In this document: piece by piece, positions 1 through 64,000 of the stretch
Layout of the letters: each line of letters opens with the position of its first letter
Position numbering within the stretch: position 1 is the stretch's first letter
NCBI RefSeq assembly: GCF_011305995.1
Contig: NZ_CP049910.1
Location: 5,718,501-5,782,500, forward strand
DNA from: Diaphorobacter sp. HDW4A
Lineage (GTDB): Bacteria > Pseudomonadota > Gammaproteobacteria > Burkholderiales > Burkholderiaceae_C
Length of the DNA stretch: 64,000 bases
Direction of reading: 5' to 3'
The notes under the pieces: generated by a model
Told to the model about the DNA's origin: nothing
Seen by the model: only the letters and a program-made list of their open reading frames with translations
The model's database searches: none
Program-made: the position numbers and the translations under genes

Positions 1-76
1 ACAAGCAGCGTCCTGGGTCCCCGGCCAAGCGGTGGGGATAGACCCATAGGCCTTCGCCGCACATAATCAAGCACCT

Positions 77-2635
77 ATGGAATATCCGCCGTCTTCTCCC
101 ACCGATCAGCGTCTGGCCCTCTACGGCCGCCAGCGTTTTGCTGAGGGATTGGTCGCCGGATTGCCTGTGCTGGGGGACAAGCTGCAGGTATTCACGTCTG
201 CCCTTGCCAACCAGACTGGCACGGTCCGCGAAATGCAGTCCAATCGCGAGTCCTGGATGGCCTACAACGGCCACGAGCGTGACTGGCTTCAGCGGCTGAA
301 AAAACTCTGGACCGAGGCAGGTGATGCCAATACCGCACTGGTCGCCGCAGCCACCGTCTCCGCACCCAAGGAACTGTCGCTCGATGGCGGCCTTGAGTTG
401 CTCAGCGACGATGTGGTGGAAAACAAGATTCTGGCTTCGCGCATCGCGCTCACGGTGAGCGAGGCTGCGGGAAGCCATTTCGAGACTGCCAAGCTGCGCA
501 CGCAGCGGCTTCTGGGGCGAGAGCTCGACAACAACGATCTGCTGCGGCCCGAGACGGTCTGCCTGAATGTGGTCGACCAATGGATCGAATGCGGCCTGTC
601 GCGCGCCGATCTGCAGTTGATGATCGACCCGGTGCAGAGCGAACTCGCGAGCCTGCTCGAAAAGGAATACAAGGCGCTCAACAAGCTGTTCGAAGACCGT
701 GGCGTGTCCACGTCGGCGAGCACGGACCTGCGTTCGCGGGTCAAGCGCACGGGCTCTCCCACGGCAGCCGGCGGCGCGCCGGGCGTCGGGGGGGGAGGTC
801 CCCACAGTGGCTACGACAGCGGCCCCGCTCCCATGACGGGGCAGGGCAGCGGCTTTGGCGGCATGCCCCAGCAGGGCTATCCAACGGGGTACGGCATGGG
901 ACCGGGCGGCATGTTTCCCATGCCGCAACCCACGGGCTGGGTGAACCCCATGCAGATGCATCCCGGTGCGATGTCCGGCGGGCATCCCGGTCAACAACAG
1001 ACGGGTGCCTCACAACTGTCGTCGCAATATGTCGCGCAGATCAATGCCCAGATGGCGATGAATGCGCAGATGAACGCGCAGATGGCCGCGCAGATGGCGG
1101 CATCGCCGTTTCTCGCGCCGCTGCAGCGGGCCCGTCAGCGTGCGGCGGCGGTGATGGTGCAGTTACGCAATCTGCTGACCCAGCCGACGATGAACTACGA
1201 CATGGTCAAGGCGCCGCCGGCTTCCGCCGCGCTGGTGCAGGCCATGACCGACTATCGCGGCATGCCCCCCGACACCATGCTGGTGACGGTGCCCGGTGGC
1301 ATGGCCGCCATGACGCAGGCCCAAGACTACACGCCTCAGGTGGTGCACCAGGTCATGGGCGCGGTGCGCGAGCGCGCCTCCGAGCTCAAGAAGAAGGCAT
1401 CGACCGCCAGCGAAAAGGCCATCATCGAGGTGGTGGCGCTGATGTTCCAGAGCATTCTGAACGAGGACCGCCTACCGCCGTCGATCCGCGTGTGGTTCGC
1501 GCGCCTGCAGGTGCCGGTGCTGCGCGTGGCGCTGGCCGAGCCCGACTTCTTCAACAACGTGACCCATCCGGCGCGTCAGCTCATCGACCGCATGGGCTCC
1601 TGCGTGCTGGGTTTTGACGCGTCGACAATCAACGGCACGGCGCTCGAAACCGAGGTACGCCGCATCGTGCAGGTGATTGAGCAATACCCCGAAACCGGCA
1701 GCCGCGTGTTCCAGCTGGTGTTCGAAGAGTTCGAGCGCTTCATCGCCAAGTCGTTGGCCGAGAGCCGTGGCGCGCAGAAGATTGTGGGCGTGGCCCAGCA
1801 GGTCGAGCTGCGCGAGACGATGGCGGTGCAGTACACCATCGAGCTGCGCGATATGCTCAAGGACATGCAGGTGCGCGATGAGATCCGCGAGTTCCTGTTC
1901 AAGAGCTGGGCCGAAGTACTGGCGGTTTCCGCTGTCCGCAACGGCCCGCAGCACGATGAAACCGTGGCGTTGAAGCGCACGGCGGCCGACCTCGTCTGGG
2001 CCGCGAGCGCCAAGCCGCACCGCTCGGAGCGCGCACAGGTGATCCAGAACCTGCCGACCCTGCTGCAGAACCTGCGCCATGGGCTGGCCCTGACGGGCGT
2101 GACCGGCGCGCCGCAGGATGCGCTGATCAAGGTGCTGACCGATACGCTGGCCGACGCCTTCCTCTCCAAGACCGCGACGATTCCGCGCGAGCACATCGAC
2201 GCGATGATCAAGCGCCTGGCCAATCTGGAAGATGTGATCGGCGATGCCGATACGAGCGACTTCGAGCTGTCGTCCGAGAACGTGGAGATGCTGCTCGGCA
2301 TCGACGCGTCTGCCATCCACGTGGTGGCCGACAACGGCACGCCGGTGCGCGACGAGGTCGTGCGCTGGGCGCAGCAGATGGCGCTTGGAAGCTGGTTCAC
2401 GCTGGACCACAACGGTTCGTCCGCTCAGGTGCAGTACGCATGGCACAGCCAGCGCAAGCAGCTGCACTTGTTCGTCTCCATGGATGGCAAGAGTTATCTG
2501 ATCCAGCTTCGCCGCCTCGGTGCCTATCTGCAGTCTGGTCTGCTGGTCGCGCAGGAAGAGGAAGCGCTCACCATGCGCGCCACACGCGAAGCGCTGGTCA
2601 AGCTCAACGCCAATCCGGAGCGCCTGCTCGGATAA
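77..2635 (+). CDS. DUF1631 family protein
   Basis: An 852-residue protein of the DUF1631 family, which is common in Burkholderiales and Pseudomonas and has no firmly established function (some entries carry an unsupported thymidine phosphorylase label). The N-terminal third (about 1-230) and C-terminal half (about 345-852) are ordinary mixed helical sequence. Between them (about 232-345) lies a low-complexity linker rich in Gly, Gln, Met and Pro, with short MNAQM-like repeats. No signal peptide or membrane segment is evident. It begins 76 nt from the window edge, so its promoter is probably just outside. The membrane-protein gene that follows starts 9 nt after its stop, so the two are probably cotranscribed. 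Family assignment is from recognition of the overall sequence style. Confidence 0.85.
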   Translation: MEYPPSSPTDQRLALYGRQRFAEGLVAGLPVLGDKLQVFTSALANQTGTVREMQSNRESWMAYNGHERDWLQRLKKLWTEAGDANTALVAAATVSAPKELSLDGGLELLSDDVVENKILASRIALTVSEAAGSHFETAKLRTQRLLGRELDNNDLLRPETVCLNVVDQWIECGLSRADLQLMIDPVQSELASLLEKEYKALNKLFEDRGVSTSASTDLRSRVKRTGSPTAAGGAPGVGGGGPHSGYDSGPAPMTGQGSGFGGMPQQGYPTGYGMGPGGMFPMPQPTGWVNPMQMHPGAMSGGHPGQQQTGASQLSSQYVAQINAQMAMNAQMNAQMAAQMAASPFLAPLQRARQRAAAVMVQLRNLLTQPTMNYDMVKAPPASAALVQAMTDYRGMPPDTMLVTVPGGMAAMTQAQDYTPQVVHQVMGAVRERASELKKKASTASEKAIIEVVALMFQSILNEDRLPPSIRVWFARLQVPVLRVALAEPDFFNNVTHPARQLIDRMGSCVLGFDASTINGTALETEVRRIVQVIEQYPETGSRVFQLVFEEFERFIAKSLAESRGAQKIVGVAQQVELRETMAVQYTIELRDMLKDMQVRDEIREFLFKSWAEVLAVSAVRNGPQHDETVALKRTAADLVWAASAKPHRSERAQVIQNLPTLLQNLRHGLALTGVTGAPQDALIKVLTDTLADAFLSKTATIPREHIDAMIKRLANLEDVIGDADTSDFELSSENVEMLLGIDASAIHVVADNGTPVRDEVVRWAQQMALGSWFTLDHNGSSAQVQYAWHSQRKQLHLFVSMDGKSYLIQLRRLGAYLQSGLLVAQEEEALTMRATREALVKLNANPERLLG

Positions 2636-2644
2636 GTTGCTGCG

Positions 2645-3163
2645 ATGGCGAACGATCAGTCATCCATGGTGACTCCCCCGTTCTTCCCCGTCTCGCTGCG
2701 CAAGCTCGCGGTGCTGAGCTTCTGCACAATGGGGCTGTATCACCTCTACTGGTTCTACATGCACTGGCGGCATGTGCGCGTCTGGAATGCGGGTCGGGAT
2801 TTTTCACCGGCCCGGCGCACGCTGCTGTTTTTCTTCTTCTGTTGTCCGATGTTCCGACGCGTGCGGGCGCAGGACGCGCGCGTCAACGGGAGCTCCAGCC
2901 TCAAGGCGGGCCTGCTCGCACTCGGCTACATCGCCGCGAACCTGCTCGATCTGTTGCCCGATGCCTGGGGGCTTCTGAGTCTCTTCAGTTTTGTGTTTTT
3001 GCTGCCTGTGCAGGCGTGCGCGAACCGCTTGAACGAGCAGATGTGCTCCGCACCGTTTGACCGCAATGCGTCGTTCAGCGCATGGAACTGGGTCGTCGTC
3101 GTGCTGGGCACGCTGCTCGTGGTGCTCAGCGTGGTTGCGGTGATCTATGAGACTGGGAAGTGA
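2645..3163 (+). CDS. Small multi-pass membrane protein (DUF4234-like)
   Basis: A 172-residue integral membrane protein. Hydrophobic stretches lie at about residues 17-35, 58-70, 83-125 and 145-168. The opening motif, in which a short basic segment is followed by a Leu/Tyr/Trp-rich helix ending YHLYWFYMHWR, resembles small DUF4234-type proteins. No enzymatic motif is visible. It starts 9 nt after the DUF1631 gene, which suggests a shared transcript, and ends before the convergent recX gene. Function is unknown. Confidence 0.75.
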   Translation: MANDQSSMVTPPFFPVSLRKLAVLSFCTMGLYHLYWFYMHWRHVRVWNAGRDFSPARRTLLFFFFCCPMFRRVRAQDARVNGSSSLKAGLLALGYIAANLLDLLPDAWGLLSLFSFVFLLPVQACANRLNEQMCSAPFDRNASFSAWNWVVVVLGTLLVVLSVVAVIYETGK

Positions 3164-3182
3164 GTGCGCCTGACGACGGCGC

Positions 3183-3656
3183 TCACTCGAGGTCACCTTC
3201 TTCAGCCTGCCCGGCGCTTTTGAGCACACGGCGCACCACATCGCCGCTGAATCCACGCGCGGCCAGAAAGCGCATCTGTTTCGCCTTTTCTTGCGGCGTG
3301 CTGGCGGGCTCTTTGCCACCAAATTTGCTTTTCCAGACTGACATGGCGCGCTCGAATTCTGTGGATTGCAGCTCGGCCGCCGTGGCCTTGATCAGTGTGT
3401 CGTCGAGGCCTTTGCTGCGCAGCTCCTGAACCACGCGCTGCGTGCCCATGCGGGAGGCGCGGCGGTGGACGATCGAGGCGGCGACGCGTTCGGGGCTGAT
3501 GAAGTTCTTGGTTTCCAGCTCGTCGAGGATTGCGTTGAGGTCGTCGCCTTCTTCTACATGCGATGAGAGCTTGGACTCCAGTTCCTTGCGCGAGTGTTCG
3601 CGCTGAGACAGCAGTTTCAGCGCTCTTCCCTTCAGCGAAAGTTTGGCGAATGCCAT
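3183..3656 (-). CDS. recX: Regulatory protein RecX
   Basis: RecX binds RecA and limits RecA filament extension. The protein is 157 residues from the chosen ATG, which gives the usual N-terminus MAFAKLSLKGRALKLLSQRE; an upstream in-frame start would add about 20 non-conserved residues. The three-helix repeats typical of the family are visible, including REHSRKELESKL and RGFSGDVVRRVL near the C-terminus. It lies on the same strand as recA and downstream of it, the usual order. Here the two are separated by about 330 nt holding a strong terminator and a 92-nt palindromic repeat, so read-through from recA should be reduced and recX may have its own promoter. Confidence 0.92.
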   Translation of the reverse strand: MAFAKLSLKGRALKLLSQREHSRKELESKLSSHVEEGDDLNAILDELETKNFISPERVAASIVHRRASRMGTQRVVQELRSKGLDDTLIKATAAELQSTEFERAMSVWKSKFGGKEPASTPQEKAKQMRFLAARGFSGDVVRRVLKSAGQAEEGDLE

Positions 3657-3711
3657 TGTTCTGTTTGGTTCTACGCCACCTTGGGTGGCGATGGGTTGGT
3701 CGTTTGGGGGC

Positions 3712-3803
3712 GGCAATACAGGCCCTCATGCGTCGTTGCGAAGCCTTGCCGTATGAACATACTGTCTGCGGCTTCGACGCCTAGCCTGAGGGCCTGTCTT
3801 ACC
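3712..3803 (+). repeat. Structured palindromic repeat, copy 1
   Basis: First of three related 92-94-nt elements. The outer arms ACAGGCCCTCA (3718-3728) and TGAGGGCCTGT (3787-3797) are perfect reverse complements. Inside lie the conserved blocks TTGCGAAGCCTTGCC and TGTCTGCGGCTTCGACGCC, whose CGAAGCC and GGCTTCG can pair, and an apical hairpin GTATGAACATAC. Copy 2 (18310-18403) is the same orientation; copy 3 (51732-51825) is reversed. Arms and apical stems differ between copies but stay complementary. Confidence 0.85.
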
Positions 3804-3885
3804 GTTGTGGGGTTGGTTCGAAGGCCCTGCTCGCTTCTGGGGCCACTGTTTGAATTCGGGTGCGGTGGTGCTTTGATGCGGACGC

Positions 3886-3920
3886 AAAAAGGGGCCGTCC
3901 AGCTTTTGGCTGTGCGGCCC
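3886..3920 (-). terminator. Rho-independent terminator of recA
   Basis: Read on the minus strand, GGGCCG and CGGCCC form a 6-bp outer stem, CAGC and GCTG pair inside it, and a T-run follows (the A-run 3886-3890 on the plus strand). It lies about 65 nt past the recA stop and should limit transcription into recX. Confidence 0.85.
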
Positions 3921-3984
3921 TGAAGTCGAAAATGATTCGACAATTGCAAAGAAACTTGTGGGATGTCGCAGTGGACGGCCGGTC

Positions 3985-5079
3985 TTATTCTTCGCCGTCT
4001 CCCGCCTCATCCTTGTCGGCGCCGGGCGCTGCGGCCACGCTGGTCACACCGAGCAGGGGGATGCCGAGCGATTCGCGCACCTTGTTCTCGATCTCGACGG
4101 CGAGGTCGCGGTTTTCGCGCAGAAATTCACGCGAGTTGTCGCGGCCTTGGCCGATTTTTTCGCCGTTGTAGGCATACCATGCACCGCTCTTTTCAACGAT
4201 GCGCGCGTTCACGCCCATGTCGATGATTTCGCCTTCGCGCGAGATGCCTTCGCCGAACAGGATGTCGAACTCGGCCGTCTTGAACGGGGGCGAGACCTTG
4301 TTCTTCACGACCTTCACCTTGGTCTCGTTGCCGATGGCTTCGTCACCTCGTTTGATGGTGCCGGTGCGGCGGATATCGAGGCGCACGGAGGCGTAGAACT
4401 TCAGCGCATTGCCGCCGGTGGTGGTTTCGGGCGAGCCGAACATCACGCCGATCTTCATGCGGATCTGGTTGATGAAGATGACCATGCAGTTGGTCTTCTT
4501 GATCGTGGCGGTGAGCTTGCGCAGGGCCTGGCTCATCAGACGGGCCTGCAGGCCGGGCAGCGAGTCGCCCATTTCGCCTTCGATTTCGGCCTTGGGCGTG
4601 AGTGCGGCGACCGAGTCGACGACGATCAGGTCCACCGCGCCGGAGCGCACCAGGCTGTCTACGATTTCAAGCGCCTGCTCACCGGTGTCGGGCTGGCTGA
4701 TCAGCATTTCGGTGAGGTTCACGCCGAGTTTCTGTGCGTAGCCCGTGTCGAGCGCATGTTCGGCATCAATGAAGGCGCAGGTGCCGCCCTGCTTCTGCAT
4801 TTCGGCGATGACCTGCAGCGTGAGCGTGGTCTTGCCCGAGGATTCAGGACCGTAGATTTCGATCACGCGGCCGCGCGGCAGACCGCCGACGCCCAGCGCA
4901 ATGTCCAGACCCAGCGAGCCGGTGGAGACGACCTGGATGTCCTCGATCTTCTCGCCTTCGCCCAGGCGCATGATCGTGCCCTTGCCGAATTGCTTCTCGA
5001 TCTGGGCCAGCGCAGCCTGCAAGGCCTTGGCCTTCTCGCTGGTGTCTGCGGCAGAAGTGCTCTTCACAGTGGTGTCCAT
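3985..5079 (-). CDS. recA: Recombinase RecA
   Basis: RecA is the ATP-dependent strand-exchange protein of homologous recombination and the coprotease that triggers LexA self-cleavage. The 364-residue sequence has the Walker A motif GPESSGKT, the family core around [15 protein letters not shown] and an acidic C-terminal tail ending GDGEE. I chose the ATG at 5079 because AAGAGGA sits about 8 nt upstream and the N-terminus [20 protein letters not shown] then matches related proteins. An in-frame ATG at 5106 has a weaker ribosome site and would add nine residues. Two LexA boxes lie upstream and a terminator follows the stop. The MarR-type gene is divergent. Confidence 0.98.
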
Positions 5080-5135
5080 GGTGGGGGTCCTCTTGCTCGT
5101 TGCCATTGCGCTTTCCGTTTCTTGAATCTGGGAGA

Positions 5136-5151
5136 CTGTTTTTAATCACAG
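5136..5151. promoter_or_regulatory. LexA box 1 of recA
   Basis: CTGTTTTTAATCACAG matches the LexA consensus CTGT-N8-ACAG exactly. It sits about 57 nt upstream of the chosen recA start, where SOS repression is expected. Confidence 0.88.
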
Positions 5152-5153
5152 CC

Positions 5154-5169
5154 CTGTGTGCTTGAACAG
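5154..5169. promoter_or_regulatory. LexA box 2 of recA
   Basis: CTGTGTGCTTGAACAG also matches CTGT-N8-ACAG exactly and starts two bases after box 1. Centre-to-centre distance is 18 nt, so two LexA dimers could bind side by side on nearly the same DNA face offset. The box also lies in the control region of the divergent MarR gene. Confidence 0.85.
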
Positions 5170-5254
5170 TAGTTTATGTGGGGATACTTTTCTGTCAAAG
5201 CAATTTTTAGTCAGTTTGCATGACAATATGAAAACCACGTCACAGTCCTGAACC

Positions 5255-5746
5255 ATGACCGAGCTGCACCCCGTCACCCCCCCCTCCGACGCCTGGCGCG
5301 AGACCCATCTGGGCCGCCTGCTGGGCCACGCGATGCGGCGCTTCGACGAGCGCGTCTACCAGTTGATGGCGCACGACGTGGAGGTGCCGCTCGCGCTCTC
5401 CAACCTCGCCGCGCGCGAGCAGGTGAGCGCCGCGCACATCCACATCACGCGCCACCTCTCGCTCGCGGGCGATCGGCTGACCGATCTCGCACAAGCGGCA
5501 GGTATGACCAAGCAGGCCATGGCGAGTCTGGTCGATCAGTGCGAAGCCTGGGGTCTCGTCACACGCGAGACCGATCCGCGCGACGCACGTGCGCGCATCG
5601 TGCGTTTCACCGCGACGGGGCTCGTATGGCTCAAGGCCTTTGAAACCGCCGTGGCCCAGGCCGAGGCGGAGTTCAGGGAAGCCGTGGGCGAGGATGTGGC
5701 GACCGTGGTGGCGCTGGGGCTGGAGGTGTATGCGGAAGGGGAGTGA
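5255..5746 (+). CDS. MarR family transcriptional regulator
   Basis: A 163-residue winged-helix protein. The helix-turn-helix is at about residues 73-96 (LTDLAQAAGMTKQAMASLVD) and the wing follows with ETDPRDARARIVRFT, a MarR hallmark. The N- and C-terminal helices would form the dimer interface. It is divergent from recA, about 85 nt from the second LexA box, and stands alone. The next gene, a FAD oxidase, is convergent. The ligand and targets cannot be read from the sequence. Confidence 0.88.
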   Translation: MTELHPVTPPSDAWRETHLGRLLGHAMRRFDERVYQLMAHDVEVPLALSNLAAREQVSAAHIHITRHLSLAGDRLTDLAQAAGMTKQAMASLVDQCEAWGLVTRETDPRDARARIVRFTATGLVWLKAFETAVAQAEAEFREAVGEDVATVVALGLEVYAEGE

Positions 5747-5773
5747 GCTGGAGCTTGAGCGGGTAGCTGATCG

Positions 5774-7165
5774 TCACGCCGCCTTGTCTGCTTTCCCCGC
5801 AGCATTCGCCAGCTTGCTGAGCATGCGGTCGATCATCCAGGGCGCGCGGTCTTCGTCTTCTGCGCGTTCCTTGCGCCGGATGGCATTGCGCACGACGATG
5901 GAGCCCGCGTAGCGCAAGGGCTCGGGCGGGAACTGTCCGAGTGGGCCCTGCGTGAGCGGGCTGCGGCTCCAGGCATTGTCTTCACCCAGCACCAGCGACG
6001 AGAGCAGTTGACCGCCCATGTAGGTCGGGCCGACGCCGTTGCCCGAGTAGCCGAAGCCGTAGAAGATGTGGGGGGCGCCGTTCAACCGCCCGAAGAACGG
6101 GAAGCCGGTGGCCGAGCGGTCCGAGGGGCCGTTCCAACTGGCGGTGATCGGCACGTTTTTCAGTGACGGGAAGAAATCGTGCAGGGCCTCGGTGAGTTCG
6201 CCTTCGTAGGGCGAGCGTTCGTCGAAGATCGGTGCGATTTTTCCGCCGCGCGCGAAGGTGTTGCCGCCCTTGCCGAGCATGATGCGGCCATCCATCGAAG
6301 TGCGGTAGTAGTAGACGAAGGTGCGCGAGTCGAGCACCGAGACGCCATCGACAAGCCCCGTTGCTGCGAGCAGTTCGGGGCAGCGCTCGGTGATGATCAT
6401 GTCGCTGGAGACGATGGCGATGGTGCGCTCGAACTGCGCAAACGTGCTGGCCATCCAGGCGTTCATCGCGAGCACCACTTTTTTCGCGGTGACGCTGCCG
6501 CAGGGTGTGCGAACGATGGCGGGGCGGGCTTCGCTCAGCGCGATCATCGGGCTGCGTTCGTGGATGCGTATGCCCATCTCGATGGCCACGCGGCGCAGGC
6601 CGCGCACCAACTTGCCGGGATGCACCGTAGCCGCCTCGGGCGAGAACACGCCCGCGAGATTTTTGGCGGAACCTGAACGGCGTGCGATCTCCTGTGGCGG
6701 CAGTTCCCGGTAGGAGTTGATGCCGCGTTCTTCAAGCGCCGCCATCACCGGATCGAGCGTGCCGATCTGGGCCTTCGAAGTGGCGGTGTAGAGCGTGCCG
6801 TCGCGGCGGAATTCGGCGTCGATGCGGTGCTCGCGCACAAAGCGTTCGATGTGGCCGACGGCGTCTTCCGACGCACGCACGAGGCGCACGGCTTCGTCCT
6901 CGCCGAACAGGCGCTTGAGCGTGAAGAACTTGGCTGACCAGGTCAGCAGGCAACCGCCGTTGCGACCGCTCGCGCCCGCTCCGCAAAGGTCGCTTTCGAG
7001 GATGACGACGTCAAGCGCGGGATTTTTCTGCTTGGCTTGAATCGCGGTCCACAGCCCGGTGAACCCGCCGCCGACGATGCAGACATCGGCCGTTGTGTCG
7101 CCCTGCAGCGCTGGAGCAAGCGCCCCATCGGAAAACAAGGCTTGCTCGATCCAGAAGGGGCGCAT
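5774..7165 (-). CDS. FAD-dependent amine oxidase of the AEP cluster (PbfD-like)
   Basis: A 463-residue oxidoreductase of the DAO fold. The FAD dinucleotide motif is near the N-terminus (ADVCIVGGGFTGLWTAI) and a second flavin contact is near the C-terminus (FGYSGNGVGPTYMGG). The gene lies 6 nt after a PhnZ-like HD gene and in the AEP degradation cluster. FAD oxidases in such clusters (PbfC/PbfD) have been reported to oxidise AEP or N-methylated AEP to phosphonoacetaldehyde, and that is the inferred role here. Gamma-glutamylputrescine oxidase-like enzymes are the main alternative. Substrate is not proven by sequence. Confidence 0.8.
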   Translation of the reverse strand: MRPFWIEQALFSDGALAPALQGDTTADVCIVGGGFTGLWTAIQAKQKNPALDVVILESDLCGAGASGRNGGCLLTWSAKFFTLKRLFGEDEAVRLVRASEDAVGHIERFVREHRIDAEFRRDGTLYTATSKAQIGTLDPVMAALEERGINSYRELPPQEIARRSGSAKNLAGVFSPEAATVHPGKLVRGLRRVAIEMGIRIHERSPMIALSEARPAIVRTPCGSVTAKKVVLAMNAWMASTFAQFERTIAIVSSDMIITERCPELLAATGLVDGVSVLDSRTFVYYYRTSMDGRIMLGKGGNTFARGGKIAPIFDERSPYEGELTEALHDFFPSLKNVPITASWNGPSDRSATGFPFFGRLNGAPHIFYGFGYSGNGVGPTYMGGQLLSSLVLGEDNAWSRSPLTQGPLGQFPPEPLRYAGSIVVRNAIRRKERAEDEDRAPWMIDRMLSKLANAAGKADKAA

Positions 7166-7171
7166 GGTGGC

Positions 7172-7756
7172 TTACTCCGTTGTTGCGGTTGCGGTGAGTC
7201 GGGATTGGTGTGTGTGCGACGCGTGTTCCATGTGGCGCGTGAAATGCGCGAGGTCGGGCGTGCGCATGTCGGCGTCCTTGGCGAGATCGTCCCAGCGGCG
7301 CAGTTCCACCGCGTCGAGCGCGTGCGGGCGATTGGCGAACTCGGTTGCCTGTTCCGCCGTGAAGACACCACCCTGCAGTTGCAGGCTGCGTGCGGAATCG
7401 GCGGAGAGCGCTTCGAGGTAGCCCGGCTCATGCAGGCAGAGGTAGCGCTTGGCGTCCACATGCATGCGGATGGGCTCGAGTGTGGCGTCGCTGAACAGCG
7501 GGCGCAGGAAGGGAATGCAGAGGTATTGGTGGAGATCGTCCACGCCTTCTGTCGTTGGCGAGCCCCTCATGCCGTGCAGGAGGTGGCCGAGGTCGTGGAG
7601 GAGGGCGGCGGTGATGAGGGCGCTGTCTGCGCCTTGGAGTTCTGCTAGGTGGGCTGATTGGAGGGCGTGTTGTAGTTGGGTTACGGGCTCGCCGTCGTAC
7701 TGGGCGTGGCCTTTGTTTTCGAAGATTTGGACTATGTCTTGGATGGTCAAGCTCAC
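7172..7756 (-). CDS. PhnZ-like HD-domain mixed-valent diiron oxygenase
   Basis: A 194-residue HD-domain protein of the phosphonate-operon HDIG family. The expected diiron ligands are all present: H30, H54-D55, H76, H99 and D156 or D157. Tyr20 and Glu23 match the PhnZ residues that bind or gate the substrate. PhnZ cleaves the C-P bond of (R)-1-hydroxy-2-aminoethylphosphonate to glycine and phosphate. The partner hydroxylase PhnY* (2-oxoglutarate dioxygenase) is not in the window, so the substrate here may be different or made elsewhere. The gene is translated just before the FAD oxidase and follows the repeat-filled gap after phnY. Confidence 0.88.
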   Translation of the reverse strand: MSLTIQDIVQIFENKGHAQYDGEPVTQLQHALQSAHLAELQGADSALITAALLHDLGHLLHGMRGSPTTEGVDDLHQYLCIPFLRPLFSDATLEPIRMHVDAKRYLCLHEPGYLEALSADSARSLQLQGGVFTAEQATEFANRPHALDAVELRRWDDLAKDADMRTPDLAHFTRHMEHASHTHQSRLTATATTE

Positions 7757-7800
7757 TGGTTTCTCCTTCTCTTTTTTGACTATGCTGCGTTGCTGGCGGC

Positions 7801-7980
7801 AGAGGCCGGGAGTTCCGCCCGGCGGCGGAGTGACTTTTTGGTCTTGCCCAAAAAGTCACCAAAAATGCGCTTTTCAATACCCGCGGCAGAACTCGCTGCG
7901 TTCCTTCGTCACTCCGCTCGGGCAACCGCCGCGAGTCAGAATTTTCATAAGAGGTGTGTTCGGCACATCGCTTCGCTCGT
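7801..7980 (+). repeat. Mosaic intergenic repeat, copy A
   Basis: About 180 nt, related to copies B (8116-8295), C (37693-37901) and D (38066-38214). It begins with a short GC-rich inverted stretch, then a 12-bp hairpin GTGACTTTTTGG / CCAAAAAGTCAC (7830-7859). The shared blocks GGCAGAACTC, CACTCCGCTCGGGCAACCG and AGAGGTGTGTTCGGCAC follow. Copy B lies in inverted orientation about 135 nt away. Confidence 0.85.
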
Positions 7981-8022
7981 GGCGCACCAACATCTCGCGA
8001 CTTCGCGAGATGTTGGTGCGCC
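7981..8022. repeat. Perfect 20-bp inverted repeat with 2-nt loop
   Basis: GGCGCACCAACATCTCGCGA is followed by CT and then by its exact reverse complement. It directly abuts copy A of the mosaic repeat. Copy C ends in a shorter relative (TGCATCTCGCG-TT-CGCGAGATGCA, 37878-37901). No T-run follows, so it is not a standard terminator. Confidence 0.85.
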
Positions 8023-8115
8023 AGTGCTATGCGATTTTTGATTTGCTCGTTGGATCGACTTTCTTCAAAAGAACAGTGGGCATTTGCACCCAACCCAACT
8101 CTGCAAACGCCCCCG

Positions 8116-8295
8116 GCACGAGCGCAGCGACGTGCCGTAAACACCTCTTTCACAACTGATTTCCGGCGGTTGTCCGAGCAGAGTGACGAAGGAACGCCGC
8201 GAGTTCCCGCCGGATGACTGCAAAGCGCATTTTTGGTGACTTTTTGAGCAAGACCAAAAAGTTACTCGCCCGCCGGGGCGAGACCCGGCCTCTGC
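8116..8295 (-). repeat. Mosaic intergenic repeat, copy B (inverted)
   Basis: Reverse-orientation relative of copy A. Read on the minus strand it has the same order of blocks: CCGGGTCTCG-type start, the hairpin (8236-8265; GTAACTTTTTG / CAAAAAGTCAC), then TCACTCTGCTCGGACAACCG and GAGGTGTTTACGGCACGTCG. The hairpin stem differs from copy A at some positions, with mostly compatible pairing. Confidence 0.82.
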
Positions 8296-8339
8296 AAGCA
8301 AACCCACAGCAGGCGCGGGCCAAGGGCAATAACAAAAAG

Positions 8340-9791
8340 TCACCAAGGCAACGAATAAGTCTTCGTATTCGTAAAGCTCTTCATGGCTTCAAGCACCCCC
8401 TCCTTGTACCCAAGCCCAGAATCCTTGATCCCCCCAAACGGCGTGAGTTCCAAGCGATAACCAGGAACTTCGCGAATGTTCACACTACCCACGTTCAGCT
8501 CGCTGATGAACCGCGTGATGTAGTCAAGCCGGTTCGTGCAGATCGACGACGACAGACCAAAAGCCGTACCGTTCGAGAGCTTGATCGCTTCTTCAATTGT
8601 CTTGAAACGGATCACAGGCGAGACCGGGCCGAAGGTTTCCTCGCGTGCTACGCGCATGTCGAGCGTGACGTTGTCCAGCACCGTGGGCGAGTACAGCGCG
8701 CCCTTGCGGATGTTGCCGCACTTGAGCGTGGCACCGGCCGCGATGGCTTCGTTGACAACCGTTTCGAAGTAGATCGCGGCTTCTTCGTCGATCACGGTGC
8801 CCATGTCGACGTTGGCGTCCATGGGGTCGCCGTACTTGATGACCTTGGTTTTTTCGACCAGCAGTTCGACAAAACGGTCGGCCACCGATTCATGCACCAG
8901 CATGCGCTTGATCGCCGTGCAGCGCTGGCCGCTGTTCTTGTAGCTGCCGCTGGCGGCCAGCGTGGCGGCTTCTTCGACGTCGGCGTCTTCCATCACGATG
9001 ATGGGGTCGTTGCCGCCGAGCTCGAGGATCTGGCGCTTGTAGACCGCCTTGCCCGCGATGTACTTGCCGATGGGCACGCCCCCGGTGAAGGTGACCAGAT
9101 CGACGTCGTCGCTGGTGAGCATCTCGTCGCAGATCTCGCGCGGGTCGCCGGAGATCACGCTGAGCATTTCGGGCGGCAAGCCTGCCTCATACAAGATGTC
9201 GGCGAGCACGTAGGCGGTGAACGGAGTCTTCTCGCTGGGCTTGAGCACCGTGCGGTTGTTGGTGGCAATCGCGGGAGCGAGTTTGTGGATCACCTGGTTG
9301 AGCGGGTGGTTGAAGGGCGTGATCGCGGTGATCGCGCCCTGCAGCGGCTCGCGCATGGTGTAGACCTTGCGGCTCTTGCCGTGGTGGGTGAGGTCGCACG
9401 AGAACACCTGACCATCATCGACCAGTGCCTGGTTGGCGGCGAACAGCAGCACGTCGGAGGCGCGGCCCACTTCGTAGAGCGAGTCCTTGCGACACAGGCC
9501 CGATTCGAGCGTGATGAGCTTGGAGATCTCATCGAGGCGCGTGGCGATGATCTCGCCCGCGCGCATCAGGATCTTGTAGCGCTCGTAGCGCGTGAGCTTG
9601 GATTGGTAGCCGCGTGCGATTTGGTAGGCGCGGCGCACGTCTTCCAGCGCGGCTTTGCCGACCGAGCCGATGACTTCGCCGGTGTAGGGGTAGGTGACGT
9701 CGATGCGCTCCTTGGTCTCCACGCGCTGGCCTGCGATGCGCAGGGTTTCGTGGCGGAGTTCGGGAGCCTTGTGCAATGCGGATACGGTCAT
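8340..9791 (-). CDS. phnY: Phosphonoacetaldehyde dehydrogenase PhnY
   Basis: A 483-residue aldehyde dehydrogenase with the catalytic Cys in NSGQRCTAIKR and the Glu in LELGGNDP. The start MTVSALHKAPELRHETLRIA is preceded by AAGGAGAG about 5 nt upstream; the longer open frame would extend into phnA. In this context it should oxidise phosphonoacetaldehyde to phosphonoacetate with NAD+, the step between PhnW and PhnA. It lies 31 nt after phnA on the same strand. The downstream HD and FAD genes are separated by 583 nt of repeats. Confidence 0.9.
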   Translation of the reverse strand: MTVSALHKAPELRHETLRIAGQRVETKERIDVTYPYTGEVIGSVGKAALEDVRRAYQIARGYQSKLTRYERYKILMRAGEIIATRLDEISKLITLESGLCRKDSLYEVGRASDVLLFAANQALVDDGQVFSCDLTHHGKSRKVYTMREPLQGAITAITPFNHPLNQVIHKLAPAIATNNRTVLKPSEKTPFTAYVLADILYEAGLPPEMLSVISGDPREICDEMLTSDDVDLVTFTGGVPIGKYIAGKAVYKRQILELGGNDPIIVMEDADVEEAATLAASGSYKNSGQRCTAIKRMLVHESVADRFVELLVEKTKVIKYGDPMDANVDMGTVIDEEAAIYFETVVNEAIAAGATLKCGNIRKGALYSPTVLDNVTLDMRVAREETFGPVSPVIRFKTIEEAIKLSNGTAFGLSSSICTNRLDYITRFISELNVGSVNIREVPGYRLELTPFGGIKDSGLGYKEGVLEAMKSFTNTKTYSLPW

Positions 9792-9822
9792 GGGGAACTC
9801 TCCTTTTTTGGTGTTTCTTCGA

Positions 9823-11800
<1,978 letters not shown>

Positions 11801-11819
11801 TGTTCGGTTGTAAATGCAA

Positions 11820-11845
11820 ACTGTCAACAGTTTTCTATTGACAGT
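11820..11845. promoter_or_regulatory. Candidate PhnR operator
   Basis: ACTGTCAA-N10-TTGACAGT is a perfect 8-bp inverted repeat in the intergenic region shared by the regulator gene and the divergent AEP transporter. It is 20 nt upstream of the regulator start. Its symmetry and place fit autoregulation and control of the transporter. Confidence 0.7.
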
Positions 11846-12059
11846 AAACAAGTTGAGTTTTACATTGACCACACCGACGTAAAAAAGCGCCGGGCCGGTT
11901 TACCGGAAAACCAAACCAAGAGGGGTGCGTGCAGGCCAGCGGATCGTGAGGTTCGGATGGGATGCAGTCGATGAAGCCAGCCCAGTCCCAGGGACGGTGG
12001 TGGCAGATTCGGCGAGTCATCGGGTTTGCAGTGGCGCCTCCTATAAAAGGAGACAAGCG

Positions 12060-13109
12060 ATGAATAAGTTAGCGGGAGTTCGTCACAGCATGATGACAAT
12101 CTGTGCAGCCGCCATCGGCCTGACCTTGGCCAGCGGCGCCGCGCTGGCGCAGCAGAAGACGCCGCTCTTGGTCTACACCGCGCTCGAAACCGACGCGATG
12201 AAGCTCTACAAGACCGGCTTCGAGAAGGCGAATCCAGACATCGAGATCAAATGGGTGCGCGACTCCACCGGCATCATCACCGCCAAGCTGCTGGCCGAAA
12301 AGGCCAACCCGCAGGCCGACGTGGTGGCGGGCGTGGCGGCCAGCTCGCTCGCGCTGCTCGATCAGGAGGGCATGCTGCAGGGTTACCAGCCCAAGGGCTT
12401 TGATTTGCTCACGCCCGCGTATTCAGACACGCAGCGCCCGCCCAAGTGGGTCGGCATGGATGTGTGGGCGGCGACGGTCTGCTTCAACACGGTGGAGGCC
12501 AAGAAGCACAACCTGCCCAAGCCCGAAACCTGGAAGGATCTGGCCAAGCCAGTCTACAAGGGCAAGATCACCATGCCGCATCCGGCGTCGAGCGGCACCG
12601 GTTATCTCGACGTGTCGTCCTGGATCCAGATGTGGGGCGAGCAGGAGGCCTGGAAATACATGGATGCGCTGCACGAAAACGTCGCCCAGTACGTGCACTC
12701 GGGCTCCAAGCCCTGCAAGCAGGCGGGCTCGGGTGAGTTCCCCATCGGCATCTCGTTCGAGTTCCGCGCGCACCAAGTGAAGAAGTCGGGTGCGCCGGTC
12801 GACCTGATCTTCCCCAAGGAAGGCCTCGGCTGGGACATCGAGGGCACCTCCATCATGAAGACCACCAAGAAGCCCGAGGCCGCCAAGCGCCTCGCGGACT
12901 GGATGGCGAGCAAGGAGGCCAACGTCATCAGCTCCAACTGGTGGGCGGTGGTGGCCATGCCCGGTGTGGCATCCAAGCTCGAAGGCATTCCGGAGAACTA
13001 CGAAAAGCTGCTCGCCAAGAACGACCTGAACTGGGCCGCCAAGAACCGCGAACGCATTCTGGCCGAGTGGAGCAAGCGCTACGAAGGCAAGGCGGAAGCC
13101 AAACCGTAA
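12060..13109 (+). CDS. phnS: AEP ABC transporter substrate-binding protein
   Basis: A 349-residue periplasmic receptor of the iron/AEP-binding type. A signal peptide (TICAAAIGLTLASGAALA, cleavage before QQK) is followed by LLVYTALETDAMKLYKTGFEKA, a typical first strand of this family. The start at 12060 has AAGGAGA about 8 nt upstream; the longer open frame has no such site. It is first in the transporter-phnW operon and divergent from the PhnR-type gene. The expected ligand is 2-aminoethylphosphonate; other phosphonates are possible. Confidence 0.88.
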   Translation: MNKLAGVRHSMMTICAAAIGLTLASGAALAQQKTPLLVYTALETDAMKLYKTGFEKANPDIEIKWVRDSTGIITAKLLAEKANPQADVVAGVAASSLALLDQEGMLQGYQPKGFDLLTPAYSDTQRPPKWVGMDVWAATVCFNTVEAKKHNLPKPETWKDLAKPVYKGKITMPHPASSGTGYLDVSSWIQMWGEQEAWKYMDALHENVAQYVHSGSKPCKQAGSGEFPIGISFEFRAHQVKKSGAPVDLIFPKEGLGWDIEGTSIMKTTKKPEAAKRLADWMASKEANVISSNWWAVVAMPGVASKLEGIPENYEKLLAKNDLNWAAKNRERILAEWSKRYEGKAEAKP

Positions 13110-13196
13110 TTCTGCAGTGTGCTTTCTGTCGCCGGGGTGCCGCATGCGTGCGCCCCGAGCGGAGCCATTCATTCATCCGTTCGATGGGGTCGGAAC

Positions 13197-14326
<1,130 letters not shown>

Positions 14327-14330
<4 letters not shown>

Positions 14331-16066
14331 ACACCGCCACCATCGCAGACCGAATGCCCGCCGCGCCCGCACGCAGCCTGCAGGGCCACCAGCGCTGGAG
14401 CCGCGACGAATGGATCGCGCGCGGCATGCTGCTCGTCGTGATGGCGCTGCTGCTCACCTTCCTCATAGCGCCGCTGTTCTCGATCCTCGTGAACGCGGTG
14501 CTCGACAAGGACGGCAACTTCGTCGGCATGCAGCACTTCATCACGTACTTTCAGACGCCGAGCCTGATGCGCGCGGCGTGGAACTCGGTGTGGGTCGCCT
14601 GCTCGGTGGTGCTGATCTCCGTGCCCATGGCCTTCATCTGCGCCTATGCACTCACCCGCACCTGCCTGCCCACGCCGTTCAAGGCCACGGTGAAACTGGT
14701 TGCGCTGATTCCGCTGCTCGCACCATCGCTGCTATCGGCCATCTCGTTCGTGCAGTGGTTCGGCAATCAGGGCGCGCTCAAGTTCCTGCTCGGCGACGCG
14801 TCGATCTACGGCGCGCCCGGCATCATCCTCGCCGAGGTATACAACACCTTTCCGCATGCGCTGATGATTTTGGTGACCGCACTCTCGCTCGCCGACGGCC
14901 GCTTGTACGAGGCCGCCACCGCGCTGCGCACGCCGGGCTGGCGGCAGTTCACGACGATCACGCTGCCGTCCTGCAAGTACGGCCTGATCAGCGCAGCGAC
15001 CGTGGTGTTCACCTATGTGATCAGCGATTTCGGCGCGCCCAAGGTCATCGGCGGCAGCTTCAACGTGCTGTCGGTGGACGTGTTCAAGCAGGTCGTCGGC
15101 CAGCACAACTTTTCGATGGGCGCAGTGGTCGGCATGTTGCTGCTGATTCCGTCGGTGCTGTCCTTCGTCATCGACTACCGCGTGCGCCGCAAGCTCAAGG
15201 CGCAGCTCACCGCGCGCTCGGTGCCGTATCAACCCAAGCCGCACCGTGTGGGCGATCTGCTGCTCGGCGGCTTCTGCGTGATCGTCTGCCTGCTGCTGCT
15301 CGCGACCGTGGGCATGGCGATCTACACCTCGTTCATCAAGCTCTGGCCATACGACCAGACGCTGACCCTCAAGCACTACCACTTCGCGCTGGTGGAAAGC
15401 GACATGGCATCGGCCTACACCAACAGCCTGCTGGTCGCGCTGATCACGGCGGTCTGCGGTTCGCTGATCGTTTTCATCGGCGCCTATCTGATCGAGAAGA
15501 CGCGCAACCTCGGCTTCATGCGCAAGGGCATGCACCTGATGGCAGTGTTGTCGATGGCGGTGCCGGGGCTGGTGCTGGGGCTTGGCTATGTGATGTTCTT
15601 CAATCACCCGAACAATCCGCTGAACGTGCTCTACAACACGCTGGCGATTCTGGTGATCTCGATGATCATCCACTACTACACCTCGAGCCACCTCACGGCG
15701 GTCACCGCGCTCAAGCAGATCGACAACGAGTTCGAGGCCGTCTCCGCATCGCTCAAGGTGCCGTTCTTCAAGACCTTCGTGCGGGTGACGATTCCGGTCT
15801 GTCTGCCCGCGATCCTCGACATTGGCCGCTACTTCTTCGTGGTATCGATGGCCAGCCTGTCGTGCGCGATCTTTCTCTACACGCCCGAAACCATTCTGGC
15901 GGCGGTCGCGATCATGCACATGGATGAGGCCGGCGACATTGGTCCCGCCTCCGCGCTCGCGAGCCTGATCGTCGTGTCCTCGACCATCGTCTGCATCGCC
16001 TATTCGCTGGCCACGCGCGTGATCCTCTCGCGCACCCAAGCCTGGCGCAATCTGGCGCGCAACTGA
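14327..16066 (+). CDS. AEP ABC transporter permease, two fused domains
   Basis: A 579-residue membrane protein with about a dozen hydrophobic segments and two copies of the inner-membrane permease domain, as in FbpB-type and PhnU2-type transporters. The first EAA-like loop is near [15 protein letters not shown] and the second near [14 protein letters not shown]. One polypeptide therefore supplies both transmembrane halves. The start codon overlaps the phnT stop. phnW follows after 73 nt. It should import AEP together with the receptor and ATPase. Confidence 0.9.
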
Positions 16067-16139
16067 TGGAGTTCATTGCTTCCCGCCTTGCTTCTTTTCA
16101 CCTGTTCAAAACCCCCGCTTTGAGATTCTGGAGAAAAAC

Positions 16140-17285
16140 ATGAGTGCCACCGCTTCCAATGCTCCTTACCCCGTTCTGCTCACCCCCGGCCCGTTGACCA
16201 CGTCCGACCGCACGCGCGAGGCCATGCTGCGCGACTGGGGATCGTGGGATGCCGACTTCAACCAGATCACCGCGCGCATCCGCCAGAACGTGCTGCGCAT
16301 CGTGAACGGCGAGGCCACGCACGAATGCGTGCCCATGCAGGGCAGCGGCACCTTCTCGGTGGAGGCTGCCATCGGCACGCTGGTGCCGCGAAACGGCCAT
16401 GTGCTCGTGCCCAACAACGGCGCCTACTGCACGCGGCTGGCGAAGATCTGCAAGGTGCTGGGCCGCAAGCTCAGCACCATCGACTACACCGAGTCGCAGC
16501 AGGTGAGCCCCGCCGATGTAGACCGCGCACTTGCCGCCGACCAAAGCATCACCCATGTCGCGCTGGTGCATTGCGAGACGGGCGCGGGCGTGCTCAATCC
16601 GCTGCACGAGATCGCGCTGGTCGTCGCCAAGCACGGGCGCGGGCTGATCGTCGATGCGATGAGCTCGTTCGGCGCGCTCGACATCGACGCACGCAAGACG
16701 CCATTCGACGCGGTGATCGCCGCATCGGGCAAGTGCCTCGAAGGCGTTCCGGGCATGGGCTTCGTGATCGCGCGGCGCAGCGTGCTCGAGCAATGCGAGG
16801 GCCACTCGCATTCGCTCGCGATGGATCTCTACGACCAGTGGGCCTACATGGGCAAGACGACGCAGTGGCGCTTCACACCGCCCACGCACGTGGTGGCCGC
16901 GCTCGATGCGGCGATCACCCAATATTTTGAGGAAGGGGGATTGCCTGCACGCGGCGGGCGTTACGAGCGCAACTGCAAGGCGCTGATCGAGGGCATGAAG
17001 AAGCTGGGCTTTCGCTCGTATCTGGACGCCGATCTGCAGGCGCCGATCATCGTCACCTTCCACGCGCCTGACGATCCGGCCTATGACTTCAAGACCTTCT
17101 ACCAAGAGGTGAAGAAGCGCGGCTACATCCTTTACCCCGGCAAGCTCACCGCGATGGAAACCTTCCGCGTGGGCTGCATCGGCCACTTCGGAGAAGCCGG
17201 AATTCCGGGTGCGGTGGCGGCGATTGCCGACACGCTCGAGGCCATGGGCATCCACCAGGTGACGGCGCCCGCGATGGCCGCCTGA
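16140..17285 (+). CDS. phnW: 2-aminoethylphosphonate-pyruvate transaminase PhnW
   Basis: PhnW transfers the amino group of AEP to pyruvate, giving phosphonoacetaldehyde and alanine. The 381-residue class V aminotransferase has the expected start ([18 protein letters not shown]), the PLP contact DAMSSFG and the Schiff-base Lys198 in [15 protein letters not shown]. It is last in the transporter operon. No PhnX hydrolase follows; the product is therefore expected to go to PhnY and PhnA on the opposite strand. A terminator lies about 57 nt past the stop. Confidence 0.95.
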
Positions 17286-17341
17286 GGAGGACGGTTTGCG
17301 CTCCATTTTTTGATTGTTTGTCTTCCATTCACGGAAGTTGA

Positions 17342-17367
17342 GGGCCGCAGGAATGTGGTCCTTTTTT
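17342..17367 (+). terminator. Rho-independent terminator after phnW
   Basis: GGGCCGC and GTGGTCC form a 7-bp stem with two G-U pairs and a 6-nt loop, followed by six T. It closes the AEP transporter-phnW operon. Confidence 0.8.
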
Positions 17368-17578
17368 CGTCGTGCCGTATCAAAGTCCGCTGCATGCAAG
17401 CGCTATCGCCGCACGCCGCATCTGCCGGTCGTCTTACAATTTCGGCCGTCCTGTGCCTGCGATGCTGAGCGCGGGTGAGCGTGATCTGAGCGGGGCCGCG
17501 TTCGGTTAAATTGGAATCCATTGCTCCAGCGATCCTCACAATGCAGCACGACAACACAACCACAACAGGAGACAGGCC

Positions 17579-18253
17579 ATGCGCATACTCATAGCCGAAG
17601 ATGATCAGGTGCTGGCAGACGGCCTCTTGCGCACCCTGCGCGCGTCGGGCGCGGTCGTCGATCATGTGGCCAACGGCTCCGAAGCCGATGCGGCGCTGAT
17701 CACCAACAATGAATTCGATCTGCTGATTCTCGATCTGGGCCTGCCCAAGCTGCACGGCCTCGAGGTCTTGAAGCGCCTGCGCGGACGTGGGTCCGGCATT
17801 CCGGTGCTGATCCTCACCGCAGCCGACAGCGTCGAGGAGCGCGTGCAGGGCCTTGACTACGGCGCCGACGACTACATGGCCAAACCGTTCTCGCTGCAGG
17901 AGCTCGAAGCCCGCGTGCGCGCGCTCACGCGGCGCGGCATGGGAGGCGCGAGCAGCGTCATCAAGCACGGCCCGCTCACCTACGACCAGACCGGCCGCGT
18001 TGCCTCCATCGACGGCAAGATGGTCGAACTCTCTGCCCGTGAGCTGGGCCTGCTCGAGGTGCTGCTGCAGCGCGCCGGGCGGCTGGTGAGCAAGGATCAG
18101 CTGGTCGAGCGGCTGTGCGAGTGGGGGGAAGAGGTCAGCAACAATGCCATCGAGGTGTATATCCACCGGCTGCGCAAGAAGATCGAAAAAGGCCCCATCC
18201 GCATAGCGGCCGTGCGCGGGCTGGGGTATTGCCTCGAGAAGATTCCTGGCTGA
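17579..18253 (+). CDS. OmpR-type response regulator (TctD-like)
   Basis: A 224-residue regulator. The receiver domain has the acidic pair at D8-D9, the phospho-acceptor Asp52 (LLILDLGLP), Thr80 and Lys102 (YMAKPF). The C-terminal winged-helix domain ends VYIHRLRKKIEKGPIRIAAVRGLGYCL. GGAGAC lies just upstream of the ATG. With the kinase that follows it resembles the TctDE system for tricarboxylate uptake. No tctCBA genes are next to it, though a Bug receptor gene lies about 2.7 kb downstream on the other strand. The exact signal is unknown. Confidence 0.92.
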   Translation: MRILIAEDDQVLADGLLRTLRASGAVVDHVANGSEADAALITNNEFDLLILDLGLPKLHGLEVLKRLRGRGSGIPVLILTAADSVEERVQGLDYGADDYMAKPFSLQELEARVRALTRRGMGGASSVIKHGPLTYDQTGRVASIDGKMVELSARELGLLEVLLQRAGRLVSKDQLVERLCEWGEEVSNNAIEVYIHRLRKKIEKGPIRIAAVRGLGYCLEKIPG

Positions 18254-18309
18254 TACGTTTGTTGGACATACGAAGCCTGGCGGCTTCGCTGGCGGGTCCT
18301 TTTTGAGGT

Positions 18310-18403
18310 GCCAATACAGCCCTTCATGCGTTGTTGCGAAGCCTTGCCGTAGTACACACTACTGTCTGCGGCTTCGACGCCTGGCTTGAAGGGCTGTATT
18401 GGC
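18310..18403 (+). repeat. Structured palindromic repeat, copy 2
   Basis: Outer arms GCCAATACAGCCCTTCA (18310-18326) and TGAAGGGCTGTATTGGC (18387-18403) are a perfect 17-bp inverted repeat. The inner blocks TTGCGAAGCCTTGCC and TGTCTGCGGCTTCGACGCC are as in copy 1. The apical hairpin is GTAGT-ACAC-ACTAC, different in sequence from copy 1 but still paired. It lies between a response-regulator gene and its kinase gene. Confidence 0.87.
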
Positions 18404-18527
18404 ATTGGGGTGGTGGCTTGAGCGACGCAGACACTTCGGAGACAGTCGTTCGCTTTCGTTGTCAGCCTCGTGAATGTCTTGCGCTTGATACTTTGAGAGA
18501 ACCCTTTTCAGACTTGCAGGCCATTTT

Positions 18528-19967
18528 TTGAAAATCTTTCAGCGCGAGCAGCGTTCCCTGTTTGGTGAGATCCTCGACTGGATGCTCACGCCGCTGCTTT
18601 TGCTTTGGCCCGTGAGTCTGGCGCTCACCTGGCTGGTGGCGCAGGGGTTGGCGAACAAGCCGTTCGACCGGGCGCTGGAGTACAACGCGCAGGCGCTGGC
18701 GCAGTTGGTCACGGTGCAGAAGGATCGCGTGCAGTTCAACCTGCCGCAGCCGGCCAGCGAGATTCTGCGGGCCGATGAATCGGACATCGTCTACTACCAG
18801 GTGATTGCGCCGGACGGGCGGTTTCTCTCGGGCGAGCGCGATCTGCCCAAGCCGCCCGAGGATGAAAAGCCGTTCTCCGGCGAGGTGCGGCTGCGCGATG
18901 CCGAGATGCGCGGGGTGGACATTCGCGTGGCGTACATCTGGGTGCGCGTGCCGTTGCCCGACGCGCCCGCCGCGCTGGTGCAGGTGGCGGAGACGCGGTC
19001 CAAGCGCAGCGTGTTGGCCACCGAAATCATCAAGGGGGTGATGCTGCCCCAGTTCGTCATCCTGCCGTTGGCCGTGCTGCTGGTGTGGCTGGCGCTCGCG
19101 CGTGGCATCAAGCCGCTGCATCTGCTCGAAGAGCGCATCCGCGCGCGCAAGCCCGACGATCTTTCGCCGCTCGACCACAAGGCCGTACCCATGGAGGTCG
19201 CGCCGCTCGTCGATTCGGTCAACGACCTGCTGCGCCGCCTGAACGACTCCATCGCCACGCAAAAGCGCTTTCTCGCTGATGCCGCCCACCAGCTCAAGAC
19301 GCCGCTGGCCGGTCTGCGCATGCAGGCCGATCTCGCGCAGCGCGAGGGAACGAGCACCGAGGAACTGAAACTCTCGCTCAAGCAGATTGGCCGCTCATCG
19401 ATCCGCGCCACCCACACCGTCAATCAGCTGCTGTCGATGGCGCGCGCGGAGGGCGGCAGCACGTCCGGCCTGCAGCGCCAGCGCGTCGATCTCGCGCGGC
19501 TCGTGATCGAGGTGGTGCAGGACAGCGTGCCGCGCGCGCTCGACAAGGGCATTGACCTTGGCTACGAAGGCGCAGACCCCGGCGCGTCCGGGGTGTTCGT
19601 CGAGGGCAATGCCACGCTGCTCAAGGAGCTGGTGCGCAACCTCGTTGACAACGCCATCAACTACACCCCCTCCGCGCCAGAAAAACCCGGCGTGGTCACC
19701 GCCCGCGTGTTCGCCGACACCTTCGGCCGCGTCGTCATGGCCCAGGTCGAAGACTCCGGCCCCGGTGTGCCAGAGGCCGAGCGCGAGCTGATCTTTCAGC
19801 CGTTCTACCGCGCCCTCGGCACCGACGCCGACGGCTCGGGCCTCGGCCTGCCCATCGTGCGCGAGATCGCCCGCCAGCATGGCGCCGAAGTGCGACTCGA
19901 AGATGCGCGGCCCGGCGCGGCGAGTCCCGGGGCGAAGTTCAGCGTGCAGTTCGTGGCGTTGCGCTGA
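18528..19967 (+). CDS. Sensor histidine kinase (TctE-like)
   Basis: A 479-residue membrane kinase. Transmembrane segments lie at about 18-38 and 166-188, with a periplasmic two-component-sensor N-terminal (2CSK_N-type) domain between. The H-box FLADAAHQLKTPLAGLR carries the phospho-accepting His254; N-box LVRNLVDNAINYTP and the glycine boxes DSGPGVP and GSGLGLP follow. The start used is TTG, giving MKIFQREQRSLFGEILDWML, which fits the family; no ATG is available nearby. It is separated from the response regulator by 274 nt holding repeat copy 2, an unusual gap for such a pair. Confidence 0.9.
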   Translation: MKIFQREQRSLFGEILDWMLTPLLLLWPVSLALTWLVAQGLANKPFDRALEYNAQALAQLVTVQKDRVQFNLPQPASEILRADESDIVYYQVIAPDGRFLSGERDLPKPPEDEKPFSGEVRLRDAEMRGVDIRVAYIWVRVPLPDAPAALVQVAETRSKRSVLATEIIKGVMLPQFVILPLAVLLVWLALARGIKPLHLLEERIRARKPDDLSPLDHKAVPMEVAPLVDSVNDLLRRLNDSIATQKRFLADAAHQLKTPLAGLRMQADLAQREGTSTEELKLSLKQIGRSSIRATHTVNQLLSMARAEGGSTSGLQRQRVDLARLVIEVVQDSVPRALDKGIDLGYEGADPGASGVFVEGNATLLKELVRNLVDNAINYTPSAPEKPGVVTARVFADTFGRVVMAQVEDSGPGVPEAERELIFQPFYRALGTDADGSGLGLPIVREIARQHGAEVRLEDARPGAASPGAKFSVQFVALR

Positions 19968-20037
19968 CGGCAAGGGCGACACGCCTTCGCCGCTGTGCTA
20001 GTCTGATGCAAGACTATCAAGATGATGATTTCAATAG

Positions 20038-20898
20038 ATGAAAATGCACAATTGCATTCGAGCGTTTCTGCTGCTCGTCACCGCATGGCTGCTGTCCGGC
20101 TGCGGCGACCAGAAGGCGGCATTCGAGATGATGCTTCCCAAGGATGAGGTCGAGATAGCCCAACAGGTGTTGACCGAAGCCCGCGCGGGTAACGCCGCAG
20201 CCATCAAGTCACGCATGGACCCGGAATTCGTCGGTCCGAGTTTCGACGCCGACATGGCCCACATGCTCGCCTTGTTTCCGCCCGGCGAGCCGTTGAGCAT
20301 CAAGCCTGTGGGCATGTTCACCAATGCCGTCAACGGCAGCGTCACCACCTACAACCTGACCTTCGAGCACCGATACCCGGACAGCTGGCTGCTGGGTTCC
20401 GTGCAGTTGCGCAAGAAGGAGGATGAAACCCGTTTGATCGGCATACGTGTGCAGCTCGCCCCCAAGTCGATAGAGGAGCAGAGCCGATTCACGCTCGAGG
20501 GCAAGAGCGCCGTGCACTGGACGGTGCTGGTGCTTGCGGTGCTGATACCGCTGTTCGTCGTGGTCACACTGGTGCAGTGCCGGCGCACGCCGATCGCGCG
20601 GCGCAAATGGCTGTGGATGCTGCTGATCCTGCTGAGCGTCACCCAGTTCGCGTTTGACTGGAGCACTGGTGTCTATCGCTTTCAACCGGTGTATGTGGGC
20701 CTGCTTGGCATGGGTGTCCTGAAGAGCGGTCCGTATGCCAATTGGGTTTTCACTCTGGCGTTCCCGCTCGGCGCGGTGATCTTCTGGCTGCGGCGGCCCA
20801 CACTGTTGCGCAAGGCGCGGGAGGCGGATGCTTCATCGGCGCAGCCAACTGCACCCACTGCACCCACAACACCCGTTGAGAATTCCGCTGCGCCCTGA
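20038..20898 (+). CDS. Putative membrane lipoprotein
   Basis: A 286-residue protein not recognised as a known family. It has a lipoprotein signal with lipobox LLSGC (Cys22), a soluble region to about residue 155, then three or four hydrophobic segments (about 160-182, 190-208, 220-233 and 238-255) and a Pro/Thr/Ala-rich tail. The mix of a lipid anchor and later membrane helices is unusual. It follows the sensor kinase gene on the same strand after 70 nt. No catalytic motif is seen. Confidence 0.7.
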   Translation: MKMHNCIRAFLLLVTAWLLSGCGDQKAAFEMMLPKDEVEIAQQVLTEARAGNAAAIKSRMDPEFVGPSFDADMAHMLALFPPGEPLSIKPVGMFTNAVNGSVTTYNLTFEHRYPDSWLLGSVQLRKKEDETRLIGIRVQLAPKSIEEQSRFTLEGKSAVHWTVLVLAVLIPLFVVVTLVQCRRTPIARRKWLWMLLILLSVTQFAFDWSTGVYRFQPVYVGLLGMGVLKSGPYANWVFTLAFPLGAVIFWLRRPTLLRKAREADASSAQPTAPTAPTTPVENSAAP

Positions 20899-20912
20899 TG
20901 TGCCAGTCGTCC

Positions 20913-21938
20913 TTAGTCGAGGCTGATCTTCGCGACGCTCGTCAGGTTACGCCAGCGTTCCAGCTCGCTCTCGATTTCGGCCCGGAAGCGTTCGGGTGAA
21001 TTGAGCGATACGTCGATGCCGCGCGCCGTCAGGGCCTTGCGCGCGTCGGCTTGACCGAGTCCCTTCAACGCGGCCTCGTTCAAAGTCTGCGTCAACGCGG
21101 GCGTGAGTCGCGGCGGAGCGAACAGGCCGAACCAGGTCGTGGTCTGGTAACCCGTGATGCCCGATTCTTCGAGCGTGGGAATGTCGGGCGCGGATGGAGA
21201 GCGTTCGCGCGAGCTCACGCCGAGCGCACGCAGCTGGCCGCTCTGGATATAGGGCAGGGACGACGGCAGCGTGTCGAAATACGCGGCCACATGCCCGCCG
21301 AGCAGGTCGGTGAGCACCTGGCTGCTGCCCTTGTAGGGAATGTGGCGCAGCTTGGTGAGGCCCGTGTTCTGGATGAACAGCTCGGCCGCCATGTGGGTGA
21401 TGTTGCCGGCGCCCGCCGAGCCATACGGCACGGGCTCGGCGCTCGCGTTCACATAGGCCACGAACTCCTTGGCGTTCTTCACCGGTAGTTTGGGGTTGAC
21501 CACCAGCACCAGCGGCGTCGAGCCCACGTTGGTGATCGGCGTGAAGTCGCGTAGCGGATCGTAGGGCACCTTCTGCGAGAGCACGGGGCTGATGGTCTGA
21601 CTGGCGGTCACGCCGAGCAGCAGGGTGAGGCCATCGGCGGTGGCGCGCGCCACTTCCGAGGCGGCAATCACGCCGTTCGCGCCGGGCTTGTTCTCGACGA
21701 CGATGCTGGCGTTCAGCGCCTGCCCCAGATGCTGGGCGAGTTGGCGTGCGACGAAGTCCGCGCCGCCGCCTGGCGGAAAGCCGACCAGCAGACGTATCGG
21801 CTTGGCCGGATAGCGGTCGTTGGCCCGGGTTGCAAAGGAAAGAGCGGCCGCTGCAGTCATCGCCATGGCGTGGGCGAGCCAGCGGCGACGGCTGGCGTCG
21901 TGCGCGCCGGAACTGGCGAGATGAAGGTCGTTGTGCAT
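20913..21938 (-). CDS. Bug-family tripartite tricarboxylate transporter receptor
   Basis: A 341-residue periplasmic solute receptor. After a signal peptide (MAMTAAAALSFATRAN) comes YPAKPIRLLVGFPPGGGADFVARQLAQ, the family opening. GSAGAGNITHMAAELF and HIPYKGSSQVLTDLLGGHV are also characteristic. The start at 21938 has GGAGA about 6 nt upstream. Bug receptors bind small carboxylates or amides. It lies 97 nt after a DUF2889 gene and a CoA-transferase on the same strand, so its ligand may feed that operon. No membrane subunits are nearby. Confidence 0.9.
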   Translation of the reverse strand: MHNDLHLASSGAHDASRRRWLAHAMAMTAAAALSFATRANDRYPAKPIRLLVGFPPGGGADFVARQLAQHLGQALNASIVVENKPGANGVIAASEVARATADGLTLLLGVTASQTISPVLSQKVPYDPLRDFTPITNVGSTPLVLVVNPKLPVKNAKEFVAYVNASAEPVPYGSAGAGNITHMAAELFIQNTGLTKLRHIPYKGSSQVLTDLLGGHVAAYFDTLPSSLPYIQSGQLRALGVSSRERSPSAPDIPTLEESGITGYQTTTWFGLFAPPRLTPALTQTLNEAALKGLGQADARKALTARGIDVSLNSPERFRAEIESELERWRNLTSVAKISLD

Positions 21939-22035
21939 CTGATGTCTCCGTTCGTTGTAGTGAGAAAAACGGGCTGGCGCTCGCCTGCGATCAAGGCGAT
22001 CAATTTGGCTGGGCGGCGGCCGGATTGATGGCGGG

Positions 22036-22584
22036 TCAGGTCTTGCGGCCGAGGTGCGGCCACAGCTGTACGACCACCTCGCGGTGGTCGGCGTAGGCAA
22101 AGCAGCTGTTCACGCGGGCGCGGTGCAGGTGCTCGTTGGCGGGATCGTTGAGTGCGGCCAGGCGCTGGGGTGCGAGGCCTTGGAACGCGGTGGTCGCCAT
22201 CGGGCCGAGCAGCTCAACGATGTGCGTGCAGCAAGCGGCGCCCTTGAGCAACTCGCGCACCTGGCGGTTCCAGCCCGCGCCGAGATGCAGGCCGACGAGC
22301 GGCGCGAGCGTCTGCTCGGCGCCGGTGCACAGATCGAAGGGCGTGGTGCGCATGCGCGCGCGGGCGCCGTGCACGCACATGTCGCCATCGATCACCAGCG
22401 TCACGGTGATGTCGTGCAGCGGCGCGCCTGCGGGCGCGTCCTCGTTGGTGAGTTGGCGACGGAAGGCATGCTGCTTGGTGTCGATGAGTTGGCCTTCAAC
22501 CTCGTACAGACCGTCCGCACGGCGATAGAAGCGCAGATCGATTTGGCGGTGGTGCACTTCCTCGCGCGGTGAATCGGTGGTCAT
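22036..22584 (-). CDS. DUF2889 family protein
   Basis: A 182-residue cytosolic protein. The N-terminal half has the DUF2889 pattern: HHRQIDLRFYRRADGLYEVEGQLIDTK-type opening, then HDITVTLVIDGDMCVH. A Cys-rich segment GAACCTHIVELLGPMATTAF and a C-terminal end in the Trp/Pro region follow. Biochemical function of the family is not established. It lies 17 nt downstream of the CoA-transferase gene and upstream of a Bug receptor, so it probably belongs to the same operon. DUF2889 genes are often found with catabolic CoA-ester genes. Confidence 0.85.
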   Translation of the reverse strand: MTTDSPREEVHHRQIDLRFYRRADGLYEVEGQLIDTKQHAFRRQLTNEDAPAGAPLHDITVTLVIDGDMCVHGARARMRTTPFDLCTGAEQTLAPLVGLHLGAGWNRQVRELLKGAACCTHIVELLGPMATTAFQGLAPQRLAALNDPANEHLHRARVNSCFAYADHREVVVQLWPHLGRKT

Positions 22585-22601
22585 GGCGGAGTCACGCGGT
22601 T

Positions 22602-23837
22602 TCAGGCAGCTTCGCGCACGGCGGCCCAGGCAAATGAGCCGGGTTGCTGCGCCTTGACGCCGCCGGATTGCAGCAGCGCGGCGATTTCCGCAGTGCTCAG
22701 GTTCAGCGACTGCAGGATGCTCTCGGTGTGCTCGCCCAGCTCTCCGGGTGCGATGGTCGGAACGCCGTCGCTTGCCGCACCTGCGCGTGGAAATTCCGGC
22801 ACTTCGAAGTTGAGACCGCGAAACGATACGGTGCGCAGCTTGCCGGGCTGGTGGGCCTGATCGGCATCGAGCACGCGCTCCAGTGGCAGCACCTCGGTGC
22901 AGCCCACGCCGTTGGCCTTGAGCGTGGCTTGAACGGCCTCGAAATCATGTGCACCGATGGCATTCTTCACGATGTCCTCGACCTGCTCGCGCGCCTTCTT
23001 GCGCATCTTGAGTGTGGCGAATTGCGGGTCGCTGCCCCAGGGCAGTTTCATCGCGTCGCAGAACTTCGCCCAGTGGCCGTCGGTGAGCATCAGCAGATAC
23101 AGCCAGCGCTCGTCGCGCGTGAGATAGGCGCCGTAGCCGGGCATCGCGAATTCGCCGTGCGGTTCGCGCTCGGGGCGGCCGAGCAGATGCTGCTTGAGCT
23201 GCACCGCCACGAGATCGCGCGAGGCCACATGCAGGCCGGTTTCGTAGAGGCCGACCTCGACCTCGCGGTCTTCGGACGTGGCGGTCTTCGGGTCACGCAG
23301 CAGCGAGGCAAGGATGCCGATCACCGCATACGCCCCCGCAAACTGGTCGTGGTACGACGGTCCCAGGCGGCTCGGGCGTCCGTTCACGCGGTTGGCTTCC
23401 ATCACGCCGGTCGATGCTTCGGCAACGGGGTTGGAGGCCAGATCGTCTGCCTGCGGGCCGGCTGCGTAGCCACGGATGTGGCAGTAGATGAGCGCCGGAT
23501 TGATGCGCTCGCAGTCCGCACGCGACACGCCGAGCTTGCGCGCCGCCTTGGGCGCGAGGTTGTGCACCAGCGCATCGGCGCTTTTCAACAATGCATAGAG
23601 CGCGTCACGGCCCTCGGGTTTGGAGAGGTCGAGGCACATGCTTTTCTTGCCGTGGCTGTAGGCAATGAAGGTGCCGCTCGGGCCGCCGCGCACCAGTGCG
23701 CGCGTGGGGTCGCCGATGGGTGGCTCGACTTTGATCACCTCCGCGCCAAGCTGCGAAAGGATGTGCGTCGCGAACGGCGCGGCAAGCATGGATCCGATTT
23801 CGATCACACGTCGACCGGCAAGTGGTGGTGTTGACAT
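22602..23837 (-). CDS. Class III (CaiB/BaiF) CoA-transferase
   Basis: A 411-residue family III CoA-transferase. The opening LAGRRVIEIGSMLAAPFATHILSQLGAEVIKVEPP and the catalytic Asp164 (SYHDQFAGAY) are intact. It should move CoA from a donor such as succinyl-CoA to a carboxylate. The start at 23837 (MSTPPLAG) is chosen over a longer frame because the operator-like palindrome lies between them. It is first in a minus-strand operon with DUF2889 and a Bug receptor, divergent from the Liv-type importer operon. Confidence 0.92.
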   Translation of the reverse strand: MSTPPLAGRRVIEIGSMLAAPFATHILSQLGAEVIKVEPPIGDPTRALVRGGPSGTFIAYSHGKKSMCLDLSKPEGRDALYALLKSADALVHNLAPKAARKLGVSRADCERINPALIYCHIRGYAAGPQADDLASNPVAEASTGVMEANRVNGRPSRLGPSYHDQFAGAYAVIGILASLLRDPKTATSEDREVEVGLYETGLHVASRDLVAVQLKQHLLGRPEREPHGEFAMPGYGAYLTRDERWLYLLMLTDGHWAKFCDAMKLPWGSDPQFATLKMRKKAREQVEDIVKNAIGAHDFEAVQATLKANGVGCTEVLPLERVLDADQAHQPGKLRTVSFRGLNFEVPEFPRAGAASDGVPTIAPGELGEHTESILQSLNLSTAEIAALLQSGGVKAQQPGSFAWAAVREAA

Positions 23838-23858
23838 AACAGGCCCTCGTTTGCTAAA

Positions 23859-23870
23859 AGAATGCATTTT
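23859..23870. promoter_or_regulatory. Candidate GntR operator upstream of the CoA-transferase operon
   Basis: AGAATGCATTTT lies 22 nt upstream of the CoA-transferase start. It shares the core GAATGCATT with the sites at 23957, 33334 and 42664. Confidence 0.5.
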
Positions 23871-23956
23871 ATAAATTATGCAACTCACAAATAACGCCTG
23901 TCAAAACCCTTATTGCTGGGGTAATCCCTGTTGTTTTCAATGTTGTTGAATTTATA

Positions 23957-23968
23957 TGATGCATTCTA
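23957..23968. promoter_or_regulatory. Candidate GntR operator upstream of the Liv-type importer operon
   Basis: TGATGCATTCTA, in reverse TAGAATGCATCA, lies about 60 nt upstream of the importer receptor start. About 98 nt separate it from the site at 23859, centre to centre, in the same divergent promoter region. Confidence 0.5.
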
Positions 23969-24027
23969 TGACGCTGAAACAGCGCGTCTGGTTTGCAGTC
24001 CGTTACAAAAACTCTGGAGACAAAACC

Positions 24028-25242
24028 ATGCGTAGAAGGTCATTCATCGCTACCGGCACCGCTGCAGCAGCGTCCGCCGCATTGCCTCAACTGGCAAATG
24101 CGCAGCAAGCGTCGCCGGGCATCGACGTGAAGAACAAAACCGTTACCGTCGGCGCGTTCACGCCGATCACCGGCCCGGTGCCGTTCTATACGGTGCTCAC
24201 GCACGCGGCAGAAGCCTGCTTCAAGTGGGCCAATGAGACCAATGCGCTGAACGGCTGGAAGATCAACTACATCACCTACGACGATGGCTACGAGCCCGCA
24301 CGCAGCGTGGCCGTGACCAAACGGCTTGTCGAAGAAAACAAGATTTTTGCGCTAGCGGCACCCACGGGCACGGCGCAGTCGGTGGCGGTGATTCCTTATG
24401 CGAAGGAAGTCGGGTTGCCGGTGATCGGGCCGATTGGTGGTGCTACGGCGTTGTTCTCGGAGCGACTGGTGTTTCCGCTGTTGCCTGACTACGGCTGGTC
24501 GGCTGCATCCAATCTGGATTTCGCGTTTGAGGAATTGAAGCTCAAAAAGGTTGCCCTGCTTTGGGAAAACGACGAGCTGGGCCGCTCCGCAAAACGGGGT
24601 TTCGATCTGTACATGGAGGCCAATAAAAAAGAGGTCGCAGAGTCGATTCCCTTTGAAGTGCGCAACACCGATTTCACGCCGCATGTGCGCAAACTCGCCA
24701 ACGTGAAGGCCGATGTGGTGATCCTGTTCGGCTCCAACGCCAATCTCGCGTCGGCACTCAAAGCGGCGGAGCGCGTGGGTTTTGAGAGCAAGTGGATGGC
24801 TCCGTTTTTCACTGCCGACCCAACCACACGCAAGCTCGCGGGCGACTTGCTCAACGGTACGTATTTCTCGTCGTGGCTGATGCCCGTGGGCGCGGACGAT
24901 CCCGAGATCAAGGCCTATCGTGAGAACGTTCCCAAGCTCTACCCGAATGACCCCGTGGGCGTGTTTGGCCTCAACGGCTGGAGCAACGGCGCGCTGTTCG
25001 TGAAGGGTTTCAAGATGCTGCTCGACAGCGGCAAACCGCTCACCCGCGCCAATCTGGTCGATGTGATGGAAACCATGACCAACGCCACCGTAGGGGGTGC
25101 GCGCAACGTGAGCTACAAGGCGGGCGACCATCGCGGCGCGCGCCAGGAAGCCATCATCCAGGCGCGCCCTGACGGCAGTTTCAAGCTGGTGCGCGATTTC
25201 CGACCTTATCCCGCGAATGTGTTCGACGCCAAGCTGGCGTGA
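24028..25242 (+). CDS. Branched-chain-amino-acid-type ABC substrate-binding protein
   Basis: A 404-residue periplasmic receptor of the LivJ type. The N-terminus MRRRSFIATGTAAAASAALPQLANAQQ is a signal peptide with a Tat-like RRRSF motif. The mature protein opens TVTVGAFTPITGPVPFY and has the two-lobe pattern of the family (VIPYAKEVGLPVIGPIGG, VFGLNGWSNGALFV). CTGGAGAC lies 6 nt upstream of the start. It heads the operon with the Liv-like permeases and ATPases but is separated from them by three enzyme genes. The ligand is probably the carboxylate or related compound that the operon degrades. Confidence 0.9.
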   Translation: MRRRSFIATGTAAAASAALPQLANAQQASPGIDVKNKTVTVGAFTPITGPVPFYTVLTHAAEACFKWANETNALNGWKINYITYDDGYEPARSVAVTKRLVEENKIFALAAPTGTAQSVAVIPYAKEVGLPVIGPIGGATALFSERLVFPLLPDYGWSAASNLDFAFEELKLKKVALLWENDELGRSAKRGFDLYMEANKKEVAESIPFEVRNTDFTPHVRKLANVKADVVILFGSNANLASALKAAERVGFESKWMAPFFTADPTTRKLAGDLLNGTYFSSWLMPVGADDPEIKAYRENVPKLYPNDPVGVFGLNGWSNGALFVKGFKMLLDSGKPLTRANLVDVMETMTNATVGGARNVSYKAGDHRGARQEAIIQARPDGSFKLVRDFRPYPANVFDAKLA

Positions 25243-25259
25243 TGTTGTTGAAGGAGTGA

Positions 25260-26120
25260 ATGCAAGTGACTGCTGCTGCGTATGAATCCTGGGTTGGCCG
25301 CGAAGAAGAACATCGCGAGCGCATCCTGCCCCACGCCGTGCGCGCCATGGCCGCAACGCTCGATCTGGAGCGCGTACCGGGTCAGGGCGCGGCGCTGCCA
25401 CCCGGCTGGCAATGGATGTTCTTCAACCCGGTGGTGCGCCGCAGTGGTCTGGGTGCGGACGGTCATCCACAGCGCGGCGGCTTTCTGCCGCCCATCGAGT
25501 TGCCGCGCCGCATGTGGGCGGGCAGCCGCATCCAGTATCTGGCCGACCTGCCGATAGACAGCATGGCCACGCGCCGCAGCCTGATCAGCAAGGTGGAAAA
25601 CAAGGTCGGCAAGCGCGGCTCGCTCTGGTTCGTGACGGTGGTGCATACCACCACCTGCGAAGGCAAGACCTGCATCGTCGAAGAGCAGGACATCGTATAC
25701 CGCGAAGCCACACCACCCAGTACACAGTCCAGCACGCCGCAGCCCAAGCCAGAGCCCTATGCCGAGGCTGCAGAGTTCGGGCGCGATTTCCAACCCGACA
25801 CCACGCTGCTGTTCCGCTACTCGGCGCTCACCTTCAACGGCCATCGCATTCACTACGACCAGAGCTATGCGCGTGATGAAGAGGGCTACCCCGATCTCGT
25901 GGTACACGGCCCGCTCACGGCGACGCTGCTGCAGCAACTGGCGCTGGAGCAGGGCGGCGGCAAACCGCTTGCGCAGTTCGATTTTCGCGGCGTGAGCCCG
26001 CTGTTTGTGGCGCGCGGGTTCCGGCTTGAAGGCAAGCGCGAAGGCGATGGAAGTCTGTCGCTGTGGGCGCGTGGCCCGGATGGTGAACTGGCGATGTCAG
26101 CCAAGGCGAGCTTTCGCTGA
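25260..26120 (+). CDS. FAS1-like / MaoC-type acyl-CoA hydratase (MeaC/Ich-like)
   Basis: A 286-residue double hot-dog hydratase resembling mesaconyl-C4-CoA and itaconyl-CoA hydratases. The N-terminal domain includes PPGWQWMFFNPVV and RRMWAGSRI. The C-terminal domain carries the active-site segment TFNGHRIHYDQSYA and the PDLVVHGPLTA motif. AAGGAG directly precedes the ATG. Itaconyl-CoA hydratase makes citramalyl-CoA, which a CitE-type lyase splits; such a lyase gene lies at 38.3 kb. The real substrate here is inferred only by this analogy. Confidence 0.85.
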   Translation: MQVTAAAYESWVGREEEHRERILPHAVRAMAATLDLERVPGQGAALPPGWQWMFFNPVVRRSGLGADGHPQRGGFLPPIELPRRMWAGSRIQYLADLPIDSMATRRSLISKVENKVGKRGSLWFVTVVHTTTCEGKTCIVEEQDIVYREATPPSTQSSTPQPKPEPYAEAAEFGRDFQPDTTLLFRYSALTFNGHRIHYDQSYARDEEGYPDLVVHGPLTATLLQQLALEQGGGKPLAQFDFRGVSPLFVARGFRLEGKREGDGSLSLWARGPDGELAMSAKASFR

Positions 26121-26151
26121 ACCCAAAAAGAAATATCAAGGAGCAAATGAG

Positions 26152-26895
26152 ATGACACAGCATATGAGTGGCCCGGCGGATCTGAGCGGACAGGTTGCCT
26201 TCATCACTGGCGGCGCAGGCGGCATGGGCCGCGCGATTTCTGCGGCGTTCGCAGCAGCGGGCGCCAAGGTGATCGCCACTGACCGCGCAGCCAGCGAAGA
26301 CCTGGGCGCGAGCGTCGAGTACCTGCAGTACGACGTGACCTCGCGCGCCGAAACCGACAAGGTGATGGACGCGGTGATCGCCAAGCACGGCAAGATTGAC
26401 ATCCTCGTGCTGTGCGCCGGCATCATCGCCCGCACACCGCTAGGCGAGAGCACCGACGACGAGTGGGACGCCATCATGAACGTCAACGTGCGCGGTGTCG
26501 TCAACCCCACACGCAAGCTGTTCCCGCTGATGTGCAATCAGGGCTTCGGCAAGATCCTCGCGGCGGGCTCCATCGCGGCGAAGAACGGTGGCGTCGCATC
26601 GGGCCCGGCCTATGTGGCATCGAAAAGCGCGGTGCACGGAATGATGCGCTGGATCGCCAAGGCCGGTGCGCCGCACGGCGTTTACGCCAACACGCTGGCC
26701 CCTGGCCCCGTGGAAACCGCGATGTGGGCCAACGTGACCGGCAGCGCCGCGCCATCTGCCAACAACACCGTGCCGCTGGGCCGCTACGGTACCGCGCAGG
26801 ACATCGCACAGGCGGCCCTTTTTCTGTGCTCGCCCGCATCGAACTGGATCACCGGCACATCGCTCGATATCAGCGGCGGCATGTGGATGAACTGA
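26152..26895 (+). CDS. Short-chain dehydrogenase/reductase
   Basis: A 247-residue SDR. The nucleotide motif is TGGAGGMGRA; the catalytic Ser is in AAGSIAAKNGG and the Tyr-Lys pair in GPAYVASKSAVHG. The C-terminal end ISGGMWMN is typical. AAGGAG lies upstream of the start. It probably oxidises a hydroxyl or reduces a keto group of a small acid intermediate. It sits between the hydratase gene and a hydroxyacid dehydrogenase gene in the same operon. Confidence 0.92.
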   Translation: MTQHMSGPADLSGQVAFITGGAGGMGRAISAAFAAAGAKVIATDRAASEDLGASVEYLQYDVTSRAETDKVMDAVIAKHGKIDILVLCAGIIARTPLGESTDDEWDAIMNVNVRGVVNPTRKLFPLMCNQGFGKILAAGSIAAKNGGVASGPAYVASKSAVHGMMRWIAKAGAPHGVYANTLAPGPVETAMWANVTGSAAPSANNTVPLGRYGTAQDIAQAALFLCSPASNWITGTSLDISGGMWMN

Positions 26896-26919
26896 TTGGG
26901 AACACACAGGAGACACGTG

Positions 26920-27846
26920 ATGACAACCAACAGCAATGCAGCGCCCGTGATCGGCTTTGTCGGCCTCGGCGTGATGGGTGGGCCGATGTGCCGCAACGTG
27001 GCGCTCAAGCATGCGGGCGCGGTGCTGGCGTTTGACAGCAATGATGCGGCGTTCGAGGCAGTGAACGAGACCAAGGCGCAGCGCGTCGCAAGCTTGGCCG
27101 AATTGGCGGCGCAGGCTGACGTGGTGTTTCTCTCGTTGCCCGGCGGGCCTGCGGTCGAGGCGGTGTGCCTTGGCGCGAATGGACTTTCCAGTGGGGCCCG
27201 CAAACCGCAGGTGATCGTGGACCTGAGCACGACCACGGTGGCCTCGGCGCGCGGAGTAGGCGAGAAGCTTGCGGCGATGGGCGTGGCGTTTGCCGATGCG
27301 CCAGTGGCCCGCACCCGTGAAGCGGCGCAGCGCGGAGAGCTCAGCATCATGGTGGGTGCATCGGTCGAGCTGTATGCGCGCATCGAGCCACTGCTGCGCT
27401 ACATGGCGTCGGATGTGACGCTGTGTGGTGACGTGGGTTGCGGTCAGGTCGTCAAGCTGATCAACAACGCGCTGGTGTTCGAGAACACCGTCGCGCTGGC
27501 AGAGATGATGGTGCTCGGCGAGCGTGCGGGCGTGGAGCCGGGCACACTGCTCGATGCTGTCTCTAAGGGCTCAGGCGACAGCTACGTGCTGCGCAACCAT
27601 GGCCGCAAGGCGATGCTGCCGCGCGTGTTTCCTGACAAGTCGTTTTCGCCGGAATACGTGCTCAAGGACATCGGCTATGTGCTCGAACTCGCGAACTCGA
27701 CCGGCGTCGACGCGCAGGTCACCGAGCTTGCGCAGCGCTATTACACGGCTACGGCGCAGGGCGGATTCTCGGGTCGCTACTATCCGGCGGTGATCGAGGT
27801 CATCGACGGCAAGGGCTGCGCGGCTGGTGCAGCGGCAAAGGCCTGA
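26920..27846 (+). CDS. 3-hydroxyisobutyrate dehydrogenase family oxidoreductase
   Basis: A 308-residue beta-hydroxyacid dehydrogenase. It has the Rossmann motif GFVGLGVMGGPMCRNVALK, the substrate motif DAPVARTREAAQRGELSIMVG and the catalytic Lys in GCGQVVKLINN. The start at 26920 has GGAGACACGTG just upstream. It should oxidise a 3-hydroxyacid to its semialdehyde with NAD(P)+. A close relative lies at 59.4 kb next to an aldehyde dehydrogenase gene. The livH-like gene follows after 3 nt. Confidence 0.9.
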   Translation: MTTNSNAAPVIGFVGLGVMGGPMCRNVALKHAGAVLAFDSNDAAFEAVNETKAQRVASLAELAAQADVVFLSLPGGPAVEAVCLGANGLSSGARKPQVIVDLSTTTVASARGVGEKLAAMGVAFADAPVARTREAAQRGELSIMVGASVELYARIEPLLRYMASDVTLCGDVGCGQVVKLINNALVFENTVALAEMMVLGERAGVEPGTLLDAVSKGSGDSYVLRNHGRKAMLPRVFPDKSFSPEYVLKDIGYVLELANSTGVDAQVTELAQRYYTATAQGGFSGRYYPAVIEVIDGKGCAAGAAAKA

Positions 27847-27849
27847 GCC

Positions 27850-28728
27850 ATGGCCGATATCCTTGGACTCATTTGGGCGGGCATGGTCAGCGGGTGTCTC
27901 TACGCCCTGGGTGCCATCGGCATCGTGCTGATCTACAAAAGCTCCAACGTCGTGAACTTCGCGCACGGCAATCTGGCGGGGCTGGCCGCGTTTCTGGTGT
28001 TCGGCTTCACCGCAGGAATTCTCGGCAACATGGCCTGGGGCGTGGCGCTGATGCTCACGCTCGCGATCATGATGGTGGTGATGGCGATCAGCTACTTCGT
28101 TATCGCGCCGCTGGTGTTCAAGTCCGATCTCACCAGCACGATTGCGACGCTGGGCATCGGCCTCATCGCGCAGGGCGTCACGCAGCTGGTGTTCGGCTCG
28201 AACGTGGTGTCGCTCGATCTGCCGCTGCCCAAGTGGAGCGCCCAGATCGGTGCCATGCGCATCTCGGCCTATGACCTTGCGGTGCTGTTCGTCACGGCGG
28301 CATCGGTGGGTTTGCTGTATCTGCTGATCGAGCGCACACGGGTGGGCATCGCGTTCCGTGCGGTGTCGGCCAACCCGTTCGCAAGCCGCGTGTGCGGACT
28401 CAGTCTGCGCCGTATCCATCTGTTCTCGTTCGTGGTGGCGGGACTGCTCGGGCTGGTGGCGGCTTTGTTGATCGTGCCGACCACGTTTCTTTCTTCCACC
28501 AGCGTGTCCTCGTTCATGCTGCAGGCCTTTGCGGCGGCGGTGGTGGGCGGTTTCAGCAGTCTGCCGGGTGCCGTGGTGGGCGGCGTATTCATCGGCGTGC
28601 TGATGAATCTGCTGTCGTTCTATGTCGCTGCGGAATTCACCAATACCTACCTGCTCGCGGTGATTCTGCTGACGCTCAATGTGTTCCCCAAGGGCGTGCT
28701 CGCCCGCCGAGGAGGTGCGCGTGTCTGA
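27850..28728 (+). CDS. Liv-type ABC permease, LivH-like
   Basis: A 292-residue inner-membrane permease with about eight hydrophobic segments and the family signature loop (RAVSANPFASRVCGLSLRRIH). It pairs with the LivM-like protein whose gene overlaps its 3' end. The set LivH-LivM-LivG-LivF plus the receptor at 24.0 kb makes a complete importer for a branched-chain amino acid-like or carboxylate substrate. Confidence 0.93.
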   Translation: MADILGLIWAGMVSGCLYALGAIGIVLIYKSSNVVNFAHGNLAGLAAFLVFGFTAGILGNMAWGVALMLTLAIMMVVMAISYFVIAPLVFKSDLTSTIATLGIGLIAQGVTQLVFGSNVVSLDLPLPKWSAQIGAMRISAYDLAVLFVTAASVGLLYLLIERTRVGIAFRAVSANPFASRVCGLSLRRIHLFSFVVAGLLGLVAALLIVPTTFLSSTSVSSFMLQAFAAAVVGGFSSLPGAVVGGVFIGVLMNLLSFYVAAEFTNTYLLAVILLTLNVFPKGVLARRGGARV

Positions 28729-29737
28729 AGCCACCATGACATCTTCCGCTGCAGTGAAGCGCGTGCCCGAAGTGGCGCCGCCACGGCCTGCCGAGCCCAC
28801 TGCACGCCGCCCGTTGCCGCTGCGTGCGATGGCCGGTGTGGCCGTGCTGCTCGGTCTGATTGCGCTGCCGCTGCTCGCGGGCGGGTACTGGACCTTCACG
28901 CTCGGCCTGTGTTTTGCCAACGCCATCGCGATTCTGTCGGTGAGTCTGCTCGTGCGCTACGGCGGCGAGGTATCCATCGGCCATGGCGTGTTCGTTGCGG
29001 CGGGGGCCTACACGGTCGCTTTGATGGAGAAATACCTCGGCGTCTCGGTGCTCATGGCGCTGCCGTTTGCGGCGCTCGCAGGTGGGCTGCTTGGCATCGC
29101 GTTTGCGTTTCCCTCGCGCAATCTCTCGGGCATCTATCTCGCCGTTGCCACCATGGCGCTGGCGCTTGCACTGCCTGAGTTGCTGCTGTATTTCAGCAGC
29201 ATCACGGGCGGCTATGAAGGCCTTTATGTGAAGCGCGATGCGCTGCCCGGCGTGTCACGCGATCTGCAGCGCTACTACGTGCCGCTTGCCGGTCTGGTGG
29301 TGGTGGCGCTGCTGCTGAGGCAGTTTCGCCGCTCGCGTCAGGCGCTGGCGCTACTGCTGATCCGCACCTCGGCGCCGGCGGCAGAATCCTTCGGTGTGCG
29401 TCGCAGCTGGGCGCGGCTGTCGTGCATGGCGCTGTCGGGCGGCATCGCGGCCATCGGTGGTGCGCTACTGGCGTTCAGTTCGTCGACCGTGTCGCCCAAC
29501 AGCTTCACGCTGTGGACGTCGATCTTCTTGCTGGTCGGATCGGTGGTCAGCCTGTATTCGCTGGGCATGTTCGGCAGCTTGATCGGCGGCGTCTTTCTCA
29601 CGCTGATGCCGCTGTTGTTGGCCGGTGCGGGCGACTGGGTACCGATTCTGTACGGCGGTGCGCTGCTGCTCGTGGTGCTCGGCGCGAACCTGATTCCCGA
29701 ATCCTGGCGCGTGCGTCCGGGGGGAGGCGCTGCATGA
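28721..29737 (+). CDS. Liv-type ABC permease, LivM-like
   Basis: A 338-residue permease with about nine hydrophobic segments. Family features are YGGEVSIGHGVFVAAGAYTVA and AFPSRNLSGIYLAVATMALA. The GTG at 28721 is preferred because GAGGAGGT lies about 6 nt upstream; an ATG at 28736 is possible. The gene overlaps the end of livH by 8 nt and its stop overlaps the next start, so the subunits are translationally coupled. Confidence 0.9.
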   Translation: MSEATMTSSAAVKRVPEVAPPRPAEPTARRPLPLRAMAGVAVLLGLIALPLLAGGYWTFTLGLCFANAIAILSVSLLVRYGGEVSIGHGVFVAAGAYTVALMEKYLGVSVLMALPFAALAGGLLGIAFAFPSRNLSGIYLAVATMALALALPELLLYFSSITGGYEGLYVKRDALPGVSRDLQRYYVPLAGLVVVALLLRQFRRSRQALALLLIRTSAPAAESFGVRRSWARLSCMALSGGIAAIGGALLAFSSSTVSPNSFTLWTSIFLLVGSVVSLYSLGMFGSLIGGVFLTLMPLLLAGAGDWVPILYGGALLLVVLGANLIPESWRVRPGGGAA

Positions 29738-30525
29738 TGACGACTGCTACATCCATGGCTGCAGCGCCGCTCACGGTGAAACACTTGTCGCTGTCCTTCG
29801 GCGGAAACCGTGTGCTGCAGGACATCGCGTTGTCGGTGCAGCCAGGCGAAATCACCGGCCTGATCGGCCCGAACGGCGCTGGCAAGACCAGTTTCTTCAA
29901 CTGCCTCACGGGCCTCTACTCGCCGCAGGAGGGCAGCATCTGCCTTGGCCTGCAGCATCTGGAGCGTATTCCGCCGACGGGTCGCGCTGCGCTGGGCTTT
30001 TCGCGCAGCTTCCAGCATGTGGCGCTGTGCCCCGAGCTCACCGTGGCCGAGAACGTGATGATCGGCCTTGATCGCCAATCGCACGCGGGCTGGTTGAGTG
30101 CGTTTCTCGCGCTGCCCCAGGGCAATGCCGAGCGCGCCGCGAATCGCGAACGGGCGCTGGGTGCGCTCACGCGATTGGGCGTGGCGGAGGTGGCCGACGA
30201 ATACCCCGCGCAACTGCCGCCGGGCGTACTGCGATTGGTGGAGATCGCACGCGCGATTGCCGGTCAGCCGCGCGTGTTGCTGCTCGACGAACCGGCGGCC
30301 GGACTCAATTCGGTGGAGACGCGTGATCTCTCGAATGCGCTGCTCAAGCTGCGCTCACCCGATCTGGTGCTGTTGGTCGTGGAGCACGACATGGACTTGA
30401 TCATGGAGGTCTGCGATCACATCCATGTACTCAACGGCGGCAAGCTGCTGGCATCGGGCACGCCCGCGCAGATCCAGGTGAATCCAGAGGTCGTGCGCGT
30501 CTATCTGGGAGACGACGATGAGTGA
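29734..30525 (+). CDS. Liv-type ABC ATPase, LivG-like, with degenerate signature
   Basis: A 263-residue ABC ATPase. Walker A is GPNGAGKTS, Walker B is VLLLDEPAAGLN and the H-loop is VVEHDMD. In place of the normal LSYGQQR/LSGGQ signature it has LPPGVLRLVEIARA, so the ABC signature is degenerate. Nucleotide hydrolysis at that composite site may be impaired, with LivF carrying the active one. The start overlaps the LivM stop (ATGATG), and its end overlaps the start of the next ATPase. Confidence 0.9.
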   Translation: MMTTATSMAAAPLTVKHLSLSFGGNRVLQDIALSVQPGEITGLIGPNGAGKTSFFNCLTGLYSPQEGSICLGLQHLERIPPTGRAALGFSRSFQHVALCPELTVAENVMIGLDRQSHAGWLSAFLALPQGNAERAANRERALGALTRLGVAEVADEYPAQLPPGVLRLVEIARAIAGQPRVLLLDEPAAGLNSVETRDLSNALLKLRSPDLVLLVVEHDMDLIMEVCDHIHVLNGGKLLASGTPAQIQVNPEVVRVYLGDDDE

Positions 30526-31279
30526 GCCGCAACCAGTTAACAAGCTTCTGGAGCTCGACGGGCTCACCGTGAGCTACGGCGCAGGGCCGGTGGTGCACGG
30601 CGTGACGCTGGCGATGGAGCAGGGCAGCGTGGCGGGCCTGCTGGGCGCAAACGGCGCGGGCAAGTCGAGCACATTGCGCGCGATTGCGGGGCTCGAAGCC
30701 GCGCAGGGGCGCGTGATCTTTGAAGGCCGCGACATCTCCGCAATGAATGTGACGCAGCGCTTTCACGCTGGGATTGTCTACGTGCCTGAGGGCCGCGCCA
30801 TCGTCACCGATCTGACGGTGGAGGAGAACCTCACGCTCGGCGGCTACTTCGTGGACAAGCCCACGCGCGTGCGGCGTCAGCAGATGGTGCTCGAATTCTT
30901 TCCCGAGATCGCCAACCGCATCAACGCGCCTGCGGGCCTGCTGAGCGGCGGCGAGCAGCAGATGCTGGCGATTGGGCGCGGTTTGATGTCGGGGCCCAAG
31001 CTGCTGCTGCTCGACGAACCATCGCTCGGTCTCGCGCCGCTGCTGGTGGCGCGGGTCTATGAGCGATTGGGCGCGATCCAGAAAGAGCAGAACCTCTCGG
31101 CGCTGCTGGTCGAGCAGAGCTTTCATGCTGCGGCCAAGCTCGCCACGCGGGCATGGGTGATGCGGCATGGGCACATCGTCGGCACGCTCGACGCGCAGGA
31201 GCTGCGCAGCCGCGAAGGTCGCCAGCGCGCAATTGACGCTTACCTCGGCGCGCGGCAAGAAACCGCTGCACACGCCTGA
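30518..31279 (+). CDS. Liv-type ABC ATPase, LivF-like
   Basis: A 253-residue ABC ATPase with Walker A GANGAGKSS, a normal signature (LLSGGEQQMLAIGRGL), Walker B LLLLDEPSLGLAP and the H-loop region LLVEQSF. The start overlaps the LivG-like gene by 8 nt. It completes the importer. Confidence 0.93.
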   Translation: MSEPQPVNKLLELDGLTVSYGAGPVVHGVTLAMEQGSVAGLLGANGAGKSSTLRAIAGLEAAQGRVIFEGRDISAMNVTQRFHAGIVYVPEGRAIVTDLTVEENLTLGGYFVDKPTRVRRQQMVLEFFPEIANRINAPAGLLSGGEQQMLAIGRGLMSGPKLLLLDEPSLGLAPLLVARVYERLGAIQKEQNLSALLVEQSFHAAAKLATRAWVMRHGHIVGTLDAQELRSREGRQRAIDAYLGARQETAAHA

Positions 31280-31301
31280 ACAGGAACCAGGAGCACACAC
31301 A

Positions 31302-32228
31302 ATGCAGACACTTCCACTCAAAGGCCGCGTGGTCACCGATGGCCTGCTGTTTCCCGAAGGCCCGATTGCGCTGCCCGATGGCAGTGTGCTGGTAGCCGAG
31401 ATTCAAGGCGCGCGTCTGGTGAAGGTGTATGCCGACGGCCGCAAACAGGTGGTGGCTGAAATCGGTGGTGGCCCGAACGGCGCGGCGCTCGGGCCGGATG
31501 GCCATGTCTATGTGTGCAACAACGGCGGCTTCAACTGGCGCACGGACGATGGTTTCACGAGGCCCACCGGCGCGGCGGCGGATTACCAGGGCGGCTGCAT
31601 CCAGCGCGTGAACATCGAGTCCGGCACCGTGCAGGTGCTCTACAGCGAATGCGATGGTGCACCGCTGCATGGCCCAAACGACATCGTGTTCGACCAGCAG
31701 GGCGGCTTCTGGTTCACCGATTTCGGCAAGACGTTTGAAGACCGCATCATGCGCGGCGCGCTGTACTACGCGCGCAGCGATGGCAGTCTCATTCGCCGTG
31801 CGGCAAAGCACCTGCTCACGCCCAATGGCGTGGGCCTGTCGCCTGATGGCAAAACGCTCTACCTGTCGGAGACCGAGTCGAGCCGTCTCTGGTCCTACCC
31901 CATTGTCGGCGTGGGCGAGCTGGCGCTTGAGCCCTGGCCATCGCCGAATGGCGGTCGGCTGGTGCATGGGCTGCCGGGTTACCAGCGCTTTGATTCGCTG
32001 GCGGTTGAGCAGGGCGGCAACATCTGTGTGGCTACGCTGGTGCGCGGTGGGATCAGCGTGTTTTCGCCAGCGGGCGAGTTGCTCGAATTTCACACCGCGT
32101 CGGAAGGCTACTGCACCAACATTTGTTTTGGCGGGCCGGATCACCGAACGGCCTTCATCACGCTGTCCGGCTATGGACAGCTGTTCGCCGCCGAATGGCC
32201 GCGGGCGGGACTACCGTTGGTGGCTTGA
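31302..32228 (+). CDS. SMP-30/gluconolactonase family protein
   Basis: A 308-residue six-bladed beta-propeller of the SMP-30/LRE type. Recognisable elements are DGLLFPEGPIALPDGSVLV, GPNGAALGPDGHVYV, HGPNDIVFDQQGGFWFTDFG and TPNGVGLSPDGKTLYLSETE. Such proteins are metal-dependent lactonases or related hydrolases. In the operon it could open a lactone intermediate. GGAGCACACACA lies upstream of the ATG. The Bug receptor gene follows. Confidence 0.88.
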   Translation: MQTLPLKGRVVTDGLLFPEGPIALPDGSVLVAEIQGARLVKVYADGRKQVVAEIGGGPNGAALGPDGHVYVCNNGGFNWRTDDGFTRPTGAAADYQGGCIQRVNIESGTVQVLYSECDGAPLHGPNDIVFDQQGGFWFTDFGKTFEDRIMRGALYYARSDGSLIRRAAKHLLTPNGVGLSPDGKTLYLSETESSRLWSYPIVGVGELALEPWPSPNGGRLVHGLPGYQRFDSLAVEQGGNICVATLVRGGISVFSPAGELLEFHTASEGYCTNICFGGPDHRTAFITLSGYGQLFAAEWPRAGLPLVA

Positions 32229-32281
32229 GGAGTAGTGGACCAATGGATTCAACCCTGTTGTTTGACCTAGGAGGAGAGCGC

Positions 32282-33274
32282 ATGAAACCCGTACCTCGAC
32301 AACGGCGCAGAGCCCTGTTGTTGTGTTCATTGACCGCAGCCTGTGCGCTGCAGTGGCTGCCCGCCAGCGCGCAGCCGGGCTGGCCCGACAAGCCGATCCG
32401 CGTGATCGTGCCGTATGCGGCGGGGCAGGGCGCCGATGTGCTCATGCGTCTGCTCGGGCAGGAGCTGTCCGCCTCGCTCGGCCAGCCGGTGATCGTGGAC
32501 AACAAGGCGGGCGCGGGCGGCAACATCGGCACGGCGGCGGCGGCCAAGTCCGCGCCGGACGGCTACACCTTTCTGCTCGGCACCAACGCGACGAACGCAG
32601 CCAACGAGTTTCTGTATTCCAACCCGGGCTACCACCCGGGTACGGATTTCGAATCGGTGGCGATGATCGGCCTCCTGCCGATGGTGATCAGCACCTCGGT
32701 GGCGGACCTGCCGGCCAATGGCGTGGGCAAGCTCATCGCCCAGGCCAAGGCCAAGCCAGATACCTTGAACGTGGGGCTGCCCAGCACCACCGCCAACGTG
32801 GTGTTCGCCCAGTTCGTGAAGATGGCTGATGCGCCGCTGTTCGGGGTGAAGTACAAGTCATCGGGCCAGGCGCTCACCGACACCATCGGCGGGCAGATTC
32901 CGCTGGTGATCGACACGGTGACCGCCTCGCGCGCGCACATCGCCAGCGGCAAGCTGAAGGCCATCGGCATCACCTCGCGCAACGCCAGCGAGATGCTGCC
33001 GGGCGTGCAATCGATCGCCGATCAGGGCGTTTCTGGCTTCGATGTGGTGGCATGGGATGCATTGTTTGCGCCAAAAGGCACACCGACGTCGGTCGTCCAG
33101 AAAATGAGTGAACATGTCGCCAAGGCCCTCGCCCAGCCCGAAATGCGCAAACGCATGATGGACATCGGAGTCGAGCCGATCACCATGAATCCCGCGCAGA
33201 TGCGTGATTTCGTGAAGCAGGAGCGCCAGAAATGGGGTGATGTGATCACCTCTGCCAACATCAAAGTGGACTGA
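32282..33274 (+). CDS. Bug-family tripartite tricarboxylate transporter receptor
   Basis: A 330-residue periplasmic receptor. Signal peptide to about residue 32 (ACALQWLPASAQ), then GWPDKPIRVIVPYAAGQGADVLMRLLGQ and VDNKAGAGGNIGTAAAAKS, both typical. TAGGAGGAGAG precedes the ATG by 3 to 4 nt. It is the last gene of the first island operon. Membrane components for a TTT transporter are absent from the window. Confidence 0.92.
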   Translation: MKPVPRQRRRALLLCSLTAACALQWLPASAQPGWPDKPIRVIVPYAAGQGADVLMRLLGQELSASLGQPVIVDNKAGAGGNIGTAAAAKSAPDGYTFLLGTNATNAANEFLYSNPGYHPGTDFESVAMIGLLPMVISTSVADLPANGVGKLIAQAKAKPDTLNVGLPSTTANVVFAQFVKMADAPLFGVKYKSSGQALTDTIGGQIPLVIDTVTASRAHIASGKLKAIGITSRNASEMLPGVQSIADQGVSGFDVVAWDALFAPKGTPTSVVQKMSEHVAKALAQPEMRKRMMDIGVEPITMNPAQMRDFVKQERQKWGDVITSANIKVD

Positions 33275-33333
33275 GTCCGGAGCTACCCTTAGCCGTCGAA
33301 TCAGCGAATTGCTGGATTGACATCTTTCCAAAA

Positions 33334-33345
33334 AGAATGCATTCT
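33334..33345. promoter_or_regulatory. Candidate GntR operator upstream of the second island operon
   Basis: AGAATGCATTCT is a perfect 12-bp palindrome, 33 nt before the start of the acyl dehydratase gene. It is the best copy of the motif also seen at 23859, 23957 and 42664-42706. Its place in a 103-nt gap suggests a separate promoter here. Confidence 0.6.
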
Positions 33346-33377
33346 GCATTGAGCATCAAACCAAAGGAGATTTTTTG

Positions 33378-34607
33378 ATGAACACCGCAACTCTCGAATC
33401 CCAAGCCGCAGCAGCCCAGGCCGACGTGGGCAACCGCCCCGCCGAAGGCCGCATCACCGACGAGGCCGTGGCCGCAGCGCGCGCCATGATCGGCCTGCAC
33501 CTGCGCCCCGAAGGCCCCTACCTGCAGGACGCCACGGCCGACACGCTGCGCAACTGGTGCAACGGCATTGGCGACCTGAATCCGCTGTACCGCGAAGTGG
33601 GCTATGGCGCGAGCACGCGCTACGGCAGCGTGGTGGGTCACCCGATGTTCCCGATGGCCTTCGGCTGGCTGGGCCGCACACGCTGGGGTCTGCCAGGTGT
33701 TCACGGCTTCTACGCGGGCAACGACTGGGAGCTGTTCCGCAACATCAAGCCCGGTGACCGCATCACCGCCATCGAACGTGTGGTCGGCGTGGAAGAAAAG
33801 GAAAGCCAGTTCTCCGGCCGCCTTGTGCTGCAGTACGTGGAGGCCTCGTACTACAACCAGCGCAGCGAGCTGGTGGCGCGCGGCCTCGGCACCTGCACAC
33901 GCCACGAGCGCAAGGCAGCGCGCGATGCGGGCAAGTACAAGGAAATCGTGCAGCACGAATACTCCGACGAAGAGCGCGACCGCATCGACGAGATGATCCT
34001 GGACGAGCCCAAGAACATTCGCGGCGCCAACGTGCGCTACTGGGAGGAAGTGCAAGTCGGCGAGGAATTGCCGACCATCGCGCGCGGCCCACTGTCGCTG
34101 ATGGACACCATGGGCTTTCTGGTCGGCTGCGGACGCGGACACACGCATGGCGTGGTGCTGCAGGCGGCCGTCAAGCACCCGGGGCACTTCTTCCGCAATC
34201 CTGAAGCGGGCGGCGGCGTGGAATACACCGGCATCGGCCATCACCGCGAATCGGTGGCCAAGGAAGTGGGCGTGCCCGGCACCTATGACTACGGCCCGCA
34301 GCGCTCGTCGTGGATGTGCACGCTGGTGACCAACTGGATGGGCGACGCGGGCGTGCTCAAGCGCGTGCGCAGCGAGATGCGCCGCTTCAACATCGTCGGC
34401 GACACCACGTACTGCAAGGGCAAGGTGGTGCGCAAGTATGTGAAGGACAAGACCGGTCTGGTGGACATCGAGATCCAGGCGGTGAACCAGCGCGGCGAGC
34501 TGACCACCCCCGGCATTGCCACGGTCGCGCTGCCTTCGCGTGATGTGAAGCTGCCCGCGTTCCTCGACGGCTCGGCCATCGACCTCGAGCTGCCGGTGGT
34601 GCGCTGA
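33378..34607 (+). CDS. MaoC / FAS1-like acyl dehydratase, two hot-dog domains
   Basis: A 409-residue acyl-CoA dehydratase or hydratase. The N-terminal FAS1-like hot-dog domain includes WCNGIGDLNPLYREVGYGASTRYGSVV; the C-terminal domain is around RGHTHGVVLQAAVKHPGH and GTYDYGPQRSSWMCTLVTNWMGD. AAGGAGA lies upstream of the ATG at 33378; the preceding TTG is unnecessary. It heads the second island operon with two CoA-transferases and an isochorismatase-fold protein. It is not closely alike in sequence to the hydratase at 25.3 kb, so it probably acts on a different intermediate. Confidence 0.88.
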   Translation: MNTATLESQAAAAQADVGNRPAEGRITDEAVAAARAMIGLHLRPEGPYLQDATADTLRNWCNGIGDLNPLYREVGYGASTRYGSVVGHPMFPMAFGWLGRTRWGLPGVHGFYAGNDWELFRNIKPGDRITAIERVVGVEEKESQFSGRLVLQYVEASYYNQRSELVARGLGTCTRHERKAARDAGKYKEIVQHEYSDEERDRIDEMILDEPKNIRGANVRYWEEVQVGEELPTIARGPLSLMDTMGFLVGCGRGHTHGVVLQAAVKHPGHFFRNPEAGGGVEYTGIGHHRESVAKEVGVPGTYDYGPQRSSWMCTLVTNWMGDAGVLKRVRSEMRRFNIVGDTTYCKGKVVRKYVKDKTGLVDIEIQAVNQRGELTTPGIATVALPSRDVKLPAFLDGSAIDLELPVVR

Positions 34608-34659
34608 GCGCGAATCGGGTTTCGCAACGACGACAAGACTGAGCTGGAAGGAGGTTCAC

Positions 34660-35844
34660 ATGCAAGCCGAATCCGTGTCATCGCCCCGGTTGGGGGTGGC
34701 GGAACTGCCCCTCGCGGGCTGCCGGGTCATCGAGCGTTCGCGCTCCGTTGCCGCCGCGTATGCGGGCAGGCTGCTGGCGGCGATGGGCGCGGAAGTGGTG
34801 ATGCTGGAACCTCCACAAGGCTCCGAACTGCGCCGGGCGCCGCCGCTGCTCGACGACACCGGCGAGAGCGCGCTGTTCGCCTATCTGTCGCTCGGCAAGC
34901 GCAGCCTGATTTGCGATCTGGAGGACGGCGCGGCGCGCGGCACGCTGCTCCAGGTGCTGGGCGATGCGCACATCCTCATCGACGACACGCCCGTGGCGCA
35001 GCGCGCGGCGCTGGGGCTGGACCCGGACAGCATCGCAACGGTCTTTCCGCATCTGGTGCATGTGAGTGTGCTCCCGTTTGGCGCGGCTGGCGACAAGGCG
35101 CACTGGAGCGCGGAAGAGATCAATCTGTTGCATGCGGGAGGCGAGGGGTTTCTGCTTCCCAACGGGTTGGCCAACGAGCTGTTCCCGGACCGCCCGCCGC
35201 TCAAGATCTACGGCCACTTCGGTAGCTATCAGGGCGGCTGCATGGCGGCGATGAACGCGCTCGCCGCATGGTGGGCGGCACCGGCGGTGGGCGGGCAGTT
35301 CGTTGATGTGTCGGTGCAGGACGCTGTGCTGGCAGTGGGCGCGTTCGCGCTGCAGAGGCTCGGCGATGGCTCGCTTGAGCACCGCACCAGCAGGCGCTTT
35401 CGCTACGGCGGCGTGTTCAAGACGCTCGACGGCTACATGGAATTGCTCACGCTCGAAGACCGTCAGTGGCGCGGCCTGGTGCAGTTGCTCGGCAGTCCGG
35501 CCTGGGCGCTCGATGCCGCACTGAATGACCCGCTTGAGCGCAGTCGCCGTGGTGACGAAATCAACGGCCACATCCGCGAGTGGATGGCACGACATGCGGT
35601 GGACGACATCGTGCAGCGTGCGCAGGAATTGGGCGTGCCGGCCGCCAAATACCGCACGCCGGAAGACGTGGTGCAGGGCGATCACGAACGTGCGCGCGGA
35701 CTGTTTGCATCGACACAGCTGGAAAGCGGACGCGAGGTGGAGCTGCTGTATGCGCCGTTCCAGTTCCACTGCTCGCCGCTGCGCGCTGGCGAAGAAGAAA
35801 GCCGCGTGCCTGCACTGGGTGAAATGACGGAGGAAATGCTGTGA
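34660..35844 (+). CDS. Class III CoA-transferase paralogue lacking the catalytic Asp
   Basis: A 394-residue CaiB/BaiF-type protein (LAGCRVIERSRSVAAAYAGRLLAAMGAEVVMLEPP). At the place of the catalytic Asp it reads GHFGSYQGGCMAAM, with Ser189 instead of Asp, so it is probably not an active transferase alone. Its stop shares one nucleotide with the start of the next gene, which encodes an intact paralogue. This arrangement resembles heteromeric class III enzymes in which only one subunit carries the Asp. AAGGAGG lies 6 nt upstream of the ATG. Confidence 0.85.
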   Translation: MQAESVSSPRLGVAELPLAGCRVIERSRSVAAAYAGRLLAAMGAEVVMLEPPQGSELRRAPPLLDDTGESALFAYLSLGKRSLICDLEDGAARGTLLQVLGDAHILIDDTPVAQRAALGLDPDSIATVFPHLVHVSVLPFGAAGDKAHWSAEEINLLHAGGEGFLLPNGLANELFPDRPPLKIYGHFGSYQGGCMAAMNALAAWWAAPAVGGQFVDVSVQDAVLAVGAFALQRLGDGSLEHRTSRRFRYGGVFKTLDGYMELLTLEDRQWRGLVQLLGSPAWALDAALNDPLERSRRGDEINGHIREWMARHAVDDIVQRAQELGVPAAKYRTPEDVVQGDHERARGLFASTQLESGREVELLYAPFQFHCSPLRAGEEESRVPALGEMTEEML

Positions 35845-37046
35845 TGATGAATCGCGACAACGCGCCACTCGCAGGCGTGCGCATTGCGGATTTCACGATC
35901 CATGCGGCGGGGCCGTTCTGCACGCATCTGCTCTCGCAGCTCGGCGCGCAGTGCATCAAGATCGAGAGCCAGACGCGGCCCGACGCGTTCCGCAAGCCGC
36001 ATGCCGTGTATGGCCGCATGACGGCCGCCACCTTCGATCAGGTATCGGCCAACAAGCTATCGGTGCGGCTCAATCTCAAGAACGCCGAAGCCATCGAAAT
36101 CGCCAAGCGCATCGTCGGCGTGTCCGACATCGCGGCGGAGAGTTTTCGGCCGGGCGTGATCAAGCGTCTGGGTCTCGGTTTCGACGTGCTGCGCGAAGTG
36201 AAGCCGGACATCGTCATGCTGTCGCTTTCGTCCTGTGGCCAGAGCGGCCCTGATTCGCACTTTGCGGGCTATGCGCCGCTGTTCGGTGCGTGGGGTGGCC
36301 TTGGCTGGATGACCGGCTATGCCGATGGGCCACCGGTGGAAATGCGCCACGTGATGGACCACTCTGCAGGCATGCACGCCGCGCTAGCCACCATTGCCGC
36401 GCTGCAGCAGCGCCGCCGCACAGGTTTGGCGCAGCACGTGGATCTGGCCGCGCGCGAAGTGGCGTCCGCCATGATCGGTGACGCGCTGGCGATGGCCAGC
36501 GCCGGTTTCACGCCGCAGCGTCCCGGAAACTCCGATCCCTCGATGGCGCCGCACGGCGTTTATCCCAGCGCGCGTGCCGACCGTTGGATCACCCTCGCCG
36601 TGCGCAACGACGATGAATGGCAGCGCATGCTCAGAGCACTGGAGGTGCAATGCGACGCGCCTCATCTGGCCACCACGCAGGGCCGCGTCAAACACGCGCA
36701 TGTGGTGGACGAACTGGTCTCGGACTGGCTCTCGCGGCACGACGCCGACCAGATTGTCGCCCGCCTGCAGAAGGCCGGGGTGAGCGCGCATGTCTCATGG
36801 AACATGCAGGACATTGCGGACGACCCGCACCTGCGCGCACGCGGCACGGTGACACAGGTGAGCGCCGATGACCTCCCTCCACGCCCCGCAGTCGGCGCGC
36901 TTGCGCGATTCAGTCGCACAGACGACGTGGGCATACACCGCCTGACGCCCGCGCTGGGTCAGGATGAGGACTACGTGTTCGGCGAGCTGCTGGGCCTTTC
37001 CAGCAGCCAGCGCGCGGAGCTCGAAAGTCGCGAAGTCATACTTTGA
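35844..37046 (+). CDS. Class III CoA-transferase, intact catalytic Asp
   Basis: A 400-residue CoA-transferase (LAGVRIADFTIHAAGPFCTHLLSQLGAQCIKIESQ). Asp172 in MRHVMDHSAGMHAA is the expected catalytic residue that forms the acyl-anhydride intermediate. The start overlaps the previous stop (TGATG), with GGAGGA about 9 nt upstream; ATG 35847 and GTG 35841 are alternatives. It probably forms a complex with the Asp-less partner. Confidence 0.88.
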   Translation: MMNRDNAPLAGVRIADFTIHAAGPFCTHLLSQLGAQCIKIESQTRPDAFRKPHAVYGRMTAATFDQVSANKLSVRLNLKNAEAIEIAKRIVGVSDIAAESFRPGVIKRLGLGFDVLREVKPDIVMLSLSSCGQSGPDSHFAGYAPLFGAWGGLGWMTGYADGPPVEMRHVMDHSAGMHAALATIAALQQRRRTGLAQHVDLAAREVASAMIGDALAMASAGFTPQRPGNSDPSMAPHGVYPSARADRWITLAVRNDDEWQRMLRALEVQCDAPHLATTQGRVKHAHVVDELVSDWLSRHDADQIVARLQKAGVSAHVSWNMQDIADDPHLRARGTVTQVSADDLPPRPAVGALARFSRTDDVGIHRLTPALGQDEDYVFGELLGLSSSQRAELESREVIL

Positions 37047-37084
37047 ATTTCATTCAAGCAGTCAACAAACACAAGGAGCAGTGC

Positions 37085-37666
37085 GTGAGCGATTCGATCT
37101 ATCTGGTTCTCGACATGGAAAACGATCTGATCCATGACGAGGGTTTCAACGGCAAGGCCGCTTACGGCGAGCAGGTGCGCGGTCGCGGCATCATCGCGAA
37201 GACCCGCAATGCGATCGACAAGGCGCGCGCGGCGGGTGTGCCCATCGGCTTTGTGCGCGTGGGCTTCTCACCGGACTACCGCGAGTGCCCTCCGAACTCG
37301 CCGATCTTTTCGGGAGCGCGCAAGAACGGGATCTTCAAGCTCGGGACTTTTGGGACGCAAACGCATCCCGATCTGGGGCAGCGTGAGGAGGACTTCGACA
37401 TCGTCAAGCACCGGGTGAGTCCGTTTTATTCGACGAGTCTTGAGGCGATTCTGCGGGCTCGGGGGATTCGGCGGATTTACTGCTCCGGAGTCTCTACCAA
37501 TGCGGTGGTGCAGGCGATGGTGAGGGAGGGGCATGATCGGGATTTCGAGATCATTGTGTTGGAGGATTGTTGTTGCGCGCCTTCTGCTGAGGAGCATGAG
37601 GATGCGGTTCGGGGTTTTAAGCGGTTTTGTGTTTTGAGTAGTTCTTCTGAGGTTGTGTTTGGGTGA
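37085..37666 (+). CDS. Isochorismatase-fold hydrolase without the usual Cys
   Basis: A 193-residue protein of the isochorismatase-like fold. Asp10 (LVLDMEND) and Lys108 (DIVKHRVSPFYSTSL) of the usual triad are present. At the nucleophile position the motif reads GVSTNAVVQA, with Val141 where amidase members have Cys. It may therefore not be a thiol amidohydrolase. The GTG start is chosen for GGAG 7 nt upstream; a TTG at 37043 would overlap the previous gene. It is last in the second island operon. Confidence 0.8.
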   Translation: MSDSIYLVLDMENDLIHDEGFNGKAAYGEQVRGRGIIAKTRNAIDKARAAGVPIGFVRVGFSPDYRECPPNSPIFSGARKNGIFKLGTFGTQTHPDLGQREEDFDIVKHRVSPFYSTSLEAILRARGIRRIYCSGVSTNAVVQAMVREGHDRDFEIIVLEDCCCAPSAEEHEDAVRGFKRFCVLSSSSEVVFG

Positions 37667-37692
37667 TTTGTTTTTGGCTTCTGTTCTTTGTC

Positions 37693-37901
37693 TGAGAGCG
37701 GAGACCGGGGCTGCCCTCGGCGGGGCAATTACTTTTTGCTTGCGCGCAAAAAGTAATCAAAAGCGCGCTTGGAAGTCATCCGGCAGAACTCTCTGCGCGC
37801 CCTTCGGGCGCTCCGCTCGGACAACCGCCGGAAGTCAGTTGGGAAGAGGTGTGTTCGGCACGTCGCTGCGCTCGTGCTGCATCTCGCGTTCGCGAGATGC
37901 A
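37693..37901 (+). repeat. Mosaic intergenic repeat, copy C
   Basis: Related to copies A, B and D. It has the 12-bp hairpin ATTACTTTTTGC / GCAAAAAGTAAT (37728-37757), then GGCAGAACTCTCTGCG, CGCTCCGCTCGGACAACCG and AGAGGTGTGTTCGGCACGTC. It ends in the hairpin TGCATCTCGCG-TT-CGCGAGATGCA (37878-37901), a shortened form of the one at 7981-8022. Confidence 0.85.
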
Positions 37902-38065
37902 TGGCGCCTGCGGCGCATCCAAACCATTCAGTGCATTTCGATACGATGCGCTCTCCGGTATGGCTCCCTCGAGGGGGTAAGCTCACCACAGATGCTCGTT
38001 ACGCGCGGTCTTCCCCAGTCCTGCTGACCACGCCTGATTCTGTCGTTTCGTCCGGCGGTTTGCAG

Positions 38066-38214
38066 CGGCAAGTGCCGATGCAAACTTCAAGCACTGACTC
38101 ACGGCAGTTGTCTGACCGGAGGGAAGCGCAGGGTCGTGGGCAGGAGGGTCGCCTTTTCTTGCTTACTTCTTTTGGCGAAGCAAAAGAAGTGAGTCGCCCG
38201 TCGGCTGCACTCAA
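38066..38214 (-). repeat. Mosaic intergenic repeat, copy D (inverted, diverged)
   Basis: Reverse-orientation relative of copy C. The minus strand reads the hairpin ACTTCTTTTG / CAAAAGAAGT (38165-38190), then TCCCTCCGGTCAGACAACTGC and GTGAGTCAG. Its stem differs in sequence from A-C but stays fully paired. It is the most diverged copy. Confidence 0.75.
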
Positions 38215-38261
38215 AACAGTAAGCGCGTCGAATTTGAAAACAAACGAACGAAAGACAACAG

Positions 38262-39068
38262 ATGAAAAAAATCTCCCGCTCATTTCTCTTCGTCCCGGGC
38301 GACCGCCCCGAGCGCTTTGCCAAAGCCGCAACCAGTGGCGCCCACGACATCATCCTCGACCTCGAAGACGCCGTCAGCATCGACGCCAAACCACGAGCTC
38401 GCGAATCGGTGCGCGAGTGGCTCGCCAAAGGCAACTCCACGCCGGCCCTCGTGCGCATCAACTCCGCCGGAACGCCGTGGTTTGAAGAAGACCTGCGCAT
38501 GATCGCCGCAGTGCCGAACGCCGCCGTGATGCTTCCAAAGGCCGACGAGCGTTCGCTCGCGCATGTCGTTTCGCAGTTGCCGGGCCGTCGCGTTGTCGCG
38601 TTGATCGAGACCGTCGCCGCGTATCTGGATCTCAAAGCCGTGTGTGCCGTGAGGGGTGTGGAGCAGTTGGCGTTTGGCAGTGTGGATTTTTCCACCGAGA
38701 GCGGTATTGCCGACGAGGACCATGCACTCGATGCCGTGCGCACGCAGATCGTGCTGGAGTCGATTCGCGCGGGGATGTTGCCGCCCATTGATGGGGTGAG
38801 CGTGAATTTCAGCGACGCTTCATTGATCGCACAGGACACGCTGCGTTCGCGTCAGCTTGGCTTCGGGGCCAAGCTCTGCATTCACCCGGCGCAAGTGGTG
38901 CCTGTGAACACCGCGTTTGCGCCGTCGTCGGCAGAGCTAGATTGGGCGCGGCGCGTGTTGGCCGCGTTCGATGTGAGCGGTGGTGCGGCGACAGCGGTGG
39001 ATGGAAAGATGATCGACAAGCCGCTGGTGGACAAGGCTCAGCGCATCATCGCTGCGGCTCAGGTCTAG
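38262..39068 (+). CDS. CitE-like acyl-CoA lyase (HpcH/HpaI superfamily)
   Basis: A 268-residue CitE-like protein. The family motifs are RSFLFVPGDRPERFAKAATSGAHDIILDLEDAV, VMLPKAD, LIETVAA and the C-terminal GAKLCIHPAQV. Relatives split citramalyl-CoA, malyl-CoA or citryl-CoA to acetyl-CoA and a 2-oxo acid. Together with the hydratase and CoA-transferases of the island, a citramalyl-CoA-like substrate is likely but unproven. Its stop overlaps the convergent mocA-like stop. It is separated from the rest of the island by repeats C and D. Confidence 0.88.
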   Translation: MKKISRSFLFVPGDRPERFAKAATSGAHDIILDLEDAVSIDAKPRARESVREWLAKGNSTPALVRINSAGTPWFEEDLRMIAAVPNAAVMLPKADERSLAHVVSQLPGRRVVALIETVAAYLDLKAVCAVRGVEQLAFGSVDFSTESGIADEDHALDAVRTQIVLESIRAGMLPPIDGVSVNFSDASLIAQDTLRSRQLGFGAKLCIHPAQVVPVNTAFAPSSAELDWARRVLAAFDVSGGAATAVDGKMIDKPLVDKAQRIIAAAQV

Positions 39069-39649
39069 TAGCCGGCTTGGCGTGCGCGCAGCAGGAGTGC
39101 CTGCGCGCGGGCCAGATCGTCCATGGTGTCGATGTCGGTGATGATGCCTTCGTCATCGACCACGAGTTCGCGCAGGTGTCCTTGGGTGCGGGCTTCGCGC
39201 ACGATGGCGGAGGCGCCCCGGTCGCCGTTGAGTGCCATCAGTGCGGCATGGCAATGTGCGGCGAAAGCGACGGGATGGCCTTGCTGGCCGTTGAAGAAGG
39301 GGGCAATCACGTCCACCTCCGCAGGCGCCTCGATCAAGGCCTGTGCCACACGCACCAAGGTGGCGGGTCGCACCAAGGGAAGGTCTGCGGGAATGATCAG
39401 CCAGCCATGGGCGGTGCTGGTGGCGCGCACGCCTGCTGCGATGGAGTCGCCCATGCCAGCGCCTCCCTCTCCTTGACGCACCAGATGCCATGGCAGTCCC
39501 GATTGCTGCACGGCCTGCAGTGTGCGCTCGAGGACCGGTACGTCGCAAAGCAATGCATCGAGCTTGTGCGTGCACCCCCCCGATGCGCGAAAGCGCGTGC
39601 CGCTGCCTGCGGCGAGGAGGATGAGCGTGGGGAATGGCTTGGCTTGCAT
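39065..39649 (-). CDS. MocA-like molybdenum cofactor nucleotidyltransferase
   Basis: A 194-residue MobA/MocA-type NTP transferase. It has [12 protein letters not shown] near the N-terminus and the metal site [15 protein letters not shown]. The family attaches CMP or GMP to molybdopterin for hydroxylases. The divergent genes encode a two-subunit molybdenum hydroxylase, so cytidylylation (MCD) is the likely role. The start at 39649 gives [15 protein letters not shown]. Confidence 0.87.
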
Positions 39650-39813
39650 CTGCGGGATTTTTTCACATTCTTCAGTCCGCGCCCTGCGTGTGTAGGACAA
39701 GTGCTTTTTGCAGCGTGTCTGCGTTGACGGTGCTGCAAGGCCCGGGCAATCATGGGCCTGGCTGTTGCCCTGCGCAACGACTCCAGACGACCTCCACGAG
39801 AAAGACCTCCACG

Positions 39814-40287
39814 ATGACCACCCATGTTTCCATCAACGGAAAGGATCAGGCCGTGCAGGCCGATCCACAGACGCCGCTCCTGTGGGTGCTGCGTGATGAG
39901 CTCGGCATGACGGGTACGAAATTCGGCTGCGGCATGGCACTGTGCGGCGCGTGCACGGTGCATATGGATGGCGCGCCGATCCGCTCGTGCGTCACGCCGG
40001 TGTCGGCGGCGGCGGGCAAGCAGGTCAGCACCATCGAGAACATGGAGACCGACCGCATCGGTCGCGCGGTGCAGGCGGCGTGGCTGGCGCTGAATGTGGC
40101 GCAGTGCGGCTACTGTCAGGGGGGGCAGATCATGTCCGCCATTGGGCTGCTTCAAACCAATGCCAAGCCCAGCGACGCCGACATCACCAACGCGATGAGC
40201 GGCAATCTCTGCCGCTGTGGCACGTATTTTCGAATTCATGCCGCAGTCAAGCACGCCGCCACGTTGCTCGCGAAGGGAGGCCAATGA
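39814..40287 (+). CDS. Molybdenum hydroxylase [2Fe-2S] subunit (IorA-like)
   Basis: A 157-residue small subunit of the xanthine dehydrogenase family. Cluster ligands are in [17 protein letters not shown] with a later Cys in SCVTPV, and in CGYCQGGQ followed by [10 protein letters not shown]. It transfers electrons from the Mo site. The stop overlaps the large-subunit start by 4 nt. There is no FAD subunit gene, as in IorAB-type enzymes that pass electrons to a cytochrome or other acceptor. Confidence 0.93.
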
Positions 40288-42590
40288 TGTCGTCGATCTT
40301 CGAATCATCCGCAGCACCGGCGCAGCTGAGCCGTCGTGCGTTGCTTAAGGCCGGAGCGGCCACGGGACTGGTGTTGTCGGTCACCGCGCGCGGCGTGGTC
40401 CACGCGCAGGAGGCTGCCAGGAAATATGGAGCTGACTCCATGCCGGGCGGCACGGTCGATGACCCGCTCGTGTTCGTGCAGATCGGCGTCGACGGCACCG
40501 TCACCATCGTCGCGCACCGTGTGGAGATGGGCACGGGCGTGCGCACCAGCCTGCCCATGGTGGTGGCCGACGAGATGGAGGCTGATTGGGCGCGCGTGAA
40601 GGTGGTGCAGGCCGATGGCGACGAGGCGCGCTACGGCAATCAGAACGTGGATGGCTCGCGCAGCGTGCGCCACTTTCTGGCACCCATGCGGCGGGTGGGC
40701 GCGGCGGCGCGGCAGATGTTGGAGGCGGCTGCGGCGGCGCGCTGGTCGGTGCCCGCGTCGGAAGTCAAGGCAGTGCTGCACCAAGTGGTGCATGCGAAGA
40801 GCGGGCGCAAGCTGGGGTTTGGCGAGCTGGCGGACGATGCTGCAAAGCAGCCGGTGCCCACAGCCGGGCAGCGGCGACTGAAGAGCCAAGCGGAGTTTCG
40901 CTACATCGGCAAGGACAAGGTTCGCGCGATCGATCTTGAAGACATCGGCCGGGGCCGCGCCAAATATGGCATCGATCCGCACATGCCGGGCATGGTGTTC
41001 GCAGTGATCGCGCGGCCTGCGGTGCTGGGCGCCAAGGTCAAGAGCGTGAACAGTGATGCAGCGCTCAAGGTGCCGGGTGTGCTCAAGGTGGTGGAGATTC
41101 CGGCGTTCAGCGGCGCACCTGCGTTTCAGCCGCTGGGCGGGGTGGCGGTGGTCGCAAGCAACACCTGGGCCGCGATGCAGGGGCGCAAGGCGCTTGCCAT
41201 CGAATGGGCCGAGAGCGAGCATGCGGTCTACGACTCCGCGAGTTATCGGCAGGCGATGGAAAAGGCCGCGCGTGAGCCTGGCAAAGTGGTGCGTAACAAC
41301 GGCGATGCAGGTGCAGCGTGGAGCAAGGCGAGCGAGCGCCAGCGCGTCACGGCCGAGTACTACATTCCGCACCATGCGCACGCCACGATGGAGCCGCCTT
41401 CGGCCACGGTGTTAATTGACGGTGACCGCTGCGACGTTTGGGCCTGCGTGCAGGATCCACAGAATGCGCGCGACGGGGTGATCAAGCTGCTTGGCCTGTC
41501 CAGGGACAAGGTGGCGGTGCATCCGCAGTTGCTGGGCGGCGCGTTTGGTCGCAAGTCGAAGGCGGATTTCGTGTTCGAGGCTGCGACGATCGCCAAGGCC
41601 ATGCCCGGCAAGCCGGTGAAGGTGGTGTGGACGCGCGAGGACGATATCCAGCACGACTTCTATCACGCGGTGTCGCTCGAGCATCTGGAGGCCGCCCTCG
41701 GCAGCGACGGCATGCCCGTGTCGTGGCTGCATCGCACCGTCGCGCCGACCATCAGCTCGTTGTTCAACGCGGCTGCGCAGGGTGAGAGCGCATCGGAACT
41801 GGGCATGGGAGCGGTGAACCTGCCTTGGCAGATTCTCAACTTTCGCGTGGAGACCGGCAACGTGCCCGCGCATACCCGCATCGGCTGGTTCCGTTCGGTC
41901 TACAACATTCCGCACGCCTTCGCGACGCAGTGCTTCATCGCCGAGCTCGCGCACCGCGCGGGCAAGGACCACAGGGCCTATGCGCTCAAGCTGATCGGGC
42001 CGGCCCGCAAGCTCCATCCACAGAAGGCGTTCGACGATGGCTGGAACTACTCCGAATCGCCCGAGGTCTATCCGTTCGACACGGGCCGACTGCGCGATGT
42101 GATCGAGGCCGCCTGCAAGGGCGCGCAGTGGGGACGCAAGCTGCCCAAGGGGCGCGGCTTGGGGCTGGCGTTCAGCTACAGCTTTCTGACCTATGCGGCC
42201 ACGGTGATCGAGTTGGAGGTGAACGACAAGGGTGAGATCCGGTTGATCGCGGCCGACATGGCGCTTGACTGCGGGCCGCAGATCACGCCCGAACGCATCC
42301 GTGCACAGATGGAGGGATCGGTCGTCATGGGCATGGGCATCGCGATGATGAGCGACATCACCTTTGCCAAGGGCGCGGTCCAGCAATCGAATTTCAACGA
42401 TTTCCTGATCGCAAGGCACAACGAGGCGCCGCCCATGGTTCGCACGCATCTGGTCAATAACCATCTGCAGACGCCGCCCGGCGGCGTGGGCGAGCCGCCA
42501 CTGCCGCCCGTGGCGCCGGCGATTGCGAACGCGATCTTTGCCGCTACCGGCAAGCGCATGCGCGATCTGCCTATCCGTAAGGTGGAGTAG
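40284..42590 (+). CDS. Molybdenum hydroxylase large subunit (IorB-like), Tat-exported
   Basis: A 768-residue molybdopterin-binding subunit. The N-terminus has a Tat-like signal ([21 protein letters not shown]), so the enzyme is probably exported folded with its small subunit. The cofactor motif [13 protein letters not shown] is present, and a C-terminal [18 protein letters not shown] carries the expected catalytic Glu. The substrate cannot be told; isoquinoline-type and aldehyde-type members are both possible. It overlaps the small-subunit gene. The GntR/FCD gene follows after about 200 nt. Confidence 0.92.
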
Positions 42591-42663
42591 CAAGGTGATT
42601 GAGGGCATGCCGAGCACGTGCGTTGGTGCACATTGCCAACGCACGCTGCACTGCATGATGTGG

Positions 42664-42706
42664 CGATGCATTCCGTCGCATAGAATGCGGCGAAAGCAAT
42701 GCATCG
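42664..42706. promoter_or_regulatory. Candidate autoregulatory operator of the GntR gene
   Basis: CGATGCATT (42664-42672) and AATGCATCG (42698-42706) are a perfect inverted pair. GAATGC (42683-42688) lies between them. The cores match the palindromes at 23859, 23957 and 33334. The site is 82-124 nt upstream of the regulator start. Confidence 0.55.
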
Positions 42707-42787
42707 TGCACGACAGCACGCAGACCCCTCGCAAGGCGGCGGCAGAGCTTGCCTCTGCGGCGGATTGCAGGATTCCACGGGCAACAC

Positions 42788-43435
42788 ATGGATTACCGAA
42801 CCAAAGAAGAACAAGTCGCCGATTACCTTCGTGAGCGCATCATCTCCGGCGTCTATCCGCGCGGCTCGCGCCTGAAGCAGGCCGAGATCGCGGAGGAGCT
42901 CAAGCTCAGCATCACGCCCGTGCGCGAGGCGCTCAAGCTGCTGGTGGCGGAAGGCTACGTGAGCGGTGATTCATACCGCGGTGCGCGCGTCGTGCCGTTC
43001 GATCCGGCAGCCTCCGCCGAGATTCTGAACCTGCGTCTGCTGCTCGAAGCGCAGTTGGTGCGCGGCGTGGTGCAGAACATCAACGCTCAAGATTTGTCGG
43101 AGCTGCATGCACTCGGCGAAGAATTCGCCAAAGCCTTCGCCGAGGGCGATCGTGCAGCCGCGCGCGGTGTGAACTACCGCTTTCACCGCCGCATGTACGA
43201 CATCGCCAATCTGCCGCAGACGTTGCATTTCGTGCAGATACTGTGGGCGCGCTATCCCTTCGACGTGATCAACGCTGCGCAGAACCGTGGACCGGATGCT
43301 GTCGATGAGCACAACGAGATTCTCGAGGCCCTTGCCACCGGCGACGCGGCAGCCGCAATGATCGCCATGCGCAAGCACATCGAGTCGGGATGGACGGTGC
43401 TCAAATCGTCGGCACTCGCGACCGAAGACCAATAG
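42788..43435 (+). CDS. GntR/FCD family transcriptional regulator
   Basis: A 215-residue regulator. The winged helix reads LRERIISGVYPRGSRLKQAEIAEELKLS then TPVREALKLLVAEGYV. The FCD domain has the metal-binding pattern NYRFHRRMYDIA, DEHNEILEAL and RKHIESGW. The start at 42788 (MDYRTKEEQVADYL) is preferred over an upstream frame. A shared ATGCAT-core palindrome at its own promoter and before the island operons makes it the likely controller of that island. Confidence 0.9.
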   Translation: MDYRTKEEQVADYLRERIISGVYPRGSRLKQAEIAEELKLSITPVREALKLLVAEGYVSGDSYRGARVVPFDPAASAEILNLRLLLEAQLVRGVVQNINAQDLSELHALGEEFAKAFAEGDRAAARGVNYRFHRRMYDIANLPQTLHFVQILWARYPFDVINAAQNRGPDAVDEHNEILEALATGDAAAAMIAMRKHIESGWTVLKSSALATEDQ

Positions 43436-43514
43436 GCAGGCAATAACCTTTGGCGGTTCATTGCCGTTGGTGCACAGGCTATGCTGTTCCTCACATGAAG
43501 TGAGACAACAGCCC

Positions 43515-44390
43515 ATGACTGACTCTTCCCGATCGAACGCGGACAAGAAGTTTTCCGCACAACCCGGCAGTACGCCGCTGGTGTTGGATTCACCGCACAG
43601 CGGCACGGTCTATCCCGATGATTTTGGCGCGGCGCTGCCGCTTTACGTGCTGCGGCAAGCCGAAGACACACACGTCGAGAAGCTCTACGACTTTGCGCCG
43701 CTGATGGGGGTGGCTTGGGTCGAGGCGTTGTTCCCGCGCATCTACCTCGACGCAAACCGTGACACGACCGAGATCGATGTCGATCTGTTCGATGGTGAAT
43801 GGCCGCACGATGTGACCGAGGACGAGGTCACGCTGCAGAAGGTGCGTTTGGGCAAGGGCCTGATCTGGCGGTTCACCGACGACGGGCAGGCGATCTACGA
43901 GCGCCAACTGACGGTGGAGGAAGGCCAGCGGCGCATCTCCGAATGCTGGGTTCCCTATCACGCGGCGGTGTCGGATGCCATCGATGCGGCACATGCGCGC
44001 CATGGCTACAGCATCCACATCAACTGCCACTCGATGCCGTCGATTGCGGCCAGCCATGCCACGCTGCACCCAGGGCTCGAACATGCGGACTTCGTGATCG
44101 GCGACCGCGACGGTACAACGGCATCGCCCGCGCTCTCCAACATGGTGTGCGACTTCCTGCGCTCGCGCGGCCATGACGTGGAATACAACCACCCTTACAA
44201 GGGCGTGGAGTTGGTGCGGCGCTACGGCAAGCCAGAGGAGCACCGGCACAGTATCCAGATCGAGATCAACCGCCGGATCTACATGGACGAGGAGACGCTG
44301 GAGATCGTCCAGCCGGGCTTCGACAAGCTCAAGCAGGACCTGCGCGATCTGGTGGAGTGGCTGCTCAAGACCGATCCGCGCAAGCTTTGA
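43515..44390 (+). CDS. N-formylglutamate amidohydrolase family protein
   Basis: A 291-residue metal-dependent amidohydrolase. The family motifs are LVLDSPHSGTVYP, DTHVEKLYDFAP, LDANRDTTEID, HINCHSMPS and QIEINRRIYMDE. It would release formate from N-formylglutamate or a related formyl or acyl amino acid. No histidine-degradation (hut) genes are near, so the substrate may be different. The start at 43515 is preceded by only a weak ribosome site (GAGACAACA). Confidence 0.88.
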   Translation: MTDSSRSNADKKFSAQPGSTPLVLDSPHSGTVYPDDFGAALPLYVLRQAEDTHVEKLYDFAPLMGVAWVEALFPRIYLDANRDTTEIDVDLFDGEWPHDVTEDEVTLQKVRLGKGLIWRFTDDGQAIYERQLTVEEGQRRISECWVPYHAAVSDAIDAAHARHGYSIHINCHSMPSIAASHATLHPGLEHADFVIGDRDGTTASPALSNMVCDFLRSRGHDVEYNHPYKGVELVRRYGKPEEHRHSIQIEINRRIYMDEETLEIVQPGFDKLKQDLRDLVEWLLKTDPRKL

Positions 44391-44411
44391 GCATTGCGCG
44401 GCTGTGTTCGC

Positions 44412-45212
44412 TCAAGCGCCGCAATGCTTGAGTGGCTTGCCCAGCAGCGCAGTGCGCAACTGGCTTTCGGCCTTGGTGCGCAGGGCGTCGTCTGCGGTGG
44501 GCAGTCGCAGCGTGTAGACGTTGGTTTCCTTGCGCTCGACCACGACACGCGCGGTGCGCACACCCTTGCTGGTGAGTTGCGTGAGTGCGCGCTGTGCCGC
44601 CTCGTCCGTCGAGAAGCGGCCGAGCGAAAGACCCGGCTCGAAGGCTGTGCCGGGGCGGTCGTAGTCGATCTGCAGGTTCTTGAGTTCGGCGCGCTTCTTG
44701 GCGACCGCTTCGTCGTCGGGGAGCTTGCCGATGTAGACCATCCAACGGCCGGGAACCGGCGTGGGATCGAACTTCCAGCTGTTGGTGGGCAGGGCGCTCT
44801 GGGCGGCGATGCGCAGGGTCTGCATCTGCTGTTCGTCATACGAGCCGGCCTGCAGGCAGACCGTGCGCTGCGGTGCGGTGGGGGGTGGCGTCGACACAGG
44901 AGCGGCAGCTGCCACCGAGGCGGTGCTGGCCGGTGCACTTGGTGCAGAAGCGGGGGCGGTGGCCACCACGGCGGAAACCGTGTCGGATGCGGTAGAAGCG
45001 GCGGAAGCCGTTCCTGACGCCTCAGAAGCTGGCGCGAGCGCCGCCGAGCTGATGGGCGTCACCTGCATCTTCTGCGGATCGATCTGCAGGTCGAGGCGCT
45101 GCGGCTCGGCCTGTACTGTGGGCCCCCAGCCCATGGTGCGCAGCATGCCCTGAGACCATGCATAGTAGCCCGCGTTGGCGAGCAGCAGAACGATGACGGC
45201 GATGCGCAGCAT
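44412..45212 (-). CDS. SPOR domain protein, membrane-anchored
   Basis: A 266-residue protein with an N-terminal membrane anchor (LRIAVIVLLLANAGYYAW), a Pro/Ala/Ser/Thr-rich linker (about 50-135) and a C-terminal SPOR domain (about 165-250). SPOR domains bind denuded peptidoglycan at the division site. It follows birA by 52 nt. In many betaproteobacteria coaX (type III pantothenate kinase) lies between birA and a SPOR gene; it is absent here. Confidence 0.87.
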   Translation of the reverse strand: MLRIAVIVLLLANAGYYAWSQGMLRTMGWGPTVQAEPQRLDLQIDPQKMQVTPISSAALAPASEASGTASAASTASDTVSAVVATAPASAPSAPASTASVAAAAPVSTPPPTAPQRTVCLQAGSYDEQQMQTLRIAAQSALPTNSWKFDPTPVPGRWMVYIGKLPDDEAVAKKRAELKNLQIDYDRPGTAFEPGLSLGRFSTDEAAQRALTQLTSKGVRTARVVVERKETNVYTLRLPTADDALRTKAESQLRTALLGKPLKHCGA

Positions 45213-45264
45213 GATGAGGTGACCCCTTCCCTTGTCTGTGTTTTATGTACGGTTGGCGCGCAGA

Positions 45265-46161
45265 TTATGCGGACTGTCCCGGCAGTGGCTGGCCGACGGG
45301 ACGCACGCTGATGTCGCCGCTGGTGATGGCTTGCAGTCCAGCGGCGGTATTGATCAGCAGCGTGCCATCGTCCGTCACGCCGCTTGCCATGCCGCTCGTG
45401 CCATCGCTCAGATGCACCTGGCGCCCGTTCAGCAGATCGCGCTGTGCGAAACGTGTCTTGTACGGCGCGAAGCCGCTGTGTGCAAAGGCGTGCAGGGTCT
45501 TGATCAGTGGAGGAATGATGGTGAGCAGCGCTTCGGGTGCGGTCCAGCGCGGGTCGATGTCGGTGAGGCACGCGGGCTGCGTCGTCATGCCGTCGCCGGT
45601 GCGCGCCAGCACGTTCAGGCCGATGCCGACCACCACATAGCGCAGGGCGGTGTCGTTCTCGACCGCCATCGTGCCCGGCGCGGCCATGAAGCTCGCAGTT
45701 TCGACGAGGATGCCGCCGAACTTGCGGTCGCCCGAGAGCCACAGGTCATTGGGCCACTTGAGGCCCACGCGCGGCAGTCCGCTCGCCTCGCTCGGGATTT
45801 CGAGCTGGAGGCTGTCCGCCACGCTCACGCCCACGGCCAGTGACAGGCCCGACCACTCCTTGGGCCTGAGAGGCAGGCCCAGCGACATCATCAGCGAGGC
45901 GGGGCCCAGCTCCGCCGCGTGTGCGGTCTCCTGACTCTGCCAGGGACGGCCCAAGCGGCCGCGCCCAGCAGTCTGCTCCTCGGTCACCAGCAGGATGGGG
46001 TCGCAGCGGCCCGCACGGGCGCGGCGCATGAGCTCGGTGTTGGTCGAGTCGATGGAGGGCAGAACCTCCACGCTGAAATCGGGCACATCGGTCACCACGG
46101 CCTGCCAGATGGCCTCGGAGGGCCAGCGGATCGGAGAACGGTAATGGCCTGCGGTGGTCAC
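45265..46161 (-). CDS. birA: Biotin--[acetyl-CoA-carboxylase] ligase BirA
   Basis: A 298-residue biotin protein ligase. It has SIDSTNTELMRRARAG, the biotinyl-AMP motif EEQTAGRGRLGRPWQS and VGLKWPNDLWLSGDRKFGGILVE. The DNA-binding N-terminal domain of E. coli BirA is missing, so it is a ligase only. The start is GTG, overlapping the stop of the SET gene by 4 nt (GTGA), which suggests coupled translation. Confidence 0.93.
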   Translation of the reverse strand: MTTAGHYRSPIRWPSEAIWQAVVTDVPDFSVEVLPSIDSTNTELMRRARAGRCDPILLVTEEQTAGRGRLGRPWQSQETAHAAELGPASLMMSLGLPLRPKEWSGLSLAVGVSVADSLQLEIPSEASGLPRVGLKWPNDLWLSGDRKFGGILVETASFMAAPGTMAVENDTALRYVVVGIGLNVLARTGDGMTTQPACLTDIDPRWTAPEALLTIIPPLIKTLHAFAHSGFAPYKTRFAQRDLLNGRQVHLSDGTSGMASGVTDDGTLLINTAAGLQAITSGDISVRPVGQPLPGQSA

Positions 46162-46880
46162 TTCTTGCTGCCCTTGGCTTTCTGAGGCTTCTTGTCTTTG
46201 TTCTTGTCGGGGCTTTTGGCCGATGACTTGGTTTTGTCCGATGGCTTGTCCGACTTCTTTTCCAGTTTTTTCTCCAGTTTCTTTTCTGGCTTCTTTTCGG
46301 ATTTAGCTATCTTTTTTGATTCGGATTTGGCTTCAGGCTTGGATTTCTCGGACTTTTTATTTTTCTTGACCGGCTCCATTCCCTTGGGCGCCCAGCCGCG
46401 TTTGGGGGCCAGCAGCGTGCCTCGGCAGTCTTCACTGCCACACCAGCAGGGATATTCGGCTTTGAGTTTCGGGGTATAACGCTCCTCGATAATCAGTCCG
46501 TAGTCGTAATTGAGCTCTTCGCCCGCATGGATATTGCGCAGGGCCGTGATGAAGATCCGGCCTTCGATTTCATCTGCAAAACAGTTGGGATCGCAGCTGT
46601 GGTTGATCCAGCGCGCGGAGTTTCCGCCATGTTTCGCGTCGATGACGCGGTCTTCGTCCACATGGAAATAGAACGTATGGTTGGGCTGCTTGGGGTCGTG
46701 CGGATGCCGATCCTGCGCCTCCTGCCAGCCGATGACCTCTCCCACGTATTCGATGAGAACCTCGCCCTCGGCAATGTCCTGCAACGCGAACACACCCTTG
46801 CCATGCACGCCGGAGCGTCGTGTCTGGATGCGGCGGCCCGGCGGGATGGTCGGGATATTGGAGGGTGCGTTTCGGGCCAT
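46158..46880 (-). CDS. SET-domain protein lysine methyltransferase with Lys-rich tail
   Basis: A 240-residue SET protein. The SET domain (about 15-150) has GVHGKGVFALQDI, the AdoMet motif ARWINHSCDPNC and GEELNYDYG; a post-SET Cys cluster CWCGSEDC follows. The tail (about 172-240) is Lys/Ser/Pro-rich with KKLEKKLEKK-type repeats, like histone H1. It would methylate lysines of bacterial proteins, possibly DNA-bound ones. The start at 46880 is chosen since the longer frame runs through the divergent promoter. It is divergent from topB and overlaps birA. Confidence 0.9.
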   Translation of the reverse strand: MARNAPSNIPTIPPGRRIQTRRSGVHGKGVFALQDIAEGEVLIEYVGEVIGWQEAQDRHPHDPKQPNHTFYFHVDEDRVIDAKHGGNSARWINHSCDPNCFADEIEGRIFITALRNIHAGEELNYDYGLIIEERYTPKLKAEYPCWCGSEDCRGTLLAPKRGWAPKGMEPVKKNKKSEKSKPEAKSESKKIAKSEKKPEKKLEKKLEKKSDKPSDKTKSSAKSPDKNKDKKPQKAKGSKK

Positions 46881-46903
46881 GGCTGAAAACTCTGTTAGTT
46901 TGA

Positions 46904-46936
46904 ATATGTACACATGCGTGCGCGTGCGCGCGCATG
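46904..46936. other. 33-nt alternating purine-pyrimidine tract
   Basis: Every base from 46904 to 46936 alternates purine and pyrimidine, including TGCGCGTGCGCGCGCA. Such tracts are prone to form left-handed Z-DNA under negative supercoiling. It lies in the 97-nt divergent promoter region of the SET gene and topB. The alternation is directly visible; the structure is inferred. Confidence 0.7.
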
Positions 46937-46977
46937 AAGCCGAATTGTAGAAGCGCCGTAAAGGCCAACCCACACAA

Positions 46978-49893
46978 ATGAATAAAACGCTGGTCATTGC
47001 AGAGAAACCGTCGGTTGCACAAGACATCGTGCGTGCCCTCACGCCCGTTGCTGGCAAGTTCGACAAACACGAAGATCATTTCGAGAACGAGCGCTACGTC
47101 GTCACCAGCGCGGTCGGTCACCTGGTCGAGATCCAGGCGCCGGAAGAATTCGACGTCAAACGCGGCAAATGGAGCTTTGCGCACCTGCCCGTGATTCCGC
47201 CGTACTTCGATCTGAAGCCGGTGGACAAGACCAAGACGCGTCTGAACGCCGTGGTCAAGCAGGCCAAGCGCAAGGACGTCACCGAACTCATCAACGCCTG
47301 TGACGCGGGCCGCGAAGGGGAGTTGATCTTCCGCCTGATCGAGCAATACGCGGGCGGCGCCAAGGGCGGCCTCGGCAAGCCCGTCAAGCGCCTGTGGCTG
47401 CAGAGCATGACGCCGCAAGCGATCCGCGACGGCTTCAACCAGCTGCGCTCGGACACGCAGATGCAGGGCCTCGCCAGCGCCGCGCGCAGCCGCTCCGAGG
47501 CCGACTGGCTGGTCGGCATCAACGGCACGCGTGCGATGACCGCATTCAACTCGCGCGATGGCGGCTTCTTCCTGACCACCGTGGGCCGGGTGCAGACGCC
47601 GACGCTGTCGCTGGTCGTCGAGCGCGAGGAAAAGATCCGCAAATTCGTGAGCCGCGATTACTGGGAAGTGCACGCCGGCTTTGCCGCCGAGGCGGGCGAC
47701 TATCTGGGCAAGTGGTTTGATCCGAAGTGGAAGAAGTCGGAAGACCCGGAAGCCAAGGCCGATCGCCTGTGGAACCACAAGGATGCGGTCACCATTGCCG
47801 AGGCTGTGCGCGGCAAGCCCGCCACCGTCACCGAAGAATCCAAGCCCACTACGCAGGCATCGCCGCTGCTGTTCGACCTGACCAGCCTGCAGCGCGAGGC
47901 CAACGGAAAGTTCGGCTTCTCCGCCAAGACCACGCTCGCGCTCGCGCAGAGCCTGTATGAACGCCACAAGGCGTTGACCTACCCTCGTACCGATTCGCGC
48001 GCGCTGCCCGAAGACTATCTGCCGGTCGCCAAGGAAACCTTCGGCATGCTGGCCACGAGCGGCATGCGCCATCTCGCACCGTTCGCCAAGCAGGCCTTGG
48101 ACGAGAACTACGTGCGTCCGAGCAAGCGCATCTTCGACAACAGCAAGGTGTCGGATCACTTCGCGATCATCCCGACCACGCAGGCGCCCAGTGGTCTGTC
48201 CGAGGCAGAGCAGAAGCTGTACGACCTGGTCGTGCGCCGCTTCATGGCCGTGTTCTTCCCGAGTGCCGAGCACCAGGTCACCACCCGCATCAGCCAGGTC
48301 GTGGGTCACCACTTCAAGACCGAAGGCAAGGTGCTGGTCAAGCCCGGGTGGCTGGCGATCTACGGCAAGGAAGCGGCCAACGAGGTCGAAGGCGGCAAGG
48401 AAGGCGAGAAGGGCCAGCCGCTGGTGCAAGTCAAACCCGGCGAGACGCCGCGCACCGAACACGCCGACGCCAAGGGCCTCAAGACCAAGCCGCCCGCACG
48501 CTACTCGGAAGCCTCGCTGCTCGGCGCGATGGAAAGCGCTGGCAAGCAGATCGACGACGAAGAACTACGCGATGCCATGCAGGACAAGGGCCTCGGCACG
48601 CCAGCCACGCGCGCCGCGATCATCGAAGGTTTGATCACCGAAAAATACATGCTGCGCGAAGGCCGTGAGCTGATCCCGACTGCCAAGGCCTTCCAGCTCA
48701 TGACGCTGCTGCGCGGCCTCGGCGTGGAAGAACTCTCGCGCGCCGATTTGACTGGCGAGTGGGAGTACAAGCTCTCGCAGATGGAAAAAGGCCAGCTTTC
48801 GCGTGAAGCCTTCATGCAGCAGATCCAGGCCATGACGGAAAAGCTCGTCAAGAAGGCCAAGGAATACGACCGCGACACCATCCCCGGCGACTACGCGACG
48901 CTCGAGACCCCATGCCCCAACTGCGGCGGCGTGGTCAAGGAAAACTACCGCCGTTTTGCCTGCACCGGCAAGCCCGGCGAGGGCAGCGAAGGCTGCGGTT
49001 TCTCGTTCACCAAGTCGCCCGCAGGCCGCACGTTCGAAACGCAGGAAGCCGAAACGCTGGTGCGTGAACGCCGCATCGGCCCGCTGGAAGGCTTCCGCTC
49101 CAAAGCCGGCTGGCCGTTCACCGCGGAAGTCGCCATCGTGCGCGACGAAGAGAACAACAACTTCAAGCTGGAATTCGACTTCGGCGACGACAAGGCCGAT
49201 GAGGATTCGGGCGAGATCATCGACTTCTCCGCGCAGGAAAGCCTCGGCAAATGCCCGGTCTGCGGTGCGCCGGTCTACGAGCATGGTGCCAACTACGTCT
49301 GCAGCAAGTCCGTGCCCACACAGGAGCAGCCCACACCGAGCTGCAAGTTCAAGAGCGGCAAGATCATCCTGCAGCAGCCCGTCGAGCGCGCACAGATGAA
49401 CAAGCTGCTCGAAACTGGCAAGACCGACCTGCTCGACAAGTTCGTGAGCATGCGCACGCGCCGCGCGTTCAAGGCTTTCCTGGTCTGGGACGCGGCTGAG
49501 GGCAAGGTGAACTTCGAGTTCGAAAAGCGCGACTCCAAGTTCCCGCCGCGCAAGACGGCAGCCGGTTCAACCGCTGCAGCCAAGAAGGCCCCAGCCGCCA
49601 AGAAAACCGCCGCCGCAAAGAAGGCCCCCGCAGCCAAGAAGACTACGACCAAGAAGGCCCCGGCAGCAGGCACTTTGAAGCCCAGCACCGCACTCGCCGC
49701 CGTCATCGGCGACGGGCCAGTCTCACGCCCCGAAGTCGTCAAGAAGCTCTGGGACTACATCAAAGCCAATAACCTGCAGGACCCGGCAGACAAGCGCTCG
49801 GTGGTGGCCGACGCCAAGCTGCTGCCGGTGTTCGGCAAGGACAAGGTGAGCATGTTTGAGATTGCGGGCATCGTGGGCAAACATGTGAGCTGA
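46978..49893 (+). CDS. topB: DNA topoisomerase III with C-terminal SWIB domain
   Basis: A 971-residue type IA topoisomerase. The TOPRIM metal site is in CDAGREGELI and the active Tyr335 in TYPRTDSRALP. Two Cys4-like zinc modules follow (CPNCGG...; CPVCGAP...). After a Lys/Ala-rich repeat linker (about 860-898, AAKKAPAAKK units), residues 900-971 form a SWIB/MDM2-like domain (SRPEVVKKLWDYIKANNLQD and LLPVFGKDKVSMFEI). The fusion is longer than E. coli TopB (about 650). It is divergent from the SET methyltransferase gene. Confidence 0.93.
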   Translation: MNKTLVIAEKPSVAQDIVRALTPVAGKFDKHEDHFENERYVVTSAVGHLVEIQAPEEFDVKRGKWSFAHLPVIPPYFDLKPVDKTKTRLNAVVKQAKRKDVTELINACDAGREGELIFRLIEQYAGGAKGGLGKPVKRLWLQSMTPQAIRDGFNQLRSDTQMQGLASAARSRSEADWLVGINGTRAMTAFNSRDGGFFLTTVGRVQTPTLSLVVEREEKIRKFVSRDYWEVHAGFAAEAGDYLGKWFDPKWKKSEDPEAKADRLWNHKDAVTIAEAVRGKPATVTEESKPTTQASPLLFDLTSLQREANGKFGFSAKTTLALAQSLYERHKALTYPRTDSRALPEDYLPVAKETFGMLATSGMRHLAPFAKQALDENYVRPSKRIFDNSKVSDHFAIIPTTQAPSGLSEAEQKLYDLVVRRFMAVFFPSAEHQVTTRISQVVGHHFKTEGKVLVKPGWLAIYGKEAANEVEGGKEGEKGQPLVQVKPGETPRTEHADAKGLKTKPPARYSEASLLGAMESAGKQIDDEELRDAMQDKGLGTPATRAAIIEGLITEKYMLREGRELIPTAKAFQLMTLLRGLGVEELSRADLTGEWEYKLSQMEKGQLSREAFMQQIQAMTEKLVKKAKEYDRDTIPGDYATLETPCPNCGGVVKENYRRFACTGKPGEGSEGCGFSFTKSPAGRTFETQEAETLVRERRIGPLEGFRSKAGWPFTAEVAIVRDEENNNFKLEFDFGDDKADEDSGEIIDFSAQESLGKCPVCGAPVYEHGANYVCSKSVPTQEQPTPSCKFKSGKIILQQPVERAQMNKLLETGKTDLLDKFVSMRTRRAFKAFLVWDAAEGKVNFEFEKRDSKFPPRKTAAGSTAAAKKAPAAKKTAAAKKAPAAKKTTTKKAPAAGTLKPSTALAAVIGDGPVSRPEVVKKLWDYIKANNLQDPADKRSVVADAKLLPVFGKDKVSMFEIAGIVGKHVS

Positions 49894-49927
49894 TTGCTTT
49901 CGCCGCGCACGGATAACACCGTTTCAG

Positions 49928-49968
49928 GCCGCAGTGGTTCCGTTGACGAACGGGCCGCTGCGGCTTTT
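49928..49968 (+). terminator. Rho-independent terminator after topB
   Basis: GCCGCAG and CTGCGGC form a 7-bp stem around a loop that itself holds a GTTC / GAAC stem, followed by four T. It is about 35 nt past the topB stop. Confidence 0.7.
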
Positions 49969-50142
49969 GATTATCTGCGCGGCCTTCGTTGGATTTGCGT
50001 GCATTGCTGCGTGATCAATCGCAACTCCGGGTGTGCTGAATATGAGCCAACACATGCACGCATGATTAATCAATGAATCGCCCCGAGGGCCTGATGTAGA
50101 GTGGTTTTCACTCAAACATCAGGTCATACGAGGGAGGTCGAA

Positions 50143-51660
50143 GTGCTCAATTTGAGAGGCGCGAAACGCGTCGTTATTCTGGGTGGTGGTACGGCGGGGT
50201 GGTTTGCCGCTTTGTCGCTCAGAAAGATTTTCAGTGTAGCGGTGGAGATCCGCGTGATCGAGTCGTCGCAGATCGGCGTGGTGGGCGTGGGCGAGGGGGG
50301 CTTGCTGAATCTGCAAGCCGCGCTGCACTCCATTGATATCGACACCAATGATTTCGTGTGCGAGACGGGGGCGACCTACAAGTGGGGGTTCAGCTACGAG
50401 GGCTGGCGCACCGGGGCGAAGGATGATCGCTACTTTCATCCGTTCGCGTCGGCAGAAGGGCTGGCGTCGAAGTGGGAGAAGAGCGGTGGCTTTCCGCTGA
50501 TCTCGGCGATGATCCACAACGGCATCGAGATGCCCGACTATCTGCGCGGCATGGAGCTCATCAAAAACAACGCGAGCCAGCAGGAGGCCAAGCAGGCGCT
50601 CGACGACAAGCAGGTCGACATCATCAGCTCGTTTCACTTCGACAGCTACAAGATCGCCGAGTTCTTCAAGAAGACGGCGCTTGCGCGCAACATCGTGCAC
50701 CAGGACGCCATCGTCGACGACGTGCAGACGAACGAGCAGGGCCGCGTTGTGGCGGTTGTCACGCGCGAGGGCGAGCGCATCGAGCTTGATCTCGTGGTCG
50801 ATGCGAGCGGGCTGTCGCGCAAGATCATCGGCAAGGTGGTGCCAAGCCGCTGGCAGTCGTTTGGCGAGCATCTGCTGATGGATCGCGCGATTCCGTTCTA
50901 CATGCCGCACCCCGAAAAGAATCCCGGTCTGGTGAGCCGCGCCATCGCGCTGTCGTCGGGCTGGATGTGGCAGATTCCGCTGGTGAACCGTGTGGGCGCG
51001 GGCTATGTCTACAGCAGCAAACACGTGTCCGACGAAGATGCGGCGGCCGAGATCGAGAGCCATCTGGGCTATGCGGTCAAGCCACAACGGGTGATCCGTT
51101 TCGAGCCGGGCTGCTATGAGCAGGTCTGGGTCGGCAATGTGCTGAGCGTGGGGCTGGCCTCGGGCTTTGTGGAGCCGCTGGAGGCGACTTCCATTGGCCA
51201 GATGATCGAGAGCGTGCGCAACTTCGTGCGGGTGCTCACGCTGAGCCAGGGCATCGTGTCGGACAGCGCGGTGCGTGAGTTCAACATGTCGAACCACCAG
51301 TCGTGGATCGAGGTGCGCGACTTCCTGCGCATGCACTACGACTGCCCGCGCCGCGACACCCCGTTCTGGCGCGACGTGGCCGCGACGCCGCTACCTGACG
51401 CTTACCGCGCGCTCAAGGAATGCATGCAACTGCGCGCGCCACGCCTGCTCGATCTGGAAGGCTACACGCTGCACGGCAGGCGCGGCATCTTCCACGTGAT
51501 CAACTGGATGTTCGTCGCCACGGGCCTCGGCCTGATCCCGCGCGACGCAGTGAAGACCGAGCTGATGGCACTGCCCAACGAAGGCAAGCAAGCCGTAGGC
51601 GAGTTTCTCGCGTGGCTGCAGCAACGAAAGACGGCAGCCACAGCAGCAGCGGCAACCTGA
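50143..51660 (+). CDS. Flavin-dependent tryptophan halogenase family protein
   Basis: A 505-residue protein of the tryptophan halogenase family. The FAD motif is VVILGGGTAGWFAALSL; the signature SSGWMWQIP is intact; a Lys at residue 80 (GATYKWGFSYEGW) matches the catalytic Lys79 of PrnA and RebH. With a partner FADH2 supply it would halogenate an aromatic substrate. GTG 50143 is chosen because GGGAGG lies about 5 nt upstream; an earlier GTG at 50101 has no site. No flavin reductase, tailoring gene or TonB receptor is next to it, so the substrate is unknown. Confidence 0.88.
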   Translation: MLNLRGAKRVVILGGGTAGWFAALSLRKIFSVAVEIRVIESSQIGVVGVGEGGLLNLQAALHSIDIDTNDFVCETGATYKWGFSYEGWRTGAKDDRYFHPFASAEGLASKWEKSGGFPLISAMIHNGIEMPDYLRGMELIKNNASQQEAKQALDDKQVDIISSFHFDSYKIAEFFKKTALARNIVHQDAIVDDVQTNEQGRVVAVVTREGERIELDLVVDASGLSRKIIGKVVPSRWQSFGEHLLMDRAIPFYMPHPEKNPGLVSRAIALSSGWMWQIPLVNRVGAGYVYSSKHVSDEDAAAEIESHLGYAVKPQRVIRFEPGCYEQVWVGNVLSVGLASGFVEPLEATSIGQMIESVRNFVRVLTLSQGIVSDSAVREFNMSNHQSWIEVRDFLRMHYDCPRRDTPFWRDVAATPLPDAYRALKECMQLRAPRLLDLEGYTLHGRRGIFHVINWMFVATGLGLIPRDAVKTELMALPNEGKQAVGEFLAWLQQRKTAATAAAAT

Positions 51661-51731
51661 AACAGCTAGGTATTCGGGGTTCAAAGCAGCGGGCCAACGA
51701 AGCAAGCACCCGCCGCGATCAACCCCCACAA

Positions 51732-51825
51732 CGCCGATACAGGGGGTGAGACAAGGCGTCGCCGACGCAGACATACCTTCCGGTAGGCAAGGAGGTGCAA
51801 CGCAGTATCACCCCCTGTATCGGCG
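51732..51825 (-). repeat. Structured palindromic repeat, copy 3
   Basis: Outer arms CGCCGATACAGGGGGTGA (51732-51749) and TCACCCCCTGTATCGGCG (51808-51825) are a perfect 18-bp inverted repeat. Read on the minus strand it has CTTGCC, the apical hairpin TACC-GGAA-GGTA, TGTCTGCG and CGACGCCT at the same places as copies 1 and 2. It lies between convergent genes. Confidence 0.87.
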
Positions 51826-51879
51826 CCTCCAAACGACCCACCCATCGAAGCCAACGGCTTCGCGACACATAAACAAGGT

Positions 51880-52497
51880 TCAGGCGTGCAGCCAAGCCTT
51901 GTGGACTACGTCGTAGAGGATGGAGGCGGAGAAGAAGCATAGGACGAGCGACGCTCCGCGCAACATCACGCTTGACGAAATCAGCGGCACCCGCCCGTTG
52001 CCGCTGCGCGCGATTTGCCCGAGCATGCACCAGCCGATGGATACCGGAATCATGGTCAGCGCGAACGTGCCCATTGCCGGGAAATACATTGCGGTGTCGA
52101 GAAACACGGCGGGCGGCATGACAAACGAGGCGAACAGAAACGCCTTGGGATTGAGCAGCGTGGTCACGAACACATGACGGCTGGTGATGCTGGTCTCGGG
52201 CGTGAGGCTTTTCTCGAACTTCCAGATCTTGAGCGACAGATAGGCGATGTAGCATGCGGCGCCGAGCTTGAGCACGGTGGCGATCCACGCCTGATCCTGC
52301 AGCAGCTTGAGCAGCAGAAATCCCCAGCAGCTGATCGACAGCAGATAGGCCACGAGCTCCGCTGCCACCAGCACCAACGAACGCGAAAAACCGCGCGCCA
52401 CGCCGGAGGAGAACAGCAGCGTGTTGGTAGGACCGGGCATCGCGAGAATCAGCGCGGATACCGAGGCGATGTAGAAAAAGCTCGCGGTGGTGAACAT
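51880..52497 (-). CDS. LysE family amino acid exporter
   Basis: A 205-residue inner-membrane translocator with about six hydrophobic segments and the family motif ALILAMPGPTNTLLFSSGVARG at the N-terminus. It would export an amino acid or related solute. It is monocistronic and convergent with the halogenase gene; repeat copy 3 lies between them. Confidence 0.87.
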   Translation of the reverse strand: MFTTASFFYIASVSALILAMPGPTNTLLFSSGVARGFSRSLVLVAAELVAYLLSISCWGFLLLKLLQDQAWIATVLKLGAACYIAYLSLKIWKFEKSLTPETSITSRHVFVTTLLNPKAFLFASFVMPPAVFLDTAMYFPAMGTFALTMIPVSIGWCMLGQIARSGNGRVPLISSSVMLRGASLVLCFFSASILYDVVHKAWLHA

Positions 52498-52730
52498 GGT
52501 GACGGAAAAAGATCTTGCGGCAGATGCGTGCCGCGATGATTGGCGGATTGTAGGGGATGGACTAGTGCACCGGTATTGCGCCGGAGCAGCATGCTTGGTC
52601 GTGTTGTACGGGGAGCGAATTCCGTATCCGGCATTTGCGCTGCATTGACTATTTGTGTGCGTGCAGATGAGGAGTCAAGGGGTGCATTGCATGGATGGCG
52701 CTTCGTGTGTTGCCAAGAGCTGCCGCGGTA

Positions 52731-54203
52731 TCAGCGCTGCGTGCCCGATTCCCAGCCGCCGCCGAGCGCGAGAAACAGCGCGAGCTGATCGTTCACGATG
52801 CTGGCTTGTGAGGCCGCGAGCGCCGCATCCGCGCTGGCGAGCACGCGCTCGGCGTCGAGTGAATCGAGGTAGCCGGTCTTGCCATTCACATAGAGGCGGC
52901 GCGTTTCATCCGCGACCTGAGCGCTTTGTGCGCGCGCCGCTTGCAGCCGCGCGTTGCGATCGAGCTCACGGGCGTAGTTGGTGAGAGCGGTTTCGGTCTC
53001 GCGCAGCGCATTGAGCACGGTGCCGTCGAAGCGCGCGAGTGCGCCCTTGGTTGCGGCCTCGGATTGCGCGACGCGGGCCTGTGCGGCGCCGTTGATCGGG
53101 ATGCTCCACGAGATCAGCGGGCCGAGGCTCCAGCTGAAGGTGTCGCCCCGGCCAAAGCCGGTCATGTGGCCTGCGGAGCCTGCGTTCAGGCCCAGCGAAA
53201 TCTTGGGGTAGAGATCGGCTGTGGCGACGCCGATCTGTGCGGTGGCTTGAGCCAGTTGGCGCTCGGCCTGGCGCACATCGGGGCGGCGCTGCAGCAGGGC
53301 CTGACCATCGCCCACGGGAATCACACCAGCGGCGACCTGCGGCGCGGTGTGGCAGCGTTGCATATCCTTGGGGAAATTCTGCGGCTGCTCGCCGGTGAGC
53401 GTGGCGAGTTGGAACAGCGCGTTCTGGCGCAGCGCGAGCAGCGGCGGCAGTTCGGCCTTCAGTTGCTCGACCTGTGCGTTGGCGCGTTGCGCGTCGATGC
53501 TGCCGACCTTGCCGGCCTTTTGCAGCCGCGCGGAAATCGATGCCGACTGCTGCTGCAGTTCTATGGAGCGCTGCATCACCGCGATGCGCAGGCCTGCCGT
53601 GCAGGTCTGCGCATAGGCGCTGGCGGTGTGTGCTGCCACGTTCACGCGGGTGAGATCCACTGCCGCCTGCGCGGCCTCCGTGCCTGCCTGCGCGGCCTCG
53701 ATGGCGCGGCGGATCTGGCCGAACAGGTCGAGTTGATACGAGATGCCCGAGGTCGCCGAATAGCCGAAGGCGTTGGCCGGAACCTTGCCGGGGCTCAGCA
53801 CCGACAGGCCGGAGGCATGGCCGTAGCTCGGCCCGCCACCCACGCTCAGGCTGGGCCGCGTGGCGCCGGAGATCTCCTGCTCGACGGCCTGCACTTGCTC
53901 GAGATGCGCGAGCGCCTGGCGCAGATCGGTGTTGTGCGTGAGCGCTTTGGCGACGAGTGCGTCGAGTTGCGGATCGGCATAGAGCTGCCACCAGCGGTCG
54001 GGCAGCGGGGCGCTCGAAATCGCCGCGTGATTCTTGTCGGTCAGCGTCGCGTCATCGGCGCTCGAGAAGGGCTGATGCGGTGCGACCTTTTGTGCTATGG
54101 CGTCGGCGGGCAGCACGTAGTCCGGCCCGACGGGTTGGGTGCCGCAGGCCGTGAGCGCGGCGACGGCGACGAGAGAAAGCGAGAGTTGAAGCAGGGTGCG
54201 CAT
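52731..54203 (-). CDS. NodT-type outer-membrane efflux lipoprotein
   Basis: A 490-residue outer-membrane factor. It has a lipoprotein signal with lipobox LTAC (Cys20), the family start GPDYVLPA, and two OEP repeats (about 90-280 and 300-480; RPSLSVGGGPSYG, TADLYPKISLGLNAG). It would form the outer channel for the FUSC/HlyD pump encoded upstream. The gene lies 7 nt after hlyD and is last in the operon. Confidence 0.9.
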   Translation of the reverse strand: MRTLLQLSLSLVAVAALTACGTQPVGPDYVLPADAIAQKVAPHQPFSSADDATLTDKNHAAISSAPLPDRWWQLYADPQLDALVAKALTHNTDLRQALAHLEQVQAVEQEISGATRPSLSVGGGPSYGHASGLSVLSPGKVPANAFGYSATSGISYQLDLFGQIRRAIEAAQAGTEAAQAAVDLTRVNVAAHTASAYAQTCTAGLRIAVMQRSIELQQQSASISARLQKAGKVGSIDAQRANAQVEQLKAELPPLLALRQNALFQLATLTGEQPQNFPKDMQRCHTAPQVAAGVIPVGDGQALLQRRPDVRQAERQLAQATAQIGVATADLYPKISLGLNAGSAGHMTGFGRGDTFSWSLGPLISWSIPINGAAQARVAQSEAATKGALARFDGTVLNALRETETALTNYARELDRNARLQAARAQSAQVADETRRLYVNGKTGYLDSLDAERVLASADAALAASQASIVNDQLALFLALGGGWESGTQR

Positions 54204-54210
54204 GCTGGCC

Positions 54211-55170
54211 TCAACCCTTGGTCTGTTCAGGTGCAGTTGCAGCCTTGGCAGCCTTTGTGGCGTTGCCGGTGACCTCGACCGTCACGGTCTGGCCTGCGAC
54301 AAGCTTGACGTCGTCCGGCACCGGATCGAGCTTGACCCGTACCGGCACGCGCTGCGCGAGGCGCACCCAGTTGAACGTCGGGTTCACCGTGGGCAGCAGG
54401 TTGGCGCTGGTCGCGCGGTCGCGGTCGGCGATGCCCGCGACGATGCTCTCCACCGTGCCCGCGAGCGGCTGGCCTGCGCCCATGGGCGTGACCTTCACGC
54501 GGTCGCCGACGTGGATGCGCGCGAGTTTGGTTTCCTCGAAATAGCCTTCGACATAGAACGACTTCGAATCGACCAGCGCCATCGCGGGATGACCGGCGGT
54601 GGCGTAGCTGCCCCGGCGTAGATCGAGATTGGTGACGAAGGCATCGGACGGCGCGACGATTCGCGCGCGCTCGAGGTTCAACCGCGCCGTGTCCAACGTG
54701 ACCTGCGCTTGCGCGAGTGCGGCGTTGGCCTGCTCGACCTTGGTGCGTGTCTGCTCGCGTACCTCCTGCGAGATCAGGTTGTCGAGGCTCGCATTGCGCG
54801 CGTCTTCGCGCTTGGCCTGCGCGAGCGAGATCTTTTGCGATGCGACGGCCGCCTCGGCTTGGCGCAGAGAGAGCGTGTAGCGTGCCTGATCCACCTCGAA
54901 CAGCAACTGCCCGGCCTGCACGCGCTGGTTGTCTTGCACGGCGACCTCGGTGACGAGGCCCGAGACGTCGGGCGCGATCTGCACGACGTTGGCGCGCACG
55001 CGGCCGTCGCGCGTCCACGGCGCGAGCTCGTAGTGGTCCCAGAGCTGGAAGGCTGCGACGACGGCGGCGGCGCTCACGGCGAGCGTGATGCCGACCGGAA
55101 TCGTGCGTGCGGCGATGCGCTTGAGGAGGCTTGGCTTCTTGGTGGTTTCTGGCGTGTTCTTGTCGGTCAT
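54211..55170 (-). CDS. HlyD-family periplasmic adaptor (AaeA-like)
   Basis: A 319-residue membrane fusion protein. One membrane anchor is at about residues 22-46. The lipoyl-like halves (VRANVVQIAPDVSGLVTEVAVQDNQ; IVAPSDAFVTNLDLRRGSYA) flank a coiled-coil hairpin (about 85-150). It links the FUSC transporter to the NodT channel. Aromatic carboxylate or fusaric acid efflux is typical of the family. Confidence 0.9.
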   Translation of the reverse strand: MTDKNTPETTKKPSLLKRIAARTIPVGITLAVSAAAVVAAFQLWDHYELAPWTRDGRVRANVVQIAPDVSGLVTEVAVQDNQRVQAGQLLFEVDQARYTLSLRQAEAAVASQKISLAQAKREDARNASLDNLISQEVREQTRTKVEQANAALAQAQVTLDTARLNLERARIVAPSDAFVTNLDLRRGSYATAGHPAMALVDSKSFYVEGYFEETKLARIHVGDRVKVTPMGAGQPLAGTVESIVAGIADRDRATSANLLPTVNPTFNWVRLAQRVPVRVKLDPVPDDVKLVAGQTVTVEVTGNATKAAKAATAPEQTKG

Positions 55171-55210
55171 GTTGTTCTCGTTTTTCTGAATCGGAGGGCT
55201 TGGAACGTTC

Positions 55211-55417
55211 TTATTGCAGCAGCGCGCTCAGCCGGGACAGACCCCAGAGCAGCAACACGTAGAGCCCGACGTCGAACAGCGCCGGATGCCAGATGCGGCG
55301 ATACAGCCCGGCGGCCGCGAGCACGCGTTGCACGCCCAGCAGCACGATGAGCGCGAGCAGCGCCAGCGGCATGAGCCAGGGCAGATAGAGGCCGTAGAAA
55401 GATGCTTCGCCGATCAT
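55211..55417 (-). CDS. DUF1656 small membrane protein
   Basis: A 68-residue protein with two hydrophobic segments (LPWLMPLALLALIVLLGV; FDVGLYVLLLWGLSRL) and the opening IGEASFYGLYLP, typical of DUF1656 (AaeX-like) proteins in FUSC efflux operons. The start overlaps the FUSC stop by 4 nt (ATGA) and hlyD follows. It is too short for many gene callers, which prefer a longer spurious frame here. Confidence 0.88.
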   Translation of the reverse strand: MIGEASFYGLYLPWLMPLALLALIVLLGVQRVLAAAGLYRRIWHPALFDVGLYVLLLWGLSRLSALLQ

Positions 55418-57534
55418 GATGCGGAGGCCGTTTGCGCGGTGCTTTGGATGGTCAGGGCCGCAGGCGCAGCCGGAAAGAGATTGCGGCGCAGGCCAACGAG
55501 CGCGGTCACTGCGGCGCGCCACTGCGGCCGGGATTCGGGGCGCGTGGCGGCGTAGTCCAGTACCTCGTCGATGTGCGCGAGGATGGAGGGCGGCAGCGCG
55601 GTATCGGCGAGGCCCGCGCTGCGGCGCTCGAAGAACTGGCCAATGTCGGAGAGCACGCCCGCGATGCGCGTTGACTCCATCGGAATGTTCTGGCGCTGCA
55701 GCGAGGCGAGGTCGGCACCCACGCGCAGATCGCGCAATGCCTGATCGTTGGCCACGCCGTCGATCTTGCCGCCGGCCTGCGCGATGCGCGGCGCGAGCAG
55801 ACCGATGCGGTCGAGCATGCGCACCGCGTAAGCATCGAGCTGGCGCGCGCTGGCACCGGGCTGTGCGAGCTCGGAGAGTTCGCGCCAATTGGCGCGCTGG
55901 ATGCGTCTGGCAGCCCAGGAAACGCCCACGCTGCGCACCAGCGCGGTCACCACAGCGGCGGTGACGATGCCCATAATCTGTCCGATCATCGAGTTCACGA
56001 AGGTGATGAGGTCGACGGTGCCGGTGTCATACATGGCCAGTGTGCCGAAGAAGCCGCCGAGCAGAATGCCCATCGCCGCCATCATGTTCTGCGGCCGCGC
56101 CATGTAGCAGCCGAGCACCAGACACACGGGCGCGCAAACCGCAATCAACATGCCGAAGTCCTGCACGTTGGGCAGCAGGATCAGCACGTAGACGACCGAC
56201 AGCGGCATGGACCACAGCAGGTATTTGAGAAAGCCCTTGATCGCCGGGACCGGGTTGTCCATGGTGGCGAAGAAGCAGCAGAAGATCGCGGCCATCATCG
56301 CAGCGGCCGAGCCCGTGGGCCAGCCGGTGAGGATCCAGAACGCGCTGCACAGGCAGATCGCGAGCACGGCAGCAAGGCCGGATAGCGCGGCCATTCCGTG
56401 GTCCAGATGCAGCGCGCGGTGGCTCAGGTTGCCAAGGCGCCGTGACGTGATTGGCGCGCCGCCGATGCCCGCGTCGATGTCGTGGCGCAGGCGCACGCAA
56501 GCGTCCCATGCGTCGACGAGTTCGGTGAGCCGCGTTGCCAGCGCCACCCGCAGAAGGCGCGACCAGTGGCTGGGCTGCTCGTCCCAGCGCTGCATCGCGA
56601 AGCTGTGGATCTCGGCGCGAAGCTCAGCGGCCTGCCGCGCGCGGTCGGGATCGAGTTGCTTGTAGTCCTGCGCATCGAGCCACTCGCGGATGCGCGCGAG
56701 CATCGCCACCACGTCGGGTGCGAGCGCGCCTTCCGCCTGCTCCAGCGCGACGAGCCGGTCCTCCACGGCGGAAACCGTGGGCATGAGCGAGGCAATGTGG
56801 TCCTGCATGGTGCTCACGGCACCGGCGGTCCAGCGCAGATTGGTGGTGTCGAACGGGATGTGCGTGGACAACAATCGCAACTGCGTGATGTCGCTCGCGA
56901 CCTTGCTTTTGTCGCTCGCGAGGGCCGACGTCGCATCGGGCGAATTGGGCGGATCGGCGGTGACCAGCAGGTCCTGTATCCAGTGCCGCGTGTGCTTCAT
57001 CGCGCCGTCGAGTAGGCCCAGCACGGCGGGCGCGAGACCCTTGGGAAAGACGATGCTGTGCACCACAGTAGCGCACAGGATGCCGACGATGATTTCCTCC
57101 ACACGCAACGTGGCGTTGTCGAACAGCGTCTGCGGCGCCTGCACGTTGGGAAAACCGATCAGCGCGGCCGTGTAGCCCGCGAGCATGAACACATAGGACG
57201 AGGGCGAGCGGTCGAGCAGCGAGAGGTAGAGGCAGCCGCCCACCCAGAGCGCGAGCGCCAGCGTCAGCAGCTCGGGCGCGTTGGCGAGCGCGGGCACGAT
57301 CAGCAGCGTGGCCGTGCAGCCGACGATGGTGCCGAGCACGCGGTACAACGCCTTGGAGCGCACCGTGCCCGCGAGCGGGCTGGCTACCACGTACGAGGTC
57401 ATCATGGCCCAGAACGGACGCGACAGGCCGAGGCGGCTCGCCACATACAGCGAGAGCACGGCCGAGGCCAGGCATTTGACCGAGAAGAGCATTTCCGCCC
57501 GGGTGAAGCGAGGCAAGGAGGGAAGTTGCATCAT
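55414..57534 (-). CDS. FUSC family efflux transporter (AaeB-like)
   Basis: A 706-residue inner-membrane protein with two blocks of membrane helices (about 15-165 and 370-520) separated and followed by soluble regions, as in AaeB and fusaric acid resistance proteins. Its opening ends VASRLGLSRPFWAMMTSYVVASPL, a family feature. It works with HlyD, DUF1656 and NodT. The MarR gene lies 28 nt upstream on the same strand. Confidence 0.9.
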   Translation of the reverse strand: MMQLPSLPRFTRAEMLFSVKCLASAVLSLYVASRLGLSRPFWAMMTSYVVASPLAGTVRSKALYRVLGTIVGCTATLLIVPALANAPELLTLALALWVGGCLYLSLLDRSPSSYVFMLAGYTAALIGFPNVQAPQTLFDNATLRVEEIIVGILCATVVHSIVFPKGLAPAVLGLLDGAMKHTRHWIQDLLVTADPPNSPDATSALASDKSKVASDITQLRLLSTHIPFDTTNLRWTAGAVSTMQDHIASLMPTVSAVEDRLVALEQAEGALAPDVVAMLARIREWLDAQDYKQLDPDRARQAAELRAEIHSFAMQRWDEQPSHWSRLLRVALATRLTELVDAWDACVRLRHDIDAGIGGAPITSRRLGNLSHRALHLDHGMAALSGLAAVLAICLCSAFWILTGWPTGSAAAMMAAIFCCFFATMDNPVPAIKGFLKYLLWSMPLSVVYVLILLPNVQDFGMLIAVCAPVCLVLGCYMARPQNMMAAMGILLGGFFGTLAMYDTGTVDLITFVNSMIGQIMGIVTAAVVTALVRSVGVSWAARRIQRANWRELSELAQPGASARQLDAYAVRMLDRIGLLAPRIAQAGGKIDGVANDQALRDLRVGADLASLQRQNIPMESTRIAGVLSDIGQFFERRSAGLADTALPPSILAHIDEVLDYAATRPESRPQWRAAVTALVGLRRNLFPAAPAALTIQSTAQTASAS

Positions 57535-57562
57535 GGAGAAGCCTGCCGTTGTTGCACCGGTA

Positions 57563-58078
57563 TCAACGCGTCGCGTTCTTCAATGGCTCCACATCCGGCG
57601 TGACGCGACCCATGCGGTCTTCGAGTGCAGAGAAAACGCGCACGCAGGCCTCGACATCGGCATCGGATGCGCCCTGAAAAAGCTCATGGCGCAGCGTCTT
57701 GAGCGCAGCCTCGATCTGGTGCGTGAGTTCGCGTCCCTTGGGAGTGAGGTGCAGAGTCTTGGCGCGTCCGTCGACGGGGTCGTCGCGGCGCTCGATCAGG
57801 CCAGCGCCTTCCAGATAGTCCAGCGGCCGTGTGAGCGACGGCGCCTTGATGCCGAGAATGTCGGCGATTACCCCTTGACGTAATCCGTCGCCATAGCGCG
57901 AGACCGCCAGCAGCGGCCAGGTCGATGCCTCCGACAGACCGAGATGCGCCACCGCCTTGTTGGCTATCGGCACATAGCGCGCGTTGCAGAAGCCCATGCT
58001 ACGGGTGAGCTTGAGCAGCGCGTCCTCACGTGGGAGTTCGGCACGGGCATTGGGGACGGTGGAGTCTGATTTCGTCAT
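57563..58078 (-). CDS. MarR family regulator of the efflux operon
   Basis: A 171-residue winged-helix regulator. The recognition helix is in QGVIADILGIKAPSLTRPLDYLEGAGL and the wing in ERRDDPVDGRAKTLHLT. It is the first gene of the FUSC efflux operon, so it is likely an autorepressor released by an aromatic acid. AT-rich promoter sequence lies upstream. Confidence 0.9.
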   Translation of the reverse strand: MTKSDSTVPNARAELPREDALLKLTRSMGFCNARYVPIANKAVAHLGLSEASTWPLLAVSRYGDGLRQGVIADILGIKAPSLTRPLDYLEGAGLIERRDDPVDGRAKTLHLTPKGRELTHQIEAALKTLRHELFQGASDADVEACVRVFSALEDRMGRVTPDVEPLKNATR

Positions 58079-58112
58079 TTTAGTTAGGCAGCTTATTAAT
58101 TAGTATATCTGG
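58079..58112. promoter_or_regulatory. AT-rich promoter/operator of the MarR-efflux operon
   Basis: TTAGTTAGGCAGCTTATTAATTAGTATATC directly precedes the MarR gene and is far richer in A+T than its surroundings. The repeated TTAGTTAG / TTAATTAG elements could bind the MarR dimer, and TATAT could serve as a -10 region. No precise operator can be set. Confidence 0.4.
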
Positions 58113-58245
58113 TTGCATGAATATTTGCTGATGGTGGGGATTGCCAGCGAATCAATGAGGCGGGCAGGGGTTCGAGGAGAAGGCACCGGTGCGTGGTGGT
58201 TAACATGAGCCTCTGTGCCGAGACCGGCAAAAGGAGTGTTCCCGC

Positions 58246-58422
58246 ATGCGATTCATCTCATCTCAGGTTGCGGCCGCCGTCATCGTGTTGGGTGTCGTTG
58301 GCGTGCTGGCAGGCTGCACTACGACGGGCTCGTCCGCCAGAAGCCCGGGCTCTCAGGCCGGTGACAGCAGCGGCGTGACGGTCTTTGGCACCGTCGATGC
58401 CGGAGTGGGTGGCGTCAAGTGA
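58246..58422 (+). CDS. Small lipoprotein, 58 residues
   Basis: A short gene with AAGGAG about 9 nt before ATG. The protein has a signal peptide with lipobox LAGC (Cys24), a Ser/Gly-rich linker, and the end GVTVFGTVDAGVGGVK. That end resembles the first beta strand of beta-proteobacterial porins (VTLYGVVDAGV type), though the protein stops there. Whether it is a true small lipoprotein or an unrelated resemblance is open. It is divergent from the MarR gene and stands alone. Confidence 0.65.
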   Translation: MRFISSQVAAAVIVLGVVGVLAGCTTTGSSARSPGSQAGDSSGVTVFGTVDAGVGGVK

Positions 58423-58562
58423 ACGTCACGCGCACCAGCTAGAAAGAGAGAGCGGGGCTGAAGCTGCCAGCAAGGCGCGCGACAGCAATGGTTTGAAGAT
58501 GCCAATGGCGCGGGGGGCGAGTCCGTGCCGGGCTCGAAATCGTCAGCGCGATATGGAGAGAA

Positions 58563-59285
58563 CTATTCCAGCAGACGAGGGGTGTTGCGGATGACGACGT
58601 ACTGCTTGCGGTACTCCATGCCCGCTTCAGGCCAGAGGTTGGCATAGGCGCACAGCAGTGGAACGGCGGCTGCAAAGTCGTGGCCGTTCACTCGGCAATC
58701 CGCTTCGCATTGGCCATCGGGATCGCGGGATGCGTACAGACGCACGCCCAGAATATCGTGGCTCTGCAGCAACCGGCTGAAGGCTTGCATGCTGTTGGTG
58801 AACAGGCAGCAGGGGCAGAATTCATGGTCTTCCGACCAGCGCGGCGCGTGCTGTTGATAGTGCTCCATCGGCCCGAGCAGCACCTGACGTCGATAGACCT
58901 CGCCACCTGCGCTGCTGCCATACGCTATCTCCAGTGCCGAGCAGCTTTGGGGTGTGGTTTGGCATGCGTCGATCAACGTCACCAGATCCATGCTTGCCCA
59001 ACTCGCGAAGCCCTTGCTCAGGGCATCGCGCTGTGACGAACCGTTGGAATGCTGATACTCGAACAGGGGGTTGGGAAAGAGCGATGGGTGGCTTGCCTCG
59101 ACCACGGTGGTGGAGTGAACGCGGCCTTCCGGGGCTTCCTCGCAAGCCATCAGAAATGGCTCTAGCCGCAGGCCATTGGGGAGTGTGACGGATCGCCCCG
59201 AATCCGTCACATGGCACTTCAGTCGCTGGGCCTGCAGGGTCTGACGCAATAGCTTCTGCAGAAAGAACGGAGCCGGGGATTCCAT
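58563..59285 (-). CDS. Hypothetical protein with CPCC motif
   Basis: A 240-residue protein not firmly recognised; it may belong to a DUF6348-like group, from memory only. It has LPNGLRLEPFLMAC in the N-terminal part, PNPLFEYQHS and the motif EFCPCCLFTNSMQAF (about 155-169), which suggests a metal or redox site. There is no signal peptide if it starts at 59285 (MESPAPFFLQKLL); a longer frame from 59363 would add a hydrophobic start. No partner genes are nearby. Confidence 0.6.
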   Translation of the reverse strand: MESPAPFFLQKLLRQTLQAQRLKCHVTDSGRSVTLPNGLRLEPFLMACEEAPEGRVHSTTVVEASHPSLFPNPLFEYQHSNGSSQRDALSKGFASWASMDLVTLIDACQTTPQSCSALEIAYGSSAGGEVYRRQVLLGPMEHYQQHAPRWSEDHEFCPCCLFTNSMQAFSRLLQSHDILGVRLYASRDPDGQCEADCRVNGHDFAAAVPLLCAYANLWPEAGMEYRKQYVVIRNTPRLLE

Positions 59286-59431
59286 GGCGTGCCTGCCGTT
59301 GACTGGTTGAACGTCAGCCCATGGTAGGCACGCAATTGCGACAAATAGCAACTGAATTTGCATGTAAATGCAACTTCAAATTGACATGCAAAAACCGTTA
59401 GTGCGGGCAGTGTCAACCGACTGTCACGCAA

Positions 59432-60319
59432 TCACGATTTCTTTGTCATGAATGTGCTGATGACGGGGTGGTATTTCTCACCTGCGCCTTCTGCAATCGC
59501 CTGATTGAACCACTCGTCAACGATTCTTGCGCCGCGCGCATCAACGCCCGTTTCATCGGCCAACTGCAGCGCATAGTGCAAATCTTTTTGGGCGTATTTG
59601 ACGGAAAACGCACGCTCCGGGAACTCCCCCGGCAGCACCGCCTTCATGCCGTGGTTGCGCAGCGCAAAACTATCGGCTGAACCTTGGGTGAGGGTCTCGA
59701 AAAGCACCTTCGGATCCACGCCGGCGCGCTCGCCGATGTTCTTGGCTTCGCTTAAGGCAACCACGTTCTCGAACAGCATCATGTTGTTGAGAATTTTGAG
59801 CACCTGGCCGCAACCCACCGGGCCGCAGAGCGCGATGTCTGAGGCGAACGTGGCGATCAGCGGCTGCACCTGCTCGAATAGCTTCGGCGTGGCACCGACG
59901 AACACTGCCAGCGTGCCCGCTTCGGCGGCCGCGCGGGTTCGGGCCACGGGGGCGTCGACCAGATGCGCCCCCTTGGCGTCGAAGGCTTTGGAGAGCTCGC
60001 GTGTGGTGTTGACGGCCGATGTGCTGAGGTCAATGACGATCTGCCCGGCGCGCGCATTCGCGAGCAGGCCGTTGGCCTCGTGGCACAGCTTGGCGACGAC
60101 CTCGCCCGAGGGCAGCGAAAGGAAGACGACCTCGCACTGCTGCATGACTTCGGCGGGCGTCGCGGCGGCCTTCACCTGGTCGGCGGCGAGGCGCTCAAGC
60201 GGCTCCTTGGACAGATCGAACGCCAGCACAGGTGCGCCCGATTTGCGCGCGAGATTGCGGCAGATCGGCTCGCCCATCACGCCCAGACCGATGAAGCCGA
60301 TGTGTTGTGGATTGCTCAT
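59432..60319 (-). CDS. 3-hydroxyisobutyrate dehydrogenase family oxidoreductase
   Basis: A 295-residue beta-hydroxyacid dehydrogenase with GFIGLGVMGEPICRNLARK, DAPVARTRAAAEAGTLAVFVG and catalytic Lys in GCGQVLKILNNMML. It is a clear paralogue of the enzyme at 26.9 kb. The aldehyde dehydrogenase gene lies 36 nt upstream on the same strand, so a 3-hydroxyacid to semialdehyde to acid or acyl route is likely. Substrate is not known. Confidence 0.9.
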   Translation of the reverse strand: MSNPQHIGFIGLGVMGEPICRNLARKSGAPVLAFDLSKEPLERLAADQVKAAATPAEVMQQCEVVFLSLPSGEVVAKLCHEANGLLANARAGQIVIDLSTSAVNTTRELSKAFDAKGAHLVDAPVARTRAAAEAGTLAVFVGATPKLFEQVQPLIATFASDIALCGPVGCGQVLKILNNMMLFENVVALSEAKNIGERAGVDPKVLFETLTQGSADSFALRNHGMKAVLPGEFPERAFSVKYAQKDLHYALQLADETGVDARGARIVDEWFNQAIAEGAGEKYHPVISTFMTKKS

Positions 60320-60355
60320 TTCAGAATTCCTTTTGTTGTGCTTTGTTTTGCTTGA

Positions 60356-61822
60356 TCAGCCGAGCTGGCCCATGCCGAAATAAATGCCCTTGGGCTGCTG
60401 GTACAGACGCATGCCGGAGACGCCCTTTTCGCGCCCGATGCCACTGTCCTTGAAGCCGCCGAACGGCGTGGCGATCGACAGCTGCTTGTAGGTGTTGATC
60501 CACACGGTGCCGGCCTCCAGCGCGCGCGCCACGCGCCATGCGCGCTGGTAGTCGCGCGTCCACACGCCCGAGGCGAGGCCGAAGCAGGAGTTGTTGGCCT
60601 GGGTGATCAGATCGTCCTCGTCGTCGAACGGAATCATGCAGAGCACCGGGCCGAAGATTTCCTGCTGCGCGATGGCCGCGTGGTTGTCGATGCCGCCGAT
60701 CAGCGTGGGCAGGTAGTACGCGCCCTTGTAGAGCTGCTTGCCGTCGGGGCGCGTGCCGCCCGCAAGAATCTCCGCGCCCGCCGCGCGCGCCGCATCGACC
60801 ATGCCTGCCACCTTGTCGCGGTGCGCGAAGGTGGCGAGCGGGCCCATCTCTGCCCCGGCCGCATCGGGCAGATCGACCCTGAGCGAGCGCGCCACCGCGC
60901 TCAGCTTGGCGACCACCTCGTCATATACCTTGCGCTGCACGAACGCGCGCGAGCCCGCTACGCAGGACTGGCCGCTGCCCTCGAAGATACCGCCCGCGAG
61001 CGCCGCCACGGCCGAGTCGATGGGCGCATCGTCGAACACGATGTGCGGCGACTTACCGCCCAGCTCCAGCGCCACCGGCATGAGCTTGCGCGCGGCCGTC
61101 TCGGCGATGCGGCGACCGCTCTCCGTGCCACCGGTGAACGATACCAGGCGCACGCGCGGATGCTCCACCAGCGCCGCGCCCACCTGCTGGCCGGTGCCGG
61201 GAAGCACGTTCAGAATGCCGGCGGGCAAACCGGCCTCCTGTGCGATCTCGGCCAAGAGCAGGCCGGTCGAGGGCGTGATTTCGGAGGGTTTGAGAATCAC
61301 GGCATTGCCCGCCGCGAGTGCGGGCGCGACCTTCTGCGCCTCCATCGTCATCGGCGAGTTCCACGGCGTGATCGCGGCGATCACGCCGTAGGGCTCGTAG
61401 ACCGACATCGAGAGATAGTCGCCGCGCGCGGGCGTCACCTCGGAGCCCGTGGTCTCGCAGACTCCCGCGTAGTAGCGGAAGGTGGCCGCCGCGCTCTTGA
61501 CCTGCACCTGGCACTCGCGCCAGACCTTGCCGTTCTCGATCATCTGCAGACGCGCGAGCTCCTCGCTGCGCCGCTCCATTCCGTCAGCAATCTTCGAGAG
61601 AATCGCCGCGCGGGCGGGCGGCAGCATGTTGCGCCACTTCTTGTCACGCACCGCCTCGTCGGCAATCCTCACCGCCGCATCCGCCGCCTTGGCTCCCGCC
61701 GCCGCCACCTCGTAGTTCACCTCGCCTGTGGCTGGATTCACCGACGCCAGCGGCGCAATCCCGGCTTCGCCGTCCACCGCCTGGCCGCCGACCCACATCT
61801 TTTTCATCGAAGAGCTCGTCAT
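60356..61822 (-). CDS. Aldehyde dehydrogenase family protein
   Basis: A 488-residue NAD(P)-dependent aldehyde dehydrogenase. The catalytic Cys is in GSGQSCVAGSRAFV, the Glu in LELGGKSPHIVF, and the cofactor region in ITPWNSPMTMEAQKVAPALAAGN. No CoA-acylating hallmark is visible. It is first in a two-gene operon with the hydroxyacid dehydrogenase at 59.4 kb, whose product is probably its substrate. Confidence 0.92.
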   Translation of the reverse strand: MTSSSMKKMWVGGQAVDGEAGIAPLASVNPATGEVNYEVAAAGAKAADAAVRIADEAVRDKKWRNMLPPARAAILSKIADGMERRSEELARLQMIENGKVWRECQVQVKSAAATFRYYAGVCETTGSEVTPARGDYLSMSVYEPYGVIAAITPWNSPMTMEAQKVAPALAAGNAVILKPSEITPSTGLLLAEIAQEAGLPAGILNVLPGTGQQVGAALVEHPRVRLVSFTGGTESGRRIAETAARKLMPVALELGGKSPHIVFDDAPIDSAVAALAGGIFEGSGQSCVAGSRAFVQRKVYDEVVAKLSAVARSLRVDLPDAAGAEMGPLATFAHRDKVAGMVDAARAAGAEILAGGTRPDGKQLYKGAYYLPTLIGGIDNHAAIAQQEIFGPVLCMIPFDDEDDLITQANNSCFGLASGVWTRDYQRAWRVARALEAGTVWINTYKQLSIATPFGGFKDSGIGREKGVSGMRLYQQPKGIYFGMGQLG

Positions 61823-62036
61823 CTGGATCCTAATTTGGTCTGTCTGATAGAACTATTGTTCTGTTTGTATTTAGTCTAAGACAAGGACGAAAACCGAGGT
61901 ATAAGGGTTTTTGCTAGGAAAACCGTCATTCTGTGTATCAGAACGTCTGGGCAAGGGTGTCGCGTGTGCGCAGGAGCGCTTTGCCTGGTTCGGCTATTCT
62001 TGAACTCCCATTCAATTCCAACTCTAGGAGACGACT

Positions 62037-62423
62037 TTGTTCAGTCACATCATGGTGGGTGTCAGCGATCTGGAGCGGTCCAGGAAGTTCTACGATGCGC
62101 TGCTCGGCGCGCTGGGCATCTCGCCCGGCATGGCCAACAAGAACCGCTTCTTTTGGCGCGGGTCGGGCGGCACGTTTGCGGTGAGCACGCCGATCAATGG
62201 CGAGCCGGCGAGCATCGGCAACGGCAGCACCTTCGGTTTTGCTGCTACGTCCGAGGAGCAGGCCAATGCCGCGCATGCGGCCGGTCTTGCGGCGGGCGGG
62301 GTGACCTGCGAAGACCCGCCGGGCTATCGCGGTGAAGGTCCGGGGCGTCTGTATCTGGCGTATCTGCGCGATCCCGATGGCAACAAGGTTTGCCTGAACT
62401 ACCGCCCGCCGAAGAACGCGTAA
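62037..62423 (+). CDS. VOC (glyoxalase/bleomycin resistance) family protein
   Basis: A 128-residue VOC-fold protein. The first half reads SHIMVGVSDLERSRKFYDALLGALG, with His at the usual metal position; the end reads AYLRDPDGNKVCLNY, where Cys replaces the usual metal-binding Glu. It may be a non-enzymatic or altered member. The start codon is TTG, supported by GGAG 6 nt upstream. A terminator follows. Confidence 0.85.
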   Translation: MFSHIMVGVSDLERSRKFYDALLGALGISPGMANKNRFFWRGSGGTFAVSTPINGEPASIGNGSTFGFAATSEEQANAAHAAGLAAGGVTCEDPPGYRGEGPGRLYLAYLRDPDGNKVCLNYRPPKNA

Positions 62424-62460
62424 CGCGAGCTGCCGAATACCGCAGCGGGAGCGCTGACAC

Positions 62461-62499
62461 GCGGCGTGGGCGATACTTTCGCCCCCGCCGCTTTCTTTT
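62461..62499 (+). terminator. Rho-independent terminator after the VOC gene
   Basis: GCGGCG and CGCCGC, then GGGCGA and TCGCCC, form a long stem with one mismatch and a 5-nt loop, followed by TTTCTTTT. Confidence 0.85.
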
Positions 62500-62551
62500 G
62501 GTGCGGCGTTCTTTTCTTTGTTTTTTCTTCCGGTTTTTCTCAGGAGCATGC

Positions 62552-63157
62552 GTGCAATCAGCAAGCGAGCAGTGGTTTGACGAGGCCTACTACCAGCGTT
62601 TTTATTTCGACAAGAAGACCAGCGTGATCGATGTCGAACATTCGCGGCGGTTGGGTGCGTTCGTCTGCTCGTACCTTGCGTATCTGCGCGTGCCGGTGGC
62701 TCGGGTGCTCGATGTTGGCTGCGGCATTGGCCTGTGGAAAGAGGCCGTGAGTCAGCATTTCCCCGGTGCGAGCTACCACGGGGTCGAGTTCAGCAGCTAT
62801 CTGTGTGAGCGTTATGGCTGGGAGCAAGGCTCGGTGGTCGACTACCGCAGCGACGAGCCGTTTGATTTGGTGATCTGTCAGGGCGTACTGCCTTATCTGA
62901 GCGCATCGGATCTGAAGCTCGCGCTTGAGAATCTCGGTCGTCTGTGCCGGGGTGGTCTGTATGTCGAGGCCGTGAGCCGCGAAGACTATGAGCGCGGCGT
63001 GATCGACGAGGACCTCACCGATGCGCGGCTGTATCGCCATCGCGCGGCGCTGTATCGCCGTGGTCTGGAGTTGAACTTTCACGAACTGGGTGGCGGTGTG
63101 TGGGTGAGCCAGCGCTGCGAGGTGCCGATGTTCGAGCTGGAATGCAAGCAGGATTGA
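62552..63157 (+). CDS. Class I SAM-dependent methyltransferase
   Basis: A 201-residue methyltransferase. Motif I is VLDVGCGIGLWKEA (about residue 53) and the post-motif region has FDLVICQGVLPYL. The GTG at 62552 is chosen because AGGAG lies 5 nt upstream and the longer frame would run through the terminator. The DTW-domain gene follows after 2 nt. A tRNA or protein substrate is possible; no further evidence. Confidence 0.82.
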   Translation: MQSASEQWFDEAYYQRFYFDKKTSVIDVEHSRRLGAFVCSYLAYLRVPVARVLDVGCGIGLWKEAVSQHFPGASYHGVEFSSYLCERYGWEQGSVVDYRSDEPFDLVICQGVLPYLSASDLKLALENLGRLCRGGLYVEAVSREDYERGVIDEDLTDARLYRHRAALYRRGLELNFHELGGGVWVSQRCEVPMFELECKQD

Positions 63158-63159
63158 GC

Positions 63160-64000
63160 GTGAGCGATCTGCACATGCTGACGACCGGCACGAACGAAAC
63201 GCTGGTGGAACCGCTGAGCCAGAACACTCCGCGCCCACCGCATGCGGTCGCGCGACTGAGCACAGCGCGGCGCGCAATCAGTACCCGGCCGTTTCTGGCG
63301 CGCGGGGGCTCCCAAGTGGTTCGCTGCGAGGGGTGTCGGCTGCGTTTGTCGCACTGCATCTGCCAGATCGAGGTGGAGCAGAACACGCGCTCCGGCATGT
63401 GCCTGCTCATGCATGATGCCGAGCCGCTCAAGCCCACCAACACGGGTTGGCTGATCGCCGATGTGGTGGCCGACACCTATGCGTTCGGCTGGTCGCGCAC
63501 GGAGAAGAACGACGTGTTGCTCGCGTTGTTGGATGATCCGCAATGGCAGCCCTATGTGGTGTTTCCGCGCGAGTTTGTCGTCCCGCCGGAGCGTGTGGTG
63601 GAAACGGTGGCGGAGCGGTTGGAGGGCAATGCAGGTGCAGGTGGCGGCGCTGGTTCAGGCAAGCGCCCGCTGTTCATCCTGCTCGATGCGACCTGGCCAC
63701 AGGCGCGCAAGATGTTCCACAAGAGCCCGTACCTGGTGCGGTTTCCGGTGCTGAGCCTGCATCCGGAACAGGTGTCGGCCTATCGGCTACGGCGCTCCAC
63801 GCGCAGCGATCATTTCTGCACCAGTGAGGTGGCAGCGCTGTGCCTGGAGCTTGCAGGCGATAGGGCTGCGTCCAGCGTGCTTGCCGCATGGCTTGATGTG
63901 TTCACGCACCACTATGAGAGAGCGCGCAACCAACTCCCGCCGCTCTGGGACGGCGAGGAGCATCTGCATTTGAATGATTGTCTGTCTCAGTCCAGCGCGA
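63160..64000 (+). CDS. DTW domain protein, partial at window end
   Basis: At least 280 residues; the frame stays open to the window edge. It belongs to the DTW/TapT (YfiP-like) family that transfers an aminocarboxypropyl group to uridine in tRNA. The Cys motif CEGCRLRLSHCICQ and the catalytic segment LLDATWPQARKM are visible, followed by RLRRSTRSDHFCTSEV. Between them is a Gly-rich insertion (NAGAGGGAGSG). The GTG start is 2 nt after the methyltransferase stop; ATG 63175 is an alternative. Confidence 0.85.
   Translation, partial: MSDLHMLTTGTNETLVEPLSQNTPRPPHAVARLSTARRAISTRPFLARGGSQVVRCEGCRLRLSHCICQIEVEQNTRSGMCLLMHDAEPLKPTNTGWLIADVVADTYAFGWSRTEKNDVLLALLDDPQWQPYVVFPREFVVPPERVVETVAERLEGNAGAGGGAGSGKRPLFILLDATWPQARKMFHKSPYLVRFPVLSLHPEQVSAYRLRRSTRSDHFCTSEVAALCLELAGDRAASSVLAAWLDVFTHHYERARNQLPPLWDGEEHLHLNDCLSQSSA

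What the first reader, a model, noticed from the sequence alone, without database searches (positions are those of the whole stretch)
3712..51825. A 92-94-nt palindromic element in three intergenic places with compensatory arm and loop-stem changes
Copies at 3712-3803, 18310-18403 and 51732-51825 (reversed) share fixed blocks (CTTGCC, TGTCTGCG, CGACGCC) at fixed spacing. The outer arms differ (GGCCCTCA, GCCCTTCA, GGGGGTGA) yet each copy pairs perfectly over 11-18 bp, and the 12-nt apical hairpin differs too (GTATGAACATAC, GTAGT-ACAC-ACTAC, TACC-GGAA-GGTA). Keeping the pairing while changing the bases points to a selected structure (RNA element, protein-bound hairpin or REP-like mobile unit) and not a simple duplicated sequence. 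No family name is known to me for it.
Basis: partly seen in the sequence, partly recalled or inferred. Interest (0 to 1): 0.72.

Follow-up and report, generated by a model that had tools for sequence, protein, structure and literature searches.

The report
Mobile DNA hairpin at gene ends
The three window sequences belong to a large family of short, non-coding DNA hairpins that sit between genes, have come and gone between related bacteria, and keep the same fold while their letters change; they are best read as a REP-like or MITE-like repeat rather than an RNA gene.

Summary
Observation confirmed. The three copies belong to a family with at least 79 strong matches in the host and 33, 84 and 99 in three same-genus (Diaphorobacter-type) genomes. 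The shared fold is an outer stem, a second stem and an apical hairpin of free sequence, separated by two conserved, not invariant, internal loops. In 47 sequences all 17 tested pairs change on both sides (42 of the 47 were picked by a pattern that fixes two pairs); G-T pairs are rare (8 of 678). Host elements look like mobile DNA: occupied and empty orthologous sites, gene 3' ends favoured, leading-strand orientation in 62 of 79, independent of gene direction. Elsewhere many begin at a stop codon; identical 3-bp flanks occur in 17 of 88 against 2.5 or, in a stricter control, 7.9 expected. No mobilising enzyme was found. The published repeat BRE may be the same family; sequences could not be compared. 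Verdict: a new variant of REP/MITE-like repeats; function inferred only.

The parts
3712..3803 (+). copy 1, palindromic element, between recX and recA (both on the minus strand)
   Evidence: R2 core match 3723-3791 at 80.5 bits; recA, recX
3657..3711 (+). copy 1, genus-specific 5' part with small hairpin (3674-3690) and G/T-rich stretch; ends by eye
   Evidence: alignment of 17 copies; 5' motif at 3694
3804..3854 (+). copy 1, genus-specific 3' part; ends by eye
18310..18403 (+). copy 2, palindromic element, between a response regulator gene (stop at 18253) and a sensor kinase gene
   Evidence: R2 core match 18321-18391 at 72.1 bits; genes
18254..18309 (+). copy 2, 5' part beginning right after the stop codon; small hairpin 18271-18288; ends by eye
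   Evidence: not present at the orthologous site of G231
18404..18458 (+). copy 2, 3' part (right edge approximate, from comparison with the empty site in G231)
51732..51825 (-). copy 3, palindromic element, between convergent genes: tryptophan-halogenase family (stop 51660, plus) and LysE type (stop at 51880, minus)
   Evidence: R2 core match 51745-51813 at 56.8 bits; genes
51826..51879 (-). copy 3, 5' part beginning after the LysE-type stop codon; small hairpin 51846-51862; ends by eye
   Evidence: kept in G231 although the palindrome is missing there
51682..51731 (-). copy 3, 3' part; ends by eye
   Evidence: kept in G231

Best explanation
A non-autonomous, REP-like or MITE-like palindromic repeat that spreads as DNA and persists at gene 3' ends. 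Shown: many dispersed copies, a shared hairpin with covarying stems and conserved internal loops, occupied and empty orthologous sites, avoidance of genes and of divergent promoters, strand polarity relative to replication in the host. Inferred: an enzyme acting in trans recognises the extruded or single-stranded hairpin through its loops, and insertion favours or tolerates sites at stop codons. Weaker inference: after insertion the hairpin may protect or insulate the 3' end of the neighbouring gene. The two enzyme clues disagree: 3-bp duplications (other genera) point to a DDE transposase, replication polarity (host) to a single-strand, HUH-type one.
For: At least 79 matches in the host; 33, 84 and 99 in three same-genus genomes. 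18 of 34 predicted pairs with changes on both sides among 17 host copies; 17 of 17 pairs among 47 sequences, 85.4% of cells paired against 58.9% shuffled, covariation score 0.641 against 0.180. Copy 2 is in the host and its site lacks it in G231 and G147; G018 has a copy at a site that lacks it in the window and G231. Copy 1 is present in G231 and G018, absent in G147; at copy 3 G231 has both flanking parts without the palindrome and G018 has no element. Contexts of 79: convergent 28, co-directional 48, divergent 3, against 18, 141, 32 of 191 background pairs; p 1e-6 and 0.003. Polarity 62 of 79 in the host, 63 of 85 printed C1 copies of G018, 10 of 12 printed copies of G147, 30 of 39 in G294. 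Identical 3-bp flanks in 17 of 88 copies of other genera: loose control mean 2.45, largest 6 of 300 shuffles; strict control mean 7.9, 1 of 2000 reached 17.
Against: No transposase was tied to it: the host's only Y1/RAYT-type gene has no element match above 8.4 bits in its 3.3-kb locus, and 18 of 102 element-positive family genomes lack a detectable one (association weak, p 0.025). No target duplication was established in the host genus. In other genera 72 of 87 copies have a co-oriented gene upstream, as an RNA or 3'-end role would also predict. Polarity is not significant in G262 (16 of 25) and G128 (8 of 13), and outside the host it was not corrected for gene strand. G018 and the host share some orthologous copies, so their counts are not independent.
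Confidence: 0.6

Rival explanations
1. A functional 3'-UTR RNA element: a transcribed hairpin directly after the stop codon that shields the mRNA 3' end or affects termination, its fold kept by selection on the RNA.
For: In 87 non-Diaphorobacter copies with both neighbours called, 72 follow a co-oriented gene; in 57 of those 72 the stop codon ends 17-32 nt before the core. In one search, 60 copies had a stop codon within 40 nt (40 of them at 24-25 nt): TGA 35, TAA 18, TAG 7. The RNA fold is very stable. Transcripts from a BRE-containing region of Bordetella are published (PMC3110155, abstract and section 14).
Against: Host copies show no direction preference relative to co-directional genes (27 against 21). 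G-T pairs are rare: 8 of 678 paired cells in A5 (15% in shuffles) and 2 of 284 in variable host pairs (9% in shuffles); in A8 G-T cells (13) are fewer than A-C mismatches (73), partly an alignment effect; in the larger host set A7, however, G-T (30) exceed A-C (13), as expected from composition. No terminator-like site was found by a simple scan around copy 1.
Confidence: 0.2
2. A chromosome-organisation or replication-related DNA site kept by selection, like binding sites for nucleoid or recombination proteins.
For: Co-orientation with replication, independent of gene direction in the host; the window type is rare outside chromosomes: 1 of 72,556 plasmid records with copy 1 as query, none of 50,697 phage records with copy 2.
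Against: Positions differ between same-genus genomes at all three window copies; copy number varies from 33 to 99 within one genus. Spacing along the chromosome was not tested.
Confidence: 0.1
3. The covariation is mutational: template switching inside imperfect palindromes copies one arm onto the other, so pairing is restored without selection. (This can hold together with the mobile-element reading.)
For: Nearly all double changes are Watson-Crick and G-T intermediates are rare.
Against: The same process should also remove the unpaired loops, yet GTTG is kept in 25 of 26 family loci outside the genus that were not picked by the exact pattern, CTTGCC in 17, TGTCTGCG in 16, CGCCTAG in 13; R1, which picked them, does reward these motifs.
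Confidence: 0.3

Closest known systems
BRE, betaproteobacterial repeat element (Hot et al. 2011, PMC3110155)
   Same: About 90 bp, dispersed, mostly intergenic, signs of mobility; reported for Acidovorax, Polaromonas, Rhodoferax, Delftia and others (section 14), overlapping the hosts.
   Different: BRE is reported as sometimes in tandem and not co-oriented with the replication fork; host copies here show no tandem array among the 79 (nearest two about 2 kb apart) and are co-oriented in 62 of 79.
REP / BIME with RAYT (PMC2817692, passages seen; PMC3733652, abstract, section 6 and passages seen)
   Same: High-copy extragenic palindromes near gene ends; close inverted doublets in some distant relatives (4 of 20 loci).
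   Different: No GT(A/G)G head and no CGTC-tagged 8-9 bp stem; about 92 nt with two internal loops; the host's RAYT-type gene is not flanked by copies.
MITEs such as ERIC and Correia/NEMIS elements (named in PMC3110155 section 14; details recalled)
   Same: Short, non-coding, palindromic ends, intergenic, signs of 3-bp duplications in relatives.
   Different: No parent insertion sequence identified (not searched for by its ends); a conserved asymmetric core between the arms.

Membership tests
REP (GTAG or CGTC class) | unpaired GT(A/G)G or CGTC tag beside a 20-40 bp palindrome | tested here: not met
   by reading the alignments; definition from PMC2817692 passages and PMC3733652 abstract and section 6
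REP (GTAG or CGTC class) | RAYT gene flanked by two inverted REPs | tested here: not met
   single Y1_Tnp gene of the host (NCBIfam REP_Tyr_transpos 72.4 bits, below its 80-bit cut-off); best element score in its 3.3-kb locus 8.4 bits, filters off
REP (GTAG or CGTC class) | many extragenic copies near gene 3' ends | tested here: met
MITE | short, non-coding, terminal inverted repeats | tested here: met
   indels of 1-2 nt between copies speak against a conserved reading frame
MITE | target site duplication | tested here: inconclusive
   17 of 88 in other genera, expected 2.45 or 7.9 under a stricter control; not established in the host genus
MITE | parent IS with the same ends | not tested
   no search for insertion sequences by end sequence was made
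BRE | sequence similarity to the Bordetella copies | not testable with these tools
BRE | ~90 bp, mostly intergenic, multi-copy in Betaproteobacteria | tested here: met
Known structured RNA (Rfam 15) | match above a family's gathering score | tested here: not met
   whole window, 0 matches; permissive searches of copy 1 and of 8 host loci gave only scores far below the gathering scores

The most novel reading that the evidence does not exclude
A class of mobile DNA spread over many Beta- and some Gammaproteobacteria whose identity is a structure more than a sequence: a three-stem hairpin with two conserved internal loops that an unknown trans-acting enzyme reads as single-stranded DNA at the replication fork, inserting with polarity relative to replication and, in several genera, at stop codons, so that the arms are free to drift as complementary pairs.
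Probability: 0.22. Interest if true: 0.75.

Novelty: new variant of a known kind. Interest (0 to 1): 0.55.

Why it matters
If right, one structural family unites repeats that look unrelated by sequence across many Beta- and some Gammaproteobacteria, and gives a clean test of how REP-like elements move: by fold recognition on single-stranded DNA, with preference for one replication strand and for gene ends. It is also a case where covariation, usually taken as a sign of RNA function, may instead report a DNA palindrome.

Tried and rejected
RNA family: Rfam gave nothing. Protein-coding: set aside, copies differ by 1-2 nt indels. RAYT as mobiliser: one Y1-type match in each of the four same-genus genomes, but not flanked by copies in the host, and weakly associated in the family (both 84, element only 18, Y1 only 138, neither 59 of 299; p 0.025). 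Plasmids and phages: window type on 1 of 72,556 plasmid records, a 761-kb replicon of Diaphorobacter sp. HDW4B, and on none of 50,697 phage records (other copy as query); a Cupriavidus-type copy matches 7 plasmid-collection records, 16 places in each of two C. metallidurans records; an Acidovorax-type and a distant-class query matched none, a G099-type query 9 records. First alignment A1 mixed strands and was discarded. Integron attC sites were considered from recall and set aside by eye; no search was run. Papers: the listings of searches show none that describes this element by sequence (one search listed 20 of 4,158 papers; the library lacks most subscription papers); PMC10969869 seen in passages only, nothing relevant. 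The report that E. coli REPs close to stop codons affect translation is recalled, not looked up.

Weak points of my own tests. Circularity: 42 of the 47 sequences of A5, all 88 copies of the duplication test and nearly all loci given for A8 came from an exact pattern or were filtered by it, which fixes CGTCGTTG, CTTGCCGT and ACTGTCTGCG; so their invariance in A5, and two of the 17 pairs, are by construction. Without that filter the motifs are conserved but not invariant. Duplication test: a first version with naive boundaries was negative (1 against 1.8); the positive one moves the boundary in by one base, chosen after seeing TGA/TGA flanks; raised values at offsets 2 and 3 with k 2 (34 and 25) come from self-complementary base pairs at the ends and are no evidence; the stricter control lowers the excess from sevenfold to about twofold. 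Named copies are not independent (several per genome, some at orthologous places; only exact duplicates were removed). Background gene pairs include the three window pairs that hold elements and pairs with no intergenic space; the contrast of convergent with divergent does not depend on the latter. The gene caller is a simple codon-usage script, overlap up to 30 nt was tolerated.

Rows dropped: one search used 89 named copies (six Diaphorobacter loci and copies within 600 nt of a locus end left out), 87 with both neighbours; one search used 88 (same six loci, exact duplicates, copies near locus ends and copies without a clear outer stem left out); polarity used the 85 C1 copies of G018 printed of 99 matches, the 12 of G147 printed of 33, and 13 of G128 (13 scored). 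Confidence in the best explanation and the novel case was lowered slightly.
Full report
Check of the observation. The two-block pattern occurs three times in the window against 0.01 in shuffles, and the three-block pattern 17 times in the host genome against none read backwards. All three copies fold better than each of 200 shuffles, as DNA and as RNA. The spacing varies by 2 nt, the blocks are conserved rather than fixed in the 79 host copies, and in this genus the repeat is longer than stated, with patchy 5' and 3' parts.

Size and spread. A covariance model from 17 host copies (R1) lists 79 matches at E up to 2.8e-10 in the 6.76-Mb host assembly, all on contig 1 (150 of 3,172 candidates scored), and 99, 84 and 33 in three same-genus genomes at E up to 1e-8. 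The genus is inferred: G231 contig 1 has the length of Diaphorobacter caeni NR2-3-3-1 contig 1, 873,578 bases, and the G018 second-contig match coincides with a place on a 761,384-base replicon of Diaphorobacter sp. HDW4B. R1 matches 102 of 299 genomes of the family at E up to 1e-3, at most 73.5 bits outside the genus; the weaker of these were not inspected, and the opposite strand of a host copy alone can reach 34 bits, so some may be other long hairpins. The 26 best loci outside the genus were read and look like the element. A core model (R2) matches 26 of 369 genomes of the class at E up to 1e-5, three of them in the host's family including the host; outside the family most scores are 37-50 bits, two are 60 and 70, and a few genomes have 5 to 13 scored matches. 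Of 20 such loci read, the loops often differ (CTTGA 14 and CGCCTTG 20 of 24 matches) while GTTG is in 24 of 24.

The fold. Three stems of free sequence are separated by two internal loops with sides GTTG / CGCCTAG and CTTGCC / TGTCTGCG. In A5, 85.4% of cells pair against 58.9% in shuffles, covariation is 0.641 against 0.180, all 17 pairs change on both sides at least once, and sliding the partner by 1-3 columns lowers pairing to 30-57%. Caution: 42 of the 47 sequences were picked by a pattern that fixes most of the loops and the first two pairs of the apical stem. The two main stems are free of that bias, and within the host alone 18 of 34 pairs show compensatory changes. Without the pattern, 26 family loci picked by R1 have GTTG in 25, CTTGCC in 17, TGTCTGCG in 16 and CGCCTAG in 13, all four in 5. 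G-T pairs are rare: 8 of 678 paired cells against 15% in shuffles, and 2 of 284 for variable host pairs against 9%. In A8 A-C mismatches (73) outnumber G-T (13), partly because outer columns do not pair in Cupriavidus-type copies; in the larger host set A7 it is 30 G-T and 13 A-C, no departure from expectation. A selected RNA should tolerate G-U more; this fits a DNA palindrome better. That step rests on general knowledge, no RNA control set was run.

Mobility. At copy 2 the host has about 205 nt between the response regulator stop codon and a conserved TTGTCAG where G231 has 7 nt and G147 about 40 nt of other sequence; in G018 that place holds a member of a different repeat. G018 has a copy at a site that lacks it in the window and in G231. 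Copy 1 (recX-recA) is shared with G231 and G018 and absent from G147. At copy 3 G231 keeps both flanking parts but lacks the palindrome, best read as a deletion between short GGGGGT repeats; G018 has no element there, and the G147 stretch fetched was not the orthologous place.

Position. With a simple ORF caller none of 79 host copies overlaps a gene by more than 30 nt; 28 lie between convergent, 48 between co-directional and 3 between divergent genes, against 18, 141 and 32 of 191 background pairs. Direction relative to co-directional genes is not biased in the host (27 and 21). Among 87 named copies of other genera 72 have a co-oriented gene upstream, and in 57 of these the stop codon ends 17-32 nt before the core, 40 of 60 stop codons within 40 nt end at 24-25 nt. 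In these genera 17 of 88 copies have identical 3-bp flanks, 16 of the form TNA: 2.45 expected in a loose shuffle, 7.9 when the boundary pair is kept, reached in 1 of 2000. An earlier test with another boundary was negative.

Replication. With the origin placed by dnaA, the element's plus strand has the leading-strand sense in 62 of 79 host copies (p 4e-7), 63 of 85 printed in G018 and 10 of 12 printed in G147. Within co-directional contexts of the host 39 of 48 copies are leading while their genes split 26 and 22, so gene direction does not explain it. In more distant genomes it is 30 of 39 (p 0.001), 16 of 25 and 8 of 13 (not significant), without correction for gene strand.

Mechanism. Best reading: a DNA element moved in trans by an enzyme that reads the hairpin. 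The enzyme is unknown. Each same-genus genome has one Y1/RAYT-type match, but it is not flanked by copies in the host, and 18 of 102 carriers in the family lack one. Three-base duplications would suggest a DDE enzyme; polarity would suggest a single-strand one. I leave this open.

Relation to known families. It works like REPs and MITEs but is not a GTAG or CGTC REP (definitions seen in PMC2817692 passages and PMC3733652 abstract and section 6). BRE (PMC3110155: outline with abstract, passages and section 14 read) matches in size, location and host range; sequences could not be compared, and BRE is reported as not co-oriented with the fork. I therefore call it a new variant of a known kind, with a fair chance that it is BRE in a new light.

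Noticed in passing
window 7799-8295: A second, larger palindromic repeat (arms of 122, 36 and 29 nt) with dozens of places on both strands in G231, G147 and G018; a relative (77% over 190 nt) fills the copy-2 site in G018.
   Followed up: partly
L335, L343, L344, L349: Distant relatives in the class occur as close inverted doublets, 36 nt apart, like REPINs; overlapping opposite-strand matches also in L066, L071, L073.
   Followed up: no
A8 alignment of non-Diaphorobacter copies: A-C mismatches exceed G-T pairs on the plus strand (73 against 13), as if G-T were tolerated only on the minus strand; partly an alignment effect, and not seen in the host.
   Followed up: partly
L095, L124, L128, L187 (Cupriavidus sp. 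YR651): Several copies share a different right half, as if recombined with another repeat.
   Followed up: no
L087, L088, L091, L175: Element directly after what reads as a groEL stop codon (Met/Gly-rich end) in four metagenome bins; the gene name is recalled from the end motif, not searched.
   Followed up: no
window 50101-51660: Tryptophan-halogenase-family gene next to copy 3 (PF04820).
   Followed up: no
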